64,000 nt of DNA from Cellulomonas sp. Y8 (GTDB lineage: Bacteria > Actinomycetota > Actinomycetes > Actinomycetales > Cellulomonadaceae): assembly GCF_008033115.1 (NCBI RefSeq), contig NZ_CP041203.1, positions 1,674,001 through 1,738,000 on the forward strand. The letters run 5' to 3'. Position 1 is the first letter of the stretch, and each line of letters opens with the position of its first letter. The position numbers and the translations under genes were made by a program. Below are positions 1 to 64,000 of the stretch, piece after piece. The notes under the pieces are model-generated. The model was not told the DNA's origin and ran no database searches. It worked only from the letters and a program-made list of their open reading frames with translations.

Positions 1-45
1 CTGATCGCGACCGCCCGAACCGACCCGCCCACGAGAGGACGAAGC

Positions 46-423
46 ATGCTGCTGACCACCACCGTGACGTTCGAGGGCAACCTCGCCGCCGACCCCGAAC
101 GCCGTACCTCAGCCGAGACGCAACGCCCCTACGTCGACCTCGTCGTGCTGGTGAACGAGCCCGGCGAGCAGGTCGACGAGGACGGCAAGTCCACCAGGCC
201 CGAACCCACCCGCCATCGCGTGCGCGTCCCCGGCCCGGCCGCGGAGCACGCCGCCGCGTGCCTGCGGTGCGGCGATCGGGTCGTGGTCACCGGCAGGGTC
301 GTCACCGACAGCTGGACCGACCCTGAGACGCAGCGCAAGCGCACCGCGCCCCGGGTCATCGCCGACGCCATCGGGGTGTCCCTGCGCTTCACCCCGGTGC
401 TCGTCCAGCGGACCACCCGATGA
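46..423 (+). CDS. ssb: Single-stranded DNA-binding protein, plasmid type
   Basis: A 125-residue protein whose N-terminus (TVTFEGNLAADPE) matches strand 1 of the SSB OB-fold, followed by alternating hydrophobic strands and a GDRVVVTGRV strand typical of SSB. It would coat single-stranded DNA during replication or conjugative transfer. It lacks the acidic C-terminal tip of chromosomal SSB (it ends QRTTR) and is shorter, which suggests an accessory version. A GAGAGGA ribosome site lies before the ATG. Its stop overlaps the next start by 4 nt (ATGA), so it heads a coupled four-gene operon. Confidence 0.8.
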   Translation: MLLTTTVTFEGNLAADPERRTSAETQRPYVDLVVLVNEPGEQVDEDGKSTRPEPTRHRVRVPGPAAEHAAACLRCGDRVVVTGRVVTDSWTDPETQRKRTAPRVIADAIGVSLRFTPVLVQRTTR

Positions 424-1322
424 CCGCGCCCACCACGGTCCGCGTACGCCTCACGTCTGCCGGGCGGTGGATCAACGCCTCGATGACCAGGTGGCTGGAC
501 CGGCCGGTATGGCCGACTGGCCTGCGCCGGCGGGATCTGATCGCTCACCGTTCGCGCACGATCGGGCTGAGCACCGTCGGCGCGATGGCGACGTACACCG
601 TTTGGTCAGCGATCGGGCCGGCAACGGTGGCCTACGGTCGCGACCTCGTGAGCGCGCTGATGGTCGCGGGCCCGCGGGCGCAGGACCGGGCGATCGCGAT
701 CGTGATCGGTGTGTGGCTGCTCGCTTGGTGGATCGCCCGAGCGGTCAGGTTGGCGTCCTCGCGGCGGCTGGCCGCACGGATGAGCCCACAGCCTCCGATT
801 GTCACGGTCGGGGCCGCGCGAGCGCGCGGTGTGAGCGCAGTGGACGAGCGGGTCGCCCGGCACGAGGCGGCGCATGCGGTGGTCGCTCATGCGATGGGAG
901 CGACGCTCCTGATGGTGCGCGCGGTGCCGAACGACGAGAGCGCCGGCCGGTGCAGCTGGTCGGCCAAGAGTGAGAAGTGCGCTTCCGACGAGGCGTGGCG
1001 CGAGCTGTGCTCCGCGGTGGCCGGCGCGGTCGAGGTCACCGAGGGCGCTCACGCCTGGCCGGGTTCGCGAGACGACTGGGGCCAGGCAGCGGCGGCAGCC
1101 ATGTTCATCGCGTCGAGCGGTGGACGGCCCGTCGGCTTCGCGGGACCGCTGAGCGTCGATCGCCTGCTCGAGGCGGCGCGCGGGCACGCGGCCGCACTGC
1201 TCGCAGCGAACGCTCCCGCGCTGGACGAGCTCACCGCGGCGCTGGTGGCGCGCGGGACGTTGGACGGCGAGGACGCGGTCGCGATCCTGACGGGCGTGAA
1301 GCCGGCCGCGACGGGGCGGTGA
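420..1322 (+). CDS. Membrane-anchored M41 (FtsH)-like zinc peptidase domain protein
   Basis: 300 residues. Two hydrophobic stretches near residues 55-80 and 93-110 suggest a membrane anchor. They are followed by a HEAAHA motif near residue 148, as in the M41 peptidase domain of FtsH, and an SVAGAVEVTEG-like stretch where M41 carries further zinc-ligand helices. There is no AAA+ domain, so it is not FtsH. Such stand-alone M41-like proteins are found in actinobacterial mobile elements; the substrate is unknown. The start overlaps the SSB stop and the stop overlaps the next start (GTGA), indicating translational coupling. Confidence 0.6.
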   Translation: MTAPTTVRVRLTSAGRWINASMTRWLDRPVWPTGLRRRDLIAHRSRTIGLSTVGAMATYTVWSAIGPATVAYGRDLVSALMVAGPRAQDRAIAIVIGVWLLAWWIARAVRLASSRRLAARMSPQPPIVTVGAARARGVSAVDERVARHEAAHAVVAHAMGATLLMVRAVPNDESAGRCSWSAKSEKCASDEAWRELCSAVAGAVEVTEGAHAWPGSRDDWGQAAAAAMFIASSGGRPVGFAGPLSVDRLLEAARGHAAALLAANAPALDELTAALVARGTLDGEDAVAILTGVKPAATGR

Positions 1323-2152
1323 GGGGCGTGCTGGCCAGCTGCGACGTCAGCGCGTCCGCGGTGGTGTCGGCGGTCCGGCGGCACTTCGGCGCCGAGCGTG
1401 ACGGCCTCGGTCCGGAGTGGGCCGCGCTCGAGGAGTTCACCGGCGGCCCCGGAGGGTGGGGCAGGTCCCGCCGGGCCGACCTGTTCCTGGTGGGGGCGTG
1501 GTCCGGCGCCCCCCGCGGCCACGAGCGGGTGCTCGTGGAGGTGAAGGTCTCGCGCGCGGACCTGACGCACGAGCTCGCCTCCCCGGACAAGCTCGCGGCC
1601 TTCGCCCGGTACGCGCACCGGGTCTACTTCGCGACGCCGGCAGGGCTGGTGCGTGACGAGGACCTGGGCGCGGGGGTGGGGCTCATCGAGGTCACCGCCG
1701 GCCGTGCACAGGTGCGAGTGAAAGCGGCGAGGCGGTCCGACGTCGAGCCACCTCCGGAGGAGTTCATGGTCGAGGCCTTCCGGCGCGCGAGTCGAGCCGA
1801 GGCGCGCATCCGTCAGGCGGACAACGCCGACGCGCCCGCGCGGGTCGCACAGCTCGAGCGAGAGCTGGCGGTGGCGCGGCGCGCGGTCGAGACCTCGCGG
1901 GCCGCCGCGGACCGAGACCGTCAACGGCTCAGTCGGTGGATCGAGGCCGTGGCCTACGCCGGCGGCGTGGCCTGCGTGTGCGGGGCTGCTATGCGACCTC
2001 CACTCGACTTCCGCAGGCACAACCTCCGGCACGCCGACGGTTCGCCGTGCCCCCAGGCGACCTACGGCGACGCCGCGGAGCCGGACATGGTCGCGCTCGC
2101 GCGGCGGTTCGCCGCCCTCGGCACCACACAGAACGCCGAGGCCGCCACATGA
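1319..2152 (+). CDS. MmcB-like / PD-(D/E)XK nuclease domain protein
   Basis: 277 residues from a GTG that overlaps the upstream TGA; a second in-frame GTG at 1328 is possible. The core RADLFLVGAW...VLVEVKVSRADL has the D...ExK spacing of PD-(D/E)XK nucleases, and the following SPDKLAAFARYAHRVYFATP resembles MmcB-family DNA repair proteins. Around residues 155-205 there is an Arg/Glu/Ala-rich coiled-coil stretch, then CVCGAAM and a HNLRH...C motif that may bind zinc. Role in DNA processing is inferred. It overlaps the HNH gene start (ATGA at 2149). Confidence 0.55.
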   Translation: MRGVLASCDVSASAVVSAVRRHFGAERDGLGPEWAALEEFTGGPGGWGRSRRADLFLVGAWSGAPRGHERVLVEVKVSRADLTHELASPDKLAAFARYAHRVYFATPAGLVRDEDLGAGVGLIEVTAGRAQVRVKAARRSDVEPPPEEFMVEAFRRASRAEARIRQADNADAPARVAQLERELAVARRAVETSRAAADRDRQRLSRWIEAVAYAGGVACVCGAAMRPPLDFRRHNLRHADGSPCPQATYGDAAEPDMVALARRFAALGTTQNAEAAT

Positions 2153-2607
2153 CGCTGCCCGCGCCCGCGTACGACCCGGCCGAGCTGTTCGCCGACGCAG
2201 CGGCCCTCGCTGAGCGGGTCCCGGCCTGGGGGTGGGGCCTCCTGGTGCTGGTCGTCCTCGCTCGGGGCCGCCGCGCGCGTTGGCGGCGCCGGGACCCGCA
2301 ACGATGGTTCGACGCCTACCAGCGGGCCGCCGGTCGCGCGCGGGCCGGCGGGCGCTGCGAGTACACCGCCGCGTGGTCCTGGCAGCGCTGCCCGGCTGCG
2401 GCGGAGCAGGCCGACCACTTCCGACCGTGGGCACGCGGAGGAGCGACCGAACCGGAGAACCTGGTCGCCGCGTGCGTGCGGCACAACCAGCCCAAGGGCG
2501 GCCGGATGCCCGCGCTGCTGACCACCGCGGTGATCGCCTGGCGCCGCCGTCGCTACTTCCCGGTCGGCGTCCCTCGCCGACCCGGCGCCTGGTACCGAGG
2601 GCGATGA
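2149..2607 (+). CDS. HNH endonuclease with N-terminal membrane segment
   Basis: 152 residues. An apolar segment (WGWGLLVLVVLA) near residues 26-38 is followed by an HNH nuclease core: C...C spacing in GRCEYTAAWSWQRCP, then ADHFRPWARGGATEPENLVAACVRHNQPKG, which holds the DH, N and HN residues of the fold. The start is the ATG of an ATGA overlap with the nuclease-like gene upstream. It ends a four-gene chain for DNA metabolism. Why an HNH protein would be membrane-anchored is unclear; the start could also lie downstream of the apolar segment. Confidence 0.65.
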   Translation: MTLPAPAYDPAELFADAAALAERVPAWGWGLLVLVVLARGRRARWRRRDPQRWFDAYQRAAGRARAGGRCEYTAAWSWQRCPAAAEQADHFRPWARGGATEPENLVAACVRHNQPKGGRMPALLTTAVIAWRRRRYFPVGVPRRPGAWYRGR

Positions 2608-2704
2608 AGTCGAGGGCCGCTCCGAGTGCACACCCCCAGCCACGCCCCGGCACGGATGAGTGCCGTCTGGTGCCTCCGCGCGTCGGGGTCCGCGGCGTGA
2701 GCGC

Positions 2705-3218
2705 TCAGGTGTGGGCATCCTCGTCGCGCTCGAGCGACTGCCGACAGACAACTTTCAAGTCGGCGATGGCGTCACGCAAGGGCTGGACGACGGACTCGGG
2801 CGGATCTTCGCCCGGGACGCCACCATCGGTGTTGCCCCAGAAGTGGTAGCCGTTCCACGCGCTCACGTACGCGTCCCGGCCGCCTCGACGTCGCCGTCCG
2901 CCAAAAGCCGCATGCGGACGTGATCTCGTCCATCGGAGCCAGAGACAGCGGAGCGCCCGCCGGCCGAGGCGACAGGTTGAACTGATGCTCGCCGTTGAAC
3001 GCCCATACGGCGTGGAGTTTCCGATCCTGATCGATGGCGTGTCCCAGCGCGTCGGCGTACGCACTCAGGCTGTCCTGGCGGACTCGTTCCGCTCGCTCTC
3101 GACGGTAGTTCTGAGCCGCGAGGCGCTCAGCGTGCCTGCGTTCTAGGACAACAGTGACGACAGTCGCAGCGGGGCCAGCGAGTGCTACCAGGACGGTGGC
3201 CGCCAACTCCGGACTCAT
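2705..3218 (-). pseudogene. Broken membrane-associated protein gene (two frame breaks)
   Basis: From ATG 3218 the frame encodes one N-terminal membrane helix (SPELAATVLVALAGPAATVV) followed by a basic helical region (RRHAERLAAQNYRRERAERV) and continues to ITSA near 2918. The expected continuation (RLLADGDVEAA) lies in a second frame, and the C-terminus (AYVSAWNGYHFWGNTDGG to the stop at 2705) in a third. Together they read as one protein of about 170 residues. No family function is recognised. Two small indels near 2885-2920 explain the breaks; sequencing error is possible. Confidence 0.55.
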
Positions 3219-3400
3219 CAGCCAACGTGCCATACGCACGCACACCACGGAGGTCCTGCACGCGAGCGGGGTCTGCGCTATGACTCCGTCGGAAATCGAC
3301 CGTTTCCGGACGATTCGAGATCGCCCACCAGGTTCCGTTCGGAGCTCATGCACCACCCGAGCGTCGCCCCGGTCGGGCCAGCATCCGGACACGAGTCCCC

Positions 3401-3435
3401 GACCTGCGGGCTCGCCTCTGGTGAACCCGCAGGTC
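3401..3435 (-). terminator. Hairpin downstream of the lipoprotein gene
   Basis: Perfect 10-bp stem (GACCTGCGGG / CCCGCAGGTC) with a 15-nt loop, about 50 nt past the stop of the minus-strand lipoprotein gene. There is no T-run, as usual in high-GC actinobacteria. Confidence 0.45.
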
Positions 3436-3485
3436 AGCGCCGGCCGATGCCCGAGAGCAGCACCGGCCGGCGCCAGCGGTCACCG

Positions 3486-4103
3486 CTACTCGGTGAGCTC
3501 GTCGACCTGGGCGGTGCTGAGCTCGGAGAACGGCGTCACATCGGGCGCCACCGCGGCGAAGGTGTCGCCTCCCGTCGAGCGGAAGGTGCCTGCGGAGCCT
3601 CCGAGGATCGCGTAGGCGCCGTCGAAGCTGTCGGTGGCGAACAACAGGTAGCGCTCGCCCTTGGCGAGCATGAACCCGCCTTCCAGCACATAGTCGACGC
3701 CGTCGATCTTGCCGCCGGTCTGGACGATGAGGATCTCCTGGCCCGGAGTGACGGTGCCCTGGTGCACGACGTCGGCTCGGAAGGTGACAGCCGTAGCAGG
3801 CACCCCGTCGGCCTCCTCGAGCGCCGCCTTCTTCTCGGCCTCGGAAAGCCCGAGAAGCGGGTTCTCCTCCGGGGTGTCGCCCTCGAAGCGCGGCGTCAGG
3901 ACGGTCGGCTCGGTCGCCAGGACCTCGCCCTCGACGATCAGCGTCGCCTCCTCGACGAGAGTCGCCTGGTCGTAGACCGGGTAGTCGGCCTGCAGCTGGA
4001 CCGTCGAGCCGGCCGTCGGTTCACCAGGGGACGTGGCACACGCACTCAGCATGAGCGCTACGGCACCGGCCAGCACTGTGAACTTCCGAATCTTCGTGTT
4101 CAT
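3486..4103 (-). CDS. Secreted lipoprotein of unknown function
   Basis: 205 residues with a signal peptide ending in a lipobox (LMLSACAT, Cys near residue 22), so it should be anchored to the outer face of the membrane. The mature part is acidic, with a beta-rich segment (TLIVEGEVLATEP, VTPGQEILIVQTGGKIDGVDY) reminiscent of small actinobacterial proteins of unknown function. It lies 13 nt downstream of the metzincin gene on the same strand, so the two are probably co-transcribed and may act together outside the cell. Confidence 0.6.
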   Translation of the reverse strand: MNTKIRKFTVLAGAVALMLSACATSPGEPTAGSTVQLQADYPVYDQATLVEEATLIVEGEVLATEPTVLTPRFEGDTPEENPLLGLSEAEKKAALEEADGVPATAVTFRADVVHQGTVTPGQEILIVQTGGKIDGVDYVLEGGFMLAKGERYLLFATDSFDGAYAILGGSAGTFRSTGGDTFAAVAPDVTPFSELSTAQVDELTE

Positions 4104-4116
4104 CGCTCCACTCCCC

Positions 4117-4704
4117 TCAGTAGTAGCCGTTGGACTCGTTGACCTCGGCCGTGGTCGGGCTGATCACAGAGTTGCGGTTCCGGCTACCGCTCATCAGCCG
4201 GGTAGGCAGGTTGGTGTGGTCCCCGAGGCGCAGCGCGTGTCCGAACTCGTGAGCGGTCGTGCTCCTGACCACGTTGGCGAAGGCGTAGCCGTTCGCGTTG
4301 ATGTGGCTGTTGAGGTTCGCGCTGTCCAGACGGATTCGGTACTGCGAGCCGGTGATGAGCGGCGAGTACAGGCCGAGCCAGGTGTCACCGTAGGAGCCCA
4401 CCTCCAGCCAGCTCGTGCATCCGCTGAACACCGAGATGTTGCCCGGGAAACTGGCGTGGTTGTTCCACGCGTTGCGCCCGGCGTTGATCGCGCTTAGCCA
4501 CGTGGGGTTGACGCTCGGGTTCTGTACGCAGAACGTCCGACTACTCATACCGCCGCTGTAGTACACCGCGCCAGCGGGCGTCACCGTTGTCACGGCCAGC
4601 GCGACGGCGGTCGCGAGCACGACGCCTACGCGCCGCCCGAGCCGCGGACGTCGGGATGCTGTCGCAGTGCGCGCCCCGCGCGCACCCTCTTCGCCTTCGA
4701 TCAT
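4117..4704 (-). CDS. Secreted metzincin-type zinc metalloprotease
   Basis: 195 residues from ATG 4704, chosen because GAGGGGGCTCAAG precedes it; longer in-frame extensions lack support. A twin-Arg-like basic N-terminus and a hydrophobic segment (VGVVLATAVALAVTTVTPAGA) form a signal peptide. Near the C-terminus HEFGHALRLGDH gives the HExxHxxxxxH zinc site of metzincins (matrixin-like). It is much smaller than most family members, so it may be a minimal catalytic domain. It is followed at once by the lipoprotein gene. Confidence 0.7.
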   Translation of the reverse strand: MIEGEEGARGARTATASRRPRLGRRVGVVLATAVALAVTTVTPAGAVYYSGGMSSRTFCVQNPSVNPTWLSAINAGRNAWNNHASFPGNISVFSGCTSWLEVGSYGDTWLGLYSPLITGSQYRIRLDSANLNSHINANGYAFANVVRSTTAHEFGHALRLGDHTNLPTRLMSGSRNRNSVISPTTAEVNESNGYY

Positions 4705-4911
4705 CTTGAGCCCCCTCGTAGATGAGCGGCCCGCGTCGTCGCGGGCCAACGCCGACGCTAGCGGGACCGGCACCTCGCTGTAGGCGAAACGGGCGAAGCA
4801 ATCCGTCGTCGTAGCGGCAGACCCCCTCCGCCGGTCGCCGTGCAGGACAACGCGCCTTGGATTGTCGGACCACAGCAACGGCGAGCGCGTGTCCGTAGTC
4901 GACCGTTTCCG
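4705..4911. other. Promoter region of the metzincin gene, up to the transposon edge
   Basis: No gene is supported. It carries the upstream region of the minus-strand metzincin gene and ends in the CGTTTCCG direct repeat (4904-4911) that flanks the transposon. Confidence 0.4.
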
Positions 4912-4951
4912 TGTGACTTTCTCCGGTGAGTGGCGGCGGTCTTCAGCCGCT
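4912..4951 (+). repeat. Left terminal inverted repeat of the transposon
   Basis: Starts TGTGACTTTC; pairs with 12269-12308 at about 30 of 40 positions, including the GGCGG block near position 21. Confidence 0.8.
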
Positions 4952-4962
4952 CAGGGGCACGG

Positions 4963-5781
4963 TTAGTTGACTCCGATGACGAGGGTGCTGGCGGCGGCTT
5001 CGACGACGTCGTTGGTGATGGTCTGCAGCTCGTTGATCTTCAGGACGCGTTCGATCTGGGGGAAGAGTCGCTCCAGGAGGCGGAAGTTGCCGCGGGTGAT
5101 GCGGCTGATCGCGGCGATGGTCTGGGCGTCGGTGAAGTCGTCGGGGTTGAGGGTCTTGCCCAGGGAGCGCCAGTGGCGTTGGAGGACGAAGAGCATCTCG
5201 TCGGTGCTCAGGGGCCGGTACTGGTGGGCGAAGCCGACGCGGCTGTAGAACTGGGGGTAGTGGCTGAACTGCTTCTCCAGCCCGGGCATGCCGATGAGGA
5301 TCAGGGCGATCTGGTCGCGGTCGTAGCGGTCCCGTAGGAGCTCGAGCGCGGTGGGGCTCAGGCGTTCGGACTCGTCGACGATGACGAGCTGGACGTAGTT
5401 GGTGGTGCGCCGGGTGCCCCACCGGTCCAAGGGGATGCGGTCGGGGGCTTCGACGTGCTGCTGGATGCAGATGCTGGTGCGCGTGATGATCCGGTCCAGG
5501 TCCTCGCGCAGCAGCCGCGGGGTGGTCAGGACCCCGGGGGTGTACAGGGCGGTGCGGTTCTTGGCCAGCGCGGCGTAGATCTTGGCGTCGTCATCGCAGC
5601 GCGGGCCCCAGTCGGTGAGCAGCTCGTGGGCTTGGTCCCAGTGGGCGTAGCGGCGTGCGGAGACGGTCTTGCCGACCCCGGCCGGCCCGAAGCACAGCCC
5701 GATGGTGCGCCCGCGCCGGACGGAGTCGGCGAACTCGGTGAAGCGGCGGTGCTCCTTGGTGACGATGAAGCGTTCGCTCAC
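4963..5781 (-). CDS. tniB: Transposition ATP-binding protein (TniB/IstB-like AAA+)
   Basis: 272 residues from a GTG that overlaps the transposase stop (GTGA). Walker A GPAGVGKT is at residues 32-39 and a Walker B VIVDESERL near residue 137, followed by a sensor-type GMPGLEKQF stretch, as in TniB/MuB-type regulators of DDE transposases. It would bind target DNA with ATP and direct the transposase. It lies at the very left end of the element, 12 nt inside the inverted-repeat edge, and is translationally coupled to the transposase. Confidence 0.85.
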   Translation of the reverse strand: MSERFIVTKEHRRFTEFADSVRRGRTIGLCFGPAGVGKTVSARRYAHWDQAHELLTDWGPRCDDDAKIYAALAKNRTALYTPGVLTTPRLLREDLDRIITRTSICIQQHVEAPDRIPLDRWGTRRTTNYVQLVIVDESERLSPTALELLRDRYDRDQIALILIGMPGLEKQFSHYPQFYSRVGFAHQYRPLSTDEMLFVLQRHWRSLGKTLNPDDFTDAQTIAAISRITRGNFRLLERLFPQIERVLKINELQTITNDVVEAAASTLVIGVN

Positions 5782-7181
5782 CTGAGGTCCTCCTTGTAGA
5801 CCTTGAGCCGCGCCACGGTCGGCACGCGCGGCGGCACGGGCCTGGCAGGGGCGTCGGGGGTGTGGGCGGCGACGACGGCGATCCGCTCGTTGATGCCTCG
5901 GCGCAGGGCGCGGCGACGGGCGTTGCGGGCGGCCTGGACGTCCTTGAGGCTGATCTGCTTGGCGTGGTGTTCCTGAGCGACGGCGGTGCACAGGAACTGG
6001 TCGTGGTCGAAGACGCGGATCTCGGTGATGTCTCTGGGGTCGTAGCGGATGACCACGGGGCGGCCGACGAAGCCGGCGAGGGTCGGTGAGACGTAGCGCA
6101 TGCCTTGGAAGTGGATGCCGTCGCGGCGCACCGTCCTGGATCGGGCCACGGTCAGCAGCAGCCCGTCCAGCGCCTGGAGGCTGTCGGGAAGGCGTGGCAG
6201 CCAGCCGTCGGCGATCCACGCCGACCGCGGCGAGACGCCGAGCTCGCCGTGGGCGCGGTCGCTGTAGTCCAGGACGAACGCCCCGACGGCGGCGTCGAGG
6301 TCAGCCAAGGACAGGGCTGGCGCGGGCCAGCGCTCCGCGCCGCTGTGGAGGTGTCCGGGCAGGGTGGTGAGCAGCTCGGTGTTGACCGTGCCGAAGAAGC
6401 GCTCGACCTTGCCTCGCCCTTGGGGTCGCGCGACGGCGGAGTGGATCAGGCGGATGTGCAGGTCGACGGCGGTGCGGGCCAGGTGGTCGCTGGTGAAGTC
6501 CGACCCGTGGTCGACGTACAACAGGTCGGGGATGCCGCACATCGGCCACCGGGGGTCGGCCTTGGGCCAGATCGCCTGCCGTAGCGCCAGGGCGGTGTGC
6601 ATCGTTGACGGCGCACCGAAGAAGACCGTGTAGCCGCAGATCGCGCGGGAGCAGTCGTCCATCACGACGGTCAGCCACGGCCGGGCCGGCTTGCCGTCCG
6701 TGCCGACGAGCACGATGTCCAGCAAGGTGTGGTCGGCCTGCCACATCGCGTTGGGGCGGTCGGCCGTCCGCCGCAACGCGAGCTCGTACTTGTCCCGGTA
6801 GGAGCCTGCTCCCTCGAGGGCGAGGGTGACCATGCCGGGGTCCAGGGCGGTGATGATCGACCGGACGACGCCGTAGGACGGGACCGGCCACGCGGTGCCG
6901 GCGCAGACCTTCACCACCGTCCGGTGGATCGCGGCGATCGGTGGGCGGGGCCGGGTCAGCCCGAGCCCTTCGATTAGCGCGATGAGGTCCGCCGGCAGGT
7001 GATGCCCGCCCGCGTCCGCCCGCGGCACTCGGCCCAGGGCCGACAGGCCGCCGGCGCGGTAGCGGGCATGCCAGCGTTCCAGCGTGCGCACTCCCAGGCC
7101 GTGGTGACGGGCCAGCGCGGCGAGCGGGACCTGGTCCTCGACATGCAGCCGCAGGATCCGCCACCGCCCGTCCGCGTCCAC
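5778..7181 (-). CDS. tniA: DDE transposase (TniA-like, rve integrase core)
   Basis: 467 residues. An N-terminal helix-turn-helix (LAALARHHGLGVRTLERWHARY) is followed by an rve catalytic core with D150 (MWQADHTLLD), D224 (YVDHGSDF) and E260 (GKVERFF), giving the D-D-35-E spacing. A Mu-type C-terminal beta domain follows (GIHFQGMRYVSPTLAGFVGRPVVIRYDP). All catalytic residues are present, so it is probably active. It is coupled to tniB downstream, with a resolvase gene 8 nt upstream on the same strand. Confidence 0.9.
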   Translation of the reverse strand: MDADGRWRILRLHVEDQVPLAALARHHGLGVRTLERWHARYRAGGLSALGRVPRADAGGHHLPADLIALIEGLGLTRPRPPIAAIHRTVVKVCAGTAWPVPSYGVVRSIITALDPGMVTLALEGAGSYRDKYELALRRTADRPNAMWQADHTLLDIVLVGTDGKPARPWLTVVMDDCSRAICGYTVFFGAPSTMHTALALRQAIWPKADPRWPMCGIPDLLYVDHGSDFTSDHLARTAVDLHIRLIHSAVARPQGRGKVERFFGTVNTELLTTLPGHLHSGAERWPAPALSLADLDAAVGAFVLDYSDRAHGELGVSPRSAWIADGWLPRLPDSLQALDGLLLTVARSRTVRRDGIHFQGMRYVSPTLAGFVGRPVVIRYDPRDITEIRVFDHDQFLCTAVAQEHHAKQISLKDVQAARNARRRALRRGINERIAVVAAHTPDAPARPVPPRVPTVARLKVYKEDLR

Positions 7182-7188
7182 GGCCGGC

Positions 7189-7788
7189 CTACACGGCGCT
7201 CGTGGCTCGTCGTGACGGGGCCGCCGCGGCGGGCGCGCGGTTCAGGGCCCGGTAGATGGTGGTGCGGGAGACGCCGAGCACCTGCCCGATCTGGGCGACG
7301 GTCATGTCCTTCTGCTCATACATCCGTCGGGCCGCCCGGACCTGGTCCGCGGACAACGCCGACGGCCGCCCACCGCTGCGGCCCCGAGCACGAGCGGCCG
7401 CCAGGCCGGCGTTGGTGCGCTCTCGGATCAGGTCGCGCTCGAACTCGGCCAGTGCCGCGAAGACGTGAAACACCAACCGTCCGCCTGGGGAGGTGGTGTC
7501 GATGGTCTCCTGCAACGACCGGAACCCCACGCCGCGGTCGGCCAGGACCTGCAGCTGGTCGATCAGGTGGCGGATCGACCGGCCGAGCCGGTCCAGCCGC
7601 CACACCACCAGGGTGTCCCCCGGGCGCAGCTGGTCCAGCAGCTTGTCCAGCTCCGGCCGGTGCTGCAGCGACCCGGAGCCGGTGTCGACGAACACCCGGT
7701 AGCACCCGGCCTTGGTCAGCGCATCGACCTGCAGCGACGCGTCCTGATCGGTTGTCGACACGCGCGCGTACCCCAGGAGATGCCCCAC
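7189..7788 (-). CDS. tniR: Serine recombinase (resolvase) of the transposon
   Basis: 199 residues from GTG 7788, giving the usual start before LLGYARVSTTDQ; an in-frame GTG at 7818 adds ten residues. The catalytic Ser lies in YARVST, with VWRLDRLGRS and FHVFAALAEFERDLIRERT of the resolvase core and a C-terminal helix-turn-helix (MTVAQIGQVLGVSRTTIYRAL). It would resolve cointegrates after replicative transposition. The adjacent inverted repeats at 7852-7916 are a candidate res site. Confidence 0.88.
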   Translation of the reverse strand: MGHLLGYARVSTTDQDASLQVDALTKAGCYRVFVDTGSGSLQHRPELDKLLDQLRPGDTLVVWRLDRLGRSIRHLIDQLQVLADRGVGFRSLQETIDTTSPGGRLVFHVFAALAEFERDLIRERTNAGLAAARARGRSGGRPSALSADQVRAARRMYEQKDMTVAQIGQVLGVSRTTIYRALNRAPAAAAPSRRATSAV

Positions 7789-7916
7789 GCGTCGACCGTA
7801 GCGAAACCCGTCCGACACGGGAAGTATCGCGCCGTAGTTTTCGGCACGCAGTTCCGCTACATCAGGCGCCTCGTCGACGACGCGCGCCGCCCGGCCCTCC
7901 GGCGCGTGTAGCGGAA
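7789..7916. promoter_or_regulatory. Candidate res site of the transposon resolvase
   Basis: Upstream of the resolvase a perfect 10-bp inverted repeat, TTCCGCTACA (7852-7861) and TGTAGCGGAA (7907-7916), spans 65 bp, and a related GTAGCGAAAC lies at 7796. Multi-subsite res regions next to the recombinase gene are standard in this class. Exact subsites were not resolved. Confidence 0.45.
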
Positions 7917-7951
7917 TCGTTCGTTTGCGGCACAGGCTGCCGGTTCAGTCA

Positions 7952-7977
7952 GTGCTGTATAGTTCAGCACATGCTGA
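7952..7977 (+). promoter_or_regulatory. Leaderless promoter and nested operator dyads of cmtR
   Basis: A -10 hexamer TATAGT (7958-7963) lies 7 nt before the ATG at 7971, so the transcript is probably leaderless. Two dyads overlap it: GTGCTG-N7-CAGCAC (7952-7970) and TCAGCA-CA-TGCTGA (7964-7977). Autorepression by CmtR is the likely reading. Confidence 0.55.
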
Positions 7978-8330
7978 GCATTGCTACTCGCCTGGACGTG
8001 ATGAACCGGTTGGGCCGGGCAATGGCCGACCCAACACGGTCACGGCTCCTGATGGCGTTGTTGGAGCGGCCCGCCTATCCGGCAGAGCTGGCACGCGACC
8101 TCGGGCTGACGCGCTCGAACGTGTCGAACCATCTGGCTTGCCTGCGCGACTGCGGCATCGTGGTCGCCGAGCCCGAGGGCCGCCAGACACGTTACGAGAT
8201 CGCCGACCCGCACCTGGCACGGGCGCTCAACGCACTGGTCGAGGTCACCCTCGCCGTGAATGAGAACGCTCCCTGCATCGATCCTGCCTGCCCTGTTCCC
8301 GGGTGCGCCAACGCGGAGCCTGACGCGTGA
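7971..8330 (+). CDS. cmtR: Cd(II)/Pb(II)-sensing ArsR-family repressor CmtR
   Basis: 119 residues with a winged helix (LGLTRSNVSNHLACLRDCG). Cys57, Cys61 and Cys102 occupy exactly the positions that bind Cd/Pb in Mycobacterium tuberculosis CmtR, and the protein resembles it closely along its length from my memory of that sequence. The C-terminus has extra cysteines (PACPVPGC). It should repress itself and cadD, dissociating on Cd or Pb. The start at 7971 is set by the leaderless promoter; the stop overlaps the cadD start (GTGA). Confidence 0.88.
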   Translation: MLSIATRLDVMNRLGRAMADPTRSRLLMALLERPAYPAELARDLGLTRSNVSNHLACLRDCGIVVAEPEGRQTRYEIADPHLARALNALVEVTLAVNENAPCIDPACPVPGCANAEPDA

Positions 8331-8926
8331 TCGTTTCCTCGGTCCTGCAGGCGATCGGCCTGTTCGTTGCCACCAACATCGACGACATCATCGTGCTCTC
8401 GCTGTTCTTCGCCCGGGGCGCAGGGCAACGCGGGACGACGGCCCGGATCACCGCAGGCCAGTACCTCGGGTTCGCCGGCATCCTGGGCACCGCCGTGCTC
8501 GTGTCACTGGGCGCGGGAGCATTCCTTCCTGAAGAAGCCATCCCCTACTTCGGGCTCATCCCCCTGGCCCTAGGCCTGTGGGCCGCATGGCGGGCCTGGC
8601 GCGGGAGCGACGACGATGACGATGACGCCAAGGTTGAGGGCAAGAACGTCGGCGTCTTGACCGTCGCCGCGGTCACCTTCGCCAACGGAGGAGACAACAT
8701 CGGCGTCTACGTCCCGGTCTTCCTCAACGTGGGACCTGTAGCCGTGGTCGCCTACTGTGTCGTCTTCCTCCTGCTCGTCGCGATCCTCGTCATGCTGGCC
8801 AAGTTCATCGCCACGCGCCGACCGATCGCCGAAGTCCTCGAACGCTGGGAACACGTGCTGTTCCCGATCGTTCTGATCGGCCTGGGCATCGTCATCCTCG
8901 TCAGCGGCGGAGCCTTCGGCCTCTGA
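8327..8926 (+). CDS. cadD: CadD-type cadmium resistance membrane transporter
   Basis: 199 residues with about five or six transmembrane segments. IGLFVATNIDDIIVL near the N-terminus and TFANGGDNIGVYVP in the second half are the paired N/D motifs of the CadD/LysE-like family. A poly-Asp linker (DDDDDD) separates the halves. It would export cadmium. The GTG start overlaps cmtR, so it is co-transcribed with and probably repressed by CmtR. Confidence 0.85.
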   Translation: MIVSSVLQAIGLFVATNIDDIIVLSLFFARGAGQRGTTARITAGQYLGFAGILGTAVLVSLGAGAFLPEEAIPYFGLIPLALGLWAAWRAWRGSDDDDDDAKVEGKNVGVLTVAAVTFANGGDNIGVYVPVFLNVGPVAVVAYCVVFLLLVAILVMLAKFIATRRPIAEVLERWEHVLFPIVLIGLGIVILVSGGAFGL

Positions 8927-9238
8927 CGCCCTGCCCCGGCCCATGACGCATCTCGGTTGAGAGACTGCACGCACGGAGCGAAGAGCTCCGAGGAGAGGCA
9001 TGGTGGATAGCCGCGCCGGCGTTGCCATCGCGTGGCCGCGCTGGCAGATCTCGCGGTAGACCCGCGATCACCCCCTGGTTGTCGGCGCCAGCTGACCCGA
9101 CCGCCACAGAACACCGACAAGGCCCCGCCACCTGAACGCCAAGACCACACGGTCTCCGCACGAACTGCGGGCTCCCCGCCTGTTCCACTTCCAAGGAAGT
9201 GGGACACGGGCCGCGCGGAACCGGTCAGCCGCTGCCGT
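8927..9238. other. Convergent intergenic region between cadD and merA
   Basis: No gene is supported in 312 bp. It holds a short hairpin TCGCGG-N5-CCGCGA (9051-9067) and the stronger hairpin at 9181-9206. Confidence 0.4.
9181..9206 (-). terminator. Hairpin downstream of merA
   Basis: CCACTTCC-AA-GGAAGTGG, extended by TGT/ACA, 32 nt past the minus-strand merA stop. It may also serve the converging cadD transcript. Confidence 0.5.
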
Positions 9239-10618
9239 TCACGCGCAGCAGCTCGTTGGCATGTCGCTGCGGAAGAGGCCGGCGCAGATGCGCAACGCCT
9301 CGCTCATGGTCAGGTAGGGCGCCCAGGTGTCGGCGAGGTCGTCGACGGTGAGCCCGAACTTGATCGCGTAGGTCGCGGCGAGCATCACGTCGCCGGCGCC
9401 GTCGAGGGCGGCGTGGACCCCGAGGATCTTGCGGGTGTGGGCGTCGACGACGACCTTGAGCGTGCCGCGGGTGTCGCGGTTGGCGAGCGATCGGGGGATG
9501 TCCTGGGCATCCAAGACCCGGGAGTCGCACTCGTGCCCGGCGGCCAGTGCCTGCTGCTCGGTCAGGCCCGCGGAGGCGAGCTGGGGGGTCGTGAACGTCA
9601 CCGACGGCAGGCCGCGGTAGTCGACGGTGGTGGGCCGGCCAAGGGCTCCGGCAGCTGCAGCGTGACCGGTCTGTGCAGCGACGTAGACGTACTGCGGGGC
9701 GCCGGAGACGTCACCGGCGGCGAAGATCCGCGGGTTGCTCGTGCGCTGGTGCGCATCCACCGTGATGAACCGTCGGTCGTCGGTGTGCACCCCGGCGTCG
9801 TCCAGCCCGAGGTCGTCGGTGTTCGCGTGCCTCCCGGTGGCCACCAGCAGACGCTGACCGGTCAGCTGCGCGCCGCGCTCGGTCCGGACCAGCACGGCGC
9901 CGTCGGCGGTGCGCTCGAGCGCCACCGCGCGTTCCTCCACGACGGTGATGCCGTCGTCGGCGAACACGGTCCGCAGCACGTCCGCGACCTCTGGCTCGGC
10001 GTGAGGCGCGAGCCGGCCGACGAGCGTGACCGCGACACCGAGCTGGGACCAGAGCTGGGCCTGCTCGAGCCCGACGTACCCACCGCCGAGCACCACCATC
10101 GAGGAGGGGATGTCCTGCAGCTCCATCGCGGTGGTGCTCGTCAGCGGGTCGATCGTGTCCATGCCTGGCAGGGCCGGGATGTGAGCGGCCGAGCCTGTCG
10201 CGACGATGTATGCCGCGCCGGCGACTCGCTCACCGTCGACCTCGAGCGTCTGCTCGTCGACGAATCGCGCGTGGCCGTACATGACCGGGAAGCCGTGCGC
10301 CTCGGCCACGTCGGTGTACTTCGCCTGACGGAGCCGGTCGATCAGCTCCTGCTTCTGCGCCATCAGAGCCGCCAGGTCGACGCCCCCCGCGCCGGTCGGG
10401 AGGCCGGGGAACGGGTTGACGAGCGCCCGGTGACGGCGCCCCGCGGCCGCGAGCAGGTTCTTGCTCGGGATGCACCCCACGTTCAAGCACGTTCCACCCA
10501 GCACCCCGTGCTCGACCAGCAAGACCGACTTCCCGCGCGACCGGGCCTCAATCCCCGCGGCCATCGCCGCCCCTCCGCTACCGATGACGACCAGGTCCCA
10601 CGTCTCTTCCATGCCCAT
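9239..10618 (-). CDS. merA: Mercuric reductase MerA (no N-terminal HMA domain)
   Basis: 459 residues. An FAD-binding GSGGAAMAAG motif, the redox pair Cys44/Cys49 in GTCLNVGCIPSK, an NAD(P)H-binding GGGYVGLE segment and a C-terminal vicinal pair (SCCA) are the hallmarks of MerA, which reduces Hg(II) to Hg(0) in the cytoplasm. The heavy-metal domain found at the N-terminus of many MerA is absent. No merT, merP or merB is nearby, so uptake and organomercury cleavage are not provided here. The start could also be the ATG at 10612. It is divergent from merR. Confidence 0.9.
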   Translation of the reverse strand: MGMEETWDLVVIGSGGAAMAAGIEARSRGKSVLLVEHGVLGGTCLNVGCIPSKNLLAAAGRRHRALVNPFPGLPTGAGGVDLAALMAQKQELIDRLRQAKYTDVAEAHGFPVMYGHARFVDEQTLEVDGERVAGAAYIVATGSAAHIPALPGMDTIDPLTSTTAMELQDIPSSMVVLGGGYVGLEQAQLWSQLGVAVTLVGRLAPHAEPEVADVLRTVFADDGITVVEERAVALERTADGAVLVRTERGAQLTGQRLLVATGRHANTDDLGLDDAGVHTDDRRFITVDAHQRTSNPRIFAAGDVSGAPQYVYVAAQTGHAAAAGALGRPTTVDYRGLPSVTFTTPQLASAGLTEQQALAAGHECDSRVLDAQDIPRSLANRDTRGTLKVVVDAHTRKILGVHAALDGAGDVMLAATYAIKFGLTVDDLADTWAPYLTMSEALRICAGLFRSDMPTSCCA

Positions 10619-10631
10619 CGACGGACCGTAA

Positions 10632-10660
10632 ACGTTCCACCGCACGGCAAGGTCAAGACG
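10632..10660. promoter_or_regulatory. MerR-type operator/promoter between merA and merR
   Basis: An imperfect dyad (ACGTTCCA / GGCAAGGT, 10632-10653) lies between a merA-directed -35 TTGACC (reverse strand, near 10651-10656) and a TACGGT-like -10, with a long spacer of about 19-20 bp. This is the classic arrangement that MerR activates by DNA distortion. Confidence 0.6.
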
Positions 10661-10673
10661 TAGCCTTGAGACC

Positions 10674-11072
10674 ATGAGGATCGGGGAGCTGGCCGAGCAG
10701 GCGGGTATGACGACGAAGACCTTGAGGTTCTACGAGCAGGCGCAGGTGCTGCCGCAGCCGGCCCGGACCGCGTCGGGCTACCGCGACTACGACGAGACAT
10801 CGCTCGCGCGGCTCCGCTTCGTCCGAGCCGCCCAGGGTGCCGGCTTGAGCCTCGCCGAGATCCGCACCATCATCACGGTCCGCGAAGACCAAGGGCCGCC
10901 CTGCGGACACGTCACCGCGCTGCTCGACCGACACGCCGCTGCCCTGGACGAGCGCATCGCAGAGCTCGAGGCGACGCGCGAGGAGGTCCGCCGGCTCCGG
11001 GACCGCGCAGCCACCCTGAACCCCGCGGCCTGCTCCGAGGACGGCGTCTGCCACGTCATCCCCACCCACTGA
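10674..11072 (+). CDS. merR: MerR-family mercury/heavy-metal regulator
   Basis: 132 residues starting MRIGELAEQAGMTTKTLRFYEQ, the MerR winged-helix N-terminus, with a dimer helix and three metal-site cysteines, Cys77, Cys120 and Cys126. The pattern fits the three-Cys site of MerR or CadR-like sensors, and mercury is favoured because merA is divergent from it. It would repress and, with metal, activate the shared promoter. Confidence 0.8.
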   Translation: MRIGELAEQAGMTTKTLRFYEQAQVLPQPARTASGYRDYDETSLARLRFVRAAQGAGLSLAEIRTIITVREDQGPPCGHVTALLDRHAAALDERIAELEATREEVRRLRDRAATLNPAACSEDGVCHVIPTH

Positions 11073-11227
11073 CAGGCGGCCGCGGGCTTAGAGTCGGTGC
11101 TGGCGCGGAGGGCGCCACCGGGCCCGCGGACAGGACTGAGTCCACCTCCACAGCACCACGACGAACCACTCCCGTCGACGATCTCCTCTGCCTGGCAGCG
11201 CGGGCCGCCAGCTCCTAAGGAGACGTC

Positions 11228-12254
11228 ATGCCCCTTCTGCCAGCGCGCGCCGACCTCGAGCAGCTCCGGCGCCAGGCCAAGGACCTTCTACGGACGGCCG
11301 AACGCGGTGACCCAGCTGCCGTCGCCCGGATCCGCTCCGTATCCGAGCAGCTCGCCCTGAGCTCAGCGCAACTCTCCGTGGCCCGCGAGTATCGGGTTCC
11401 CCCACTGGGCCAAGCTCAAGCTCGAGGTCCAGCGACGCGCCATCCTGGACAGCGGCGACGCCGCCCGGCTGGTCGACCTGCTCGCCGCGCACCCCGAGCT
11501 GGCCGTCCAGAGGATGTCCGGGTGGTGTGACCACCTGCACGGAGCCAGCCCCCTGGGCTACGTGGCGATGATGCGCTTCGACACCACGCGCGACACCTGG
11601 CGAGACGTCCCCGGCACCGCTGCTCTCGCCCGCGCGCTCCTCGACGCCGGCGCTCCGGTCGAAGGCGATCCCCTGGACGCCGAGACGCCCTTGATGACCG
11701 CCGCCAGCTACGGCGACGCGGAGGTCGCGCGGGTCCTCGTCGAGGCTGGAGCGGACCTGGACGCGACCGCGTCGCCCACCGCCGGTGGCGTCCCAGGAGG
11801 GACCGCCCTCCGACACGCTGTCGTCTTCGGCATGACCGACGTCGTGGACGTCCTACTCGCCGCCGGAGCGCAGGACCTGGTTCAGGCTGCGGCTGCTGGT
11901 GACGTCACCGGCGCCCTGAGCTCCGAGACCTGTGAAGAGGATCGCGTCGCGGCCCTGCGGACTGCCGCGGCACACGGCCGGCTGAACGTGATCGATCAGC
12001 TCATCGCAGCGTCCACGCCCGTAGATGGGGTCGACCGGGACGGATCCACCGCCCTGCACGAGGCCGCCTTCTCCGGCCGAGCCGACAGCGTTACCCGCCT
12101 GCTCCATCACGGCGCAGACCCCACGCGCCGCGACACGAGATTTGGCAGCACGCCCCTGGAGTGGTGCCAGCACCAGCGCGCCGAGATCGGGCCCGGGAAG
12201 GGACACGACGAGGTCGAGGATGTCCTGCGACCCATCACTCCCGGCGCCACCTGA
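11228..12254 (+). pseudogene. Ankyrin-repeat protein, frameshifted
   Basis: The N-terminal frame (PARADLEQLRRQAKDLLRTAERGD) runs to AREY near 11390; the rest (from FPHWAKLKLEVQRR to the stop at 12254) is one frame over. The family reads AREYGFPxW here, so one extra base near 11391 restores about 341 residues. The body has ankyrin repeats (TPLMTAASYGDAEVARVLVEAGADLDA, STALHEAAFSGRADSVTRLLHHGADP). Such proteins occur widely in actinobacteria with unknown function. It is the last cargo gene of the transposon. The break could be a real mutation or an error. Confidence 0.7.
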
Positions 12255-12268
12255 CTGTCCCGCCACGC

Positions 12269-12308
12269 TGCGGCGGCAGAACCCCGCCATTTAGCGCCGA
12301 AAGTCACA
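12269..12308 (-). repeat. Right terminal inverted repeat of the transposon
   Basis: Ends GAAAGTCACA and is followed by CGTTTCCG, the same 8 bases that precede the left end. Confidence 0.8.
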
Positions 12309-12354
12309 CGTTTCCGGCCACCGGCGACCGCGGCGCGACACGCCGGGGGAGCGG

Positions 12355-12400
12355 TGTCCGGAACCCGTGTCCGAAACCGAGATGTCCGGAAAGCACACGT
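12355..12400. promoter_or_regulatory. TGTCCG direct repeats upstream of the second resolvase (probable res remnant)
   Basis: Three close copies, TGTCCGGAA, TGTCCGAAA and TGTCCGGAA, lie just before the resolvase gene, and a fourth TGTCCG lies across the transposon at 4890. Such repeats suit resolvase subsites; the transposon would have split this region. Confidence 0.4.
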
Positions 12401-12426
12401 CGACGAGTTCCGTACGCTCCGGGCCC

Positions 12427-13022
12427 ATGGGACAGGTGTTGGGGTACGCGAGGGTGTCGACGGATCTGCAGGACCCGGCCCCGCAACACGACGCGCTCGC
12501 GCGCGCGCCGGGGTCGACCGGGTCTGGACCGATCACGCCAGCGGCACCGTGGCCAACCGCCCGCAGCTCGCCGCGGTGCTTGACTACACGCGCGCCGGCG
12601 ACGTCCTGGTCGTGCGGCGGTTGGATCGCCTCGGGCGCTCGGTGCAGCACCTGGTGGCCACGGTGACCGACCTGGCGGCGCGCGGTGTCGAGCTGCGGTC
12701 GCTGAGCGAGGGCATCGACACGACGTCGCCGCCGGGCCGGCTGACCTTTCACATCTTCGCAGCGGTCGCGGAGTTCGAGGCCGACCTGATCCGCGGGCGC
12801 ACCGTCGCGGGTTTGGCCGCAGCACGCGCCCGCGGTCGCGTGGGCGGCCGGCCTTCGGTGATGACACCCGAGAAGCGTGCCGCTGCCGACGAGCTGATGC
12901 GTGCTACCGGAGCCACCGTGACGGGCGTAGCGCGGGCGTTGGTGGTATCGAGGTCAGCTGTCTACCGGTACCTCCAGGCGCAGGACTCTGGCGCGGTCGA
13001 CGCGGCGCCGGCTCGAGGCTGA
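12427..13022 (+). pseudogene. Second serine resolvase/invertase, frameshifted
   Basis: ATG 12427 gives GQVLGYARVSTDLQD with the catalytic Ser. The frame breaks in an alternating CG run near 12500-12515, and the rest (DRVWTDHASGTVANRPQL ... VVRRLDRLGRSVQHL ... C-terminal helix-turn-helix ending at 13022) is in another frame. Removing two bases from the CG run restores about 198 residues. It resembles the transposon resolvase but lies outside the element, immediately right of the insertion point. Slippage in the repeat or sequencing error are both possible. Confidence 0.75.
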
Positions 13023-13199
13023 GAAGCACGGCGCTGTTGAACGAGCGGGTGCGAATCGCTCCCGCTGCGGCGTCCGCCGTGACGGGCGAGTAGCGCAAGG
13101 GGGCAGCCTGACCTCTCCATCCCCTGGGCACTCCCATCAGCGCGGCGTTCCTGTCCCGGTGCGTGTGGGCCTCAGTGCTTCTGATCGTGTCTGAGGAGG

Positions 13200-13760
13200 T
13201 CAGGTTGGGGAGATGAGCTCGCGATACAGGTCCTCGGTGAGCTGGACCGACTCGGTGAGGCTGAGCTGATCGGGATCAAGGCGGGATTCGAACGCGGCGA
13301 GTACAAGGCCATCTCCGGTCGCCGAGGGAGCGAGCACCCCGCCGTGGCCGAGGAAATGCGCGGCATGACCGATGGCCTGACAGCCGGACCAGTCGTCGTC
13401 GGTGATGTCTGCGCGCTCCAGTCCGACGCTGGCGAGCGCGGCATCGCTGCGCAGGTCCAGGACGGCGGCCTCGTGCACAGTGATTGTGTGCAGCATCCGC
13501 GGGCGACGGGCGTTGAGCAGGTCGACCGGGTCGAGAGACTGAGCCGCGGCAAGGCGCTCGAGTTCAGCCATGCACGTCACCACGGGAGTGGCGAGGTAGA
13601 GGGTCTCGAAACTGTCCGGAGGGTTCCAGCGTCCACCGTGCACCACAGCGCCGCGGCCCGAGAGGCCGTCGAATGCGGCACTGGCATGCCTGTAGGTGGT
13701 GCCGCTCCAGATGACCGTGCCGAGGTCGTTGACTCTCTCGACGACTGCTTCGTCCAGCAC
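13200..13760 (-). CDS. RES-domain toxin
   Basis: 186 residues from GTG 13760, 4 nt after the antitoxin stop. The RES-family core is visible: WSGTTYRHASAAFDG with the Arg, GGRWNPP, FETLYLATPVVTCMAELE, and a later AIGHAAHFLGHGGVLAPSA segment. Family members (MbcT, ResT) degrade or modify NAD+. With the Xre partner upstream it forms a RES-Xre type II toxin-antitoxin module, probably for plasmid or island maintenance. Confidence 0.85.
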   Translation of the reverse strand: MLDEAVVERVNDLGTVIWSGTTYRHASAAFDGLSGRGAVVHGGRWNPPDSFETLYLATPVVTCMAELERLAAAQSLDPVDLLNARRPRMLHTITVHEAAVLDLRSDAALASVGLERADITDDDWSGCQAIGHAAHFLGHGGVLAPSATGDGLVLAAFESRLDPDQLSLTESVQLTEDLYRELISPT

Positions 13761-13764
13761 GGCC

Positions 13765-14109
13765 TCAGATCACCACGCCGTCAGCGATCGCCTCCATGAG
13801 GCCGAGGACATCCTTGAAGTGGCCTGCTCTGATGCGCTCCGCAGGGGTGTCGTGGTCGAGCTGCCTGTTCGGAGACAGAAGCCATAGGTTCACCTTGTCC
13901 GGTGGGAACACGTCCGCCGCCACGTCAGCGACGTAGGCAAGTTCGAGAAGCCGCTGCTTGTTCAGCTTCTGTGGCGTGACCTGACCACTGGACCACCGGG
14001 CGACCGTGCGCGGCGATGCGTCAACGATCGAGCCGACCTCTTCCTGCGTGAGCCCGAGGGTGGCGATCACGTCGTTGACCTTCGTGGCGAGCGCTCCTTG
14101 AGGAACCAC
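13765..14109 (-). CDS. Xre/MbcA/ParS-type antitoxin
   Basis: 114 residues from GTG 14109. A helix-turn-helix (LGLTQEEVGSIVDASPRTVARWSSG) is followed by a C-terminal toxin-binding domain (NLWLLSPNRQLDHDTPAERIRAG, as in DUF2384). It should neutralise the RES toxin encoded 4 nt downstream and autorepress the operon. Its start region is shared with the divergent gene at 14195. Confidence 0.85.
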   Translation of the reverse strand: MVPQGALATKVNDVIATLGLTQEEVGSIVDASPRTVARWSSGQVTPQKLNKQRLLELAYVADVAADVFPPDKVNLWLLSPNRQLDHDTPAERIRAGHFKDVLGLMEAIADGVVI

Positions 14110-14194
14110 TGTGTCACCTTCCCTGTCAGTAGGTATGACGTCTATTATGTCACCAACGCGAGCAAGAGGACATGCCTACGGGAGGCGGGAGTCG
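14110..14194. promoter_or_regulatory. Shared divergent promoter with TGAC-N9-GTCA dyad
   Basis: The 85 bp between the antitoxin and the plus-strand gene contain TGAC (14136-14139) and GTCA (14149-14152) flanking TATTAT. It is a plausible operator for the antitoxin that could also control the divergent gene. Confidence 0.4.
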
Positions 14195-15358
14195 ATGAGC
14201 GGCGTGCAGTTCCAGCTGGGCCACAAGGACCACAGGGTCGTGCAGGACTTCCTCGAGCGCGGGCCCGACGGCGTCGGAGCGATCATGCTCCCCGCCAAGC
14301 AGGCGCGACTGGGGTCCGAGGCCGCGGCGGCGGCTGCGGCGCTGGGCGTCGAGGTGCTCTTCGACCCCATGACCGAGCGGCTCGTCGCCCCCGGCTATAC
14401 CGTCACCGGCCTCGGGTACCACAGCGACGACCCCTACGACGTCGACCTGCTGAGCCGTGACCCGGCCGCGCGCACGCGACTGCTCCAGGGCGTCCTCGGG
14501 GCGCACCCGGACTTCGTCACCGCGGTTACACCGCCGCACTTCTACGTCAGCGATGAACGATCCGCTGACCTGAACCTGTCGCTCGTGTCCGACATGCGCA
14601 CCATGACCGAGCTGCTGGTGCGCCCGATCGTCACGGTGTCCGCCAACTACGCCTTCAAGCACGCGGTGCAGCTCGCCGTCGAGTACTCGGAGCTCGGTGT
14701 GTCTCAGGTCGAGCTGCGTCTGTCACCGCTCGGTGGTGAGAACGTCGGTCTCCGCAAGTTCCGTCACGTGATGTCGGTGCTGGATGCATTCCGTGCCGCC
14801 GGAATCGTTACGACCCTGGGGTGGTCGGGCAACGTGGGACAGGTCGCGGTCGCGATGGGACACGCCGACAGCTACTCCGTGGGAGTGACCGACCACGAGA
14901 AGGTGGACTGGAGCGCAACGGTTTCGCGCCAGCGTCGCGACTACCAGGACCGTATCGATGGAGTCGAGAAGCAAGGACACCCTGGCCGGGCGCGGGTTTA
15001 CCTGCCGGGCATCGCGATGACCGTGGCACACACCACCGCGGAGCGCCTGCTCGGACACACCGACATCCGGCTGCGGCTGGGGTGCCGTCGCGGCGAGTGC
15101 GCCGAGACGATCAACGGCCCGCTGCGGGACGCGCGGCGCCACTACCTCCACGCTCGCGCCGGTGAGATGGCCGACCTGCTGGCGCAGCCGGCGGTGTCGT
15201 GGCGGACCCACGCCGTGCGGCAGCGGCTGCAGCAAGCACTTGCTCTTCGGCGCCGTATCAACAACTCGTACAACACCGGCGAGGCTCCGCTGGCCACCAG
15301 GACACTCGAGAGCATCCTCGACTCGATGGCGACGGGCGGTGCTGCTCAGAGCGCGTAG
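14195..15358 (+). CDS. Protein of unknown function, TIM-barrel-like, divergent from RES-Xre
   Basis: 387 residues from ATG 14195, preceded by GGAGGCGGGAG. Repeated strand-then-helix units (VGAIMLPAKQARL, VEVLFDP, VSQVELRLSPLGGENVG, IVTTLGWSGNVGQVAVAMGHADSYSVG) suggest a TIM barrel, and a late RLGCRRGEC...HYLHAR Cys/His cluster could bind zinc, loosely like tRNA-guanine transglycosylase-type enzymes. No family can be named with confidence. It shares a promoter region with the toxin-antitoxin pair. Confidence 0.5.
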   Translation: MSGVQFQLGHKDHRVVQDFLERGPDGVGAIMLPAKQARLGSEAAAAAAALGVEVLFDPMTERLVAPGYTVTGLGYHSDDPYDVDLLSRDPAARTRLLQGVLGAHPDFVTAVTPPHFYVSDERSADLNLSLVSDMRTMTELLVRPIVTVSANYAFKHAVQLAVEYSELGVSQVELRLSPLGGENVGLRKFRHVMSVLDAFRAAGIVTTLGWSGNVGQVAVAMGHADSYSVGVTDHEKVDWSATVSRQRRDYQDRIDGVEKQGHPGRARVYLPGIAMTVAHTTAERLLGHTDIRLRLGCRRGECAETINGPLRDARRHYLHARAGEMADLLAQPAVSWRTHAVRQRLQQALALRRRINNSYNTGEAPLATRTLESILDSMATGGAAQSA

Positions 15359-15678
15359 GCCCTGGCCCTGCGCAACGCAGCGGCACCGCTCGATGGTCCG
15401 AGGCCGACCGCTCAGGGGCGGCGCTGGTCCTGGGTGCGTCGATGGGTATCGGTGCAGTCGCCTGGGCCGTGTGTGCCGTGGCTCGCGAACGGGCTCGACG
15501 AAAGTTGTGACCAAAGGGCACGCAGCGCTTCGAGAGCGAACTGCCTGACAGAGGCCGACCCAGCGCAGTACATTCCACGTGGGCTCGTCGCCTTGCCTCA
15601 CCTAGCGGCGCGAGTTCACCGGTGCGGAACAGCGGTCGCCCGGCCGCACCGGTCACCGGCAGGAGGGGCGACTCCCTC

Positions 15679-15705
15679 GAGGGTTCGAATCCCTCCGCTT
15701 GTCCA
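15679..15705 (+). other. tRNA 3'-end fragment (possible attachment site)
   Basis: GAGGG-TTCGAAT-CCCTC is a perfect T-arm, followed by CGCTTGTCCA as an acceptor-like end. A Ser/Leu-like variable-arm sequence precedes it (AGGAGGGGCGACTCCC), but no matching 5' acceptor half is found within 100 bp. Integrative elements that target tRNA 3' ends leave such fragments. Confidence 0.45.
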
Positions 15706-15706
15706 G

Positions 15707-15734
15707 AAGTGTCATAACCTACATTATCGGCGGT
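15707..15734. promoter_or_regulatory. dif-like Xer recombination site
   Basis: 28 bp with an 11-6-11 layout: AAGTGTCATAA, CCTACA, TTATCGGCGGT. The inner CATAA...TTATCGGC matches actinobacterial dif halves as I recall them. It begins two bases after the tRNA fragment. Confidence 0.45.
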
Positions 15735-15985
15735 CGAGTAGGACGAGTTGCAACTGGGTTAGAGAACTCGTCTCACCCCGCTCGGCCGCCTCGCCGCAGG
15801 TCAGGCAGGGGTTGGGCCTGATCCCGGCCCGATGGCGCCGAGCTCGTCGGTACGAGTCCCCGATGGTCAGCGGCCAGATCTCTCATCTGATGAGAGTTTC
15901 GCTGGGCAGCCGAATGAGCGGGCGGCGCGCTCAGGATGGTCGGCCAGCTCGTGACGGCGCACGCACCTCCGTCTAGGGTGCGCAC

Positions 15986-17098
15986 ATGGGTGCACGTATC
16001 GCGGATCTGCAGTTGGTGTGGCCGCGGGAACTCTTTGTCCAGGAGCTGCAGGCAGCAACGCAGCGCATCGAAGACCCGTGGGGCGGCGGATCCGCCAGCT
16101 ATACCTATTCTCAGGAGAGACTAGACCTGCTCTTCAGTGAGGCCTTCTACGACGACACGGGCACCCAGTGGCTCGCTGACGCGAGAGAGGAACGGGCACT
16201 CCAAACACTCGTTGATGGGATCCGGGCAAACCCCGCGCTCGTGCCTGTATTCACACGGCCCGTCCTTTATCGAGATCGACATGGCCGCACCCCAGCGCCC
16301 GCCGAGAAGCCTCGGCTCACATTCGTGGAACTCCAGGCGAGGCTCGGCGAGCTCATAGGTGAACTTGACGGCGCCGGCTACTTCGACAGTGCGCTTGGAG
16401 AAGATTGCGTCGATAGCGAAAACGACCATCAGAAGCGCGGTCGCGACCGGCTGTCCGACCTCATGGGGTCCCGCGAGGAGTGGCCTCCGAGCCTGCTCAT
16501 CTCTAGCGTGGACCACACCTACACGGTTGTGGAGGCTGTTTACTACCTGGCCGCCCGCCCGCGCCAGCGTAGCTATCACAGTTACGGTAGGGAGTGGCAC
16601 TACTCGGACTTCGACAGGAGAGCGGGGCAAGCGGTCTATCGCTGGCGAGTGAACGCGCTGCTGGAGGAGAGCGACTCGCTTCTCAGGCTCGATACAGACG
16701 GCGTGCTGGTGGAAACGACGGGTGATCCCCGAGATGAGCTGCTAGAGACGCTGGCGGGCGACGATGAGGCGCCGGCACCAGATGCGCTTCGCCACGCAAT
16801 CGACCAGTTCCGGCGACGCGGCGCGACTCGGGAGGACAAGCGCTCCGCCGTTGTTGCGCTAGCGGGCATCCTCGAGTCACATCGGCAACTCCTCAGGGAT
16901 GAGTTGTTGTCCCAAGACGAGAACTCACTGTTCAACATCGCCAACAATTATGCGATTCGTCACCATCGAGCCGGTCAGCGGGACGATTATGACGATGCAT
17001 TCCTCGACTGGATCTTCTGGTGGTACCTAGCCACTGTCGCTCTCACGAAGCAACTAATCGCACGCGGACCCGCGACCCCTGCGCATCCGCAGTCATAG
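15986..17098 (+). CDS. Protein of unknown function, 370 residues
   Basis: Soluble, acidic, helix-rich protein without signal peptide or membrane segments. Recognisable features are a tyrosine-rich middle (QRSYHSYGREWHYSDFD) and a C-terminal IANNYAIRHHRAGQ...FLDWIFWWYLATVAL stretch, a combination seen in uncharacterised actinobacterial proteins. Codon use is less GC-biased than in the neighbours (for example ATA, AGG and TTA codons), consistent with recent transfer. It stands alone, with no operon partner. Confidence 0.5.
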   Translation: MGARIADLQLVWPRELFVQELQAATQRIEDPWGGGSASYTYSQERLDLLFSEAFYDDTGTQWLADAREERALQTLVDGIRANPALVPVFTRPVLYRDRHGRTPAPAEKPRLTFVELQARLGELIGELDGAGYFDSALGEDCVDSENDHQKRGRDRLSDLMGSREEWPPSLLISSVDHTYTVVEAVYYLAARPRQRSYHSYGREWHYSDFDRRAGQAVYRWRVNALLEESDSLLRLDTDGVLVETTGDPRDELLETLAGDDEAPAPDALRHAIDQFRRRGATREDKRSAVVALAGILESHRQLLRDELLSQDENSLFNIANNYAIRHHRAGQRDDYDDAFLDWIFWWYLATVALTKQLIARGPATPAHPQS

Positions 17099-17118
17099 CG
17101 ACGAGCCCAGGCCTACCC

Positions 17119-17147
17119 GTCTCAGCGCGATACGTCTCGATACCAAT
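17119..17147 (+). repeat. Copy 1 of a 28-bp direct repeat
   Basis: CGTCTCAGCGCGATACGTCT core; matches 18190-18218 with about three mismatches. Confidence 0.55.
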
Positions 17148-17229
17148 AGACGACTGGCGCATGACTGCGGGCGGACGCCCACTCGCCGTTCATGCACCCG
17201 CTCGAACACTGGCGGCTGGTCGACGGGGA

Positions 17230-17970
17230 TCACTCGGTGGGAGCGGCGGAGACTCCCTCAAAATCCACGGTGACCTCTTCGTCGGTGTCAGTGTGGCGAG
17301 TGACGTATTGACGCAGCAAGACCCGAGTCACCGTCAACGGCGCGTTGTCGTACTTCTCGTCCCCGTACGGGATGACGTAGACCGTATCCCCGATGCCAAA
17401 CGCGGGCGAGGAGACAGGTTCGGGAAACGTCTCAGCCATCTTCTTGACGCCAGGGTCATGGGCCCGAGACCTGGCGTTCCTCTTCCATGTTGTCACTTCG
17501 ACAGGCTTATCGTGGGCGTCGTCCTCGCAGGCGAAGCCGGTCAGGCCCGGCGGCCGCACCGAGACGAAGGGGTGGCCATCGGGGCAGAGGCCGTACCAGG
17601 GGTAGAGCAACACGTTGGGCGAATGCGACGTGGCTCCAGAGCTCCCGAGCTCGATGGCCTTGCTCCGCCACACGTCTGAGTGCCCAGCTGCGACGCCCAC
17701 GATGGCGTGCGCGACTTCGTGCCGAACCGCGTCACGACGCTCGTCCGGAAGAAGTATCGCCATGTGGGCAGCGCTGAAGACGATGCGCTGCGCGTGGGCG
17801 CGCGTAACCCCGCCGCCATCACTGTTCTCCAACGACTCCGCCCAGAAGACGGACCAGTCATCTTCGAGGCCGTGTTGAGCGAGGAGGTCTTTGGCGAACC
17901 GATGCACCTTCTCGAGATCGCGACCGACGGGCGTTAGGCGTTGCGGAGGGGTCTTGGCCGTTGCTCCCAT
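17230..17970 (-). CDS. SprT-like zinc metalloprotease domain protein
   Basis: 246 residues from ATG 17970. RHEVAHAIVGVAAGHSDVW gives an HExxH zinc site followed by a downstream His, as in SprT/Spartan-type proteases, and a Cys-containing segment (LCPDGHPF ... FACEDDAH) may be the zinc-ribbon part. The C-terminus has an SH3-like segment (FGIGDTVYVIPYG). Plasmid SprT-like proteins are linked to DNA-protein crosslinks or antirestriction, but function is not shown here. It is bracketed by the 28-bp direct repeat. Confidence 0.6.
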   Translation of the reverse strand: MGATAKTPPQRLTPVGRDLEKVHRFAKDLLAQHGLEDDWSVFWAESLENSDGGGVTRAHAQRIVFSAAHMAILLPDERRDAVRHEVAHAIVGVAAGHSDVWRSKAIELGSSGATSHSPNVLLYPWYGLCPDGHPFVSVRPPGLTGFACEDDAHDKPVEVTTWKRNARSRAHDPGVKKMAETFPEPVSSPAFGIGDTVYVIPYGDEKYDNAPLTVTRVLLRQYVTRHTDTDEEVTVDFEGVSAAPTE

Positions 17971-18189
17971 CGGCCGATGATGGCATGCCCGCAGTTCGGC
18001 CGGGGTCGTCCGAGCGGCTCCCAACCGCGCGTGCGTCAGTTTCTGGCGGCCGGTTCGTGCGTCGGTCGCGCGGGCACTCGGGGTGCCGGCCTCTACCGTC
18101 CGTCGACACCTCGCCCGACATGGGTCAGGCGTTCAAGCGGCCCACCCCGGAACTCGCATCTCACGCGCACGCACCTCTACCAGTCACTC

Positions 18190-18218
18190 GTCTCAACGCG
18201 ATACGTCTCTGTACCAGT
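18190..18218 (+). repeat. Copy 2 of the 28-bp direct repeat
   Basis: CGTCTCAACGCGATACGTCT core, same orientation as copy 1, 1.07 kb away, on the other side of the SprT-like gene. Confidence 0.55.
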
Positions 18219-18250
18219 CCCGGACCGCCCGCTGGGTGCCGCGCAAGCCG

Positions 18251-18631
18251 TCAGCGCGAGGCAGCGATCACGCGCTCGGCCGCGTGACGGGCAACCCTCA
18301 TCCGCATCGACCACCAGCCCGCGCCGGCGAGCGTCAGCACCAGAGCGACGCCGGTGACCCACCGCAGAGCCGCCGCTGCGGCGCCGACCCAGGGGACCGT
18401 CACCGCGGGCGCGGTCGTGACGGAGACATCGCCCGCGAGTAGCGCAGCGGAGTCATCGAGCGCAAGCAGGGACGACGCGGCGAGCGTGATGCCGAGCCCG
18501 GCGGCGAGCACGAGACTCGCGAACCGCTTCCTCCGGTACTCGTCCCGCCGAATCTCCGCCATCGCGCGCACGCTCTCCGCCAGCGCGCGAGCTTCCTCCT
18601 CAACTCGTGCGGCCGCGGCATGCTGCCTCAT
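18251..18631 (-). CDS. Small two-helix membrane protein
   Basis: 126 residues. A charged N-terminal helix (VEEEARALAESVRAMAEIRRDEYRRKRF) precedes two hydrophobic segments (ASLVLAAGLGITLAASSLLAL and WVTGVALVLTLAGAGWW). Its ATG overlaps the stop of the upstream gene (ATGA at 18628), so the two are coupled. No known family. Confidence 0.55.
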   Translation of the reverse strand: MRQHAAAARVEEEARALAESVRAMAEIRRDEYRRKRFASLVLAAGLGITLAASSLLALDDSAALLAGDVSVTTAPAVTVPWVGAAAAALRWVTGVALVLTLAGAGWWSMRMRVARHAAERVIAASR

Positions 18632-19095
18632 CGCCGGTCCCCGGCCTCACCGTCGGACACGCGGGTTGACCACGACGGGTCCGGCCAGCCGGCGACGACG
18701 TCGGGGTCGAGGTCGAGGTCCACGATCACCGGCACCCGGTCCCAGGCATCGCGCCGCCCACCGGCGTGCTGGAGCGCGGCCACCAACAGGCTGAGCCGGT
18801 TCTCATCGACGGAGACGAGGTCGCCGATCTTGACCTTCGGGGCATCGACGACGTCCGACAGGGACGCGGCGAACATGAGCACGCGGCGTTCACCGGACGA
18901 GAGGGGCTCGACGTGCTCGGGGATCTCCGCGAAGTCGATCCAGATGTCATCGGGATCCGTCCCGCCGGACGGCTCGCGCCGGACCCAGGGGTTGCCGGCC
19001 CGGGCGAAGCCCGTGCGGATCAGGAGTTCGGTCGCCGCCTCCGTCGGGTAGATGCCGCGCGCCCAGGCCCGCAGCCTCGTGTGGAGCTCGTCCAT
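18628..19095 (-). CDS. Hypothetical protein, 155 residues
   Basis: Soluble acidic protein with a DDIWIDFAEIPEHVEPLSSGERRVLMFAASL stretch. No recognised family. A GGAGGAACGC ribosome site precedes the ATG. It is coupled to the small membrane protein downstream, so the two may form a pair. Confidence 0.55.
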   Translation of the reverse strand: MDELHTRLRAWARGIYPTEAATELLIRTGFARAGNPWVRREPSGGTDPDDIWIDFAEIPEHVEPLSSGERRVLMFAASLSDVVDAPKVKIGDLVSVDENRLSLLVAALQHAGGRRDAWDRVPVIVDLDLDPDVVAGWPDPSWSTRVSDGEAGDRR

Positions 19096-19126
19096 GCGTT
19101 CCTCCAGTGGTCGTCGGTCATGGTGG

Positions 19127-19435
19127 TCAGTGGCTCAGCTTGCGGCGGTGGTTCCGGACGCTCTCGGGAGTGCCGGGGTAGCCGCAGTCCTCTGCCGGGC
19201 AGCGTTCCCAGGCACCGGATGCAACGGCGGCCGCGGTGACCGACTCCGAGGAGCCGGGACCGAATCCGTGTTCGAGCAGGAGCTGTGCGACCTCGCCTCC
19301 GTACTTCGCCGCAAGCAGGGCACCCTCGGCGACCTTGTCGTGGCCTCTGGCGAAGAAGGCGCGGCGACCGACGTCGGCGCCGCACCCGCACCAGCATGAG
19401 CCCGCAGGCAGCGCACGGGGAGTCTCTGGGTTCAT
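19127..19435 (-). CDS. Small Cys-rich (zinc-ribbon-like) protein
   Basis: 102 residues from ATG 19435. SCWCGCGADVGRRAFFARGHD and RCPAEDCGYPG provide paired Cys/His groups that could bind zinc; the CGCG..F..GHD pattern occurs in small actinobacterial plasmid proteins. An in-frame ATG at 19453 adds six residues. Function unknown; it starts a short minus-strand cluster. Confidence 0.5.
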   Translation of the reverse strand: MNPETPRALPAGSCWCGCGADVGRRAFFARGHDKVAEGALLAAKYGGEVAQLLLEHGFGPGSSESVTAAAVASGAWERCPAEDCGYPGTPESVRNHRRKLSH

Positions 19436-19594
19436 GCGTTCAAGGTAGTACATCTAGAAGCCCGGTCAAGAGCGTTCTCGTAGCCGGCGTGCGGCCGTTC
19501 CGTAGCGGCCGGGCGCCCGCCCTCAGACGCAACCTGCCACCGTGCCGCGCTCGCGCTCGTGCGGGTCATCTCGTCGATGCTTGACCGTCGGTGC

Positions 19595-22500
19595 TTAGCG
19601 CTGGACAGGACCACGTGCCGGCGGTGGCACGGGTCGTTCGTAGCGGTCGACGTGGGCCTGGCGTGCCCGATCGGCAGTCTGTTGCTGCTCGTGAGCCTGC
19701 CGGTCGGCCTGGGCTGCCTGCGCCCGGGCCGCCAGGGCGCGGATGTCCTCGTAGCCGCTGGCCGGTGAAGTGTCTGGTGCGAGCGTGCGCAGACGATCGC
19801 GCAGGTCGTCGAGCTCGGGGGTCGAGGCTCGGTCGCGCGCGGCGCGCAGTGCGTCGAGGCGTTCGTCCGTGGGCGTGGTTCCGGGGTGCGCGGGAGTGTC
19901 GGCGGCCTCGGATGCCTGCTGCGCGGCGCGGCGGGCTTCCTGGACTGCGGCCTGGCTGCGTTCGGCGAGCGCGGTGCGTTCGGCAGCGACGCCGGCCTCG
20001 GGGTTCGGGGTGTCGGTCTGAAGCCGGCTGGCTGCCCGCTCGGCCTCGTCGCGGGCGGCCTTCCGGATGCCGGCGACGTTGTCGGCGGGTACGGGTTCGG
20101 TGTCGTCGCGGATGTCCCATCGGTCGCGGTAGGCGACAACGGTGCGCATGTCGGTCTCCCAGGCTGCGCGCTCGGGCCCGGGGTGCTCAGGTCGCGGGTG
20201 CAGGTTCTCGGCCCAGGCCGGCGGGTGTTCGGCCACGCGGTCAACCAGCTGGTCGACGCGGCTCGCCATCTCGTCGACCTGTCGTGCAGCCCATCGCGCG
20301 ACGTCAGCGTCGGCGATCTCGTGGCCGCCCGGGTCAGGTGCCGGGCTGACCCACGAGGGCAGCCGCGCGTCGCTCGGGGCGGGGAGTTCGGGGGCGCCGA
20401 CGCGGTGCCACATGACGCGCGCGACGGACTGAGCGGTGTCGATCTCGCGCTCGGCGAAGCTGGAGCTGAGGAGGTGTTCGAGGTCTTGCCCGGTTCGTTC
20501 GTGAGCGGCGAGGACGTCGCGCAGCGTGGGCCAGGCGTCGTCCTCGAGCACGAGTTCGGCGGCGTAGTCGGGCAGCGCCGTGCGGACGACGTCGGCCATC
20601 CGGTCGTCGCGGCCGGGGTCGAGCACGCGGGCGAGGGCGTCTTCGTAGGCCGGGTGCGTGGTGGCAAGCGACACGACCCGCTCGGCCTCCGCTGCGGTGG
20701 TCGCGGTGGCCGAGGGGGTGTCGTCGGACGCGCCCATCGCCGATGCCATCGCCTCGCGTACCGCGCGGGGCGGGGCCCCGGGTGGGTGCGGGTCGACGTC
20801 GAGGAGGTCCTCGACGACGACGAAGGCCATGTTGGTGTGGGTGCCGCGGGTCATCGCCGGGTAGAGGCCGTCGCGGCCCATGCGTTCGGTGACCAGGGCG
20901 TACCCGGCGGTGACGGTCATGCCCTGGGTGCGGTTGACGGTCGAGGCGTAGGCGAGCTCGACGTGCTCTGCGACGTACGCCGCGGGGAGGTCGACCTGCG
21001 CGCCGTGGGCGATCGAGCGCGCGCGGAGCGACCCGTCGGGGTTGGTCGCCAGGACGGTCCAGGTGGCGCCGTTGCGCACGTAGTCGGTGCCGGTGCGCAT
21101 CTTGAGGTCGGTGTCGTTGAGGCGGCTGACGATGTGGTCACCGACGCCGGCGGTGTTGTCGTCGTGCAGGCGGACGCCCTCGGGGGCGACCATGCCGGCG
21201 TCGACGAGGTCCTTGCGGGCACGGGCGGCCAGGGCGACGACGTCGGTGTTGGCCTGGGCGATCATGACGGCGTCGCGACCTGCGGTGTGGTCGGCCCACC
21301 AGTGCGCGTACATCTCCTCGGTCATCGCTTCGATGCTGCCGCCGCGCAGCCTGCCCTGTGGTGCGTAGAAGTCGTCGATGACGCTCAGGTCGCCGCTGCG
21401 CAGGCGGAGGGTGGCCTGTGCCTCGCCGGGGGTCTTGAAGCGGTGGACGTCGACGAGGTGCGCGCCGCCGACCTGCTCGTCGATGAGCCGCAGCGCGCCG
21501 CCGGCGCCGACGGCCTGGAGCTGTGCCCAGTCGCCGACGGCGCGCACGCTCGCGCCGTGCATCGCGGCGAGGCGCACCACGGCGTCCAGGTGCGGGGTCG
21601 CGGCCATGCCGGCTTCGTCGATCAGGACGATGGTCGAGGGCGTGAGCTCGCCGGCGGGCAGGTCGGCCGGGATGGGTCCGCGCAGCAGCTTGGCGTCGTC
21701 GGGGTCCAGGCCCTGGCGGGCGAGGAAGGCGTGGATCGAGTAGGCCTCGACGCCGATCTCCTTGCCCAGGAGCGCGGCGGCGTTGGCCGCCGGCGCGAGC
21801 GCGATCACGGTGCCGCCGGCGTCCTGGACCGTGCGGGTGAAGGCGCGCATGGCGGTGGTCTTGCCGGCGCCAGCGGGTCCGACCGCGACCTGCAGCAGCC
21901 GCCCGCCGGTCGCGAACTGGCGCACCAGCTCGGCCTGCCCAGGGTCCAAGGGCGCGCGTCCGAGGTCGGGCGAGGCCCCTGGGCCGGCCAGGTGCCGGGC
22001 GACGACGTCTTCGCCGATGACGAGTCCGCCGGGCCGGCGGGCTGCGGCGAGCAGCCGGTCCTCGGCGTCCAGGATCGGGTTGGCGGTGTACTTGGCGCCG
22101 GCGTGCTGGACGTAGACGCTGGTGGTGTCGACGCGCTGGAGTGCCGCGGGTACGGGGTTCGGTTCGGGTGGGGTGAGCCGGATCGAGGCGGCCAGGGTGC
22201 GGTCGGTCAGGACCTCGGCCAGTGCCTGCACGGACTCGGGCCCGACGTGGTCGACCCACTGCCGGGCTACGCGCTGGGACTCGGCGAGCACGTGGTTGTA
22301 CTTCCAGGTCGCCCGGGTCGTCATCAGCTCGGTGAGGACCTGGTCGGCCAGAACGGCGTGCGGGGGCATCGCCTCCAGGGGTGGCGCTGGCCGGTTCTGG
22401 GTCGCTGCCAGGGTGCGTTCGACGGCCTCGGGCGACCCGAGGACCGCGATCGCGCGGGGCATCCACTGCGCGCGTCGGGTCTCCTGGGAGACGCCGGTCT

Positions 22501-23659
22501 CCTTGCCCGCGCGGGTGGTCAAGGTCGCCTGCTGAGCCAGCTTGTGCTGCACCGGGCGGGGTGGTTCGTGCCCGTGGCGGGCGCGGTAGTCGGCGACCAG
22601 GTCCTTGTACGTGGCCTCGATGCTCTCGCGCCGGCGGGAGAACTCGGTGTTGAGCTCGACGGGGATCCCGTCGATCTCGCGCACTGGCCGGCGCGCTGCG
22701 CGCCCGGTGGAGCGTTCGACGAACCGGACCCCCAGGCGCGACCTCAGGCCTGTCTCGACGAGCGTGTTGTACCGCTCGGAGGCCGCGACGCCGAGGGCGT
22801 GGATGACCCGGCCGTCGAGCGATCGCCACTTGCCGTCCAGGCCGAGAACCTTGTTCGACACCGCGACGTGGGTGTGCAGGTTCGGGTCGCCGCTGCGGGA
22901 GTCGAAGTGGTCGAACGTGGTGGCGGCGAACCCGCGGGTGTCGACCTGCGCCACGCCCCCAGCCCCGACCCGGGTGAGCGCGGCCTGGGACTCCAACCAG
23001 GACAGCGCGCCGCGCCAGGCGTCCTCGTGCGCGGCGAGCACCTGCCCGCGCACGTGCTCATCGCCCAGCCCCCACAGCACCGAGACGCTCTTGACCGGGG
23101 TGAACACCAGGTCGTACCCGGCGACCGGCTGGCGCTCCGCGCCTCCCCGCGCCGCCAGGTACTTCCCGACCGCCGCCGGCGTCGCGGCCTCACCCTTGGC
23201 CGTGAGGAACCGGGCCGCGGCGGAGCGCCGCAGGCCGTCGCGCTCGACGCCGGGCTCGGCGTCACGGTCGTGCCTGGCGCGGAACTCGGCGTGCTCGTCG
23301 CGCAGGGCCTTGATGAACCCGTCGTCGTCCTTGCGGTCGGCGAGCATGAACCGCCGGCCGAGCCGGGTCGCGGCCATCGCGTCCTTGACGCTCGCGCCGC
23401 CGGCGACCAGCGCACGCTCGATCGCATCGGCGTCCGGGTGCCGACCCTCGCCGAACAGCGCCTTCATCTGCGCCTCGGTGACCCGTCCGGACACCCCGAG
23501 CGAGTCCAGGCCCTCCCCCACCCACCGGCCGGGCGGGTTCCCCGAGGCGGTGTAGTACGCGCTCAGGTCCTCCCCCCGCTGGCGGGGGACGTCGCCTGTG
23601 GCGACTTGCCGGGTGAGGTAGGTGTACCCGTCGCCGGCGTGCAGCACGTGGACGGTCAT
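19595..23659 (-). CDS. traA: MobF-family conjugative relaxase/helicase (TraA/TrwC-like)
   Basis: 1354 residues from ATG 23659, which begins MTVHVLHAGDGYTYLTRQVA as in actinobacterial TraA; the frame stays open for another 1 kb upstream but without coding sense. The TrwC relaxase domain shows the three-His site in DPNLHTHVAVSNK near residue 260, and the C-terminal RecD2-like helicase has Walker A GPAGAGKTTAM and Walker B TIVLIDEAGM with motif VNRTQGMT. The last 350 residues are Ala/Arg-rich coiled coil. It would nick oriT, stay bound to the strand and unwind it during transfer. Intact, unlike many neighbours. Confidence 0.92.
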   Translation of the reverse strand: MTVHVLHAGDGYTYLTRQVATGDVPRQRGEDLSAYYTASGNPPGRWVGEGLDSLGVSGRVTEAQMKALFGEGRHPDADAIERALVAGGASVKDAMAATRLGRRFMLADRKDDDGFIKALRDEHAEFRARHDRDAEPGVERDGLRRSAAARFLTAKGEAATPAAVGKYLAARGGAERQPVAGYDLVFTPVKSVSVLWGLGDEHVRGQVLAAHEDAWRGALSWLESQAALTRVGAGGVAQVDTRGFAATTFDHFDSRSGDPNLHTHVAVSNKVLGLDGKWRSLDGRVIHALGVAASERYNTLVETGLRSRLGVRFVERSTGRAARRPVREIDGIPVELNTEFSRRRESIEATYKDLVADYRARHGHEPPRPVQHKLAQQATLTTRAGKETGVSQETRRAQWMPRAIAVLGSPEAVERTLAATQNRPAPPLEAMPPHAVLADQVLTELMTTRATWKYNHVLAESQRVARQWVDHVGPESVQALAEVLTDRTLAASIRLTPPEPNPVPAALQRVDTTSVYVQHAGAKYTANPILDAEDRLLAAARRPGGLVIGEDVVARHLAGPGASPDLGRAPLDPGQAELVRQFATGGRLLQVAVGPAGAGKTTAMRAFTRTVQDAGGTVIALAPAANAAALLGKEIGVEAYSIHAFLARQGLDPDDAKLLRGPIPADLPAGELTPSTIVLIDEAGMAATPHLDAVVRLAAMHGASVRAVGDWAQLQAVGAGGALRLIDEQVGGAHLVDVHRFKTPGEAQATLRLRSGDLSVIDDFYAPQGRLRGGSIEAMTEEMYAHWWADHTAGRDAVMIAQANTDVVALAARARKDLVDAGMVAPEGVRLHDDNTAGVGDHIVSRLNDTDLKMRTGTDYVRNGATWTVLATNPDGSLRARSIAHGAQVDLPAAYVAEHVELAYASTVNRTQGMTVTAGYALVTERMGRDGLYPAMTRGTHTNMAFVVVEDLLDVDPHPPGAPPRAVREAMASAMGASDDTPSATATTAAEAERVVSLATTHPAYEDALARVLDPGRDDRMADVVRTALPDYAAELVLEDDAWPTLRDVLAAHERTGQDLEHLLSSSFAEREIDTAQSVARVMWHRVGAPELPAPSDARLPSWVSPAPDPGGHEIADADVARWAARQVDEMASRVDQLVDRVAEHPPAWAENLHPRPEHPGPERAAWETDMRTVVAYRDRWDIRDDTEPVPADNVAGIRKAARDEAERAASRLQTDTPNPEAGVAAERTALAERSQAAVQEARRAAQQASEAADTPAHPGTTPTDERLDALRAARDRASTPELDDLRDRLRTLAPDTSPASGYEDIRALAARAQAAQADRQAHEQQQTADRARQAHVDRYERPVPPPARGPVQR

Positions 23660-23898
23660 CACCGCGGCGCACACCTCCACCCGAACGAGAACGGTTCTCG
23701 ATGAGCGAGCGGAGGCGGCTGAACCTCGCGGCCACTCACTGTAGTGCAAGAGGTGTGTTGAGTCTGGGGTGCTGCGCGTGAGTCGCTGGGGCCGAAGGCC
23801 GAGGGGGTGAGGGTTAGGGTTGGTGCTGGCTAGGGGAACTTCGGTGCCTAGGTCGAGCTTCGCGCTTCGGCCTGGGTCGACTAAGGAGGTTCCTGGGG
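23660..23898. promoter_or_regulatory. Divergent region upstream of the relaxase; candidate oriT/operator
   Basis: About 240 bp between the relaxase and the plus-strand gene. It contains a perfect dyad CGAGAAC-G-GTTCTCG (23686-23700), GGCC-GAA-GGCC, and G-rich tracts (GGGTGAGGGTTAGGGTTGG). oriT usually lies next to MobF relaxase genes, but no nick site can be assigned. Confidence 0.4.
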
Positions 23899-24305
23899 AT
23901 GGCTGGAAGCACGAGGGCAAGACTCTCGGCCCGTGAGCGTGCGCGTGCGGCTCGAGCGCGTGCCGATGCGGCGCGCGCCGAGCGTGACCGCGAGGTCGAG
24001 GACGCGGCGGCCGCCGGTTCTTCGCCGGCGGCGACGAGCGCGCGAAGCTGCTCGAGCGCATCGCGGCGCTGCAGGCGGAGGTCGGCGCGGTCGATCGCCG
24101 CATGGGCGCGCAGATCGCACGGCTGACGGAAGCCGGCGAGCCGGCGGCGTGGCAGCGCGCGCTGCTGGACGTCGACGAGCCCGAACGCAAGCGACTGCGC
24201 GCACTCGCCGACGGCATCGCCCCGCTGGCCCGTGCGCCGATGTCGCCGACACAGGGGCCGGCGGGAGTCGCTACTCCCGATCTGACGGGCGCGCTGATCC
24301 GGTGA
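23899..24305 (+). pseudogene. Small helical plasmid protein, frameshifted
   Basis: The ATG at 23899 (after AAGGAGG) gives a basic coiled-coil start (RLSARERARAARARADAARAERDREVEDAA). The frame then breaks near 24018; the second part (FFAGGDERAKLLERIAALQAEVGAVDRRM ... to 24305) is in another frame and reads naturally as the continuation. One missing base would restore about 135 residues. Proteins of this look sit upstream of TraA in actinobacterial plasmids. Coupled to the HNH gene by a GTGA overlap. Confidence 0.6.
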
Positions 24306-24859
24306 GCGAAGACGCGCTGTTCCCGGCTCCACCTCGACGCGGAGCCGGGAACAGCGGCGGCGCACGCGCACGCGCACGCGCACGCGAGGTACGCGACGCG
24401 ACTCAGAACCCGCGGGTGCTCGACAGGTTCAGGCGCTACGTGCGGGCGGGCGGCCCGTCGGACTGCTGGTTGTGGTGCGGCGCCGTCGCCTCGGCCGGGC
24501 ACGGCCGGTTCTGGATCAGGAACGGGCTGGTCGTGATCGCACACCGCTTCGCCTGGGCGATCGCCCACCCGGGCGACCCGCTTCCCCGGCTTCTCGCGCA
24601 CCAGTGCGACAACCCGCTGTGCCAGAACCCGAGCCACCTGCACCCCTCGGACCAGACGGGCAACCGCCGGGAGTGGGCCGCTCGCCGACAACAGATCGGT
24701 AGCCCGCTGCGCGACGTGCGTGGGTCACGCGGGCGCGCCGTCGCGGTCCGAGACGCCGTACGCGCCGGCGACGACCCAGCCGCTGCGATCGCGGCAGGCT
24801 TGCGCCCGGTCGACGCCGGGCAGGGTGTCTTGTGGCTTGATCCGGAAGTCCTCGGCTGA
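24302..24859 (+). CDS. HNH endonuclease (HNH_3 type)
   Basis: 185 residues from the GTG coupled to the upstream gene. CWLWCGAVASAGHGRF and LLAHQCDNPLCQNPSHLHP form the Cys/His core of HNH_3 homing-type nucleases, followed by a basic helix. The first 40 residues cover a 14-bp hairpin (24317-24354) and a GCGCAC repeat coding for Ala-Arg, so a later start (GTG 24416) is possible, the hairpin then being a terminator. Target unknown. Confidence 0.65.
   Translation: MSEDALFPAPPRRGAGNSGGARARARAREVRDATQNPRVLDRFRRYVRAGGPSDCWLWCGAVASAGHGRFWIRNGLVVIAHRFAWAIAHPGDPLPRLLAHQCDNPLCQNPSHLHPSDQTGNRREWAARRQQIGSPLRDVRGSRGRAVAVRDAVRAGDDPAAAIAAGLRPVDAGQGVLWLDPEVLG
24317..24354. repeat. Perfect 14-bp inverted repeat at the start of the HNH gene
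   Basis: CTGTTCCCGGCTCC and its complement separated by 10 nt. It could be a terminator for the upstream gene or a translation-control hairpin. Confidence 0.55.
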
Positions 24860-24864
24860 TGAGC

Positions 24865-24883
24865 CCCGAGCAGGCAGCTCGGG
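24865..24883. terminator. Hairpin between convergent HNH and ParB genes
   Basis: CCCGAGC-AGGCA-GCTCGGG, 5 nt past the HNH stop and 5 nt past the converging ParB-like gene stop; likely bidirectional. Confidence 0.5.
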
Positions 24884-24888
24884 TCCGA

Positions 24889-25566
24889 TCAGGCTCGTGC
24901 GTCGTTGACGATGGCGTGTTCCCAGCACTGGCCGCAGCCGATGCCGCCGACCATCTGACGGGTGCCGCGGTGGGTGCAGTTGGCGCGGACGGTGGCGGCG
25001 AGCCGGTGGGTCTTCGTGAACCACCCGGTGCGCCGGCCGTCGGTGCGTGCGGGGACCGTGCGGGGGGTGCCGGTGGTGACGCCGCGAGCGAGGTCGACGG
25101 CGCTGGACAGCGGGAGCTGGCCGTCGTCGAGCATGGCCCGGGCCTCGTCGGGCAGGCGCAGCAGGGCCAGGCGGTCGCGGACGGTGTTCGGGGAGCGTCC
25201 GCTCTTGCGTGCGATGTCGGCGAACGGCACGCCGGCGTCGCGGAGCCGTGCGAACGCGGCCGCTTCCTCGAGCGGGGTGAGCGGGTCGTGCAGGGCGGCG
25301 ATGAGCATGAGGAAGAGGTGGTCGGTCCCGGTGCGGGTGCGCCGGGCGATGACGGGGATGACCTGGAGCCCGACGCGGCACGCGGCTTCGTAGCGGCGGT
25401 GGCCGTCGATGAGGCGGAACCGGCCCTCGGCGGACGGGGTGACGGTGATCGGGTGCAGGATCCCGACCTCGCGCACCGACGCGACCAATTCGTCCATGCC
25501 CCGCAGCTCGCGGCGGATGTTCTCGGGGTTCGGGACGATCCGCTCGATGGGCAGGGTGGTGGTCAT
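24889..25566 (-). CDS. ParB/RepB/Spo0J-family partition-type protein
   Basis: 225 residues. The ParB N-terminal domain is clear: IVPNPENIRRELRGMDELVASVREVGILHPITV, then the GRFRLIDGHRRYEAACRVG box, and a helix-turn-helix (VPFADIARKSGRSPNTVRDRLALL). It would bind plasmid partition or regulatory sites. No ParA is adjacent, so it may be a regulator rather than a true partition protein. The C-terminus has a Cys pair (GIGCGQCW). Its ATG overlaps the stop of the upstream gene. Confidence 0.8.
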   Translation of the reverse strand: MTTTLPIERIVPNPENIRRELRGMDELVASVREVGILHPITVTPSAEGRFRLIDGHRRYEAACRVGLQVIPVIARRTRTGTDHLFLMLIAALHDPLTPLEEAAAFARLRDAGVPFADIARKSGRSPNTVRDRLALLRLPDEARAMLDDGQLPLSSAVDLARGVTTGTPRTVPARTDGRRTGWFTKTHRLAATVRANCTHRGTRQMVGGIGCGQCWEHAIVNDARA

Positions 25567-26087
25567 GCCAGCACCTCCAGCTGCGCGGCGAGGTCGGCGT
25601 CGCGGAGCCGGCCGAGGGTGTGCAGCAGGCGCGCGGTGCTCCCGTCCTGGTGCGCGTCGGGGGCGATGATCGCGGGCAGCGCGGTGAGCACGGTGGGCGC
25701 GTGGGCGAGCAGGCCCGGGTCGGGCCGCCCTTCGGCGCGGGCGTAGAGCCCGTCTCGGACCTCGCGCGCGGGGCCTGCCGGCTGCGGTCCCCGCCGCCCG
25801 GTCAGTGCCCAGGACTGGCGGGCGTCGCGCAGTGCCTCGACCTGGCCGGCTCGGGCCTCGATCCAGTCCCAGATGCTCGCGGCGCGGGCGGGCCCTCTGG
25901 CGGGGGCATCGGGGCGGTGGTCGTCGTGGTCGTGGATCAGGGCGGCGAGCGCGGGCCGCAGTGCGGCGCCGCCGAGCGCCCACCGCGGGTCGCGGGCGCG
26001 GATGGTCTCGGCTTCGGCACGGGACCACAGCGCCCTGTAGGCGAGCTCGTCGACGACCTGGGCCTCGGTCGGGTCGGCGGGGTTCAC
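25563..26087 (-). CDS. Hypothetical protein coupled to the ParB-like gene
   Basis: 174 residues from a GTG overlapping the redoxin stop (GTGA). Helix-rich, Ala/Arg/Asp-rich, with WDWIEARAGQVEALRDARQSWAL and repeated Leu heptads near the C-terminus. No family recognised. Overlaps at both ends place it in a four-gene operon (26829 to 24889). Confidence 0.5.
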   Translation of the reverse strand: MNPADPTEAQVVDELAYRALWSRAEAETIRARDPRWALGGAALRPALAALIHDHDDHRPDAPARGPARAASIWDWIEARAGQVEALRDARQSWALTGRRGPQPAGPAREVRDGLYARAEGRPDPGLLAHAPTVLTALPAIIAPDAHQDGSTARLLHTLGRLRDADLAAQLEVLA

Positions 26088-26332
26088 GGCGCGACGCTCA
26101 CGTGCGCGTGGTCGGCGAGGGCGGTGACGCGGTCGGGGCGGTACCCGGACCAGTGCTGGCCGTCGGCGACGACGACGGGCGACTGCAGGTGCCCCAGGCC
26201 CATGACGTAGCCGCGGGCGACGGCGTCGGTGGTGATGTCGACGATCTCGTACTGCAGGCCGGCCTTGTCCAGGGCGCGGTAGGTCGCGTCGCACTGCACG
26301 CAATCGGGCTTGCTGTAGACGGTGATGTTCAC
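26084..26332 (-). CDS. NrdH/glutaredoxin-like protein
   Basis: 82 residues from a GTG giving NITVYSKPDCVQC, the thioredoxin-fold start with a CVQC redox motif at residues 10-13, followed by DITTDAVARGYVMGLGHLQSPVVVADG with the cis-Pro, and SGYRPDRV, the NrdH-type C-terminal signature. It may reduce ribonucleotide reductase or other partners. NrdH-like genes are common on actinobacterial plasmids and phages. Confidence 0.8.
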   Translation of the reverse strand: MNITVYSKPDCVQCDATYRALDKAGLQYEIVDITTDAVARGYVMGLGHLQSPVVVADGQHWSGYRPDRVTALADHAHVSVAP

Positions 26333-26379
26333 GGCGGTTCTCCTGTCGGGTGGGCGGCTGACAGGGCGAGCGGGTCGGG

Positions 26380-26829
26380 TCAGCGGCGGGTGAGGCGTCG
26401 CACGATGTGGGTCAGCCCGCGGCGGGGCGCAGGGCTGGAGGCCGGTGCGGGAGCCGGGCACCCGGCGGCGCGCCACTGCGCGATGAGCTCGTCCCTGTCG
26501 GCGCGTGCGTCCTCGACGGTGTCGGCGGCCATGTAGCGCTGCTTCCAGGCGTTGTACGCGGGGAGGTCCACGCTCCGGAGCCAGACCTGGGCGAGCGCGC
26601 TGGCCCGGTGAGTGCCGATCTGGACGGCCGGGGTGGGGCGCTGGTCGCCGTGCCCGGAGTCGGCGACGACGCGGGCGGCGATGACGCAGACGGGGCCGGC
26701 TGCGCAGTCGATGTGGGTGCGCAGGTAGGTGAGGACGTCGGCGTGGATGTCAGCGGCCGTCTCACTACCGTAGGCCTCGGCCCAGGCGGCGGTGTCGATC
26801 TCGACGGTGAGGTTCAAGGTGGTGCGCAT
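26380..26829 (-). CDS. Hypothetical plasmid protein, first gene of the ParB operon
   Basis: 149 residues from ATG 26829 with an excellent GGAGGACACC ribosome site. It begins MRTTLNLTVEIDTAAWAEAYG, then a Val-rich strand (GPVCVIAARVVADSG) and a helical C-terminus ending in a basic tail. No family recognised. It probably begins the operon that runs through the redoxin to the ParB-like gene. Confidence 0.55.
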   Translation of the reverse strand: MRTTLNLTVEIDTAAWAEAYGSETAADIHADVLTYLRTHIDCAAGPVCVIAARVVADSGHGDQRPTPAVQIGTHRASALAQVWLRSVDLPAYNAWKQRYMAADTVEDARADRDELIAQWRAAGCPAPAPASSPAPRRGLTHIVRRLTRR

Positions 26830-27111
26830 GGTGTCCTCCTGGTCAAAGCCGGTTGGTTCCGGCGCCGGTGGCCTCGGTGCGGCTGGCCATCGCTTCGATA
26901 GCCGGAGGCCCATGTCGCAGAGCCGTGGGGGTCAAGGGCCAGACCGACCGACCCAGCCACCGCAGGTGCGGAGCACCTTCCCCGGCCACGTGCTCGAGGT
27001 GATCGGCCCTTGACGCCCACGGCGGCGCGACAACGATCAGCGGCTCGGATCGATGGGCCCGCAGGTGACCCGCACGCCGTCCGGGACCACAGCCCCGGGC
27101 GGGCGCGCGTC

Positions 27112-27142
27112 GCCGGGGTCCGGGGCCGGAGGCCCTGGCGGT
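27112..27142. repeat. GGAGGCCC repeat, copy 1
   Basis: Centred on GGGGCCGGAGGCCCTGGC; a ~28-nt identical core recurs at 29032, 32013 and 33205. The core forms a short stem with a GGA loop. Confidence 0.7.
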
Positions 27143-27222
27143 GGGCCGCGCCGCCCGCGGCGGACGCGGCGCACCACGTGCCACAGGTGCCACCGACGCC
27201 TGCGAGGCCGTGCACAGGTTGC

Positions 27223-27360
27223 GCGTCGCGAACCGCCGCCTGACCCCCTGAGGTGACGGCGCGGCCTGTGTGCGGGCGCCTGTTGGGTCCCGTCGTCCAC
27301 CTGTGTACGCCGAGAGCCGCGCAGCGATGGAGCTCGCGGCGTGCCCAGGTGGGCGAGGGG
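27223..27360 (+). repeat. ~140-bp direct repeat, left copy
   Basis: About 80 percent identical by eye to 28857-28998. Shared blocks include GAACCGCCGCCTGACC, GTGACGGCGCG, CGTCGTCCACCTGTGT and GCTCGCGGCGTGCCC. Confidence 0.7.
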
Positions 27361-27604
27361 TGCAGCTCGGCGACACCTCCCCTCGCGTCCGGCTCCAGAG
27401 GGCCTGCGGCGCCCCGGTCCGCCTGGTCGATGCACCCGACCAGGCACGCGGCGTAGGCACGAGCCTGTTCATCGGATGTTCATCAAGACCAGGCCCCGCA
27501 CCCCTGGATCGGCGGAACACTCCAGGCACGGAGAGCCGCTCCGGGGCGTGATGAGCCGGCATCTGGGCGTCGCGCATAGGTTCGAGGCATGGGGGCTAGT
27601 CGAG

Positions 27605-28234
27605 ATGGCGAGACGAACGAAGACAGGTCGGACCGTGGCTGCGATGACGGTGGCCGCGCTGCTCGGCCTCACCGGGCTCAACGCCGCGTCGGCCGGGGTG
27701 GACCCGGGGCCGCCGGTCGATGAGTACGGACTGACGGCTCAGGAGCGCGCCTGGATCGAGGTGCCGGAGGGCGCGGACGTCGAGAAGACGGTGTCACCCG
27801 AGGGCGACGTTCAGGTCACGGTGACCAGCAAGATGGCCGCGGACGACCCGCGGAACCAGCCGGTGGATGAGGCCTCGGTGACCACGTCGGCTGACGGCAC
27901 CGTGACGATCGTCCAGCCGCTGGCTGCGGGCTGCACCCAGACGGCGAGCATCAACACGCCCTCGATCACCAACCGCACCTTGCCGGTGAAGGCGACGCTC
28001 GCGATCAGCGTTGGGTGCGCGTCCAGCGTCTACTTCGACGCGGAGGGGTGGGCCCCGGACTCGATCTCGGACAAGAAGCAGATCAGCGCTGGTGGCGTCG
28101 TGAGCCCGGGGGGCAGCACGACGGTCTCGACGTCGTACTCGTGCGCCGAGAACTTCCGGTACTGGACGAACTACAACCGCGCGAGCATCGGTTCGGTGCT
28201 CGCGCAGTCGGCACGCACGTGGCTTCGGTGCTGA
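27605..28234 (+). CDS. Secreted protein of unknown function
   Basis: 209 residues from ATG 27605 with a signal peptide (RTVAAMTVAALLGLTGLNAASA). The mature protein is rich in Thr/Ser/Val and has two cysteine pairs (GCTQTAS, VGCASSV, SCAENF, terminal WLRC), suggesting a disulfide-bonded beta domain. Function unknown. The next gene begins 2 nt after its stop, and both lie between two long direct repeats. Confidence 0.55.
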   Translation: MARRTKTGRTVAAMTVAALLGLTGLNAASAGVDPGPPVDEYGLTAQERAWIEVPEGADVEKTVSPEGDVQVTVTSKMAADDPRNQPVDEASVTTSADGTVTIVQPLAAGCTQTASINTPSITNRTLPVKATLAISVGCASSVYFDAEGWAPDSISDKKQISAGGVVSPGGSTTVSTSYSCAENFRYWTNYNRASIGSVLAQSARTWLRC

Positions 28235-28235
28235 G

Positions 28236-28652
28236 ATGACACCCATGGACACTAAGCAGCACGACGCGCCCGGCGCGACGACAGCGCACCGGTCCATCAC
28301 CCCGGTGACGTTCGTCGCCGGCCTCCTGACCGGCATCGTGGGCTACCTGGCGGTGTCGGCGGCAACATGGGCTGCGGTCGAACCGCCGCACGCCTCGGCT
28401 CGTCTCGGCAGCTTCGGCCTCCTCGCCGCGCTCTTGGCCGCGGGGACGGTCGTGCTGGCGAGGACTGCGTTCGTGAGTGCGGCGACCGCGGGGCTCACGG
28501 TGGTAATCCTGGCGTTCATCGCTGCGGTGTCACCCGAGCGAATGCCCGACGCAGGCGTCAACTTCGTACTGGCCGGCGGGACCTCGGTGACCGGGTTTGT
28601 GCTTGGGGCCTGCATTCTGTCAATGTCGACCGGCCGAGCGGCACGGCGATAA
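28236..28652 (+). CDS. Four-helix membrane protein of unknown function
   Basis: 138 residues with hydrophobic segments near residues 25-47, 58-75, 80-97 and 110-128 (for example PVTFVAGLLTGIVGYLAVSAATWAA). No family recognised. It starts 2 nt after the secreted protein gene, so the two are one operon and may act together at the cell surface. Confidence 0.5.
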   Translation: MTPMDTKQHDAPGATTAHRSITPVTFVAGLLTGIVGYLAVSAATWAAVEPPHASARLGSFGLLAALLAAGTVVLARTAFVSAATAGLTVVILAFIAAVSPERMPDAGVNFVLAGGTSVTGFVLGACILSMSTGRAARR

Positions 28653-28856
28653 AGGCACCTTCGGTGCATCCCCGTCGCAGGTGTGGATGAGGCGCAACTG
28701 GATGCTGCGACTCCCCAACCCTGCCGGGAGTCCAAGGGGCCGGCGGCCCCTTGGGCTGTCCGGTAGGCGCTCGGTGCGGGCCACCCGCGCACGGCCGCCC
28801 GAGGTGTCCGACCTTCGCGGGCCGGGCACCGCCCGGCTGGAAGGCCGTACTCAGCT

Positions 28857-28998
28857 CGCGCGACACGAACCGCCGCCTGACCTCCTAAGGTGACGGCGCG
28901 ACCTGGGGTGGGGGCGCCTGCTGGGGCACGTCGTCCACCTGTGTGCGCCGCGAGCCGCGCAGCGATAGCGCTCGCGGCGTGCCCGGGTGGGCGAGGGG
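28857..28998 (+). repeat. ~140-bp direct repeat, right copy
   Basis: Pairs with 27223-27360 in the same orientation, enclosing a 1.5-kb segment with the secreted and membrane protein genes. Confidence 0.7.
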
Positions 28999-29031
28999 TG
29001 TAACGGGCCGGACGGCTACGGGCTGGTCATC

Positions 29032-29060
29032 GCCGGGGTCCGGGGCCGGAGGCCCTGGCC
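29032..29060. repeat. GGAGGCCC repeat, copy 2
   Basis: Same core as 27112-27142, then diverges into CGCGGGCGCC. Confidence 0.7.
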
Positions 29061-29207
29061 GCGGGCGCCTGCGCCCGCGGCGCACGGGGTCCGCGACGGC
29101 CGGGCGACGGCAGCGACGGCCACCTGTCCTCGCGTCGGCGCCCGGCCAGCGGCCCTCGCCGGCTCGATGCCGGCGAGGGCCGCGCACCGCCCGGGGGGTG
29201 GGGGGCT

Positions 29208-29242
29208 GCGGTGCCCGGCTGCGGTGTGCGGCCGGGCACCGC
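29208..29242 (-). terminator. Hairpin downstream of the ArdC-like gene
   Basis: Perfect 12-bp stem GCGGTGCCCGGC / GCCGGGCACCGC, 11-nt loop, 7 nt past the minus-strand stop. Confidence 0.55.
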
Positions 29243-29248
29243 GGTTGG

Positions 29249-30154
29249 TCAGGCGACGGCGTCGAGGTCGGCGGGGGTGGTGGTGATGGCGTCGGCGATG
29301 ACGTGCACGGCGCGCAGCACGTTGGCGGCGGTCGAGCGGATGAGGTCGGTGTCGGCGTCGGACCATCCGGCGACGTACCCGATGGTGTAGGCGCTGGTGT
29401 CGAGGCCGAGCAGTCCGGCCACGACGTAGGCGACGGACTCGGCCTCGGTCTCGTAGGTGCCTCGGTGCTGCTGGTACTCCCCGGGCTCCAGGTCGCCGTG
29501 CAGGAACGCGTGGGCTGCCTCGTGCAGCGCGGTCTTGGCGGCCTGCGCGGGCTCGACTCCTGCGGCGATGACCACGCGCCGGGTCTTGAAGTCGGTGAAC
29601 CCGCCCAGGCCCGGCGGCAGCGCCTCGCGCTCGACGCGCCAACCGTCGGCGGTCAGATAGTCGCTCACGGCGGTGAGCACGCCGAGGTCGTCGGCACCGG
29701 TGAGGGTCTTCGTCAGGTCGGCGGGGTCGGCGGCGTCGGGGTTGGACGGGTCGGTCTGGGCGATGTCGAACACGGACAGCACGGGGAACCAGACGCGGCG
29801 GCGCTGGCCGTTCTCGTCGGTGTGCGTGAGGTCGTCCGGGGCGTCGGCGTCGTCGGTGATCTTCGCGGTGGCGTACCCGAAGATGCGGATGGCCTTCTCG
29901 CCCTTGCGGACCTGGCGGCCGCGGGCCTGCCACTGTCGGAACCCGGCGACGCGGGTCGCGTCGGGCCGCTGGGACCAGATGAGCAGCAGGTTGTTCAGCG
30001 AGTAGGCGTGGAACCCGCTGGACAGGTCGAGGAACGCGCGCCACTGGTCGCTGTCGCGCAGGGTCTCGACCTGCTCGGCGATGCTGGCGTGCAGGGCGGT
30101 GGCCTGCTCGCGGCGCTGCTCGGGGGTGGTGCGGGTGATGATCTTGCGGGCCAT
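29249..30154 (-). CDS. ardC: ArdC-like antirestriction protein with zincin domain
   Basis: 301 residues. The N-terminal ArdC domain (LRDSDQWRAFLDLSSGFHAYSLNNLLLIWSQRP ... VAGFRQWQARGRQVRKGEKAIRIFGY) binds single-stranded DNA in homologues. The C-terminal part has ALHEAAHAFLHGD and TYETEAESVAYVVAGLLGL, an IrrE/ImmA-type HExxH metalloprotease core. It would protect incoming plasmid DNA from restriction. Transcription starts behind a structured leader shared with two other genes. Confidence 0.85.
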   Translation of the reverse strand: MARKIITRTTPEQRREQATALHASIAEQVETLRDSDQWRAFLDLSSGFHAYSLNNLLLIWSQRPDATRVAGFRQWQARGRQVRKGEKAIRIFGYATAKITDDADAPDDLTHTDENGQRRRVWFPVLSVFDIAQTDPSNPDAADPADLTKTLTGADDLGVLTAVSDYLTADGWRVEREALPPGLGGFTDFKTRRVVIAAGVEPAQAAKTALHEAAHAFLHGDLEPGEYQQHRGTYETEAESVAYVVAGLLGLDTSAYTIGYVAGWSDADTDLIRSTAANVLRAVHVIADAITTTPADLDAVA

Positions 30155-30702
30155 GACGGGTTCCTCCTCGCGTCGGGTTGGTGGGCCGGTGAGCGCTGGG
30201 CTTGCCAGGCCTCACCGGCGTGCGCGAGGTGCCGCGCCGTCCGCGTCGGGGCCCCGCGCGGGGACGGGCGGGGGTGAGGGATCGCATGCCGGCGCGCAGT
30301 GTCGGTGTGGGATCGCTCAGGCCCGCACGGCATCGGGTGGGGTGCGGGCGGGGTGGTACCGGCCCTGGCGAGCCGCGATGGCCGGGCACGACGGGACCGA
30401 CCGGCGCGCTGGGAGGGTGCTGCGCGCCGTAGGCGCGTCGGGCGTCAGCTGGTGCCGTCTGCCGGCGCCGGCTGAGCATCTTGGGCGGGCGGGCACCTAC
30501 GGCACCCCGGACAGGTGGTCGGCTGGGTGTACGCAACAGACGGATGAGTCGCTACGGTGCCGTCCGGCGGCGTCCCGGACCCGATCGCGGGCGCCGTCCT
30601 CGCTGGTCGGAGCCGTGGAGGGTCGGCTCCGCCCAGCGAGCACGACCCAGGTGTGAGGTTCTCGCCCTTGCCGGACTCGACGACCTGTCGGGACCGTCGG
30701 GC
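30155..30702. other. Leader region of the ArdC-like gene; no gene
   Basis: About 550 bp. The half next to ardC carries conserved leader blocks also found near 33000-33195 and 34925-35225; the rest shows nothing recognisable. Confidence 0.5.
30185..30219 (-). promoter_or_regulatory. Conserved 5' leader hairpin, copy A (ardC-like gene)
   Basis: GCCGGTGAG / CTCACCGGC stem with a 17-nt loop, 31 nt before the ATG. A TACCGGCC...GCGATGGCC block (30357-30382) and GCGCGCC-GTA-GGCGCG (near 30420-30437) lie further upstream, as in copies B and C. Confidence 0.7.
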
Positions 30703-31101
30703 ATGGCTCGCAACGACGCGAAGATGCAGACGGTCGAGGTCCTGACGACGAACGGCGTGCTGTTCTGCCCCGGAGGGCGGACGCCGCTCGACCCGGAGGA
30801 CGCCGCCCGGGTGTACGAGCTCCTGGTCGACGCCGAGGCCGTTCTCGCGCCCCCGCCGGGCGCCGGCGGACCGGCGGCGGTCGACGAGGCGTGGATCCGC
30901 GACCGGGACCGCGGAGAGGACGCCCGGACCCTGACCCTGGTGGTCCTGACGTCGCGGGCGGTGCTGCAGTGCGGGCAGCCGCTGGCGGTCGACGAGGCGC
31001 TGTGCGTCTACGAGCTGCTAGTGACCGAGCACAGGGTGCTGGTGCCGGGCCGCGGCACGTTCCTGCCGGAGCAGTGGGTGCAGGCCCGGGCCTGCCGGTG
31101 A
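30703..31101 (+). CDS. Hypothetical protein with an internal duplication
   Basis: 132 residues from ATG 30703. Two similar halves: VEVLTTNGVLFCPGGRTPLDPEDAARVYELLVDAEAVL and LVVLTSRAVLQCGQPLAVDEALCVYELLVTEHRVLVPG, each a strand-turn-helix unit with one Cys. No known family. The duplication suggests an intramolecular dimer of a small regulator-like fold. It stands alone on the plus strand. Confidence 0.5.
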   Translation: MARNDAKMQTVEVLTTNGVLFCPGGRTPLDPEDAARVYELLVDAEAVLAPPPGAGGPAAVDEAWIRDRDRGEDARTLTLVVLTSRAVLQCGQPLAVDEALCVYELLVTEHRVLVPGRGTFLPEQWVQARACR

Positions 31102-31193
31102 CCGCGACCGCAGCGATGGCCGCGGTCATCAAGCGGATCGTGTGGGCCCGGGACGCGGGCGTCGCTCATGTGCCGGGTAGTCCGGTGACGACG

Positions 31194-31226
31194 AAGGCTC
31201 GTTCACCGAGCCGGTGAACGAGCCTT
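31194..31226. terminator. Bidirectional hairpin between convergent genes
   Basis: Perfect 15-bp stem AAGGCTCGTTCACCG / CGGTGAACGAGCCTT with loop AGC, between genes ending at 31101 (+) and 31280 (-). Confidence 0.7.
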
Positions 31227-31279
31227 GGTCGTACTCGCGCGGGCGCCCAGGAGACTCTGGTCTCAGAAGGCGCGGTGCG

Positions 31280-31783
31280 TCATCGCAGGCTGACGGCGAT
31301 GACGTCGGTGACCCTGTCGAAGAGGTTGGTGCTGTTCGGGCCGACCTCGGGGCTCACGATCCCGTTGGCGAACCTGACCTTGGCGGTCCAGCTGCCGGAC
31401 GTGTACTTGGTGCGAGCCGGCCAGTTGCCCCGCATCGTTCCGGCGCCGGTGAAGCCGTAGTTGGCGTTGGGCACCCCGGTGCCGAACAGGCACATGTTGC
31501 CGGTCTTGCACACGTTCGAGGAGGTCGTGAGCGGCGACACCAGGGACTGACCGGTCTCGACCGAGATGACCTCGCCGTTCGACGGGTTGCTCGTGATCGT
31601 CTTCGACTCGTCGGACAGGATGAACGCCTCGAGGTCAGCGGACGTCTCGACACCCGGGACGTTCACCTCGATGCCGTCGATGACGGTCGCGTCGGTGTCG
31701 TCGTCGGCGATCGCGGCCTGGCCGGAGATGGCCAGGACTCCTGCGCACGTGGCCACGGCGATGATGGAACGGAAAGAGCGCAT
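31280..31783 (-). CDS. Secreted protein of unknown function
   Basis: 167 residues from ATG 31783 with a signal peptide (FRSIIAVATCAGVLAISGQAAIA). The mature part is acidic at first, then has a Cys pair (NVCKTGNMCLFG) and a Gly/Asn/Thr-rich stretch resembling small actinobacterial peptidase-inhibitor-like secreted proteins, but no firm family. It has its own palindrome-rich promoter region. Confidence 0.55.
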   Translation of the reverse strand: MRSFRSIIAVATCAGVLAISGQAAIADDDTDATVIDGIEVNVPGVETSADLEAFILSDESKTITSNPSNGEVISVETGQSLVSPLTTSSNVCKTGNMCLFGTGVPNANYGFTGAGTMRGNWPARTKYTSGSWTAKVRFANGIVSPEVGPNSTNLFDRVTDVIAVSLR

Positions 31784-31809
31784 GCGGAAAAGCCCCCTGA
31801 AAAAGTACA

Positions 31810-31839
31810 TTCCGCGCGCCAATTGGCGCCCAGGCGGAA
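31810..31839 (-). promoter_or_regulatory. Nested palindrome upstream of the secreted protein
   Basis: GCGCCAATTGGCGC (31816-31829) is a perfect 14-bp palindrome enclosed by TTCCGC / GCGGAA, about 30 bp before the start codon; a likely repressor operator. Confidence 0.5.
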
Positions 31840-32012
31840 CGTAGCAGGTCAGAGCGCTGCGTCGAGGGACTTTCGCTCTGTGGATCGCGAACCGCGGGCA
31901 GGCGTCCGGATGCGAGGTCCCGGATCGGGCTCGAGCGTGTTCCTGCTGGAGCGGCCCCCCGGACCGCGGCCTCGATGAACAGGATGCGGTGGCCGGCTGC
32001 GGGCTGCTCGCC

Positions 32013-32042
32013 GCCGGGGTCCGGGGCCGGAGGCCCTGGCGG
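32013..32042. repeat. GGAGGCCC repeat, copy 3
   Basis: Same core as the other copies, followed by a CCGGCGCTCGATGCGC block that also follows copy 4. Confidence 0.7.
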
Positions 32043-32141
32043 TCGGTACCGGCGCTCGATGCGCACGGCGCCGGCCATGTGCGCGCCGAGGCGAGCCCCG
32101 CGCCGGGTCGTCCACATCACCGGGCGCGGGGCTCACGGGCG

Positions 32142-32561
32142 CTACTCGCGCGGCCCGTCGTACAGGTCGCACGCTTGGCCGTGTCGGTCGAACGGGTCGG
32201 GTGGGTAGCAGCCGTACGCCGGTGGGGACTCTTCGTCGGGCTCGGGGCTCGTCCACCGTTGGGCGACCCAGGGGGCTGCGTCCTCGACGGTGCGGTGGTG
32301 GCGGGCGGCGTCGTCGGCGACGGCGGCCTGACCGGCCCACTGGTCGGGGGTGTACTCGATGCTGAGCACGTCGCCGTCGTCGTCGCGGGTCAGGCCGATG
32401 GTGGTCTCGTCGGGCAGGACGGTGATGGCGACCAGGCACCATCCGCTGGTCTGCGCGACGGCGACGGGCAGCCCGTGGGCGGCGATCGCGACGACGATCG
32501 CGGCGATGCCTTGGGCGTCGGCCTCGGCGCGGAGCTTCGCTTGGTAGTCGTCGGCGGGCAT
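32142..32561 (-). CDS. Hypothetical plasmid protein, 139 residues
   Basis: Starts at ATG 32561, whose first base overlaps the stop of the upstream gene (TGATG). Acidic protein: MPADDYQAKLRAEADAQGIAAIVVAIAAHGLPVAVAQTSGWCLVAI, later YTPDQWAGQAAVADDAARHHRTVEDAAPWV. No family recognised. Coupled to the gene at 32561-32998. Confidence 0.55.
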   Translation of the reverse strand: MPADDYQAKLRAEADAQGIAAIVVAIAAHGLPVAVAQTSGWCLVAITVLPDETTIGLTRDDDGDVLSIEYTPDQWAGQAAVADDAARHHRTVEDAAPWVAQRWTSPEPDEESPPAYGCYPPDPFDRHGQACDLYDGPRE

Positions 32562-32998
32562 CACGGGGTCTGCCCGTCGATGAGGGCGAGGATCGGTGCG
32601 ACGGGCTCGGGGAGCCGCCAGGCGTCGACGGCGGGGTGCGCGGCGAGCACGTCGCACGGTCCGTCCTCGGCGAACAGCGCGGTGATGACGGTGGTGGCCG
32701 TCTCACGGTCGGCGCCGTAGACGTCGAACGCGACGACGACGGTGTGCTCGGGGTAGGGGATGGGCAGCGGGCTGACCTGGTCGTCGGCGTCGGCGTCGCG
32801 GTCGTCGTCGTCGTCGACGCGCACGGTGGAGCCGGTGCCGTCGGGCCGGGCGTAGACCACGGTCCACGAGCGGGTGGGGTCGTCGTGCGCGGTGATGGCG
32901 GTGACGTTGGCGTGCATGAGGCCGTTGCCGTCGGGCGTGACGGCCAGCAGGCGCTCACCGGTCCAGTAGGGGGGTCAGGGCTGGGTGGTGCGGGTCAT
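32561..32998 (-). pseudogene. Hypothetical plasmid gene with in-frame TGA at codon 8
   Basis: ATG 32998 has a fine GAGAGGACCACC ribosome site and lies behind leader copy B, but reads MTRTTQP then TGA (32975-32977). The same frame continues as natural protein (PPYWTGERLLAVTPDGNGLMHANV...) to the stop at 32561. Without read-through, translation must restart at ATG 32917 (118 residues), which has no ribosome site. A point mutation or sequencing error at codon 8 is likely. Function unknown. Confidence 0.5.
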
Positions 32999-33042
32999 GG
33001 TGGTCCTCTCGATGGTGGCGGGGTCGACCCGGTGGTGGGTCG

Positions 33043-33077
33043 GCCGGTGAGCGCTGGGCTTGCCCGGCCTCACCGGC
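33043..33077 (-). promoter_or_regulatory. Conserved 5' leader hairpin, copy B
   Basis: GCCGGTGAG / CTCACCGGC stem, 17-nt loop, 45 nt before ATG 32998. GATACCGGCC (33113-33122) and GCGCGCC-GCT-GGCGCG (near 33177-33192) blocks follow upstream. Confidence 0.7.
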
Positions 33078-33204
33078 GGGCGCGAGGCAGCGGGTGGGAA
33101 GGCCACGGGCTGATACCGGCCTGGCGAGACGCGATGGCCACGTGGCGTGCGGCCGGGCCGGGCGCCAGATAGGTGCTGCGCGCCGCTGGCGCGACCGCCC
33201 CTTG

Positions 33205-33235
33205 GCCGGGGTCCGGGGCCGGAGGCCCTGGCGGT
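33205..33235. repeat. GGAGGCCC repeat, copy 4
   Basis: Same core; sits directly upstream of leader B. Confidence 0.7.
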
Positions 33236-33315
33236 GGTGCCGGCGCTCGATGCGCCCGGCGCCGGCCACGGCCGCCCGGTGGCTGGTGGGCGCGCGGGCG
33301 CCCACCAGCGTGGGG

Positions 33316-33366
33316 TCAGGCGGTCGTGAGGTCGAAGGTGGCGCTGGAGGTGATGTAGTCGGTCAT
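33316..33366 (-). CDS. Possible 16-residue peptide
   Basis: ATG 33366 after GAGAAGAGGACC encodes MTDYITSSATFDLTTA and a stop. The ribosome site is as good as those of neighbouring genes, so it may be translated, as a peptide or a leader. No homologue is known to me. Confidence 0.3.
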   Translation of the reverse strand: MTDYITSSATFDLTTA

Positions 33367-33433
33367 GGTGAATGGTCCTCTTCTCGCTACGGTGGGGTGG
33401 ACGGCGGTCCTGCCCCTGCGATCCGCCGCCCCC

Positions 33434-33470
33434 GCCCGGCCGGAGCCACTTGCACTGGTTCCGGCCGGGC
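33434..33470 (-). terminator. Hairpin downstream of the ParB-like gene
   Basis: 15-bp stem with one mismatch (GCCCGGCCGGAGCCA / TGGTTCCGGCCGGGC), 7-nt loop, 17 nt past the minus-strand stop. Confidence 0.6.
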
Positions 33471-33486
33471 GTCGTGCTGCTGGGGG

Positions 33487-34923
33487 TCAGGCCGCCGGTG
33501 CGGCCGCCTCGGCGGGCTCGGGGTCGGGCTCGGTGGTGGGGGTGCGGCCGCACGCGATCTGCTCGATGTCGGACAACTGGTAGCCCCAGGTCTCCAGCGT
33601 GGTCAGGTAGTCGGCGGCGCCGCTATCGCCGGAGGCGCTACGCCAGGAGTGCACGCCGGTGCACTCCTCGATGGCGGCCAGGACGACCACGAGGGTGATG
33701 ACGTGCGAGCGGGGGGTGTTGGCCTTGCTAAGCAGGTTGGCAATGTACCGGCGGCCGCCGTGCTCGGAGGTGTGCCCGAGCAGGCTGGCCGCGACCTGGA
33801 AGCCCCGGTCGGCGGCGTAGGAGAGCCGGGAGGCCTGGTTCACGATGGCGTCGGCGACCATCTCGGCGGCACCCTTCGGCGGGGTCTTCCGGGGGGCGAT
33901 GGTGGCCGCCAACCAGTCGCGCCGCACCTTCTCGGCCGAGCGCCAGGCGGCGTTGTTCTCGCGGACCTGGCGGCGCTCGGCCCGCTCGGACTCGGACACG
34001 GGGGTCCGCTCGGCCTTGGCGGCGGGGTCGGTCCACCGCAGGTGCCCGGCGGCGCGCCAGTCGGTGCAGATGTAGACGGCGCGCGCGGTGGCGGTGGCGT
34101 CGTCGTAGTGGACGTAGGCGGCGTGGTGAGGGCAGGTGGCGTGCTGCTCGGCGCTCAGGGGCCCGGTGCTGCCCTTGGCGCGCAGGGCGGTGACCTCGCG
34201 GCCGGCGGTGACCTCGTAGTACCCGGGCTTGGGGGTGATGGTGACGCCGTCGGCGGTGAGGCGGGTGCGCTCGGCGTCGAGGGCCTGGGTGCGGGCGCGC
34301 TCGTCGCGGATGCGCTGGGCGGCGTGGGCGAGGGAGCCGCCGCGCTCGGCGGTCCACTGCAGGGTGCGGGTGGCGTCCTCGTCGCCGTCGAACTCCGCGA
34401 ACAGCGCGGCGGACACCAGGTCGAGCGCGTACCCCTCGGCGGCCTCGACGGCGATGGTGGACTTGGCGACGGTGAGCCCGGCGGTGACCTCGGCCTTGGT
34501 GCGGCGGGTGCGCTTGGCGATCTGGGAGGCGGACAGCCCGAGCAGGGCCAACTGCTCGTAGGCGGCGGCGGTGTCGGGCTGGGTCATCGCGGCGCGGTCG
34601 TGGTTCTCGGCCAACTGGCCGATGATCCGCTCGACGTCGCCGCCGTCGGGCACGACGTAGACGGGGATGGTGGGGACCTGCTCCTCGGTGGCGGTGATGG
34701 TGCGGCGCTGGCCCTCGCGGACCTTGATGCCCTCGGGGGCGCGGACCGCGGTGACGGGGACCCGGACGCCGAGGTCGCGGATCGACTGGCGGAACTCGGG
34801 GGTGATGTCGGCGTTCGTGCGGATGTTGGCGTCCACGATGAGGTCGCCGGGGTTCATGTACAGGAACGCGACGCCGTCGGGCAGCGTTGCGGGTGCGGGC
34901 TGGGTGGTGCTGGTGGTGGCCAT
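33487..34923 (-). CDS. ParB-like nuclease-domain plasmid protein
   Basis: 478 residues. The N-terminal half is ParB-like (GDLIVDANIRTNADITPEFRQSIRDLGVRVPVTAVRAPEGIKVREGQRRTITA, then IIGQLAENHDRAAMT and a helix-turn-helix LSASQIAKRTRRTKAEVTAGL). The C-terminal half has a Cys/His-rich segment (ATCPHHAAYVHYDDATATARAVYICTDW) and helices of unknown role. Such ParB-domain proteins serve as plasmid partition or transfer regulators. It is transcribed behind structured leader C and ends in a strong hairpin. Confidence 0.75.
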   Translation of the reverse strand: MATTSTTQPAPATLPDGVAFLYMNPGDLIVDANIRTNADITPEFRQSIRDLGVRVPVTAVRAPEGIKVREGQRRTITATEEQVPTIPVYVVPDGGDVERIIGQLAENHDRAAMTQPDTAAAYEQLALLGLSASQIAKRTRRTKAEVTAGLTVAKSTIAVEAAEGYALDLVSAALFAEFDGDEDATRTLQWTAERGGSLAHAAQRIRDERARTQALDAERTRLTADGVTITPKPGYYEVTAGREVTALRAKGSTGPLSAEQHATCPHHAAYVHYDDATATARAVYICTDWRAAGHLRWTDPAAKAERTPVSESERAERRQVRENNAAWRSAEKVRRDWLAATIAPRKTPPKGAAEMVADAIVNQASRLSYAADRGFQVAASLLGHTSEHGGRRYIANLLSKANTPRSHVITLVVVLAAIEECTGVHSWRSASGDSGAADYLTTLETWGYQLSDIEQIACGRTPTTEPDPEPAEAAAPAA

Positions 34924-35634
34924 GGTGACCCTCTCCTCAGTGTGGTCCGGTACCGGTTGGTCCGGCCGGTGAGTGCCCGTGTCTTTCGGGCCTCACCGGC
35001 AGGCGCGAGGTATCAGGCCGAGGAGCGGGAGGGGCCCCGCGCGAGGCCGGAGCGCTGTGACGTCGCGCAGGCCGGCGCGCAGCGACGGGGTGGGCTACGT
35101 CATGGCGCGGAGGCATCGGGTGGGGAGCGACGGCCTGATACCGGCCGAGGCGGGCCGCGATGGCCGGCGCCCACGAGGCCCGCTCGGGCGCCGATGGGGG
35201 TGCAGCGCGCCGTAGGCGCGACCGTTACCAGCTGGTGCCCCTGGGGCGCCGGCTGGCGGTGGTTCACCTCGAGCACCCCGACGCTGAGGTGAGGCGAGCA
35301 GCTAAGAGCGCGGAGCGCGAGTCGCTGCGAGGGATACGGCGGGCGGCAGGCGCGACGTCGCGTCGATGTTCCCGCAGGTCACAGCGTCGGGGAGCCGGGT
35401 GCTCCGAGATCTTGTCCGCCATCTGGTCCGCGAGAAGTTCCCGCAGCACGTCCGGAAGATCTTGCGCTCGTGGTTACGACGGAACTTCCCGCACTCGTCA
35501 TGTCGGCGAGTCCCGCTGTGACTCACGGGCGTCTGTGCCCGTTAGCCACCACGGTGTTAACATCCTGATAGCAGTGTGGCGACGCCCCGCCACGGACGAA
35601 GTCCATGACGGGACGTCACCACGGTGTTGTGAAC
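34924..35634. other. Leader region C and long non-coding stretch
   Basis: About 710 bp. 34925-35225 is leader C; the remainder shows two CACCACGGTGTT repeats (35547 and 35617) and the palindrome at 35629-35643. No gene is supported. Confidence 0.5.
34965..35000 (-). promoter_or_regulatory. Conserved 5' leader hairpin, copy C (ParB-like gene)
   Basis: GCCGGTGAG / CTCACCGGC stem kept exactly, while the loop differs from copies A and B but still forms an inner stem (GCCCG / CGGGC). It is 42 nt before the ATG. GATACCGGCC (35138-35147) and GCGCGCC-GTA-GGCGCG (near 35205-35220) lie upstream. Confidence 0.7.
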
Positions 35635-35643
35635 TCAGTTCAC
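35629..35643. repeat. 15-bp palindrome overlapping the small gene stop
   Basis: GTGAACT-C-AGTTCAC, overlapping the stop of the small minus-strand gene; could be a terminator stem or operator. Confidence 0.4.
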
Positions 35644-35784
35644 GAGTTCACGGATGAGGCGAATAACTTCCACGACGACCGGCATGAGTTGCTTCACGAA
35701 GGTTGCCCCCTTCGCGACTCGGCCGGTCGTTCGCTGTTCAGAAGATTCGGACCTCCGACAGTGCGGACACGGTTCGTCTGTCAC
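35635..35784 (-). CDS. Small CPHC-containing protein
   Basis: 49 residues from GTG 35784, chosen for the GGGAGG site upstream: TDEPCPHCRRSESSEQRTTGRVAKGATF then an amphipathic helix (VKQLMPVVVEVIRLIRELVN). The single CPHC knuckle and helical tail resemble small plasmid or phage proteins. Function unknown. Confidence 0.4.
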   Translation of the reverse strand: MTDEPCPHCRRSESSEQRTTGRVAKGATFVKQLMPVVVEVIRLIRELVN

Positions 35785-36073
35785 TGCCACCACCTCCCAT
35801 CTCCTCGCAGCTGCGAGGTATGAGGCGACCCCTCCCACCGGGTCTGTTGGAGTGCAGCTGCTCGATCTGAGGTGGCAATCACGAGTGTAGGGCGTGGCGT
35901 TGACACACCCGAGCGTCCCCTCCGGCCCGAATGGCGCTCAACGCTGGCGACCCCGACGCTCGCGCGGGTGTCTGTCGACTCCGCGCTTGCTCACCTCGTG
36001 CTGACCCGGCTGCGGATGCCGTCGCGCCGCGGGGCGGCAAGACTGGCGACGACGTCGAACTAGGAGGTCAGTG

Positions 36074-36298
36074 GTGAGCCAGGGCAACGGGGTGCACACA
36101 GTGCACAGCGACGGTGCGTGGATCAACGAGGTCGCCGGCCAGCAGGTCGGTGACCGGTACGAGACGAAGGACGCCGCGGTGGCGGCGGGGCGCGATGAGG
36201 CGATCGCGCGCGGCACGGAGCACCACATCCACGGTCTGGACGGTCAGGTGCACGAGAAGAACAGCTACGGCCACGACCCTCGGAACATCCCGGGCTGA
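36074..36298 (+). CDS. DUF2188-family small protein
   Basis: 74 residues from GTG 36074, spaced 6 nt from AGGAGG (GTG 36071 is too close). SQGNGVHTVHSDGAWINEVAGQQVGDRYETKDAAVAAGRDEAIARGTEHHIHGLDGQV is the compact DUF2188 pattern of paired strands and a helix. Function unknown; the family is common in accessory DNA. Confidence 0.7.
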   Translation: MSQGNGVHTVHSDGAWINEVAGQQVGDRYETKDAAVAAGRDEAIARGTEHHIHGLDGQVHEKNSYGHDPRNIPG

Positions 36299-36621
36299 GG
36301 CTCGGTCCGGCGCCGCGGGTCAACGCGGTGCGTCGACCTCGTCGACGGGCACGTCCGGGCGGGCACCTGGCAACGTCCGATATTCGGGACCGGCCAAGAT
36401 GTCTAGCAGGTATCTCCGGCCCGGGTGTGGCGTTGACGCACCCAGCTGCGGATCGCTGGTCACAGCCGGGGAACAGACGGTCCCAGCAGGCTGCAACTCG
36501 CCCGGGCGATCGCCGAGGAGGGTCGGCGGCCTCCCGCTTGCCAGCCACGGCCCGAGGTGTGCTGGGGCGTTCTGCGCAGGCGTCCGGGTGACCGGCGGCC
36601 TTCCGCGGTCGGCGAGCGGTG
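36299..36621. other. Non-coding stretch before the envelope operon
   Basis: No gene is supported. A TGGCGTTGACGCACCC element at 36428-36443 repeats one at 35895-35910. Confidence 0.35.
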
Positions 36622-36638
36622 ATGAAGGTTCGCTGAAG
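36622..36638 (+). promoter_or_regulatory. ATGAAG-N5-CTGAAG box 1 (NlpC/P60-ccsB operon)
   Basis: ATGAAG then CTGAAG at an 11-bp period, upstream of the riboswitch and of a TCTAGCGT -10-like hexamer. Confidence 0.65.
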
Positions 36639-36699
36639 AGTGCGATGGCGAGCACCATCGCTGGAGACGCTCCGTCTAGCGTCGCTCGGGACCGGGCGC

Positions 36700-36870
36700 C
36701 GTCCGGGGCCGCGCGGACGCCGAGTCCTGCCACCGCCCGGCTTGTCGATTGCGTGGCAGGAGCGGGGGGACCCAGTCTCCACGGGCACTCAACCGCCCTC
36801 GGCGGCAAGTGAGTCCCGGGTCGGTCGAAGAGCTTCGTTCGAACTGACAACGCACCTCGCAGGCGACAGG
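36700..36870 (+). ncRNA. c-di-AMP riboswitch (ydaO-yuaA type)
   Basis: The 5' region of the NlpC/P60 gene contains the landmark blocks of the actinobacterial ydaO class in order: GCCGAGTCCTGCC (36719), GGCAGGAGCGGGGGGACCCA (36755), a GGG...AAGTGAGTC joint, and the closing CTGACAACGCACCTCGCAGG (36844) just before the ribosome site. In actinobacteria this class sits ahead of cell-wall hydrolases, as here. Exact ends are approximate. Confidence 0.75.
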
Positions 36871-36877
36871 AGCCCAC

Positions 36878-37666
36878 ATGCCTGCTCATCTGCGCGTCAG
36901 CTCGCGCCATCGCACTCCCGGCCCCGCCCGGACGCCGTTGACCGACGCCAGTGCGAATGCGCGGGCGACCGCAACGCTCGCCGGCCGCCGAGTCGGCACG
37001 GTTGTCGCAACTTCGGGGGTAGCGGTCTCGCTCACAGCGGTTCCGGCGTCCGCTGCACAACCGGCTGAGAGCAGCGCCGGCATTCTCGATCTCAACGCGC
37101 TGGCCGGGGCCCGGGCGTTGGCCTCCGCCGCCCCGAGTGCAGTCGCGCCCGTCACCGCGACCTGGTCGTTCGACGTCCCTGGCGCGACCGCGGTGCTGCC
37201 ACCGCTTCCCCCGCCGGTGGTCGAGGAAGCGGCTGCCCGACCCGATGGGCCGGCGGCCCGCTCCTCGCGACGAACCGAGCCCACCGAACCGCAGGAGCTG
37301 ACCGCGGTCGGCGCACCAGTGCCCCAGTCTGCGAACGGCAGCGCCGTCGTCGCGGTCGCTTCGGGTCTGGTCGGTGTGCCCTATGTGTACGGCGGCACGA
37401 CCCCGAGCGGGTTCGACTGCTCCGGCTTTACCTCGCACGTGTACGCGCAGGTCGGCATCACGATCCCACGCACGTCGACGGCCCAGCGAGACGCAGGCAC
37501 GGTCGTCCCGCGCGACCAGGCGCAGCCGGGCGACCTGATCTGGTCGCCCGGGCACATCGCGATCTACGCCGGTGACAACCTGCAGGTCGACGCGCCCGTA
37601 CCCGGCAAGACGGTCCAGATCCGGGAGATCTGGCAGTCCGCCCCGTTGTTCGTCCGGATCGGCTGA
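36878..37666 (+). CDS. Secreted NlpC/P60 cell-wall endopeptidase
   Basis: 262 residues. A long basic N-terminus and a hydrophobic stretch (GTVVATSGVAVSLTAVPASAA) give export; a Pro/Ala-rich linker leads to the NlpC/P60 domain with Cys in GFDCSGF (near residue 188), His in PGHIAIYAG and a final polar segment. It would cut peptidoglycan stem peptides. The mRNA begins with a c-di-AMP riboswitch and the next gene (ccsB) is 5 nt downstream. Confidence 0.85.
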   Translation: MPAHLRVSSRHRTPGPARTPLTDASANARATATLAGRRVGTVVATSGVAVSLTAVPASAAQPAESSAGILDLNALAGARALASAAPSAVAPVTATWSFDVPGATAVLPPLPPPVVEEAAARPDGPAARSSRRTEPTEPQELTAVGAPVPQSANGSAVVAVASGLVGVPYVYGGTTPSGFDCSGFTSHVYAQVGITIPRTSTAQRDAGTVVPRDQAQPGDLIWSPGHIAIYAGDNLQVDAPVPGKTVQIREIWQSAPLFVRIG

Positions 37667-37671
37667 TCGGC

Positions 37672-38673
37672 GTGCCGATCGGAGACCTCAGCACCCTGCT
37701 CGTGTGGGGCGCGGTGACTGCGTACGCGATCGCGCTGGTCGCGTACTCGAGCGCTCTGGCCCGCGTCGCCGATGCCGCGGCCCGAACGCAGCGCCGCCCG
37801 GTCGCCGTGGGTGCCGGCGCGGCCGCAATCACGACCGCAGAATCGACCATCGCCGCGCCCGGCCGCGCGGCGGGGATCGCGCGATCGACCGCCACGCTGG
37901 CGACGGCGCTGCTGCTGGGCGGTGTGGTCCTGCGTGGAGTGGCGGCCGGGCGGTGGCCGACCGCCAACATGTACGAGTTCACGATCGTCGGGATCTTGGT
38001 CGCGACGGTGGTCTTTCTTGCCGTACGGCGCACCCGCACGTTGCCGTTCATCGGGGTGCTTGTGACCGGGATCGCCGTGCTGTCCCTCGTGGTCGCGCTG
38101 AACTCGTTCTACCTGCGGGCGGACGCGGTGCAGCCGGCGCTGCAGAGCTACTGGCTGGTCGTCCACGTCAGCATCGCCATCGCGGCAACGGGGATCTTCA
38201 CAGTCGCGTTCGCGACCTCGGTGCTGCAGGTCCTGCAGGATTCCCGCGAGTCCGGGCGGTCCCGGCTGGATCGCCCGTGGCGCGTGGGCGACGAGCTGCG
38301 CCGTTCGCTGCGTCGGTGGCGGATCACCGGTCCGTCATGGTTGTGGCTGCGGACGGTCCCCAGCGCGGTGCGCCTCGAGGCGCTGTCGTTCCGGTTGAAT
38401 GCGATCGCGTTCGTGCTGTGGACGCTGACGCTGATCGGAGGGGCGATCTGGGCTGAGCAGGCGTGGGGCCGGTACTGGGGCTGGGATCCCAAGGAGGTCG
38501 CCACGTTCGTCGCGTGGGTGGTGTACGCGGCGTACCTGCACGCGCGCACCACTCGCGGCTGGCAGGGCCGGCGTGCCGCGTACCTGGTCTACGTGGGGTA
38601 CGCCGTCGTGATCGCGAACTTCACCGTCGTGAACCTGTTCGTCAACGGCAAGCACTCGTACTCGGGCATCTGA
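37672..38673 (+). CDS. ccsB: Cytochrome c biogenesis protein CcsB (ResC-like)
   Basis: 333 residues from GTG 37672, with about eight membrane segments. AWGRYWGWDPKEVATFVAW near residue 262 is the tryptophan-rich heme-handling motif of CcsA/CcsB, and NMYEF and conserved His residues (VVHVSIA, NGKHS) match the family. It carries heme across the membrane for c-type cytochromes together with ResB, which is not in the window. Co-transcribed with the NlpC/P60 gene. Confidence 0.9.
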   Translation: MPIGDLSTLLVWGAVTAYAIALVAYSSALARVADAAARTQRRPVAVGAGAAAITTAESTIAAPGRAAGIARSTATLATALLLGGVVLRGVAAGRWPTANMYEFTIVGILVATVVFLAVRRTRTLPFIGVLVTGIAVLSLVVALNSFYLRADAVQPALQSYWLVVHVSIAIAATGIFTVAFATSVLQVLQDSRESGRSRLDRPWRVGDELRRSLRRWRITGPSWLWLRTVPSAVRLEALSFRLNAIAFVLWTLTLIGGAIWAEQAWGRYWGWDPKEVATFVAWVVYAAYLHARTTRGWQGRRAAYLVYVGYAVVIANFTVVNLFVNGKHSYSGI

Positions 38674-38702
38674 CGACCGCCCCGGAGCGAGAGGACCACA
38701 AG

Positions 38703-38897
38703 GTGCGTAACGAGGCCGGCCAGCCGGGTGGCGACCGGGTCGCGATCATCTGGATCGTGACGACTCTGGTCGTCGGCGGCAGCCTGACGGTCGCCGGTGT
38801 CGTGGCGAGGAGCGCCGCCCCGATGATCGCGGGGGTCGCGCTGCTCTTCATCTGCTCGATGGCAACTCGGTTCTGGTACTTCCGCCGCCGGGGATGA
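38703..38897 (+). CDS. Small two-helix membrane protein
   Basis: 64 residues from GTG 38703 with a GAGAGGACC site: two hydrophobic helices (VAIIWIVTTLVVGGSLTVAGVVA and PMIAGVALLFICSMA) and a basic C-terminus (FRRRG). It lies 30 nt after ccsB in the same operon. Function unknown. Confidence 0.5.
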   Translation: MRNEAGQPGGDRVAIIWIVTTLVVGGSLTVAGVVARSAAPMIAGVALLFICSMATRFWYFRRRG

Positions 38898-39045
38898 GCC
38901 GACCTGCAGACAGTGCGGCGACGGCGCGCTACCTCCCACGGGTGTGGCGCACATTCCGGCGCCGCATCGGTGTCCTGGTCTCAGCCCGGCTGGTCGGGTG
39001 GGGTCGTCTGACGTCGATCGAGGCGAGGCGTGGGGACCCTGGGGC

Positions 39046-40005
39046 TCAGCGAATCGAGTCGATCCCAAGGACACCTCCATCGAGTTTCCGTCGCTGGAAG
39101 ACCAGGACCGCGTTCCCCTGGTACCGGGGAAGCACGAGCCGGCTCAACGAGTAGTCATGGACGAACTGGAACCCGGTCTGTCGCCGGTAGTCGAACCAGT
39201 TACCGCTGCCGGTCTCGCGAGAGCTGCCGACGACGATGTAGGTCTCGACGCTTGGCGTGCGGAACACTTCACGCTCGAACCCGTTGCCGACCGGGGGCCA
39301 CGAGCACACCACGACCTGGGGTTTGCGGGCGCGTAGGGCTGAGACGGCATCCTGGCGTACGACTTCCTCGGGGTAGTCGATCGACCGCGACCAGCTCTGG
39401 TTGTCCGTGGCGACGACGTCGACGCCCCGCTCCTTCAGCAACCGCGTGAGTGTGCCGTCGCCGGCGGCGATCTCCAGGGTCTCGCGCGGCCCGATCAGCT
39501 TTGCGAGCCGACGCACGAGCGCCGCGGAGTAGAAGCAGTAGATCCCCCGCGGGCGGACCAGGGGCATGACGTAGCGGCGCTGGCGCGCGAGCGGCCACAG
39601 CACCGCGTACGCGAGCATCGAGACAGGTCTGCGCTCCAGGCCGCGCCGAAAGAACAGCCGCTGCAGTACCCGGCCGCTGAACGCGTCGAACGCGATCTGG
39701 GACTTGTCGGCCCCGGCTTCGGCCTCGAACGCGGCCCGCTGGATCGCGTGCGCGAGCATCTGACGGCGCACCTCGTTGGCGACCAGGTCCTTCGCCCGCG
39801 GCTGCCGGTCCGGCGATCCGGCTCGCGGAGCACTGACTTCGACAACCAGAGCGCGAAGCGCGTCCTCGCCAGCATCCGCTGCACGAGCCAGGCGGATCTG
39901 CACCTGGTCCCACTCGTGCGGGAAGGTCCGCCGCAGTTCCTCCAGAGTGGGCTCGGTAGCAAGCCACCGAACGACGTCAGACCGGCGGTCGCCGTCTCTA
40001 CTCAT
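39046..40005 (-). CDS. Predicted SAM-dependent methyltransferase
   Basis: 319 residues from ATG 40005 after GGAGGCCTC. Motif I of class I methyltransferases is seen in ETLEIAAGDGTLTRLLKERGVDVVATDNQSW, with a following DAVSALRARKPQVVVCSWPPVGNGFE. The N-terminal 150 residues are helical and of unknown role. Target unknown. A TGAAG box lies about 90 nt before the start. Confidence 0.65.
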   Translation of the reverse strand: MSRDGDRRSDVVRWLATEPTLEELRRTFPHEWDQVQIRLARAADAGEDALRALVVEVSAPRAGSPDRQPRAKDLVANEVRRQMLAHAIQRAAFEAEAGADKSQIAFDAFSGRVLQRLFFRRGLERRPVSMLAYAVLWPLARQRRYVMPLVRPRGIYCFYSAALVRRLAKLIGPRETLEIAAGDGTLTRLLKERGVDVVATDNQSWSRSIDYPEEVVRQDAVSALRARKPQVVVCSWPPVGNGFEREVFRTPSVETYIVVGSSRETGSGNWFDYRRQTGFQFVHDYSLSRLVLPRYQGNAVLVFQRRKLDGGVLGIDSIR

Positions 40006-40092
40006 GAGGCCTCCATGCCGGGACTGTCGGGGGGTCTCCGCCAGCATCGCCGCTGCTCGCGCGGGAAGAGCGCGAGAACAGGTCCGTCGTCG

Positions 40093-40109
40093 ATGAAGGT
40101 CCGCTGAAG
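40093..40109 (-). promoter_or_regulatory. ATGAAG-N5-CTGAAG box 2 (methyltransferase gene)
   Basis: Same 11-bp period repeat, between the methyltransferase start and the ccdA-like gene end. Confidence 0.6.
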
Positions 40110-40194
40110 GTTCACCTCAGGACCGACAGGGAATCGATCGCGCCTCCGGTGAGTCGGGCGTGGTTCATGCCTCCGCGCGGCCGGGCGGTGGCTG

Positions 40195-41011
40195 TCACAC
40201 CACGGGCTGGAAGATCACGATCAGCCCCTGCAGGCTCTGCGCCCACCTGCCCCACAGGCCGGTGACCAGGGCGAGGCCGATCAGCACGAGCATGCCGCCG
40301 CCGACCACGGAGATCGCCCTCCGGCGCCGTCGGACGACCTCGAGCAGCCGCGAGCTGCGCTGCAGCCCGAGCGCGACCAGCACGAACGGCAACCCGAGAC
40401 CCAAGGCGTATGCAGACGACAGCAAGGCGCCGCGGGCCGGGGAACCACCCTCAAGGGAGAGAGCCATCACTGCGGCAAGCGTGGGGCCGATGCACGGCGT
40501 CCAACCGAGCCCGAACGTGACCCCGAGCAGCGGCGCGCCCCACAGGGTCGCGGGCGGGCGGCGGTGGACCCGCGCCTCGCGCTGGAGGAACGGCACCCGA
40601 CCGAGGAACGCGATGCCCATCACGATCACCACGACGCCGAGCGCGCGCGTGATGGGGTCCTGCCAGCGAAGCAGCGTCCCGCCCAGGGATCCGGCCAGCG
40701 TGCCGAGAGTGACGAACACGAGCGCGAACCCGAGGACGAAAAGCGTCACCCCGAGCGCGAGACGTCCCCGGCGCGGCGCCGGCGCGGAGCCCGGGAGCGG
40801 GGCGCCGACTGGTTGCACGGACTGCGCGGTGAGCCCGCTGAGGTACCCCAGGTAGCCGGGAACCAAAGGCAGGGACGCACGGCGAGGCGAAGGACACCGC
40901 ACCCGCGACGAGTGACACGAGCACCGCGAGGAGCAGGGGGCCGGAGAAGGCGGCGGTGGCGAACGTCGATCCGACGTCGGCGGCCAGGAGCACCGCTGCG
41001 GTCGGTCTCAT
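40195..41011 (-). pseudogene. ccdA: CcdA-like thiol-disulfide transporter, frameshifted
   Basis: ATG 41011 gives FSGPLLLAVLVSLVAGAVSFASPCV, the first CcdA helix with its redox Cys. At 40872-40874 an extra C (GTCCCTGCC where the family has GTCCTGCC) breaks the frame, and LPLVPGYLGYLSGL onward lies in the next frame to 40195, with the second Cys in GLGWTPCIGPTLAA. Restored length is about 271 residues with six helices. It would carry electrons from thioredoxin to extracellular thiols. Probably a sequencing insertion. Confidence 0.75.
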
Positions 41012-41143
41012 GCGGCGGCGACCCGCGCCACCCCGGCGCGGCCCAGCTGCGCGTCCCCGGTCGCGGGGCCTCGCGGCGCGCGGGCGGCGCGGACCCCGTT
41101 GTGGATCACGACCACCGCGGCGACCTCGTGGACGAGCACGACG
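41008..41143 (-). pseudogene. 3' remnant of a P1B-type ATPase gene
   Basis: Reads VVLVHEVAAVVVIHNGVRAAR and a basic tail, matching the C-terminus of the P1B ATPase at 52827 (VVLVHEVAEVFVIANGVRAG). Only about 44 codons remain. The stop overlaps the ccdA start (ATGA), so the ancestor was an ATPase-ccdA operon. The rest is gone; VKOR sits where it used to be. Confidence 0.7.
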
Positions 41144-41164
41144 CCCGAGGGCGATGGGTCCCGG

Positions 41165-41801
41165 TCACGGCAGCAGGGTGGACCAGTAGAACCAGAACCG
41201 TTGCAGCGCGAGCAGCGCGATCGTCAGGGTACCACGCGGTGAGGATCGTCGAGCGGTAGTCGACGGCCACCGCGAGGGCGGCTCGGGCAGGCTGGGGCAG
41301 CGAGAGCTGCCAGCGCTGCAGGTTGCGCAGCGTCACCGACAGGAACAACGGGATCATCACCGCCCACACCACCAGGCAGTACGGACAGAGCGCGCCGATG
41401 CGGTAGAGGCTCTGGAATGCGAGCCAGTGCACGAACACCACCCCGAAGGTGACCCCGGCCTGCAGCGCGAGCCAGTACCACTCGCCGAACCTGGCGCCAC
41501 TGAGCATGCCCGCGGCTGCGGTGAGGACCACCGTGAAGCCCACGATGCCGATCAGCGGGTTGGGGAAGCCGAACACCGACGCCTGCTCCGAGGTCATCAC
41601 CGAGGTGCAGGACAGGATCGGGTTGAGCGTGCAGCTCGGGACGTGAGTGGGGTCCTCCAGGACCGCGAACCGCTCGAGGAGCAGGGCGAACGCCGCAGCG
41701 AGCCCGACCGCGGCGAGGGTCGCCAGGGCGACGGCGCGGCGCCGCTCGGCTGTCCGGGGCTCGAACAGGACCGTATCGGGGGTGGCGGCGACGGCGGTCA
41801 C
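41165..41801 (-). pseudogene. Vitamin K epoxide reductase (VKOR) family protein, late frameshift
   Basis: GTG 41801 overlaps the DsbA-like stop. Four helices; Cys pairs CTLNPILSC and ALCPYC are the VKOR loop and CxxC sites. The frame holds to AWY near 41230; then an extra C (TACCCTG for TACCTG) shifts it, and LTIALLALQRFWFYWSTLLP to the stop at 41165 is in the next frame. VKOR oxidises DsbA-type proteins in actinobacteria, and here it is translationally coupled to one. All catalytic cysteines precede the break. Confidence 0.75.
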
Positions 41802-42505
41802 GCGCCGCCCGACTCGTCGAGAGCGCGGTCCAGGGCGTCGGTCAGGTCCGAGACGCTGCTGAGCTCCAGTCGCTGCCCGTCGAGGAAGAACGTCGGCGTG
41901 CCCTGCACGCCGAGCGCCTGCCCGTCGTCGAGGTCCTGCTGCACGCGCTCCTGGGTCGCCGGGTCCGCGACCGCGTCGTCGTACGCGGCCAGGTCCAGGC
42001 CCAGTTCCTCGGCGAACGAACGGAACAGGTCGGCCTGTGAGGTCTGCTGCTCGCCCCACTCGGCCTGGGTCTGGAACATCCGGTGGTACATGTCCTCGAC
42101 CTGGCCCTGCTGCGCCGCCGCCTCCACCGCCAGCGCGGCGTTCATCGCGTTGGCGTGACTCGCGATCGGGAAGTAGCGGATGACGTAGTTGATCTGACCC
42201 GCGTACTGCTCGCGGATCTGCTCCACCACGGGGTAGAAGGCGCCGCAGGCCTCGCACTCGAAGTCCATGAACTCGACGAGCGTCGGCGCGCCCGGGCCGG
42301 CGTCGTCGAGGACGTAGGAGTCAGCGCGGGTCGCGGGCAGCGCCCCGGCCTCCTGCCGAGGCGCCGGCCCCCGGGGGCCGGTGGCGAGGGCATAGATCAG
42401 CAGGCCGGTGATCGCCACGACGACCAGCGCGCCGGCAATCAGGGCGCTGCGCACGCGCGGACTGAGCGGCCGCGGGGGGTTCGCGGCGGCAGCGTCGGTC
42501 TTCAT
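41798..42505 (-). CDS. DsbA/thioredoxin-fold oxidase with membrane anchor
   Basis: 235 residues from ATG 42505 after GCAGGAGAGACGCC. One N-terminal helix (ALIAGALVVVAITGLLIYALATG), then a DsbA-like domain with active-site CEAC at residues 84-87 and cis-Pro GVQGTPTFFLDG. It would introduce disulfides into exported proteins, reoxidised by the coupled VKOR gene. Divergent from the ArsR-CDF operon, with a TGAAG box between them. Confidence 0.85.
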   Translation of the reverse strand: MKTDAAAANPPRPLSPRVRSALIAGALVVVAITGLLIYALATGPRGPAPRQEAGALPATRADSYVLDDAGPGAPTLVEFMDFECEACGAFYPVVEQIREQYAGQINYVIRYFPIASHANAMNAALAVEAAAQQGQVEDMYHRMFQTQAEWGEQQTSQADLFRSFAEELGLDLAAYDDAVADPATQERVQQDLDDGQALGVQGTPTFFLDGQRLELSSVSDLTDALDRALDESGGA

Positions 42506-42638
42506 GGCGTCTCTCCTGCGGGTCGTCAGGTGCGGCCGCGCGGCAGAGCACGGCTTTGCGGTGGTGAGGAAGAGGGTGGAGCGCTGCCCTCCGGTCGCAC
42601 GGTAGGCGACCCCAGGCGGCACATCGGCCCTCGGAGGT

Positions 42639-42653
42639 TGAGATTCGATGAAG
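42639..42653. promoter_or_regulatory. TGAG/TGAAG box 3 (dsbA-vkor / arsR-cdf divergent promoter)
   Basis: TGAG-N6-TGAAG with a 10-bp period, between the DsbA-like and ArsR genes. Weaker than boxes 1, 2, 4 and 5. Confidence 0.45.
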
Positions 42654-42710
42654 GCTCGACCTGAGGTGTGGCACACGACGCACACCACCCCCTACCATCG
42701 CTTTGTGACG

Positions 42711-43085
42711 ATGACATCCCCCATGGTCGATATTGAGAACGAAGTCCGTTCCGCTGATGACGCCGTGCTCACGGCCCCGACCGCCGCGCTGTTCCGGGCG
42801 CTCGGCGAGCCGGCCCGGCTGACGATGCTGCGCCACCTGTTCACCGGGGAGCACTCGGTGCGCGAGCTGACCGAGCACCTCGGGCTCGCGCAGTCCACGG
42901 TGAGCGTGCATCTGGCCTGCCTGCGGGACTGTGGGCTGGTCACCGTGCGGCAGCGCGGCCGGTCATCGATCTACGCGATCGCCGACCCGGGCCGCCTGGC
43001 GACGCTCGTCGGCGCGGCGGAGGACCTGCTGCGCGGCGGGTCGAGCCCGGACTCGTGCGCGCACCTCGCGGGGGACCTGCGGTGA
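42711..43085 (+). CDS. ArsR/SmtB-family metal-sensing repressor
   Basis: 124 residues from ATG 42711. Winged helix LGLAQSTVSVHLACLRDCG carries Cys70 and Cys74 in the CmtR-like alpha-R position, with a further SCAHLAG near the C-terminus. It probably senses Zn, Cd or Pb and represses the coupled CDF exporter (GTGA overlap). An in-frame GTG lies at 42705. Confidence 0.8.
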   Translation: MTSPMVDIENEVRSADDAVLTAPTAALFRALGEPARLTMLRHLFTGEHSVRELTEHLGLAQSTVSVHLACLRDCGLVTVRQRGRSSIYAIADPGRLATLVGAAEDLLRGGSSPDSCAHLAGDLR

Positions 43086-44002
43086 GCCACGGGCACGACC
43101 ACGCGCCCGTGGGCGGTGGCGACCACCGGCGCCGGCTCGCGATCGCGTTCGGCCTGACCTCGACGGTCCTGGTCGCCCAGGCCGTGGGTGCCCTGATCAC
43201 CGGTAGCCTCGCACTGCTGGTCGACACCGCGCACATGCTCACCGACGCCGCGGGCCTGGCGATGGCGCTGGTCGCCGCGCACCTCTCCCTCAAGCCGGCG
43301 ACGTCCCGGCGGACCTGGGGCTACCGGCGGGCCGAGGTGCTGGGCGCGCTGGCGCAGTCCGCGGTGCTGCTGGCCGTCGGCGGGTACGTGCTTGTCGAGG
43401 GGATCCGGCGGCTGTTCTCCCCGCCTGAGGTGCCGTCGACCGAGCTCATCGTGTTCGGCATCATCGGCCTGGTCGCGAACGTGGCGGCCATCGCGGTCTT
43501 GGCCAGCGGGCGCAAGGCGAACTTCAACCTGCGCGCCGCGTTCCTGGAGGTGCTCAACGACGCGCTCGGCTCGGTCGGCGTCATCGTCGCGGCGGTCGTC
43601 ATCGCGACCACCGGCTGGCAGCAGGCCGACGCCATCGCTGGCCTCCTCATCGGCGCGCTCATCGTCCCGCGCGCCATCAAGCTGCTCCGCGAGACCAGCG
43701 CCGTGCTGCTCGAGTCCACTCCTGCCGGGCTCGACCTCGACGCGGTGCGCGACCACCTGCTGGGCGTCGAGCACGTGCGCGCGGTGCACGACCTGCACGC
43801 GACCCTGGTCGCCACCGGCCTGCCGGTCATCACGGCGCACGTCACGGTCGACGACGAGTGCTTCTCCGACGGGCACACCGCCCGCATCCTCGACCAGCTC
43901 CAGGACTGCCTGACCTCGCACTTCCCGATCTCGGTCGAGCACTCCACGTTCCAGATCGAACCCGCGTCGCACCGCACGCACGAGCACCTCGGGCACGCAT
44001 GA
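43082..44002 (+). CDS. czcD: Cation diffusion facilitator metal exporter (CzcD-like)
   Basis: 306 residues from a coupled GTG. N-terminal HGHDHAPVGGGDH is a metal-gathering tail; DTAHMLTDAAGL in helix II and NDALGSVGVIVAA in helix V hold the paired Asp/His residues of the transport site; a C-terminal cytoplasmic domain follows (HVRAVHDLHATLVATGLPVITAHVTVDD). It would export Zn, Cd or Co. Regulated by the upstream ArsR protein. Confidence 0.88.
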   Translation: MSHGHDHAPVGGGDHRRRLAIAFGLTSTVLVAQAVGALITGSLALLVDTAHMLTDAAGLAMALVAAHLSLKPATSRRTWGYRRAEVLGALAQSAVLLAVGGYVLVEGIRRLFSPPEVPSTELIVFGIIGLVANVAAIAVLASGRKANFNLRAAFLEVLNDALGSVGVIVAAVVIATTGWQQADAIAGLLIGALIVPRAIKLLRETSAVLLESTPAGLDLDAVRDHLLGVEHVRAVHDLHATLVATGLPVITAHVTVDDECFSDGHTARILDQLQDCLTSHFPISVEHSTFQIEPASHRTHEHLGHA

Positions 44003-44502
44003 GCCGCCGCGTCGGTACGGCGATGCCGCCCGTGGCGTTCGCCGCGGTCGCGGGCGCTGTGCAGCTGGCGGTCTCCCGGGGGAGGCGGCCCACCCCCGGC
44101 TCGCTCGCGGCCGCCGCGCTTCCTGCCGCCACCGCGGCGTGGCTGCTCGGCGACGCGCTCGTCCGATTCCGTCGCGCCCGCACGACCGTCGACCCCCTCG
44201 CCCCGGCGGGGGCAAGCACGCTCGTGACCACCGGGGCCAATCGGGTCAGCCGCAACCCGATGTACCTGGGGATGGCCGCGGCACTGCTCGCGCACGCGGT
44301 GGCCCTGCGGTCGCCCGCCGCGCTCGCCCCGGTGGCCGGGTTCGTCGCCGTGCTCACGGCCGGGCAGATCACTGCGGAGGAAGACGCGCTTGACGAGCGG
44401 TTCGGGGAGTCCTACGCGCGGTACTGCGCCGAGGTCCCCCGATGGGCCGACCTGCGCTCAGTGCGGGTGGTCGCCGCTACCGGTTCCATGAAGATCCGAT
44501 GA
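43999..44502 (+). CDS. Isoprenylcysteine methyltransferase-like membrane protein
   Basis: 167 residues, ATGA overlap with the CDF gene. Membrane helices and the motif SRNPMYLGMAAALLAHAVALRS ... EEDALDERFGESYARYCAEVPRW are the ICMT/PEMT-like signature (methyltransferase of the inner membrane). Substrate unknown; such genes often follow heavy-metal exporters. Its last codons overlap TGAAG box 4. Confidence 0.75.
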   Translation: MSRRVGTAMPPVAFAAVAGAVQLAVSRGRRPTPGSLAAAALPAATAAWLLGDALVRFRRARTTVDPLAPAGASTLVTTGANRVSRNPMYLGMAAALLAHAVALRSPAALAPVAGFVAVLTAGQITAEEDALDERFGESYARYCAEVPRWADLRSVRVVAATGSMKIR

Positions 44503-44504
44503 AG
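44488..44504 (+). promoter_or_regulatory. ATGAAG-N5-ATGAAG box 4 (response regulator gene)
   Basis: A perfect direct repeat, ATGAAG at 44488 and 44499, about 60 nt before the response regulator start; suggests autoregulation. Confidence 0.7.
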
Positions 44505-44565
44505 GCCGCGCCCGGCCCCATCCAGGGTCGCTCGAAGCGGCCGACCACACGTGCGAAGGTGCCGC

Positions 44566-45267
44566 ATGCCCACTGACACCGAACGCGTGCGCGTGCTGGT
44601 CGTCGAGGACGAGAGCGTGCTCGCCGCCGTCATCGGCGACTACCTACGTGCCGACGGCTACGACGTGGCCGTGGTCGGCGACGGCGCCCACGCGCTGGAA
44701 ACCGCCCGCTCGATCGCGCCGCACGTCGTGGTGCTCGACCTCGGCCTGCCCGGAGTTGACGGCATCGAGGTGTGCCGGCGTCTGCGGGAGTTCTCCGACG
44801 CCTACGTGGTGATGCTCACCGCACGCGCGGACGAGACGGAGGTGCTGCAGGGCCTGCGTTCCGGTGCGGACGACTACATGACCAAGCCGTTCCGGCCGCG
44901 CGAGCTGCTCGCCCGGGTCCGCACGCTGCTGCGACGCGCTCGCACACCCGGCCCGCTGGCACCGCCGACGCGTGAGATCGGCGGCCTGCGCGTGGACCTG
45001 CGCAGCCGCGAGGTCACACTCGAAGGGGCGGCGGTGGACCTGACGCCGACCGAGTTCGACCTGCTCGCCTGCCTGATCGACAACGCCGGGACCGCCATGT
45101 CGCGGCGCGCGCTGATCGAGGCGCTGCGGGGGGAGAACTGGTTCGGCGACGAGAGCCTGATCGACGTGCACGTGCTGCACCTGCGGCGCAAGCTCGGCGA
45201 CGACGCCGCGACTCAGCGGTTCGTCCGCACAGTGCGCGGCATCGGCTACCAGCTGGGCGACGGATGA
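44566..45267 (+). CDS. OmpR-family response regulator
   Basis: 233 residues. Receiver domain with VVEDE acidic pocket, phosphoacceptor Asp58 (VVVLDLGLPG) and Lys in DDYMTKPF; C-terminal winged helix (VDLTPTEFDLLACLIDNAGTAMSRRALIEAL ... VLHLRRKLGDD). Coupled to the histidine kinase gene by ATGA. Candidate binder of the TGAAG boxes, one of which lies just upstream. Confidence 0.88.
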   Translation: MPTDTERVRVLVVEDESVLAAVIGDYLRADGYDVAVVGDGAHALETARSIAPHVVVLDLGLPGVDGIEVCRRLREFSDAYVVMLTARADETEVLQGLRSGADDYMTKPFRPRELLARVRTLLRRARTPGPLAPPTREIGGLRVDLRSREVTLEGAAVDLTPTEFDLLACLIDNAGTAMSRRALIEALRGENWFGDESLIDVHVLHLRRKLGDDAATQRFVRTVRGIGYQLGDG

Positions 45268-46404
45268 GCCGCGCACCGTGGCGGGGCTGGGGGGTCGCCC
45301 TCCGGCTGAGCGTCGCGCTCTCGGCGGTCACGCTGGTCACCGTCGCGACCGCCGGGCTGGTCGCCTCGCTGATCGGGCCCGGGATCTTCCACGAGAACCT
45401 GTTGCAGCACAACGAGGACGCGTCCGACGACGCGACCGAGCACGCCGAAGCGGCGTTCGGCACGGCCGGCAGCGTCTCGCTGGGCGCGGCCCTGCTGCTC
45501 GCGCTGCTCGTGTCCTCGGTGTTGAGCATCTGGATCGCGGGGCGAGTGACCCGGTCGCTGCAACCGATCGTCGCGGCCGCCGGGAGCGTGGCGCGTGGGG
45601 TGTATGACCGCCGGGTCCCCGTCCCTGGGTTGGGCGCCGAGTTCGACGACGTCGCGACCGCGATGAACGCGATGTCCGAGCGCCCTCGAGCACGTCGACG
45701 GCACCCGCCGCCGGCTGCTGGCAGACCTGGCCCACGAGATGCGCACGCCGCTGGCCACCCTGACCGTGTATGTCGACTCGATCGAGGACGGGCTTCGGGA
45801 CCCTGACGCCGCGACGCTGCAGGTGCTGCGCGACCAGGTGAACCGGCTGAGCCGGCTCGCGGAGGACGTCTCGGCGGTGTCACTCGCCGAGGAGCGGCGC
45901 CTGCCGCTGCGCCTCGCGGACGCCGCCCCGGAGGACCTGGTGCGCGCCGCGGCCGCTGCGGCCAACCCTGCCTATGCCGCCAAGGGCGTGTACCTCCAGG
46001 TCGACACCGCGGCCCGCGCCCCGGCAGTCGTCGTGGACCGCGACCGCATCGGGCAGGTCCTGGCCAACCTTCTGGACAACGCGCTGCGGCACAGCGACCC
46101 CGGAGCCGCCGTCGTCGTGCGGGTCCGCGCCGAGCGGGACGCCGTCGCCATCGGCGTGCACGACACGGGCGACGGCATCGCCCCGGAACACCTGTCCCAC
46201 GTGTTCGACCGGTTCTACCGGGCCGACGCGGCCCGCGACCGGGACCACGGTGGCTCAGGGATCGGGCTGACGGTGAGCAGGGCGTTCGCGGAGGCACACG
46301 ACGGATCGTTGGAAGCCGCCAGCCCCGGCGCCGGGCAGGGCGCCACCTTCACGCTCCGGCTACCCGCACGGCGGGCACGAGCCGGCGCAGACAGCGCCAG
46401 ATGA
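45264..46404 (+). pseudogene. Sensor histidine kinase, frameshifted
   Basis: Two membrane helices flank a short extracellular loop (HENLLQHNEDASDDATEHAEAAFG), then HAMP. The frame breaks at 45683-45685 where CGCCCTCGAG has one C too many; the H-box (ADLAHEMRTPLATL) and ATPase domain (NLLDNALRHS, DTGDGIAPE, GGSGIGL) continue in the next frame to 46404. Restored length is about 379 residues. An error in a C run is the simplest cause. Partner of the upstream response regulator. Confidence 0.8.
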
Positions 46405-46417
46405 AGGAACGCTGAAG
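46401..46417 (+). promoter_or_regulatory. ATGAAG-N5-CTGAAG box 5 (M23 peptidase gene)
   Basis: Exact 11-bp period, about 35 nt before a CTACCGT -10-like sequence and 80 nt before the ATG. Confidence 0.65.
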
Positions 46418-46496
46418 GCGCGCCCCCGCGCCGCTGCGTCGTCGACGCCCCGGCCTACCGTGGTCGCGCCCTCGCGTTCCACGACAGGAATCCCGC

Positions 46497-47846
46497 ATGC
46501 GTCGACCCGTTGCCCGCCCCCCGCGTCTGTGGCGCCGCGCAACCGCGACCCTGGTCGCCGTGGCCGTCCTGGTGGCTCTCGCCCCCGCAGCGGGCTCAGC
46601 TGACGACCTCGACGACCGGCGACGTGCAGCCCAGCAACGCGCTGACGCCGCCCAGCGCCGCGCCGAGGACCTGCAGGCGTCGATCGAGGGCCTGTCCGCC
46701 GACCTCGCGCAGGCCGTCAGCGATCTCGCAGCGACCGAGGCCCGGCTGCCCGCCGCCCAGCAGGAGCTCAGGACCGCACAGGACGAACTGGCCGGCGCCG
46801 AACGGCGCGCCGAGCTCGTGCAGGCCCGCCTCGTCGACGCCACGGACCAGCGCGACAGCATCAGCGCCGACCTGACCGAGAACGCCGCCCGCGACCAAGA
46901 CGTCCGGGACAGCATCGGCCAACTCGCGCGCCAGGCGTACCAGGGCGGGGGTGACATGTCCGCCATCGCGGTGGTCCTCGACGCCCAGAGCGTCGATGAC
47001 TTCAACCGCCGCTACCAGGCCGCCGCGACCGCGCAGCGCGCCCAGCGCGAGCTCGTCCAGGAGCTTGCCGACCTCGCCGGCGACGCCCGGAACGCACAGA
47101 CCCGTCTGACCGCCGTCACCGATCGGATCGGCGAGCTGAAGGCCGAGGCCGAGGCCGAGGTGGTGCGCGCCGACCAGGCTCGCGCCGCCGCAGCGACGCG
47201 TGAGCAGGAGATCGAGGACCTGATCGCCGACCAGCGCTCAACCCAGCAGCGCCTAGCCGGCATGAAGAACCAGGCCGAAGCCGAGCGCGCCCAGGTCGAG
47301 AGCGACCGCGCCGCGGTCGAGCAAGAGCTCGCCGGCATCATCGCCGAGCAGCAGCGCGCCGCCGCAGCCAAGCCGGCGCCCGCGGCGCCCGGCGCACAGC
47401 AACCGGCCGCGCCCCCGCCGCCCTCCAACGGCGCGGGTGCGATCTTCGCCAACCCGACCTCGATCAACCCGATGTACGTCACGTCCAGCTACGGCATGCG
47501 GCTGCACCCGATCCTTGGGTACACGCGCCTGCACGCCGGGATCGACCTACGCACCTACTGCAACACCCCGCTGTACGCCCCGCGCGACGCGACCGTGCAG
47601 TGGGCGCAGCGGCGCGGGACGTTCGGCAATCAGGTGATGCTGAACTACGGCACCGTGAACGGTCAGCCGATGATGAGCAGCTCGAACCACCTCACGAGCT
47701 TTGCCGTGTCGACCGGTCAGCAGGTGCGCCGGGGCGACCTCATCGGTTACTCCGGCAACACGGGCCTGTCTGGTGCCTGCCATCTGCACTTCGAGGTGTA
47801 CGTGAACGGCTCCACCGTCGACCCCGCACCGCTGCTGGGGCGGTGA
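46497..47846 (+). CDS. Secreted M23 peptidase with coiled coil (EnvC/NlpD-like)
   Basis: 449 residues. Signal peptide (TATLVAVAVLVALAPAAGSA), then about 270 residues of Ala/Gln/Glu/Arg coiled coil, a Pro/Ala linker and a C-terminal LytM domain with His-Asp in RLHAGIDLRTYC and HxH in CHLHFEVYVNG. All zinc ligands are present, so it may cleave peptidoglycan or regulate an amidase. The TlpA-like gene starts at its stop (GTGA). Confidence 0.88.
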   Translation: MRRPVARPPRLWRRATATLVAVAVLVALAPAAGSADDLDDRRRAAQQRADAAQRRAEDLQASIEGLSADLAQAVSDLAATEARLPAAQQELRTAQDELAGAERRAELVQARLVDATDQRDSISADLTENAARDQDVRDSIGQLARQAYQGGGDMSAIAVVLDAQSVDDFNRRYQAAATAQRAQRELVQELADLAGDARNAQTRLTAVTDRIGELKAEAEAEVVRADQARAAAATREQEIEDLIADQRSTQQRLAGMKNQAEAERAQVESDRAAVEQELAGIIAEQQRAAAAKPAPAAPGAQQPAAPPPPSNGAGAIFANPTSINPMYVTSSYGMRLHPILGYTRLHAGIDLRTYCNTPLYAPRDATVQWAQRRGTFGNQVMLNYGTVNGQPMMSSSNHLTSFAVSTGQQVRRGDLIGYSGNTGLSGACHLHFEVYVNGSTVDPAPLLGR

Positions 47847-48439
47847 CCAGGATGCGTACTGCTCTCCGCGCAGCGGCACTTGTCGCTACTGCCGTTGTGG
47901 CGCTGGCCGGGTGCGCCCCGTCCGAGACCACGGGCGCGAGTGTGCCGAACCAGGGCTACGTCTCCGGCGACGGCAGCGTCCAGACCTGGGACGTCGACGA
48001 ACGGGGCGAGCCGGTCGCCGTCACCGGCACGACGTACCAGGGCGAACAGGTCGACACTGCGGACTGGCTCGGGCAGATCGTGGTGCTCAACACCTGGTAC
48101 GCCGCGTGCCCGCCGTGCCGGAGCGAGGCGCCGACGCTCGCCGCGCTCGCCCGCGACCGCGCGGACGACGGCGTTCGTCTGCTCGGGATCAACGTCGAGG
48201 ACGCCGCGGGCGCGGCGCTGGCGTTCGAGCGCACCTTCGACATCCCGTACCCGTCGATCGACGACTCCGGGGGCACGGCGGTCAGCGCCCTGTCGGGGAC
48301 CATCCCGCTCCAGGCCGTTCCCACCACCGTGATCCTCGACCGCCAGGGACGAGTCGCCGCACGAATCGTCGGCCTCGCCGAGGAATCCACCCTCGGCGCC
48401 GTCGTCGACGACGTCGTCGCCGAGTCAGGTGCGCCGTGA
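47843..48439 (+). CDS. TlpA/ResA-like thioredoxin lipoprotein
   Basis: 198 residues from the GTG coupled to the M23 gene, or 195 from ATG 47852. Lipobox LAGCAPS anchors it outside the membrane. Active site is ACPPC (WYAACPPCRSEAP), with GINVEDAAGAAL and cis-Pro (QAVPTTVILDRQG) as in TlpA/ResA. It would reduce disulfides, for example in apocytochrome c or copper proteins, fed by a CcdA. Followed by the CtaG-like gene. Confidence 0.85.
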   Translation: MTRMRTALRAAALVATAVVALAGCAPSETTGASVPNQGYVSGDGSVQTWDVDERGEPVAVTGTTYQGEQVDTADWLGQIVVLNTWYAACPPCRSEAPTLAALARDRADDGVRLLGINVEDAAGAALAFERTFDIPYPSIDDSGGTAVSALSGTIPLQAVPTTVILDRQGRVAARIVGLAEESTLGAVVDDVVAESGAP

Positions 48440-48458
48440 CCGGGCGCCGCGACACCTG

Positions 48459-49427
48459 ATGCTCCCCGCGGACTTCTCAGGGCCGGCTCGGATCCCGACC
48501 GTCCCGCCGGGTATGGCCTCCTACCTCGCGCCGTGGATCCAGCCGGTTCCCGTGCTGCCGGTGATCGCCGTGCTTCTCGGTTCCGCCTACGTCATCGGCG
48601 TCATCCTGCGGCACCGCAGCGGGCACCGGTGGCCCGTGAGCCGGACGCTGTCGTTCCTCGGCGGGTGCGTCGTGCTGCTGATCGTCACCGGGGCAGGCGT
48701 CGAGGGCTACGGCTACGAGATGTTCTCGGTCTTCATGTTCCAGCAGCTCACCTTGATGATGTTCGTCGCTCCCCTGCTGGTGCTCGGCCGACCGGGCACT
48801 CTGCTCCTGCACGCGGCCCCGCATCACGGACCGGGCCGGGTGCTCCTGGTCGGGGCGCGCCGCGCGCTGCGGTCGCCGATCGCCGCCGCAGCGTTGCACC
48901 CGGCAGTCACGGTGCCGCTGTTCCTGCTCGCGTTCTACGGCCTGTACCTAACCGACGCCGCCGGTGTTGTGCTGTCCTCGTGGTCCGGGCACACGGCCCT
49001 GGAGGTGGCGCTCCTCGTCGCGGGCGTGCTGTTCGCGGCCCCGGTGCTGTCGCGTGACCCGCTACCGCGTCGACAGAGCCACGCCGGGCGTGCGCTGGAC
49101 GTGGCGGTGGAGATGCCGCTGCACGCGTTCTTCGGGGTCGTACTGATGATGGCGACCATGCCCGTGGTCGCGGCGTTCGGGCACCCGCCAGCTAGTTGGG
49201 GGGTGGACTTGGTCACCGACCAGCAGACCGCCGGTGCCTTGGCCTGGTCCTACGGGGAACTGCCCACGCTGATCGTGCTGCTCATCGTCTTGTCCCGCTG
49301 GCACCGTGAGGAGACGGTCAGCACCGCGCTGCGCGACCGCCGCGCAGACAGGGACGGCGACGTCGAGCTCGACGCCTACAACGCCTACCTCGCCGGTCTC
49401 GCCGCCCGCGACCGGCGCACCACCTGA
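48459..49427 (+). CDS. CtaG-like cytochrome c oxidase assembly / copper membrane protein
   Basis: 322 residues from ATG 48459. About seven or eight membrane helices with conserved His residues (LRHRSGHRW, LLLHAAPHHGPGR, HAFFGVVLMMATMPV) characteristic of the caa3_CtaG family, which handles copper for cytochrome oxidase. C-terminus is soluble and acidic. With a CopC-like gene downstream it resembles the CopC-CopD pairing. Confidence 0.8.
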   Translation: MLPADFSGPARIPTVPPGMASYLAPWIQPVPVLPVIAVLLGSAYVIGVILRHRSGHRWPVSRTLSFLGGCVVLLIVTGAGVEGYGYEMFSVFMFQQLTLMMFVAPLLVLGRPGTLLLHAAPHHGPGRVLLVGARRALRSPIAAAALHPAVTVPLFLLAFYGLYLTDAAGVVLSSWSGHTALEVALLVAGVLFAAPVLSRDPLPRRQSHAGRALDVAVEMPLHAFFGVVLMMATMPVVAAFGHPPASWGVDLVTDQQTAGALAWSYGELPTLIVLLIVLSRWHREETVSTALRDRRADRDGDVELDAYNAYLAGLAARDRRTT

Positions 49428-49498
49428 GCGACCCGTCCCGCCGGGTCCCCGTTCCGAACCACGTCCACTAGCAACCGCGCCACCCCGAGAGGTCCGAC

Positions 49499-50176
49499 AT
49501 GCACCACGTCCCCACGCCCACGCCGCTGCGCCGACGGTCGGTGGCCCGCCTCGCGCTGATCCCGGTGCTCGCCCTCGCAGCGTTTGCCGTGTCCACCGGT
49601 CCGGCCGCCGCGCACTCGGGGATGACGGGCTCGGATCCTGCGGACGGCGCAACGGTCGATGTCGCGCCCGACGCCGTCTCGCTCACGTTCAACGAGGCAC
49701 CGCAGGCGCTCGGTACCGAGGTCGCGGTGGTTGGTCCCGATGGAGCGCGCGTCAGCGAGGGCGTAACCACGGTCGCCGACGTCACGGTCACCCAGGCCCT
49801 GTCCGCGACTCGACCTGCCGGGACCTACGTGATCCAGTGGCGGGTGACCTCTGCCGACGGGCACCCGCTGTCCGGTGAACTCACGTTCACGGCCTCGGCC
49901 GGTACCGGCGTCCAGGCGTCGGTCGACGAGGGATCCACCCATCCAGAGCCGGAACCGATCCAGGAGACCACCGCACCGAGCGCCGAGAACACTGCAGAGA
50001 CCGCCGCGCCGAGCGGCATGGACGAGGAGGAGATCTCCTGGCAGTGGGGCCCGACCTCGATCATCGCCCTGGTCGCGATCGCTGCCGCAGCCGGCGCACT
50101 CGTCGTGGTCGCGCTGCGCCTGCGCCGACGCAACTTCGGGACCCGGGGCGAGGACCTGGAGCACGGCGACCGGTGA
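49499..50176 (+). CDS. copC: CopC-domain copper-binding protein, membrane-anchored
   Basis: 225 residues. Signal peptide ending APAAAHSG places His at the mature N-terminus, the CopC copper ligand; SDPADGATVDVAPDAVSLTFNEAP and SADGHPLSGELTF are CopC signatures with the second His. A low-complexity Thr/Ala/Glu linker and a C-terminal helix (SIIALVAIAAAAGALVVVALRLRRR) anchor it. It would bind Cu(II) outside the membrane. About 70 nt after the CtaG-like gene. Confidence 0.85.
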   Translation: MHHVPTPTPLRRRSVARLALIPVLALAAFAVSTGPAAAHSGMTGSDPADGATVDVAPDAVSLTFNEAPQALGTEVAVVGPDGARVSEGVTTVADVTVTQALSATRPAGTYVIQWRVTSADGHPLSGELTFTASAGTGVQASVDEGSTHPEPEPIQETTAPSAENTAETAAPSGMDEEEISWQWGPTSIIALVAIAAAAGALVVVALRLRRRNFGTRGEDLEHGDR

Positions 50177-50182
50177 TCCCAG

Positions 50183-50199
50183 CTTAGTCGGATCTTCAT
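50183..50199 (+). promoter_or_regulatory. TGAAG box 6 (fliL-like gene)
   Basis: Reverse orientation: CTTCAT at 50194 (perfect) and CTTAGT at 50183 (degenerate), 11-bp period. Confidence 0.5.
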
Positions 50200-50284
50200 C
50201 AGCCGGCCCCTCACCGACGGACCTGCCAGGGACGATCCAGTCGCTGCACCGCACCGCGCGCGTGCCAGCAGCGAGGAGGGGCGC

Positions 50285-50791
50285 ATGCCCGAACAGCGAA
50301 TCATCGGTTCCAGCAGCAGGATCGGTGGCCAGCGACCATCATCGTCGGCGAGCACCGACTCCCAGCCCACGCCCGCGCCCGTACCGACGCCGGCCAAGCG
50401 CAGCAGACGCACCCTCGTGCTCGTCGCGATCCTCGTCGCCGTGGCGGGCGTGGCCTGGTACCTGCTTCGCGGGAACGCTGCATCGGAAGCGGAACCGGCG
50501 GAAGTCGAGCTCGGCACCGTGCAGGCGGTCGAACCGATCAGCATCAACCTCGCGAACGGCCGCTACCTGCGTCTGGGCCTCGGCCTGCAGCTCACCGCCG
50601 AGGTGGCCGAGGACGTCGACACCGTCAAGGCGCTGGATCTCGCGATCGCGTTGTTCTCCCAGCGGTCGATCGACGAGCTGAACACCCCCGAGGGCAGGGA
50701 CGCACTCAAGAACCAGCTCGCGACCCAGCTGACCGAGGTCTACGAGGGAGAGGTCGTCGACGTGTACTTCAGCAACTTCGTCTACCAGTGA
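50285..50791 (+). CDS. fliL: FliL-family protein (orphan)
   Basis: 168 residues. An Ser/Pro-rich cytoplasmic N-terminus, one membrane helix (RTLVLVAILVAVAGVAWYLL), then EVELGTVQAVEPISINLANGRYLRLGLGLQLTAEV and RDALKNQLATQLTEVYEGEVVDVYFSNFVYQ, the FliL core that in flagella forms rings around stators. No other flagellar gene is present, so its role here may be a general membrane scaffold. Flanked by TGAAG boxes. Confidence 0.8.
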   Translation: MPEQRIIGSSSRIGGQRPSSSASTDSQPTPAPVPTPAKRSRRTLVLVAILVAVAGVAWYLLRGNAASEAEPAEVELGTVQAVEPISINLANGRYLRLGLGLQLTAEVAEDVDTVKALDLAIALFSQRSIDELNTPEGRDALKNQLATQLTEVYEGEVVDVYFSNFVYQ

Positions 50792-50815
50792 CCGCCCCCG
50801 AGACCCTGCCGGAGT

Positions 50816-50831
50816 CTTCATCGAACCTCAA
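50816..50831 (+). promoter_or_regulatory. TGAAG box 7 (lnt)
   Basis: CTTCAT and CTCAA with a 10-bp spacing, about 135 nt before the lnt start; weaker than boxes 1, 2, 4 and 5. Confidence 0.4.
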
Positions 50832-50966
50832 CCACCGCCGGCGGTCCGTGAGAGCACCCAGCGCTTACGGTGAGAACACCCCGCGGCGGTAGCGCTCGAT
50901 GGATCCGAGCCCCCCGCCGCCGCGGGGCCCATCCGTCGTTTTCCCGCCCCAGGAGCCGTGCCGGAC

Positions 50967-52560
50967 ATGCCTGCCGTGCTCCCGGCCGCGACGGCGAGCA
51001 CGGTCGAGACGGGCAAGGTCACTCGGCCAGTTCGGGCGTTGCTGTGCGCCGCGGCGGGAGGGGCGCTGACCAGCGCAGCGTTCCCTGAGCGCGGATGGTG
51101 GCCGGTGGCCTTCGCCGGGATCGGCGTTCTCGTCCTGGCATCTCGCCGCCTCGGCGTGGGGTCGACTGCGCTCGTCTGGTTCGGGTGGGCAGCGGCGTTC
51201 TTCCTGCCCCATCTGAGCTGGGCGCGCGAAGCAGCGGGACCGCTCGCGTGGGTCGCGCTGTCGGTTCTCGAGGCCGCCGTGGTCGCGGTCACCGGGATGG
51301 CGTGGTCCCTGGCCCGGCGGGCGGCGTTCGTCGTGAGGGTTCCCGGCCTGGGTGCGGTGGTGTTCGCTTCCGTGTGGGTCACCGGCGAGCAGGTCCGGTC
51401 GGTGCTGCCGTTCGGCGGCTTCCCATGGGGACGTCTTGCCTTCTCACAGGTCGACGGCCCGCTGCTGCCGATCGCGTCGCTAGCCGGTGCACCCGGACTG
51501 TCGTTCGCCGTCGCCCTCGGCGGGTACGCGCTGTCCGCGGTCCTGCTCGCGGCGAGGCACCGTCAGCCACGCCGGGTGGTGACCGTGATCGCGGCAACCG
51601 CCGCGGCGCTGACGCCGGGAACATTCAATGCGCTTCCGACGCAACCGGAGACGGGCGAGCTGCGGCTGGGCGCCGTCCAGGGGAACGTCCCCGAAGACCC
51701 GGGACGAGGCCGTGCCCGCGAGGTGCTCGACAACCACGTCGAGGGAACACGCGCGGTCGCCGGCAGGCAGTCCGAGCCGCTGGACCTCGTGGTCTGGCCC
51801 GAGAACGCCACCGACATTGACCCGCGGACCGACGCGGGCGCGGCGGCACGTGTCCAGGACGCCGCCGACTCGGCCGGGGCGCCCGTGCTGCTCGGGGCAA
51901 TGAGGTACGAACCGGACGCCCGGTACAACGACGTCCTCGTGTGGGACCCGGCGTCGGGACCGGTGGCCGCGTACACCAAGCAACGACCGGCGCCATTCGG
52001 CGAGTACATCCCCCTGCGAAGGTTCGTCCGCCTGTTCTCGACGGAGGTGGACCGGGTTGCGGTCGACATGGTCGCCGGCCAGGAGCCCGCGCTGCTGCCC
52101 GTGCCCTCGACCCGGCTCTCGCGAGACGTCCTCGCCGCGACCGTCATCTGCTTCGAGGTCGCCTACGACGACGTCGTGCGCGACGCAGTGCGGCGGGGTG
52201 CGGAGATACTCCTGGTCCCGACGAACAACGCCTCCTTCGGGCGCACCGCCCAGTCCACGCAGCAACTGGCGATGACGCGGCTACGGGCTGTGGAACACGG
52301 CCGAGCGGCCGTCCAGATCTCCACCGTCGGGGTGAGTGCGATCATCGCGCCTGACGGAACAATCCTCGACCGTACGTCCCTGTTCACCCAGCGACACGAT
52401 GACCGAGCGTCTGCCGTTGCGGACGACACTCACGATCGCCGATCGTCTTGCGGATGCCCCGACCGTGGCTGCGTGGATCCTGTCGTTCGGGGCAGTCACT
52501 GGTGGTCTCGGACGAGTCGGTAGATGCCGTCGGAAGCCGAACGGACCAGGCGAAGACTGA
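50967..52560 (+). pseudogene. lnt: Apolipoprotein N-acyltransferase, C-terminal frameshift
   Basis: About 531 codons if corrected. ATG 50967 lies 11 nt after AGGAG. Membrane helices cover the first 220 residues; the nitrilase-like domain has the catalytic Glu (VVWPENATD), Lys (AYTKQRPAPFGEY) and Cys (VICFEVAYDD). Near 52393 one extra base shifts the frame; TMTERLPLRTTLTIADRL continues in the next frame to 52560. All catalytic residues precede the break. It would N-acylate lipoproteins, several of which are encoded here. Confidence 0.8.
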
Positions 52561-52826
52561 TCTGGGGGCGATGCCGAGGAGCGCCGGCCCGTGGACTGTG
52601 GCGTCGGCGCGGGCCAGCGCTCTCACGGTGAGGCGCTCAGCGCCGTCCGGTCATGACCTGCGCGCTGAAGGCCCAGAACCGGCAGCGCCTGCCCCGCACA
52701 GCAGTCGGGTGCGGGGTCAAGTCCCGTCTGTCCTGAAGTGGCTCGTCCCGTCGCCAGCATCTTCGGTGTTCCCCGCGGCGGACACCGGGTCGTGGCGGGG
52801 AACACCGAAGATCAGGGCCGGACGGG
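52561..52826. other. Convergent intergenic region with a long hairpin
   Basis: No gene is supported; dominated by the 18-bp inverted repeat at 52759-52812. Confidence 0.45.
52759..52812. terminator. 18-bp perfect inverted repeat between lnt and the P1B ATPase
   Basis: ATCTTCGGTGTTCCCCGC and its exact complement around an 18-nt loop, 14 nt beyond the ATPase stop. Probable bidirectional terminator; no T-run. Confidence 0.6.
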
Positions 52827-54765
52827 CTAAGCGGCGAGCTCCTGGCGCTGCGGCACGGCCACGCGCGCCTTGTAGCGGCCCGCGCGGACGCCGTTGGCGA
52901 TCACGAAGACCTCCGCGACCTCGTGCACGAGGACGACGGCCGCCAGGCCGAGGACACCGAAGAGCGCTAGGGGGATGAGCACGCCGATCAAGGCGAGCGA
53001 GAATGCGACGTTCTGCCACATGATCACGCGGGTCCGCCGGGCGTGCGTGAGGACTCGGGGCAGATGGTGCAGGTCGTTGCCCATGAGCGCGACGTCGGCG
53101 GTCTCGATCGCGACGTCGGTGCCCATGGCGCCCATAGCGATGCCGATGTTCGCAGTGGCCAACGCCGGCGCGTCGTTCACCCCGTCACCCACCATCGCGA
53201 CCGGGCGACGGGACGACAGCTCTCGGACGATGTCGGCCTTATCCTCTGGGCGCAGGTCGGCATGCACATCGCTGATCCCAGCCTCAGCCGCCAAGGCGCG
53301 CGCCGTTCGATCGTTGTCTCCCGTGAGCATCGCGACGTCGTAGCCGGCCCCGGTCAGCTCGCGCACGACGGCGGCGGCTTCGGGGCGCAGCTCGTCGCGT
53401 ACGCCGATCGCACCGAGCAGTTCGCCGGCCGTCTCGACCAGCACGGCGGTCTCGCCCCGCTCCTGCATCCGTGCGATGTCCGCACGCAGGGGCCCGGCCT
53501 CGATCCACCCGGGTCGACCTAGACGGACCGGTTGTCCGTCGAGGCTGCCAGTGATCCCAGAGCCGGTGACCGCGGCCACGTCCTGGACGTCCGGTCGGTC
53601 AGTGGTCGCCGCGAGGATGGCCCGCGCCAGCGGGTGCTCGCTGCGCGACTCCAGCCCGGCGGCCACGGCCAGCAGCTCGTCGCGGGTGTGGCCGAAGGCC
53701 GCGACCACGTCCACCACCGCCGGGGCGTTGGCGGTCAGCGTGCCGGTCTTGTCCAGGGCCAGCGATCGAATCTTCCCGAGCTCCTCAAGCGCAGCGCCAC
53801 CCTTGACCAGCACTCCACCCTTGGTGGCGGCGCCCACCGCAGCGACCACGGTCACCGGAACGGAGATCGCCAGCGCGCAGGGCGACGCCGCGACCAGCAC
53901 GACGAGCGCGCGCTCGATCCACAGCGTCGGGTCGCCCGCCAGGGCACCGACGACGGCGATGAGTGCTGCCGCGATCAGGATCCCGGGGACCAGCCGGGAG
54001 GCGATCGCGTCAGCCAGGCGCTGCCCGCCGCCCTTGCGTGCCTGCTCGGCCTCGACGATGTGCACGATCCGGGCGAGGGAGTTGTCCTCGGCGGTCGTGG
54101 TGACCTCGACCTCCAGTGCGCCCGTGCCGTTGATGGAACCCGCCAGCACGGTGTGCCCGGGACCGGCTTCGACCGGGACGGACTCTCCGGTCAGCGCTGA
54201 GACGTCCAGCGCGAGTCGCGCCGCTGCGGATCACCCCGTCGGTGGCGATGCGCTCTCCGGGACGTACGAGCAGGACCTCGCCGATGGCCAGGGTCGCCGG
54301 CTCGACCGTGACGGGTCGCCCCTCTCGCAGGACTGTGGCCTCGGTCGGCACCAGGTCGAGCAACGCTCGCAGCCCGCGCCGGGTGCGGGCCAGGGAGTAC
54401 TCCTCCAGGCCCTCGGAGATGGAGTAGAGGATCGCCAGCATCGCGGCTTCCTCCACCTGGCCCAGGATCACCGCGCCCACTGCCGCGATCGTCATCAAGG
54501 TGCCGACGCCGATCCGGCCCTTGCGCAGCCTGCGCAGGGTCCCGGGGACGAACGTGGACGCGGCGATGATCAGCGCCGCGGCCTCACCGGCGAGCACGAT
54601 CCAGTGCGGCACGTCGGCACGGGAGACCAGCCAGGTGGCACCGAGCACCACCGCGGCGAGCGCGGCCGCGCGGATCTCGCTCACCTGCCACAGGCTCGTG
54701 GACTCCTCAGCCTCCTCGACCTCGGTCCCGTCGGCGTCATCGGAGCAGCCGCACGCGTCGCTCAT
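52827..54765 (-). pseudogene. P1B-4-type (SPC) metal-transporting ATPase, frameshifted
   Basis: ATG 54765 gives a Cys/Asp-rich N-terminus (SDACGCSDD) without HMA domain, then helices and the actuator start (IGEVLLVRPGERIATDGVIRSG). Near 54215-54225 one extra base breaks the frame before the TGES motif; the rest runs to 52827 with VLAGSINGTGAL, the membrane motif AASPCALAIS, DKTGT phosphorylation site, HP motif (SEHPLA) and GDGVNDAPALA. SPC ATPases export Co, Fe or Zn. About 645 residues if corrected. Coupled to the ArsR gene. Confidence 0.85.
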
Positions 54766-55145
54766 CGGACGACCTCCACACCCTCGAGCGAAGCCTCAGT
54801 GCCGTACCGCGGGCAGAGCGCGACCAGGTTGCCGGTCGCCGCCAGAAGGACCTCCGCGGCAGCCAGCATGTCCAGAAGCTCCGGGCGCGCCAACGAGTAG
54901 TACACCCGCCGACCCTCCATCCGGCCCTCGACCAGGCCGCAGTCGCGCAGACAGCCCACGTGCGAGGAGACCGTCGACTGAGCCAGCCCCAGATCCCGGG
55001 TCAGCTCGGCTACCCGCGCCTCACCGGTCGCCAGGCGTCGGACGATCGCCAGCCGCGCTGGGTCGGCCAACGACCGGAACAGGGCAACCCCTGGCTCCAC
55101 ACCCTCGACTGAAGCGGAGCACTCGGACACCTTGGTGATCTGCAT
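54762..55145 (-). CDS. ArsR-family metal sensor controlling the SPC ATPase
   Basis: 127 residues. Helix-turn-helix LGLAQSTVSSHVGCLRDCG with Cys65 and Cys69, a further Cys9 near the N-terminus (SECSAS) and ALCPRYG near the C-terminus; Cys supply like CmtR-type sensors. Its stop overlaps the ATPase start (ATGA), the usual repressor-exporter operon. The promoter lies in the AT-richer stretch just above 55145. Confidence 0.82.
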   Translation of the reverse strand: MQITKVSECSASVEGVEPGVALFRSLADPARLAIVRRLATGEARVAELTRDLGLAQSTVSSHVGCLRDCGLVEGRMEGRRVYYSLARPELLDMLAAAEVLLAATGNLVALCPRYGTEASLEGVEVVR

Positions 55146-55439
55146 GTGTCGATAATAAACGATGTGCGTCGATCATAGGGTCGGGGTCGAAATCGGTTGG
55201 AAGAGGGTCGGGCGCCCCCGCGGCCGCCACTCGTACCCAGCATGAGATGCCGAGCCTGCCGAGGCGACGGCGTCCAGTCCCGAGCAGGTCTCTGAGCACC
55301 ACGACGGTCGGTTCACTCGCCCTCGAGACGAGCCCGGAAGTGGCGCGCACGGACCCACCGTCAAGCGGTGGTGACGGGTGTGAGTAGCAATCGAAGCAGG
55401 TGCACCTGGCGGCACCCACCGTCTGTTGCCGGAGACCTG
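55146..55439. other. Intergenic region between arsR and copB
   Basis: Holds the arsR promoter (GATAATAAACGATG near 55149-55162 reads as a low-GC core) and the copB 3' flank. Nothing else recognised. Confidence 0.35.
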
Positions 55440-57623
55440 TCAGCGCTGCCGAAGGTCAAGTCGGCGTAACAGCTGCGCGTTGAGCGCGACGACGATCGTG
55501 GAGACCGACATGAGGATCGCGCCGACGGACATCGGCATCACGAACCCGACGGGCGCGAGGACACCTGCTGCGAGCGGGACGGCGATGAGGTTGTAGCCGG
55601 CGGCCCACCACAGGTTCTGCTTCATCTTGCGGTAGCTCGCGGAAGATAGGTCGATGACTGACACCACGGATCGCGGGTCGTCGCTGGCGAGGATCACCCC
55701 GGCCGAGGCGATCGCGACGTCGGTGCCTGCGCCGATCGCGATGCCGACGTCAGCCTGCGCGAGCGCGGGTGCGTCGTTGACGCCGTCGCCGACCATCGCG
55801 ACCGTGCGGCCCTCGCGCTGCAGCTCGGAGACCTTGGCGGACTTGTCCTCGGGTCGCACGCCGGCGAAGACCCGGTCGATGCCGATCTCGGTCGCCACGG
55901 TGCGTGCGACGGCTTCGGCGTCGCCGGTGATCATGACGACGTCGGCGCCGCGGTCGTGGAGCTGACGGATCGCTGCGCGGGACTCCTCGCGGATCTCGTC
56001 GGCGAGCTTCAGGGCGCCGGCGACCTGCCCGTCGACCAGGACGTGCAGGATGATCGCTCCCTGAGCGCGCCACTGCTCGACGCCGTCGAGCTCGGTGACG
56101 TCACGCTCGTGCAGCAGGTTCGGTCCGCCGACCTCGACGGTGCGGCCTGCGACCGACGCCCGGACGCCGACAGCTGGCGAGGACGTGAAGTCGCTCGCCG
56201 CGGGCACAAGCAGCTGCGCTGCGGCGGTGACGATCGCGCGGGCGAGCGGGTGCTCGCTGTCGGCCTCGGCCGCGGCGGCCATCGCCAGGACGTCGTCGCG
56301 CGCGAAGCCGTTCGCGGGGAGGACCTCGGTGACGGTGGGCTGGCCCTTGGTCAGGGTGCCGGTCTTGTCGAACACGACGGTGGAGACCGTGCGCATGCTC
56401 TCCAGGGCCAGGCGGTCCTTGACCAGGACGCCGCCGCGGGCGGCGCGCTCGGTGGCGATCGACACCACCAGCGGGATGGCCAGGCCGAGGGCGTGGGGGC
56501 AGGCGATCACCAGGACGGTGATGGTGCGGATCACGGCTGCGTCGGGCATCCCGAGGAGCGACCAGACGAACGCGGTGATCGCGGCGGCGCCGAGCGCGAA
56601 CCAGAACAGCAGGGCTGCCGCGCTGTCAGCCAGGCGCTGGGCGCGCGAGGAGGAGTTCTGCGCCTCGAGCACGAGGCGCTGGATGCCAGCGAGGGCGGTG
56701 TCCTCCCCGACGGCGGTCACGCGCAGCCGCAGCGCGGAGTCCGTCGCGACGGTGCCGGCCACGACGTGGTCCCCGGTGGTGCGACGCACGGTGCGTGACT
56801 CGCCGGTGACCATGGACTCGTCCATCTCGGCGGCGCCGTCGATGACCGCGCCGTCGGCGGGGACGCGAGCACCGGGACGCACGAGCACGACGTCGTCCAC
56901 GGTGAGCTCCGACGGGGCGACCCGCACGACGTCGTCTCCCTCGACCCGCTCGGCTTCGTCGGGCAGGAGTGCGGCCAGGGAGTCCAGGGCGGACGTGGTC
57001 TGCGCGAGGGAACGCATCTCGATCCAGTGGCCGAGCAGCATGATCACGATGAGCAGCGCGAGCTCCCACCAGAAGTCGAGCTCGTGCGCGACGACCCCGA
57101 GGGTCGAGAGCCAGGACGCGACGAAGGCGACGGTGATCGCCAGGGCGATGAGCAGCATCATCCCGGGACGCCGGGACCTCAGCTCTTCGGCCGCTCCGGT
57201 CAGGAAGGGCGCGCCTCCCCAGGCGAACATCACGGTGCCGAGCACCGGCGAGATCCACGACAGCCACGCGAGGTCGGGCAGCTCGTAGCCCAGCACCATC
57301 GCGAACATGCCGCTGGTCGCCACTACCGGGACCGCGAGCACGAGCATCACCCAGAACAGCCGCCGGAACTTCTCCACGTGACCCGCGTGACCGCCGTGAC
57401 CGCCATGTCCGCCGTGGCCTTCGTGAGCGGAGTGCGGGTCGTGACCGTGGTCGTCCTGGTGGACGCGGGTCACGGTCATCGCGTGCCCGTGGTGCCCCTC
57501 GTGCGGCAGGTCGGCTGCGTCCTCGCGCATCGGCTGTGCCGCTTGCGGGTGCGTGGCTTGGTTGTCGTGGCGGATGTGGTCCGGCTCGCCGGGGTGGTGC
57601 TGGGTGTGGTCGTCGCGGCTCAT
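55440..57623 (-). CDS. copB: CopB-type (CPH, P1B-3) copper-exporting ATPase
   Basis: 727 residues from ATG 57623 after GAGAGG. The first 110 residues are His/Asp/Gly-rich (HEGHHGHA, HEGHGGHGGHGGHAGH), as in CopB. The transmembrane motif is IACPHALGLAIP, defining P1B-3; actuator TGES (MVTGES), DKTGT, HP motif (SEHPLA) and GDGVNDAPAL are all intact. It would export copper or silver. A CsoR-like operator lies 60 nt upstream. Confidence 0.92.
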   Translation of the reverse strand: MSRDDHTQHHPGEPDHIRHDNQATHPQAAQPMREDAADLPHEGHHGHAMTVTRVHQDDHGHDPHSAHEGHGGHGGHGGHAGHVEKFRRLFWVMLVLAVPVVATSGMFAMVLGYELPDLAWLSWISPVLGTVMFAWGGAPFLTGAAEELRSRRPGMMLLIALAITVAFVASWLSTLGVVAHELDFWWELALLIVIMLLGHWIEMRSLAQTTSALDSLAALLPDEAERVEGDDVVRVAPSELTVDDVVLVRPGARVPADGAVIDGAAEMDESMVTGESRTVRRTTGDHVVAGTVATDSALRLRVTAVGEDTALAGIQRLVLEAQNSSSRAQRLADSAAALLFWFALGAAAITAFVWSLLGMPDAAVIRTITVLVIACPHALGLAIPLVVSIATERAARGGVLVKDRLALESMRTVSTVVFDKTGTLTKGQPTVTEVLPANGFARDDVLAMAAAAEADSEHPLARAIVTAAAQLLVPAASDFTSSPAVGVRASVAGRTVEVGGPNLLHERDVTELDGVEQWRAQGAIILHVLVDGQVAGALKLADEIREESRAAIRQLHDRGADVVMITGDAEAVARTVATEIGIDRVFAGVRPEDKSAKVSELQREGRTVAMVGDGVNDAPALAQADVGIAIGAGTDVAIASAGVILASDDPRSVVSVIDLSSASYRKMKQNLWWAAGYNLIAVPLAAGVLAPVGFVMPMSVGAILMSVSTIVVALNAQLLRRLDLRQR

Positions 57624-57683
57624 GTCGGTGGCCTCTCTCGTCGACTGGTCCACGTGGTGATGGCGCTCGACCCCTGCAACCGC

Positions 57684-57700
57684 ATACCCCCCGGGGGTAT
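57684..57700 (-). promoter_or_regulatory. CsoR-like operator upstream of copB
   Basis: ATACCCCC-C-GGGGGTAT, a perfect palindrome of the CsoR type, with a second half-site GAGGGGTAT at 57707-57715. Confidence 0.7.
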
Positions 57701-57724
57701 TCCACCGAGGGGTATGCCGGGACG

Positions 57725-58000
57725 TCAGGAGATGCGTTCGTGGTCGCCTTGTGGCCGGCTGGTGCCGTCGAGCGGCACCTCGTCGGTGACCGCCGGGCGT
57801 GTTCCGGCGTGCGGGTGGGGCGGAGTGCCGTGCCCGCTGCGCCCGCGCCCCATGAGCAGCATCATCGCGACCATCCCGAGTGGGCACGCCAGGAGCAAGG
57901 CGTATCGCAGGGCGCCGGACAGGTCGACGCCAAGTGCGAGCAGCAGCGCGAGGACAACGGCTGCGGCGATGGCCATGTGCTTGAGGTGGTGCTTGATCAC
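57725..58000 (-). CDS. DUF2933-family small membrane protein
   Basis: 91 residues from GTG 58000: KHHLKHMAIAAAVVLALLLALG, then LRYALLLACPLGMVAMMLLMGRG, two helices with a CPLGM motif typical of DUF2933 proteins that accompany copper clusters. His-rich C-terminal tail (HGTPPHPHAG). Probably copper-related. In front of copB, same strand. Confidence 0.7.
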   Translation of the reverse strand: MIKHHLKHMAIAAAVVLALLLALGVDLSGALRYALLLACPLGMVAMMLLMGRGRSGHGTPPHPHAGTRPAVTDEVPLDGTSRPQGDHERIS

Positions 58001-58082
58001 GTGTTGCTCCGTCTACTCGATGTCAGGTTGTCGCCCGATCTCGATCCTCGACGTGCCGGGTGGCGGCAGCCCTTCATTGCTG

Positions 58083-58099
58083 GTGAAGCGTCGATGAAA
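58083..58099 (-). promoter_or_regulatory. TGAAG box 8 (DUF2933-copB)
   Basis: GTGAAG-N5-ATGAAA, 11-bp period, about 85 nt before the DUF2933 start. Confidence 0.5.
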
Positions 58100-58173
58100 C
58101 CGACGAGCTTGGCACGCACAAAGCAGCGCCACCGGGGCAAGGGGGTGTCCCGGTGGCGCTGCGTCGTGGGTGC

Positions 58174-58791
58174 TCACATGTCGGCGAGCATCTGCTTCAT
58201 CTTCGCGATCTCCTCGGTCTGGTCGCCGATGATCGTCCCGGCCAGGGCGAGTGCGTCCTTGTTCAGGCCGTTGGCCTGCTCCTGCTCGGACATGGTGATC
58301 GCGCCCTGGTGGTGCTCGATCATCATCTCCAGGAACATCCGGTCGAAGTCCGCGCCGGCGTCCTGGAGCTGCTGCATCTGGGCGTCGTCGGCCATGCCGG
58401 TGTGGCCGCTGGAGTGGTCCATGCCACCCATGTCGTCATCACTGCTGGACGGCTCCTCGCCCCAGGTCTCCAGCCAGGAGGTCATGAGGTCGATCTCGGG
58501 CTGCTGGGCGAACTGGATGTCGCTGGACAGCTGCTGGACCTCTTCGCTCTGAGCGCGCCCCTCAGCCATGGCGGCCATCTCGATGGCGCCCTGGTGGTGC
58601 AGGATCATCATCTGCGCGAACTCGGTGTCCGCGTCGTTGTGCTCCTGGGACGTGGCCGCCGCGTCGGATGTGCTGGTGCTGGGCTGCTCGCCGCTGGTGG
58701 TCTCGGCACCGTTGGAGCAGGCGCTGAGGACGACTCCGAGGGCCAGCGACGCCGCAGCGACTGCGAGCGTGTGGCGCTTCTTCGGGGACAT
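58174..58791 (-). CDS. DUF305 lipoprotein
   Basis: 205 residues. Lipobox VVLSACSN; two DUF305 half-domains, each with a HHQGAI motif (MMILHHQGAIEMA and MMIEHHQGAITMS), and a His/Asp/Met-rich linker (DDDMGGMDHSSGHTGM) that could hold Cu(I). DUF305 proteins are ferritin-like and common in copper loci. Periplasmic copper binding is inferred. Confidence 0.85.
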   Translation of the reverse strand: MSPKKRHTLAVAAASLALGVVLSACSNGAETTSGEQPSTSTSDAAATSQEHNDADTEFAQMMILHHQGAIEMAAMAEGRAQSEEVQQLSSDIQFAQQPEIDLMTSWLETWGEEPSSSDDDMGGMDHSSGHTGMADDAQMQQLQDAGADFDRMFLEMMIEHHQGAITMSEQEQANGLNKDALALAGTIIGDQTEEIAKMKQMLADM

Positions 58792-58831
58792 GGGGACTCC
58801 TTCGGGTAGGGCTGGCTCGTCGCGCTGCAGG

Positions 58832-59041
58832 TCAGGCGACGGGCGCGGTCATGCTCGGGGCGCCGGTGGCGGTGGGGCCGCCGCAGCAGCTGCTCCCGGC
58901 CGGTGCCGTGGTGGTGCCGACCTGGGTGTCGGCGCCGCAGCACCCCGCCTGGGGGCTCGCGGTCTGCTCCGCGGAGGTGTCGTCCGGACGGTCGAGCTCG
59001 TCCTCGTCGGTCATCGTGAACTGGCAGCACTGGTCGCTCAT
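58832..59041 (-). CDS. Small Cys-rich metal-binding peptide
   Basis: 69 residues: SDQCCQF, later AGCCGADTQ and SSCCGGP, i.e. three CC pairs in an acidic, low-complexity chain. It may bind Cu or Cd like a bacterial metallothionein, but no named family fits. An AAGGAGACGCCC ribosome site precedes the ATG. It lies between the DUF305 and redoxin genes on the same strand. Confidence 0.6.
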   Translation of the reverse strand: MSDQCCQFTMTDEDELDRPDDTSAEQTASPQAGCCGADTQVGTTTAPAGSSCCGGPTATGAPSMTAPVA

Positions 59042-59060
59042 GGGCGTCTCCTTGGGTGGG

Positions 59061-59687
59061 TCAGGCGGGCAGGTTGGCCTGGACCTGCTTGAGCAGGTCG
59101 CCGGGGGCCAGCCACATGGAGGGGTAGTTGCCGGACCAGCGGCGGGTGCCGTCGGCGTCGACGAGGACGAAGCTGTGGCCGGGGAGTCCTGCGTGCATGC
59201 CGGTGCCGAGCGTCCCGTACTGCTCGGAGACGGTGCCGTCGTCGAGCAGGAAGGGGGTCGTGACGCCGTAGGTGGCCATGTCGGCGCTGATCTGCTCGGC
59301 GGTGTTCATGACGATCGGCAGGACGGTGATGCCGGCGTCGACGAAGGCGGGGTCCTTCTCGATCTCACCCATCTGCTGCAGGCAGGATCCGCAGCCGGCG
59401 CCCTCGTTGAAGTACAGGACGACCGGGGTGCCGCGGAAGTCCGACAGGCTCACGGTGGAGCCGTCGGTGCTCTTGAGCGTGAAGTCGGGAGCGGGTCCGG
59501 CCTCGGTGGAGGTGACCTCGCGCGAGGACAGCAACGCGGCGGTGACCACGGCGATCACGAGGACGACCAGTGCGGCAGAGGCGGTGGTGATGACGATCCT
59601 GCGTCGCCGGTCGTGCCGCTGCTGGTCGTGCCGGACCTGGGCGAGGGCGGCGGCGCGCTGCTTGCGGGCGGCCGTGGCGGAGGTCAT
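59061..59687 (-). CDS. Membrane-anchored AhpC/TSA-type redoxin
   Basis: 208 residues from ATG 59687 (ATGA overlap with ccdA). A Gln/Arg-rich cytoplasmic tail and one helix precede a redoxin domain: PAPDFTLKSTDGSTVSLSDFRGTPVVLYFNEGAGCGSCLQQMGE, with CGSC as active site, and GHSFVLVDADG. It would reduce thiols or peroxides outside the membrane with electrons from the coupled CcdA. Confidence 0.82.
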   Translation of the reverse strand: MTSATAARKQRAAALAQVRHDQQRHDRRRRIVITTASAALVVLVIAVVTAALLSSREVTSTEAGPAPDFTLKSTDGSTVSLSDFRGTPVVLYFNEGAGCGSCLQQMGEIEKDPAFVDAGITVLPIVMNTAEQISADMATYGVTTPFLLDDGTVSEQYGTLGTGMHAGLPGHSFVLVDADGTRRWSGNYPSMWLAPGDLLKQVQANLPA

Positions 59688-60637
59688 CGGTGTGCTCCTT
59701 CGGTGTCGTGCTCGTGGCAGCTCGCCTCGCCCGTGGGTCGCTGCTCGGGAGTGGTCTCGGGCCGGGTGGTGCGTGCGCGCCGGCGCTCGGACAAGGTGCC
59801 CCACACGAACAGTGCGGCCAGGGCGACCAGCGCCAGTCCGAGCACGGGCTCGGGGACCGGGGAGGTCCAGTCCTCGAACCGGGAGAACACGGAGGTCAGG
59901 GTGCGGCCGATCGCGGCCTGCGCCTGGGTTCCTCGGGTCATGTCCGGGCTGCCGGCGAGCAGGATCACGGCGACACCCATGACCGTGAACCCGGCTGCGA
60001 CGGCGATGTTCAAGGTGCTCGTGGTGAGCGTGCGGCCGGCCAGGCGCAGCCGGACGGTCCTGGGGCTCAGCCAGGTCCGGTCCCGTAGCCGGGCCTTGTC
60101 CCAGATCAGTGCCATCACGAACAGCGGGAAGACCATCCCGAAGACGTACGCCAGGCCCAGCAGCAGCCCACCGGCTGGCGACCCCGACAGTGCGGACAGC
60201 GTCATCACGCCGGCGAGCACGGGTGCGCAGCAGCTGGAGGCGATCCCGGAGAAGACGCCCAGGGCGAAGAAGCTCGCGGTGTCCCCGCCGTGGGTGTCGG
60301 GGGCGCGCAGCGCGCTCGGCAGCGACCACATGCGCCCTGACAGCGCGAGCGCGGCGAGCGCGAGCATCAGGGCGCCGCCGGCGTAGTACAGCGGCGCGTG
60401 GTACCGGGCGATCGCGCCGGCGACCATGCTGACCCCGAGGGTGATGGGCAGCAGGACGGTCGCCAGGCCGGCGGCGAACACGAACGTCAGGGGCAGCAGC
60501 CGCCACCGCCGGTTCTTGACGGCGCCGGCGAGGTAGCTCGGCGCGAGGAATACGATGCAGCACGGCGCGAACAGCGCGACGCCGCCGGCGAAGAACGCCG
60601 CCAGGACGCTGCCGGTCGTCAGCAGCTCCGAACCCAT
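59684..60637 (-). CDS. ccdA: CcdA/DsbD-type thiol-disulfide transporter (intact)
   Basis: 317 residues. Helices carry the paired cysteines FAPCCIVFLAPSYLAG and IASSCCAPVLAGVMTL, with double Cys at both sites. Eight or nine membrane segments, more than minimal CcdA, and a His/Cys-rich tail (EASCHEHD). It passes electrons to the coupled redoxin. The second CcdA-like gene of the window (40195) is frameshifted. Confidence 0.85.
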   Translation of the reverse strand: MGSELLTTGSVLAAFFAGGVALFAPCCIVFLAPSYLAGAVKNRRWRLLPLTFVFAAGLATVLLPITLGVSMVAGAIARYHAPLYYAGGALMLALAALALSGRMWSLPSALRAPDTHGGDTASFFALGVFSGIASSCCAPVLAGVMTLSALSGSPAGGLLLGLAYVFGMVFPLFVMALIWDKARLRDRTWLSPRTVRLRLAGRTLTTSTLNIAVAAGFTVMGVAVILLAGSPDMTRGTQAQAAIGRTLTSVFSRFEDWTSPVPEPVLGLALVALAALFVWGTLSERRRARTTRPETTPEQRPTGEASCHEHDTEGAHR

Positions 60638-60638
60638 C

Positions 60639-60953
60639 TCAGCGCACCGCGGTCAGCGGGACGTCGGCGCCGCGCTGGCGAAGCAGGTCGAGAAGGCGCC
60701 CGGTGCGCAGTCGCCCGGAGCTGACGAACTCCCCGTCGAGCAGGACCAGTGGGCTCATCGCCGCACGGTGCTCGGCGACCAGCTGCTGCCCCTCGTCGGA
60801 CCGTGCCTCGAGAACCCGCAAGCGCAGCGGTGTGCGCTCGCGCAGCCGGTCGAGGGTGTCGAGTGCGGCGTCGCAGAGGTGGCATGCGGGTGAGCGCACC
60901 ACCGTGACGACCGGGTCGGTCAGGCTCTTCAACTGGCCGGGCGTGCTGGGCAT
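60639..60953 (-). CDS. Glutaredoxin-like (DUF836-type) protein
   Basis: 104 residues from ATG 60953. TVVRSPACHLCDAALDTLDRLRE has a CHLC redox motif; RLRVLEARSDEGQQLVAEHRAAMSPLVLLDGEFVSSG is the remaining thioredoxin fold. Its stop (60639) lies 1 nt before the ccdA start. It may supply cytoplasmic electrons to CcdA. A TGAAG box lies about 50 nt upstream. Confidence 0.75.
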   Translation of the reverse strand: MPSTPGQLKSLTDPVVTVVRSPACHLCDAALDTLDRLRERTPLRLRVLEARSDEGQQLVAEHRAAMSPLVLLDGEFVSSGRLRTGRLLDLLRQRGADVPLTAVR

Positions 60954-60998
60954 GCCACCACGGTCCCGCGCACCACCTGCGCCGACGATCACGCGTGC

Positions 60999-61015
60999 AT
61001 CAAGTTTCGATGAAG
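60999..61015 (-). promoter_or_regulatory. TGAAG box 9 (glutaredoxin-ccdA-redoxin operon)
   Basis: ATCAAG-N5-ATGAAG, 11-bp period. Confidence 0.55.
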
Positions 61016-61026
61016 CCTGCCGTCGG

Positions 61027-62163
61027 TCAGGCGCGAGTAGCGGTGGTGGTCGCGTCCGGCAGTCGGACGGAGAACCGCGAGCCGCGACCGAGGCCTTCGC
61101 TGGCTGCGTCGATCGTTCCGCCATGGGCCTGGACGAGCGCCCGGCAGATCGCCAGGCCGACGCCCGATCCACCGTGGCGGCGGTCGCGGGCGCTGTCGAC
61201 GCGGTAGAACCGCTCGAACAGGTGCGGCAGGTGCTCGGCGGCGATGCCCTCGCCGGTGTCGGTGACGGTCAGTTCGATCGTGGTGGCGTCGCGGCGACCG
61301 GCAGAGAGGATGATGCGTCCGCCGGCGGGCGTGTGGCGGATCGCGTTCACCGCGAGGTTGTCCAGCACCTGCGCCATGCGGACGCGGTCGACCCGCACGA
61401 CCCCGGCGTCGGCGCCGTTCTGGGTGGTGAGGGTGACGCCGGCGGTCTCGGCTCGCTCGCGTGCGACGAGCGCGGTGGCCTCGACGAGCTCGCCGGCGGG
61501 GACGTCGGCGAGGTGAAGGTCGAGCTCTCCGCTCTCGGCGCGGGTGACCGCGGCGAGGTCGCTGGCGAGTCGGGTCAGGCGCTGGGCCTGGTCGTTCAGA
61601 ACGGTGATCGTCTCGGTGTCCAGGACGCGCACGCCGTCCTCAAGCGCTTCGACGTAGGCGGTGAGGGTCGCCGCCGGGGTTCGCAGCTCGTGGGCGACGT
61701 CGGTCAGCAGCCGCTCACGCAGTCGTTCGTCGGCTTCGAGGTGGGCGGCCATGGTGTTGAACGACCCAGCAAGCTGGTCGAACTCGACACCGATGCCCGG
61801 CAGCGGGACCCGGGCGTCGAACCGGCCGGAGCCGACCTGCGCGGCGGCGCGGGCCATCTGGGAGACTGAGCGCCCCACACGGCGCGTCAGGACCACGCTG
61901 ACCGTCAGGGCGGTGACGCCCGCGACGACCATCGCCAGGCCGAGGGCGATGGTGCTCGCCGACTGGAACGCCTCTTCGATGTGCAGGTCGGCGAGCTCGT
62001 GGTCGGCGATGTTGGCCTGCACCAGGTGCTCGTGGAACAAGGCCGGCCCCACGAGCGTCGCCACCAGCCAGGCCGTGGCCGCGGCGGCCACGAGCACCAG
62101 GACGATCGAGACCAGCAGCCGCCGCCCGATGCTGCCGGGGCCGATCGCCTCGCGCGTCCTCAT
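61027..62163 (-). CDS. Sensor histidine kinase (intact)
   Basis: 378 residues from ATG 62163, ATGA overlap with the response regulator. Two helices flank a sensor loop (HEHLVQANIADHELADLHIEEAFQ, His/Glu-rich), then HAMP, H-box LTDVAHELRTPAATL and an ATPase domain (NLAVNAIRHTPAGG, DTGEGIAAE, GGSGVGLAI). It closely resembles the frameshifted kinase at 45264 in layout and loop, so the two systems are paralogues. Likely signal: copper or envelope stress (inferred from context). Confidence 0.88.
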   Translation of the reverse strand: MRTREAIGPGSIGRRLLVSIVLVLVAAAATAWLVATLVGPALFHEHLVQANIADHELADLHIEEAFQSASTIALGLAMVVAGVTALTVSVVLTRRVGRSVSQMARAAAQVGSGRFDARVPLPGIGVEFDQLAGSFNTMAAHLEADERLRERLLTDVAHELRTPAATLTAYVEALEDGVRVLDTETITVLNDQAQRLTRLASDLAAVTRAESGELDLHLADVPAGELVEATALVARERAETAGVTLTTQNGADAGVVRVDRVRMAQVLDNLAVNAIRHTPAGGRIILSAGRRDATTIELTVTDTGEGIAAEHLPHLFERFYRVDSARDRRHGGSGVGLAICRALVQAHGGTIDAASEGLGRGSRFSVRLPDATTTATRA

Positions 62164-62882
62164 CCGGGTCCCATCCGGTACCCCACCCCGCGGACGGTGC
62201 GCACGAACCGTTGCTGCTGAGCGGTGTCCTTGAGCTTGCGGCGCACGTGCAGCACGTGGACGTCGACCAGGTGCTCGTCGCCCACCCAGCCCTCGCCCCA
62301 GACGGCGCGGATCAGCGCGGGCCGGGAGAACACGACGCCGGGTCGCGAGGCCAGCGCGGCCAGCACGTCGAACTCCAAGCGGGTCAGGACGACCGGCTCG
62401 CCGTCGACCTCGACCTCGCGCGCGTCCAGATCCAGGACGAGGCCACCGACGGTGACCCTGCGGGTCTCGACCGGCGCGGAGCCCTGGTCTGCAGGAGCGG
62501 CTCGGCGCGGGCGACGCAGCATGACGCGGATCCGGGCCATCAGCTCCCGCGGGCTGAACGGCTTGGTCATGTAGTCGTCCGCCCCCACGGACAGCCCGAT
62601 CAAGGTGTCGACCTCGTCGCTGCGCGCGGTGAGCATGACGACGTAGCAATCGGAGAACGTGCGCAGCTGCCGGCAGATCTCCACGCCGTCGACCCCCGGC
62701 AGCCCGAGGTCGAGGACCACCACGTCCGGGTCGACCTCACGCAGCAGGGCGACCGCGGCGCTGCCGTCGTGGCACAAGGACACCTCGAAGCCCTCCCGCT
62801 CAAGGTAACCGCCGACGACCGAGGCGAGCGCCTGCTCGTCGTCGATCACGACGGCGCGCATCGTGGCCTCGGGCGGTGTCAT
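62160..62882 (-). CDS. OmpR-family response regulator
   Basis: 240 residues from ATG 62882 (an internal ATG at 62861 is possible). Receiver with Asp58 (VVVLDLGLPG) and DDYMTKPF; winged helix (VVLTRLEFDVLAALASRPGVVFSRPALIRAVWGEGW ... VLHVRRKLKD). A paralogue of the regulator at 44566. A TGAAG box lies about 60 bp upstream, between it and a divergent gene. Confidence 0.88.
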   Translation of the reverse strand: MTPPEATMRAVVIDDEQALASVVGGYLEREGFEVSLCHDGSAAVALLREVDPDVVVLDLGLPGVDGVEICRQLRTFSDCYVVMLTARSDEVDTLIGLSVGADDYMTKPFSPRELMARIRVMLRRPRRAAPADQGSAPVETRRVTVGGLVLDLDAREVEVDGEPVVLTRLEFDVLAALASRPGVVFSRPALIRAVWGEGWVGDEHLVDVHVLHVRRKLKDTAQQQRFVRTVRGVGYRMGPG

Positions 62883-62943
62883 GCGGCCATTGTGGCCAGG
62901 AGCCTGCACCTCGACGAGCACTGCGCGGATCGTGTGGGAACTT

Positions 62944-62960
62944 CCTGATCGAAACTTCAT
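62944..62960. promoter_or_regulatory. TGAAG box 10 (response regulator / ferredoxin-like divergent promoter)
   Basis: CCTGAT and CTTCAT, 11-bp period. Toward the plus gene, TATCGT at 62994 lies 7 nt before GTG 63006, a probable leaderless start. Confidence 0.55.
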
Positions 62961-63005
62961 CGACCGGGGACGTCCTCGCGCGCCCGCGCCCCGTATCGTC
63001 GTCCG

Positions 63006-63416
63006 GTGCCTGATACCCCCACCGAGCCCGCCCGGGAGGCCACCCTTCCCGGGCTGACCGCCTGCTCGCTGTGCGCGGGTGAGACACTGGGGCACCGCGA
63101 CCCGATGCCGGGCGGTCAGATGGCACGGCTGCGGGCGGTGGCCGAGCGCGTCGCTGCTCGCCTGACGTTCGTGGAGTGCCTCGACGAGTGCGAACGCGGC
63201 GACGTCGTCGTGGCCCGCCCCTCGGGCTCATGCCGACGCGCTGGAGCAGCGCCCGTGTGGTTCGAGCGCCTGGCGGGCGACCACCAGACCCGGGCGCTCG
63301 AAGACTGGCTGCGTGCCGGTGGTCCGGGTGCCAGAGCCGTCCCGCCCGAGCTCTCGGAGCACGTGATCCACCGCGGGTCCGAGGCCCCCGATGTCGTGGG
63401 ATCGACAACTCACTGA
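63006..63416 (+). CDS. Ferredoxin-like / DUF1636-type protein
   Basis: 136 residues from GTG 63006, probably leaderless. Cys pattern CSLC ... ECLDECERG ... GSC, with FVECLDECERGDVVVARP, resembles thioredoxin-like [2Fe-2S] proteins; assignment is tentative. The C-terminal half (WFERLAGDHQTRALEDWLRAGG) matches actinobacterial homologues. It may be under TGAAG box 10. Confidence 0.55.
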   Translation: MPDTPTEPAREATLPGLTACSLCAGETLGHRDPMPGGQMARLRAVAERVAARLTFVECLDECERGDVVVARPSGSCRRAGAAPVWFERLAGDHQTRALEDWLRAGGPGARAVPPELSEHVIHRGSEAPDVVGSTTH

Positions 63417-63545
63417 CATCGACGCCGTCGCACACTGGCCCACCTCGCCGACTCACCGAGAGGTTCGCTGCCTCGGCACCCGGGGCGGCGCGCCGGGACT
63501 TCGTGCCCACCTCGGTCGAACCGACGGCTTTCTACTCTGGAGAAC

Positions 63546-64000
63546 ATGAGGCTCACCCACCGACCCCGCCTGCTCGCCTCCGTGGCGCTCACCGCCCTGG
63601 TTCTCGCCGGTTGCGCGGCCCAGCCGGAAGCTGCCGATGACGCGCCTGCGACCGCCGTCGAGACGTGGGCCGAGCTGGACGCCACGGAGCTGATCGATCA
63701 GCTCGAGGCGATGCCCCTGGGCGAGCGACCCCAGGACGTGCTGGCATCCATCCGCCAGGACGAGGTCCTGGTGTCCTCGCCGAACGGGTCGCAAGAGGTC
63801 TCGGTCCCGATCGAGGAAGGGCACTACCTGTCGATCGCGCCGTACGTGGACCGGACGCACGACTGCTACTTCCACTCGCTGACCACCTGCACCGGCGAGA
63901 TGGGCGGCGAGGAGATCACGGTGCAGATCGTCGACGACCGCACCGGTGAGGTGTACGTGGACGAGACGACCCGCGCCCACGACAACGGGTTCGTCGGGTT
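63546..64000 (+). CDS. cueP: CueP-family copper-binding lipoprotein (cut by the window end)
   Basis: 151 codons present, open at the window edge. Lipobox LVLAGCAAQ, then DATELIDQLEAMPLGERPQDVLASIRQDEVLVS and HDCYFHSLTTCTGEMGG, the Cys/His signature I associate with CueP, a periplasmic copper protein; GEVYVDETTRAHDNGFVG follows. Fits the copper theme of the region. Confidence 0.75.
   Translation, partial: MRLTHRPRLLASVALTALVLAGCAAQPEAADDAPATAVETWAELDATELIDQLEAMPLGERPQDVLASIRQDEVLVSSPNGSQEVSVPIEEGHYLSIAPYVDRTHDCYFHSLTTCTGEMGGEEITVQIVDDRTGEVYVDETTRAHDNGFVG

Follow-up and report, generated by a model that had tools for sequence, protein, structure and literature searches.

The window analyzed here, a stretch of 64,000 nucleotides from Cellulomonas sp. 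Y8, contains a short direct repeat that recurs around genes for metal, thiol and envelope functions. Are these repeats operators and, if so, which regulator binds them? The first-pass annotation had listed ten such sites, and all ten are present in the window; the coordinates hold as given, with the exception of 42639, which is better registered at 42637. The proposed ATGAAG-N5-ATGAAG repeat holds as a type. In its literal form it occurs only once in the window, at 44488; the other sites hence deviate from the consensus at one to three positions.

Distribution of the box motif

The window was searched with the pattern ATGAAGNTTCGATGAAG, allowing three mismatches or fewer with the 11-bp period fixed. 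The search resulted in 11 matches, i.e., the ten listed sites and one at 27467, while 100 dinucleotide shuffles of the window averaged 0.08 matches and never exceeded 1, a comparison that is partly circular because the pattern was drawn from the same sites. The complete 4.48-Mb genome contains 12 matches to ATGAAG-NTTCG-ATGAAG at the same stringency. All of them lie in a single stretch of 36.7 kb (C1:1701467-1738199), and the twelfth is located 183 bp past the end of the window (L016:183). Outside this stretch the genome has no match, as compared with five to six expected by chance when the window shuffles are scaled up; this answers the concern that the motif might be equally frequent elsewhere in the replicon. 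The reversed pattern gave no match in the whole genome. A search with a 16-bp core and at most two mismatches found 10 matches, all in C1:1710623-1738198, and one for the reversed control.

A count across loci gave 141 matches to the box and none to the reversed pattern; it is biased because the loci L128-L167 were picked by motif matches. Reduction of 176 sites by flank identity left 124 non-redundant sites with the consensus AT(G/C)AAG-NTTCG-ATGAAG; the flanks outside the box are little conserved. The boxes had been placed between genes or at gene ends, and this is correct as far as the gene calls, which come from a crude home-made gene caller, allow. Three boxes overlap frames. The box at 44488 does so at the 3' end of PEMT (43999-44502) and that at 46401 where the second HK1 frame ends; the box at 42637 overlaps a long ArsR ORF, yet it is upstream of the predicted arsR start at 42705.

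Phased -10-like elements and predicted targets

The boxes are accompanied by a -10-like hexamer, the spacing of which follows the helical phase: 43-44, 55-56 and 64-67 in the same direction and 49-50 and 61 in the opposite direction; measured from the box center, the two promoter directions are about half a helical turn apart. These distances fit 102 of the 124 non-redundant sites, compared with 11-22 when they are shifted by about half a turn. The hexamer TANNNT was found 23 times at the phased distances versus 0-2 times at half-turn shifts. A phased -10 element is present in 40 of 42 RR2-type promoters (52 box-bearing upstream regions, reduced to 46 and then to 42 by at least 64% identity and removal of duplicates) and at 11 of the 12 sites in the Cellulomonas sp. 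Y8 genome. The target-gene promoter count allowed 14 phased positions for each pair of directions (8 in the same and 6 in the opposite direction), a wider set than in the count of the 124 sites.

From the sequence, about ten promoters are predicted to be under box control: those of copB, glutaredoxin-ccdA, dsbA-vkor, arsR-CDF, M23, NlpC/P60, lnt, fliL, the methyltransferase-like gene and both regulators. Box 1 (36622..36638, + strand, ATGAAGGTTCGCTGAAG) has a predicted -10 TAGCGT at 36677 (+), and its predicted targets are an NlpC/P60 ORF (36878-37666) and ccsB (37672-38673). The predicted -10 of box 2 (40093..40109, +, ATGAAGGTCCGCTGAAG) is GATGCT at 40048 (-), with a methyltransferase-like ORF (39046-40047, -), the Pfam match of which is under its cut-off, as predicted target. 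Box 3 (42637..42653, +, GTTGAGATTCGATGAAG) appears to be bidirectional, serving dsbA and arsR. On one side is a predicted -10 TACCGT at 42604 (-) for the predicted target dsbA-vkor (41106..42505, -; dsbA 41798-42505, vkor 41106-41801); on the other is a predicted -10 TACCAT at 42693 (+), followed by a leaderless GTG at 42705 that opens the predicted target unit of arsR, CDF transporter and PEMT genes (42705..44502, +). Box 4 (44488..44504, +, ATGAAGATCCGATGAAG) is followed by a weak -10-like GAAGGT at 44555 and the RR1 start codon at 44566. RR1 (44566..45267, +) is an OmpR-family response regulator with 58% identity to RR2; the adjacent HK1 (45264..46404, +) is a HAMP/HisKA/HATPase kinase called in two frames (45264-45806 and 45739-46404). 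Box 5 (46401..46417, +, ATGAAGGAACGCTGAAG) has a predicted -10 TACCGT at 46456 (+) toward a predicted target gene for an M23 peptidase with a coiled coil (46497..47846, +).

The weak box 6 (50183..50199, -, ATGAAGATCCGACTAAG) has a hexamer GACGAT at 50231 (+), which misses the phased distance by one base, and a fliL-like ORF (50285-50791) as predicted target. Box 7 (50816..50832, -, GTTGAGGTTCGATGAAG) carries a predicted -10 TACGGT at 50866 (+) toward lnt (apolipoprotein N-acyltransferase, 50958..52523, +), also a predicted target. For box 8 (58083..58099, +, GTGAAGCGTCGATGAAA), another weak one, GAGGAT at 58049 (-) is directed toward DUF2933 (57725-58000) and a copper P-type ATPase (55440..57887, -; above the TIGR01511 cut-off), which are predicted targets together. 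The genes for this ATPase and for a CopM-family DUF305 protein, both above NCBIfam cut-offs, are the copper genes adjacent to the system. Box 9 (60999..61015, +, ATCAAGTTTCGATGAAG), with GACCGT at 60965 (-), has as predicted target an operon (59061..60953, -) that begins with a leaderless glutaredoxin-like gene from 60953 and continues with ccdA-like and AhpC/TSA genes. Box 10 (62944..62960, -, ATGAAGTTTCGATCAGG) appears to serve both RR2 and ORF 63006: CACAAT at 62894 (-) precedes a leaderless ATG at 62882, and TATCGT at 62994 (+) precedes ORF 63006-63416 with a leaderless GTG. RR2 (62160..62882, -), a CopR-like OmpR-family response regulator, was called as ORF 62160-62861, and the predicted leaderless start at 62882 is in frame with it. 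HK2 (61027..62163, -) is a CopS-like kinase with the loop LFHEHL...HIEEAFQSAS. In relatives lgt adjoins RR2. At RR1 as at RR2 the box begins 78 bases ahead of the start codon, the RR2 start being the predicted one; the boxes beside the two genes have a common core and a common -10 phasing. The eleventh box (27467..27483, -, ATGAACATCCGATGAAC; AACACT at 27516, +) is doubtful and lies in a segment without alignment to the copy in genome G037. The -10-like hexamers are weak at boxes 44488, 50183 and 58083.

Co-occurrence of box and regulator clade

Next we considered a set of 85 regulators from the genus that had been chosen irrespective of the motif. A box with three mismatches or fewer was present upstream of 45 of 53 close relatives of RR2, 7 of 14 intermediate ones and none of 18 distant ones; at this threshold it was missing from 8 close and 7 intermediate relatives. 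Every box found in this test points toward its gene, and the reversed pattern was found upstream of 0 of the 85 regulators. In 60 genomes of the genus the presence and absence of motif and RR mostly coincide (28/3/3/26, p=2.6e-10). Among the 29 genomes without the RR clade, 26 are also without the motif; the motif without RR occurs in G039, G040 and G053, the last of which is 61% complete.

A tree of 109 rows was computed from the 85 genus RRs, 17 further RRs drawn from 80 stretches kept of at least 588, and seven of eight plasmid loci; the locus left out, from Cellulomonas, is a duplicate of G048, and eight of 50 plasmid records were examined. All 60 box-bearing RRs fall in one clade of 84 rows, 24 of which are without a box. 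No box was found within 500 bp of the RRs on plasmids from Corynebacterium halotolerans, Streptomyces mirabilis, Kocuria rosea and Cryobacterium arcticum. These plasmid RRs, although CopR of C. glutamicum serves as the model, count against the operator reading, as do the box-free RRs of the clade, the genomes with the motif alone and a predicted but unbound site in C. glutamicum. The recognition helix is common to the box clade, including RR1 and RR2, which are near-identical in it and differ at few positions; the presumed MtrA group has a different helix. The co-occurrence with one OmpR-family clade, the similarity of the RR1 and RR2 helices and the phased -10-like elements support the earlier assignment of the repeat as an OmpR/PhoB-type box.

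That the repeats are chance or leftover copies without a regulatory role is hardly credible, even though all but one of the ten listed sites depart from the literal repeat and the pattern was derived from the window: the shuffle, reversed-pattern and half-turn-shift controls, together with poorly conserved flanks around the box, led us to reject this explanation. It is also improbable that another chromosomal OmpR-family regulator, e.g. MtrA or a PhoP/RegX3-like protein, binds the boxes and that RR1 and RR2 are mere neighbors. The DNA-binding domain is matched 15 times in the genome, and boxes made of direct repeats are common in the OmpR family (PMC3140484, PMC3353115). However, the box tracks the RR1/RR2 clade, both upstream of the regulator genes and across genomes, and the presumed MtrA group differs in recognition helix as well as in published box. 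Less easily dismissed, albeit still unlikely, is a division in which RR1 and RR2 each have their own subset of boxes and the common consensus reflects only shared ancestry. The two regulators are on separate branches of the tree with slightly different helices, and the sensor loops of their kinases differ (FHxH in HK2, FHxN with LLQH in HK1); the core and the -10 phasing common to the boxes beside both genes argue against such a division.

The sequence data make it very probable that a CopRS-type two-component system, encoded in a copper island that looks mobile, uses the boxes as its operators. Judging from its loop, HK2 would sense copper outside the membrane; phosphorylated RR2, and probably also its paralogue RR1, would then bind the 11-bp direct repeat head-to-tail. 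The bound regulator would activate weak promoters in which the -10 keeps to one side of the helix relative to the box, a geometry that the sequence itself shows, and the resulting mRNAs would often be leaderless. Genes for metal efflux, periplasmic thiol/disulfide chemistry, cytochrome assembly, peptidoglycan hydrolysis and lipoprotein acylation would be induced jointly, and each of the two regulators would control its own gene.

The proposed regulon would tie actinobacterial copper sensing to the formation of disulfides, the turnover of peptidoglycan and the acylation of lipoproteins, and it suggests that genes such as the fliL-like, PEMT and DUF2933 ones may have a function related to copper. 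The rule of box, helical phase and leaderless start is testable in many Cellulomonas genomes and, beyond the genus, in some relatives and plasmids.

A more speculative reading, which we advance tentatively, is that of a copper-envelope stress response that travels as a self-contained unit. Its two paralogous CopRS systems, with differing sensor loops and perhaps for different metals, would share one operator and a strict two-sided promoter rule that lets genes captured by the island join, among them those that hydrolyze the cell wall or acylate lipoproteins (here lnt).

Comparison with known systems

The CusR/CzcR/SilR regulators (TIGR01387), which respond to copper or heavy metals, are likewise members of the OmpR family; membership of RR1 and RR2 was rejected with scores of 158.5 and 146.4 bits against a cut-off of 279.2. 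The CusR box is palindromic. The actinobacterial MtrAB system resembles that of Cellulomonas in that its regulator is of the OmpR family, is linked with genes of the cell wall and has a box built as a direct repeat. MtrA (NF040689) is the best NCBIfam match of both RRs, but the scores of 220.5 and 235.9 bits are under the cut-off of 300, and membership was rejected; its published box is (A/G)TAACAATttn(A/G)TAACAAT, unlike the Cellulomonas box (PMC3140484, PMC3353115). A limited search of the open-licence literature recognized no Cellulomonas or envelope-wide CopR regulon.

Published work on CopRS of C. glutamicum describes a CopR box TGAAGATTTnnTGAAGATTT at -78 to -59 from copR, a CopS loop LFHDHMLMTGREDPSLELFHAEQAYRDAN, one reported CopR binding site and two divergent operons; a predicted extra site, cg0414, was unbound in gel shifts, which indicates that consensus matches can fail (PMC3140484, PMC3353115). 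Both systems have an OmpR-family regulator and a TGAAG direct repeat with an 11-bp period. The TGAAGAT-based box is found in Cellulomonas with a half-site end of TTC instead of TTT, i.e., TTC(G) versus TTT at the third half-site position. It lies upstream of the regulator gene, in both cases about 78 bases before the start codon when compared irrespective of orientation. The HK2 loop LFHEHLVQANIADHELADLHIEEAFQSAS, set against that of CopS, is a short loop of the form FHxH(M/L)...HxExAF/Y, and a copper ATPase is linked to the HK2 system as in CopRS. HK2 has the HxHM/L and HAExAF/Y elements described for CopS, while HK1 (HxN) does not. Of 54 kinase rows, which include HK1, FRxH-type and unrelated kinases, 35 contain the pattern GP..HxH; one or more of these matches are out-of-frame artefacts. 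Relative to what is described for C. glutamicum, Cellulomonas differs in the number of sites, 10 to 12, in the presence of two paralogous systems, in the inclusion of genes for envelope and disulfide functions, and in a promoter rule that is phased and works in two directions; the 12 genome matches contrast with the single operator, which is probably not a defining feature. We amend the earlier reading: judged by its box and its kinase sensor loop, the Cellulomonas system has its closest known counterpart in CopRS (CopSR) of Corynebacterium glutamicum.

A direct repeat confined to one island

All ten sites at which the first-pass annotation had placed an ATGAAG-N5-ATGAAG-type repeat (36622, 40093, 42639, 44488, 46401, 50183, 50816, 58083, 60999 and 62944) are present in the sequence. 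With the 11-bp period fixed and up to three mismatches allowed, the 17-bp box ATGAAGNTTCGATGAAG matched the window 11 times, whereas 100 dinucleotide shuffles averaged 0.08 matches; the window count is partly circular because the pattern was drawn from the window. The confinement of the matches to one island is not circular. The annotation had also proposed looking for the motif elsewhere in the replicon. Across the 4,475,991 bases of the genome, a single contig, ATGAAGNTTCGATGAAG matched 12 times with up to three mismatches, always within contig positions 1701467-1738199, and the pattern read backwards gave none at the same threshold. A 16-bp core with up to two mismatches was found 10 times genome-wide, always within 1710623-1738198; the control gave 1. 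Immediately beyond the window lies a further box, directed toward a short frame and another M23 peptidase gene (fetched stretch L016, 183-1940).

Gene identities in the window were assigned with Pfam and NCBIfam. They comprise NlpC/P60, a cytochrome c assembly gene, DsbD_2, VKOR, DsbA, ArsR, CDF, PEMT, the response regulator RR1 (44566..45267) and its kinase HK1, M23, AhpC/TSA (TlpA-like), CtaG, CopC, FliL, Lnt, a heavy-metal P-type ATPase piece, a copper P-type ATPase, DUF2933, DUF305 (CopM; score over its cut-off), a second AhpC/TSA gene, and the kinase HK2 with the regulator RR2 (62160..62882). The methyltransferase and the glutaredoxin-like gene are weak matches, and DsbD_TM (ccdA-like) lies below its cut-off. 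An ORF at 63006-63416, divergent from RR2 and predicted to be leaderless, has no Pfam match and is 97% identical in genome G037, which has a closely related version of the metal part (92.8-98.5% across the longest stretches that align). The heavy-metal P-type ATPase (52827-54633) is matched in two pieces in different frames, whereas the G037 copy (L149) has it as a single piece. In the G037 lnt (L149, 5295-6856) the match changes frame close to the 3' end; the window lnt is one ORF.

The left half of the window contains a TrwC relaxase with an AAA domain (19598-23662) and an ArdC-type anti-restriction gene (29252-30154), both hinting at a plasmid-like element, conjugative or integrated. Because of these genes, and because the RR2 unit of Cellulomonas sp. 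C5510 is borne on plasmid p110066 alongside relaxase, MobC and ParB genes, the copper island looks mobile. Genome G048 has an RR2 relative at 79186-79887.

Response regulators associated with the box

A search for RR2 in 80 genomes of the genus listed 85 response regulator genes. All of them were selected blind to the motif and checked for a box, with up to three mismatches, in the 500 bp before the gene. The box preceded 45 of the 53 regulators at least 64% identical to RR2, 7 of the 14 with 56-63% identity and, within these limits, none of the 18 with 55% or less. Every box found was oriented toward the gene, and the reversed-pattern control gave 0/85. Among the 60 genomes of the genus covered by both the motif and the RR2 search, 28 had regulator and motif, 3 the regulator only, 3 the motif only and 26 neither (p=2.6e-10, not a true probability since the species are related). 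Weaker boxes are present in two of the regulator-only genomes (G008, G026); completeness is 61% for G053, one of the motif-only genomes.

On a tree of 109 regulators all 60 box-bearing rows fall inside one 84-row clade (99/96), which also contains 24 rows without a box; the box label changes 12 times versus 35.9 in shuffles, near copies included. Box-bearing regulators, including RR1 and RR2 (58% identity to each other), have in common the recognition helix DEHLVDVHVLHVRxKL (approximately) or close variants, and the box-less rows of the clade often have the same helix. Among the matches listed, the box also lies upstream of regulators from Actinotalea, Nocardioides, Kineosporia, a Nanopelagicales MAG and an Actinomycetota MAG. 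It precedes plasmid regulators of Rhodococcus jostii RHA1, Mycolicibacterium poriferae and Gordonia pseudamarae; no box was found within 500 bp upstream of those of Corynebacterium halotolerans, Streptomyces mirabilis, Kocuria rosea and Cryobacterium arcticum. At two Mycolicibacterium loci (L053, L054) the box precedes a DUF305 gene and is not within 500 bp upstream of the regulator.

Promoter geometry and predicted targets

An SAnnnTG-like hexamer occurs in 40 of 42 distinct RR2-type promoters and is missing from two. It lies 43-44 (n=13), 55-56 (n=8) or 64-66 (n=19) bases from the box start, classes about one helical turn apart. The distance from the first base of the hexamer to the start codon is usually about 12 bases, so the mRNA is predicted to be leaderless. 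Around 126 other boxes, the counts of TANNNT in the direction of the box are 15 at 55-56 and 5 at 67; in the opposite direction there are 12 at 49-50, and other positions have 0-2. NAnnnT was phased in 102 of 124 non-redundant sites versus 11-22 at shifts of 3-9 bases, rising again near 11-base shifts; for TANNNT the counts were 23 versus 0-2. A phased hexamer accompanies 118 of 132 box-gene links (up to 400 bp), a count that allowed 14 positions, with a chance expectation we estimate at roughly a quarter to a third. Box orientation is gene-specific (same:opposite, RR2 34:1, CopM 0:17, glutaredoxin 0:12, RR1 7:0). Eleven of the 12 sites in this genome have the hexamer at a phased position of the 124-site set; at the sole exception, 50183, it is one base off. 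Predicted starts lie 11-12 bases after the hexamer start for RR1 (44566), RR2 (62882), ArsR (42705), glutaredoxin (60953) and the ORF at 63006. Such phasing would fit an activator contacting RNA polymerase from one helix face.

Within the loci examined, which were partly chosen by motif, the numbers of genomes or records with a box up to 400 bp from the gene are 25 for RR2, 16 for CopM, 10 for glutaredoxin, 8 each for CopB and NlpC, 6 each for RR1 and M23, 5 each for DUF2933, ArsR, methyltransferase and DsbA, 4 for Lnt, 2 for FliL and 1 for PEMT. Links to M23, DsbA and ArsR occur only in the six genomes with the RR1 island, and the link to Lnt in four of these. The prolipoprotein diacylglyceryl transferase gene lgt is divergent from RR2 at three loci in relatives (L128, L146, L151). 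From the sequence, we predict that the units near a box are regulated by copper through it. Copper damages disulfides, the cell wall and lipoproteins, which would be a functional tie among the predicted targets.

Sensor kinases and likeness to CopRS

The outside loop of HK2 is LFHEHLVQANIADHELADLHIEEAFQSAS and that of HK1 is IFHENLLQHNEDASDDATEHAEAAF. HK1-type kinases (window 45264-45803 and relatives, which retain FHxN) have FHxN and a downstream LLQH where CopS-like kinases have FHxH, which suggests a different ligand. HK1 (45264-46404) is read in two frames in the window; six fetched copies (G017, G048, two in G037, G001, G057) have both pieces in a single frame, and the split is either a mutation or an assembly error.

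The CopS loop of C. glutamicum is LFHDHMLMTGREDPSLELFHAEQAYRDAN (PMC3353115), and CopR binds TGAAGATTTnnTGAAGATTT, its only reported site in that genome (PMC3140484). That box lies at -78 to -59 from copR, and in the window the boxes in front of RR1 and RR2 begin 78 bases ahead of the RR1 start and of the predicted start of RR2. Because the kinase loop, the box and the box-to-start distance resemble what is reported for CopS and CopR (Cg3285), we call the system, by loop and box, a putative CopRS-type system.
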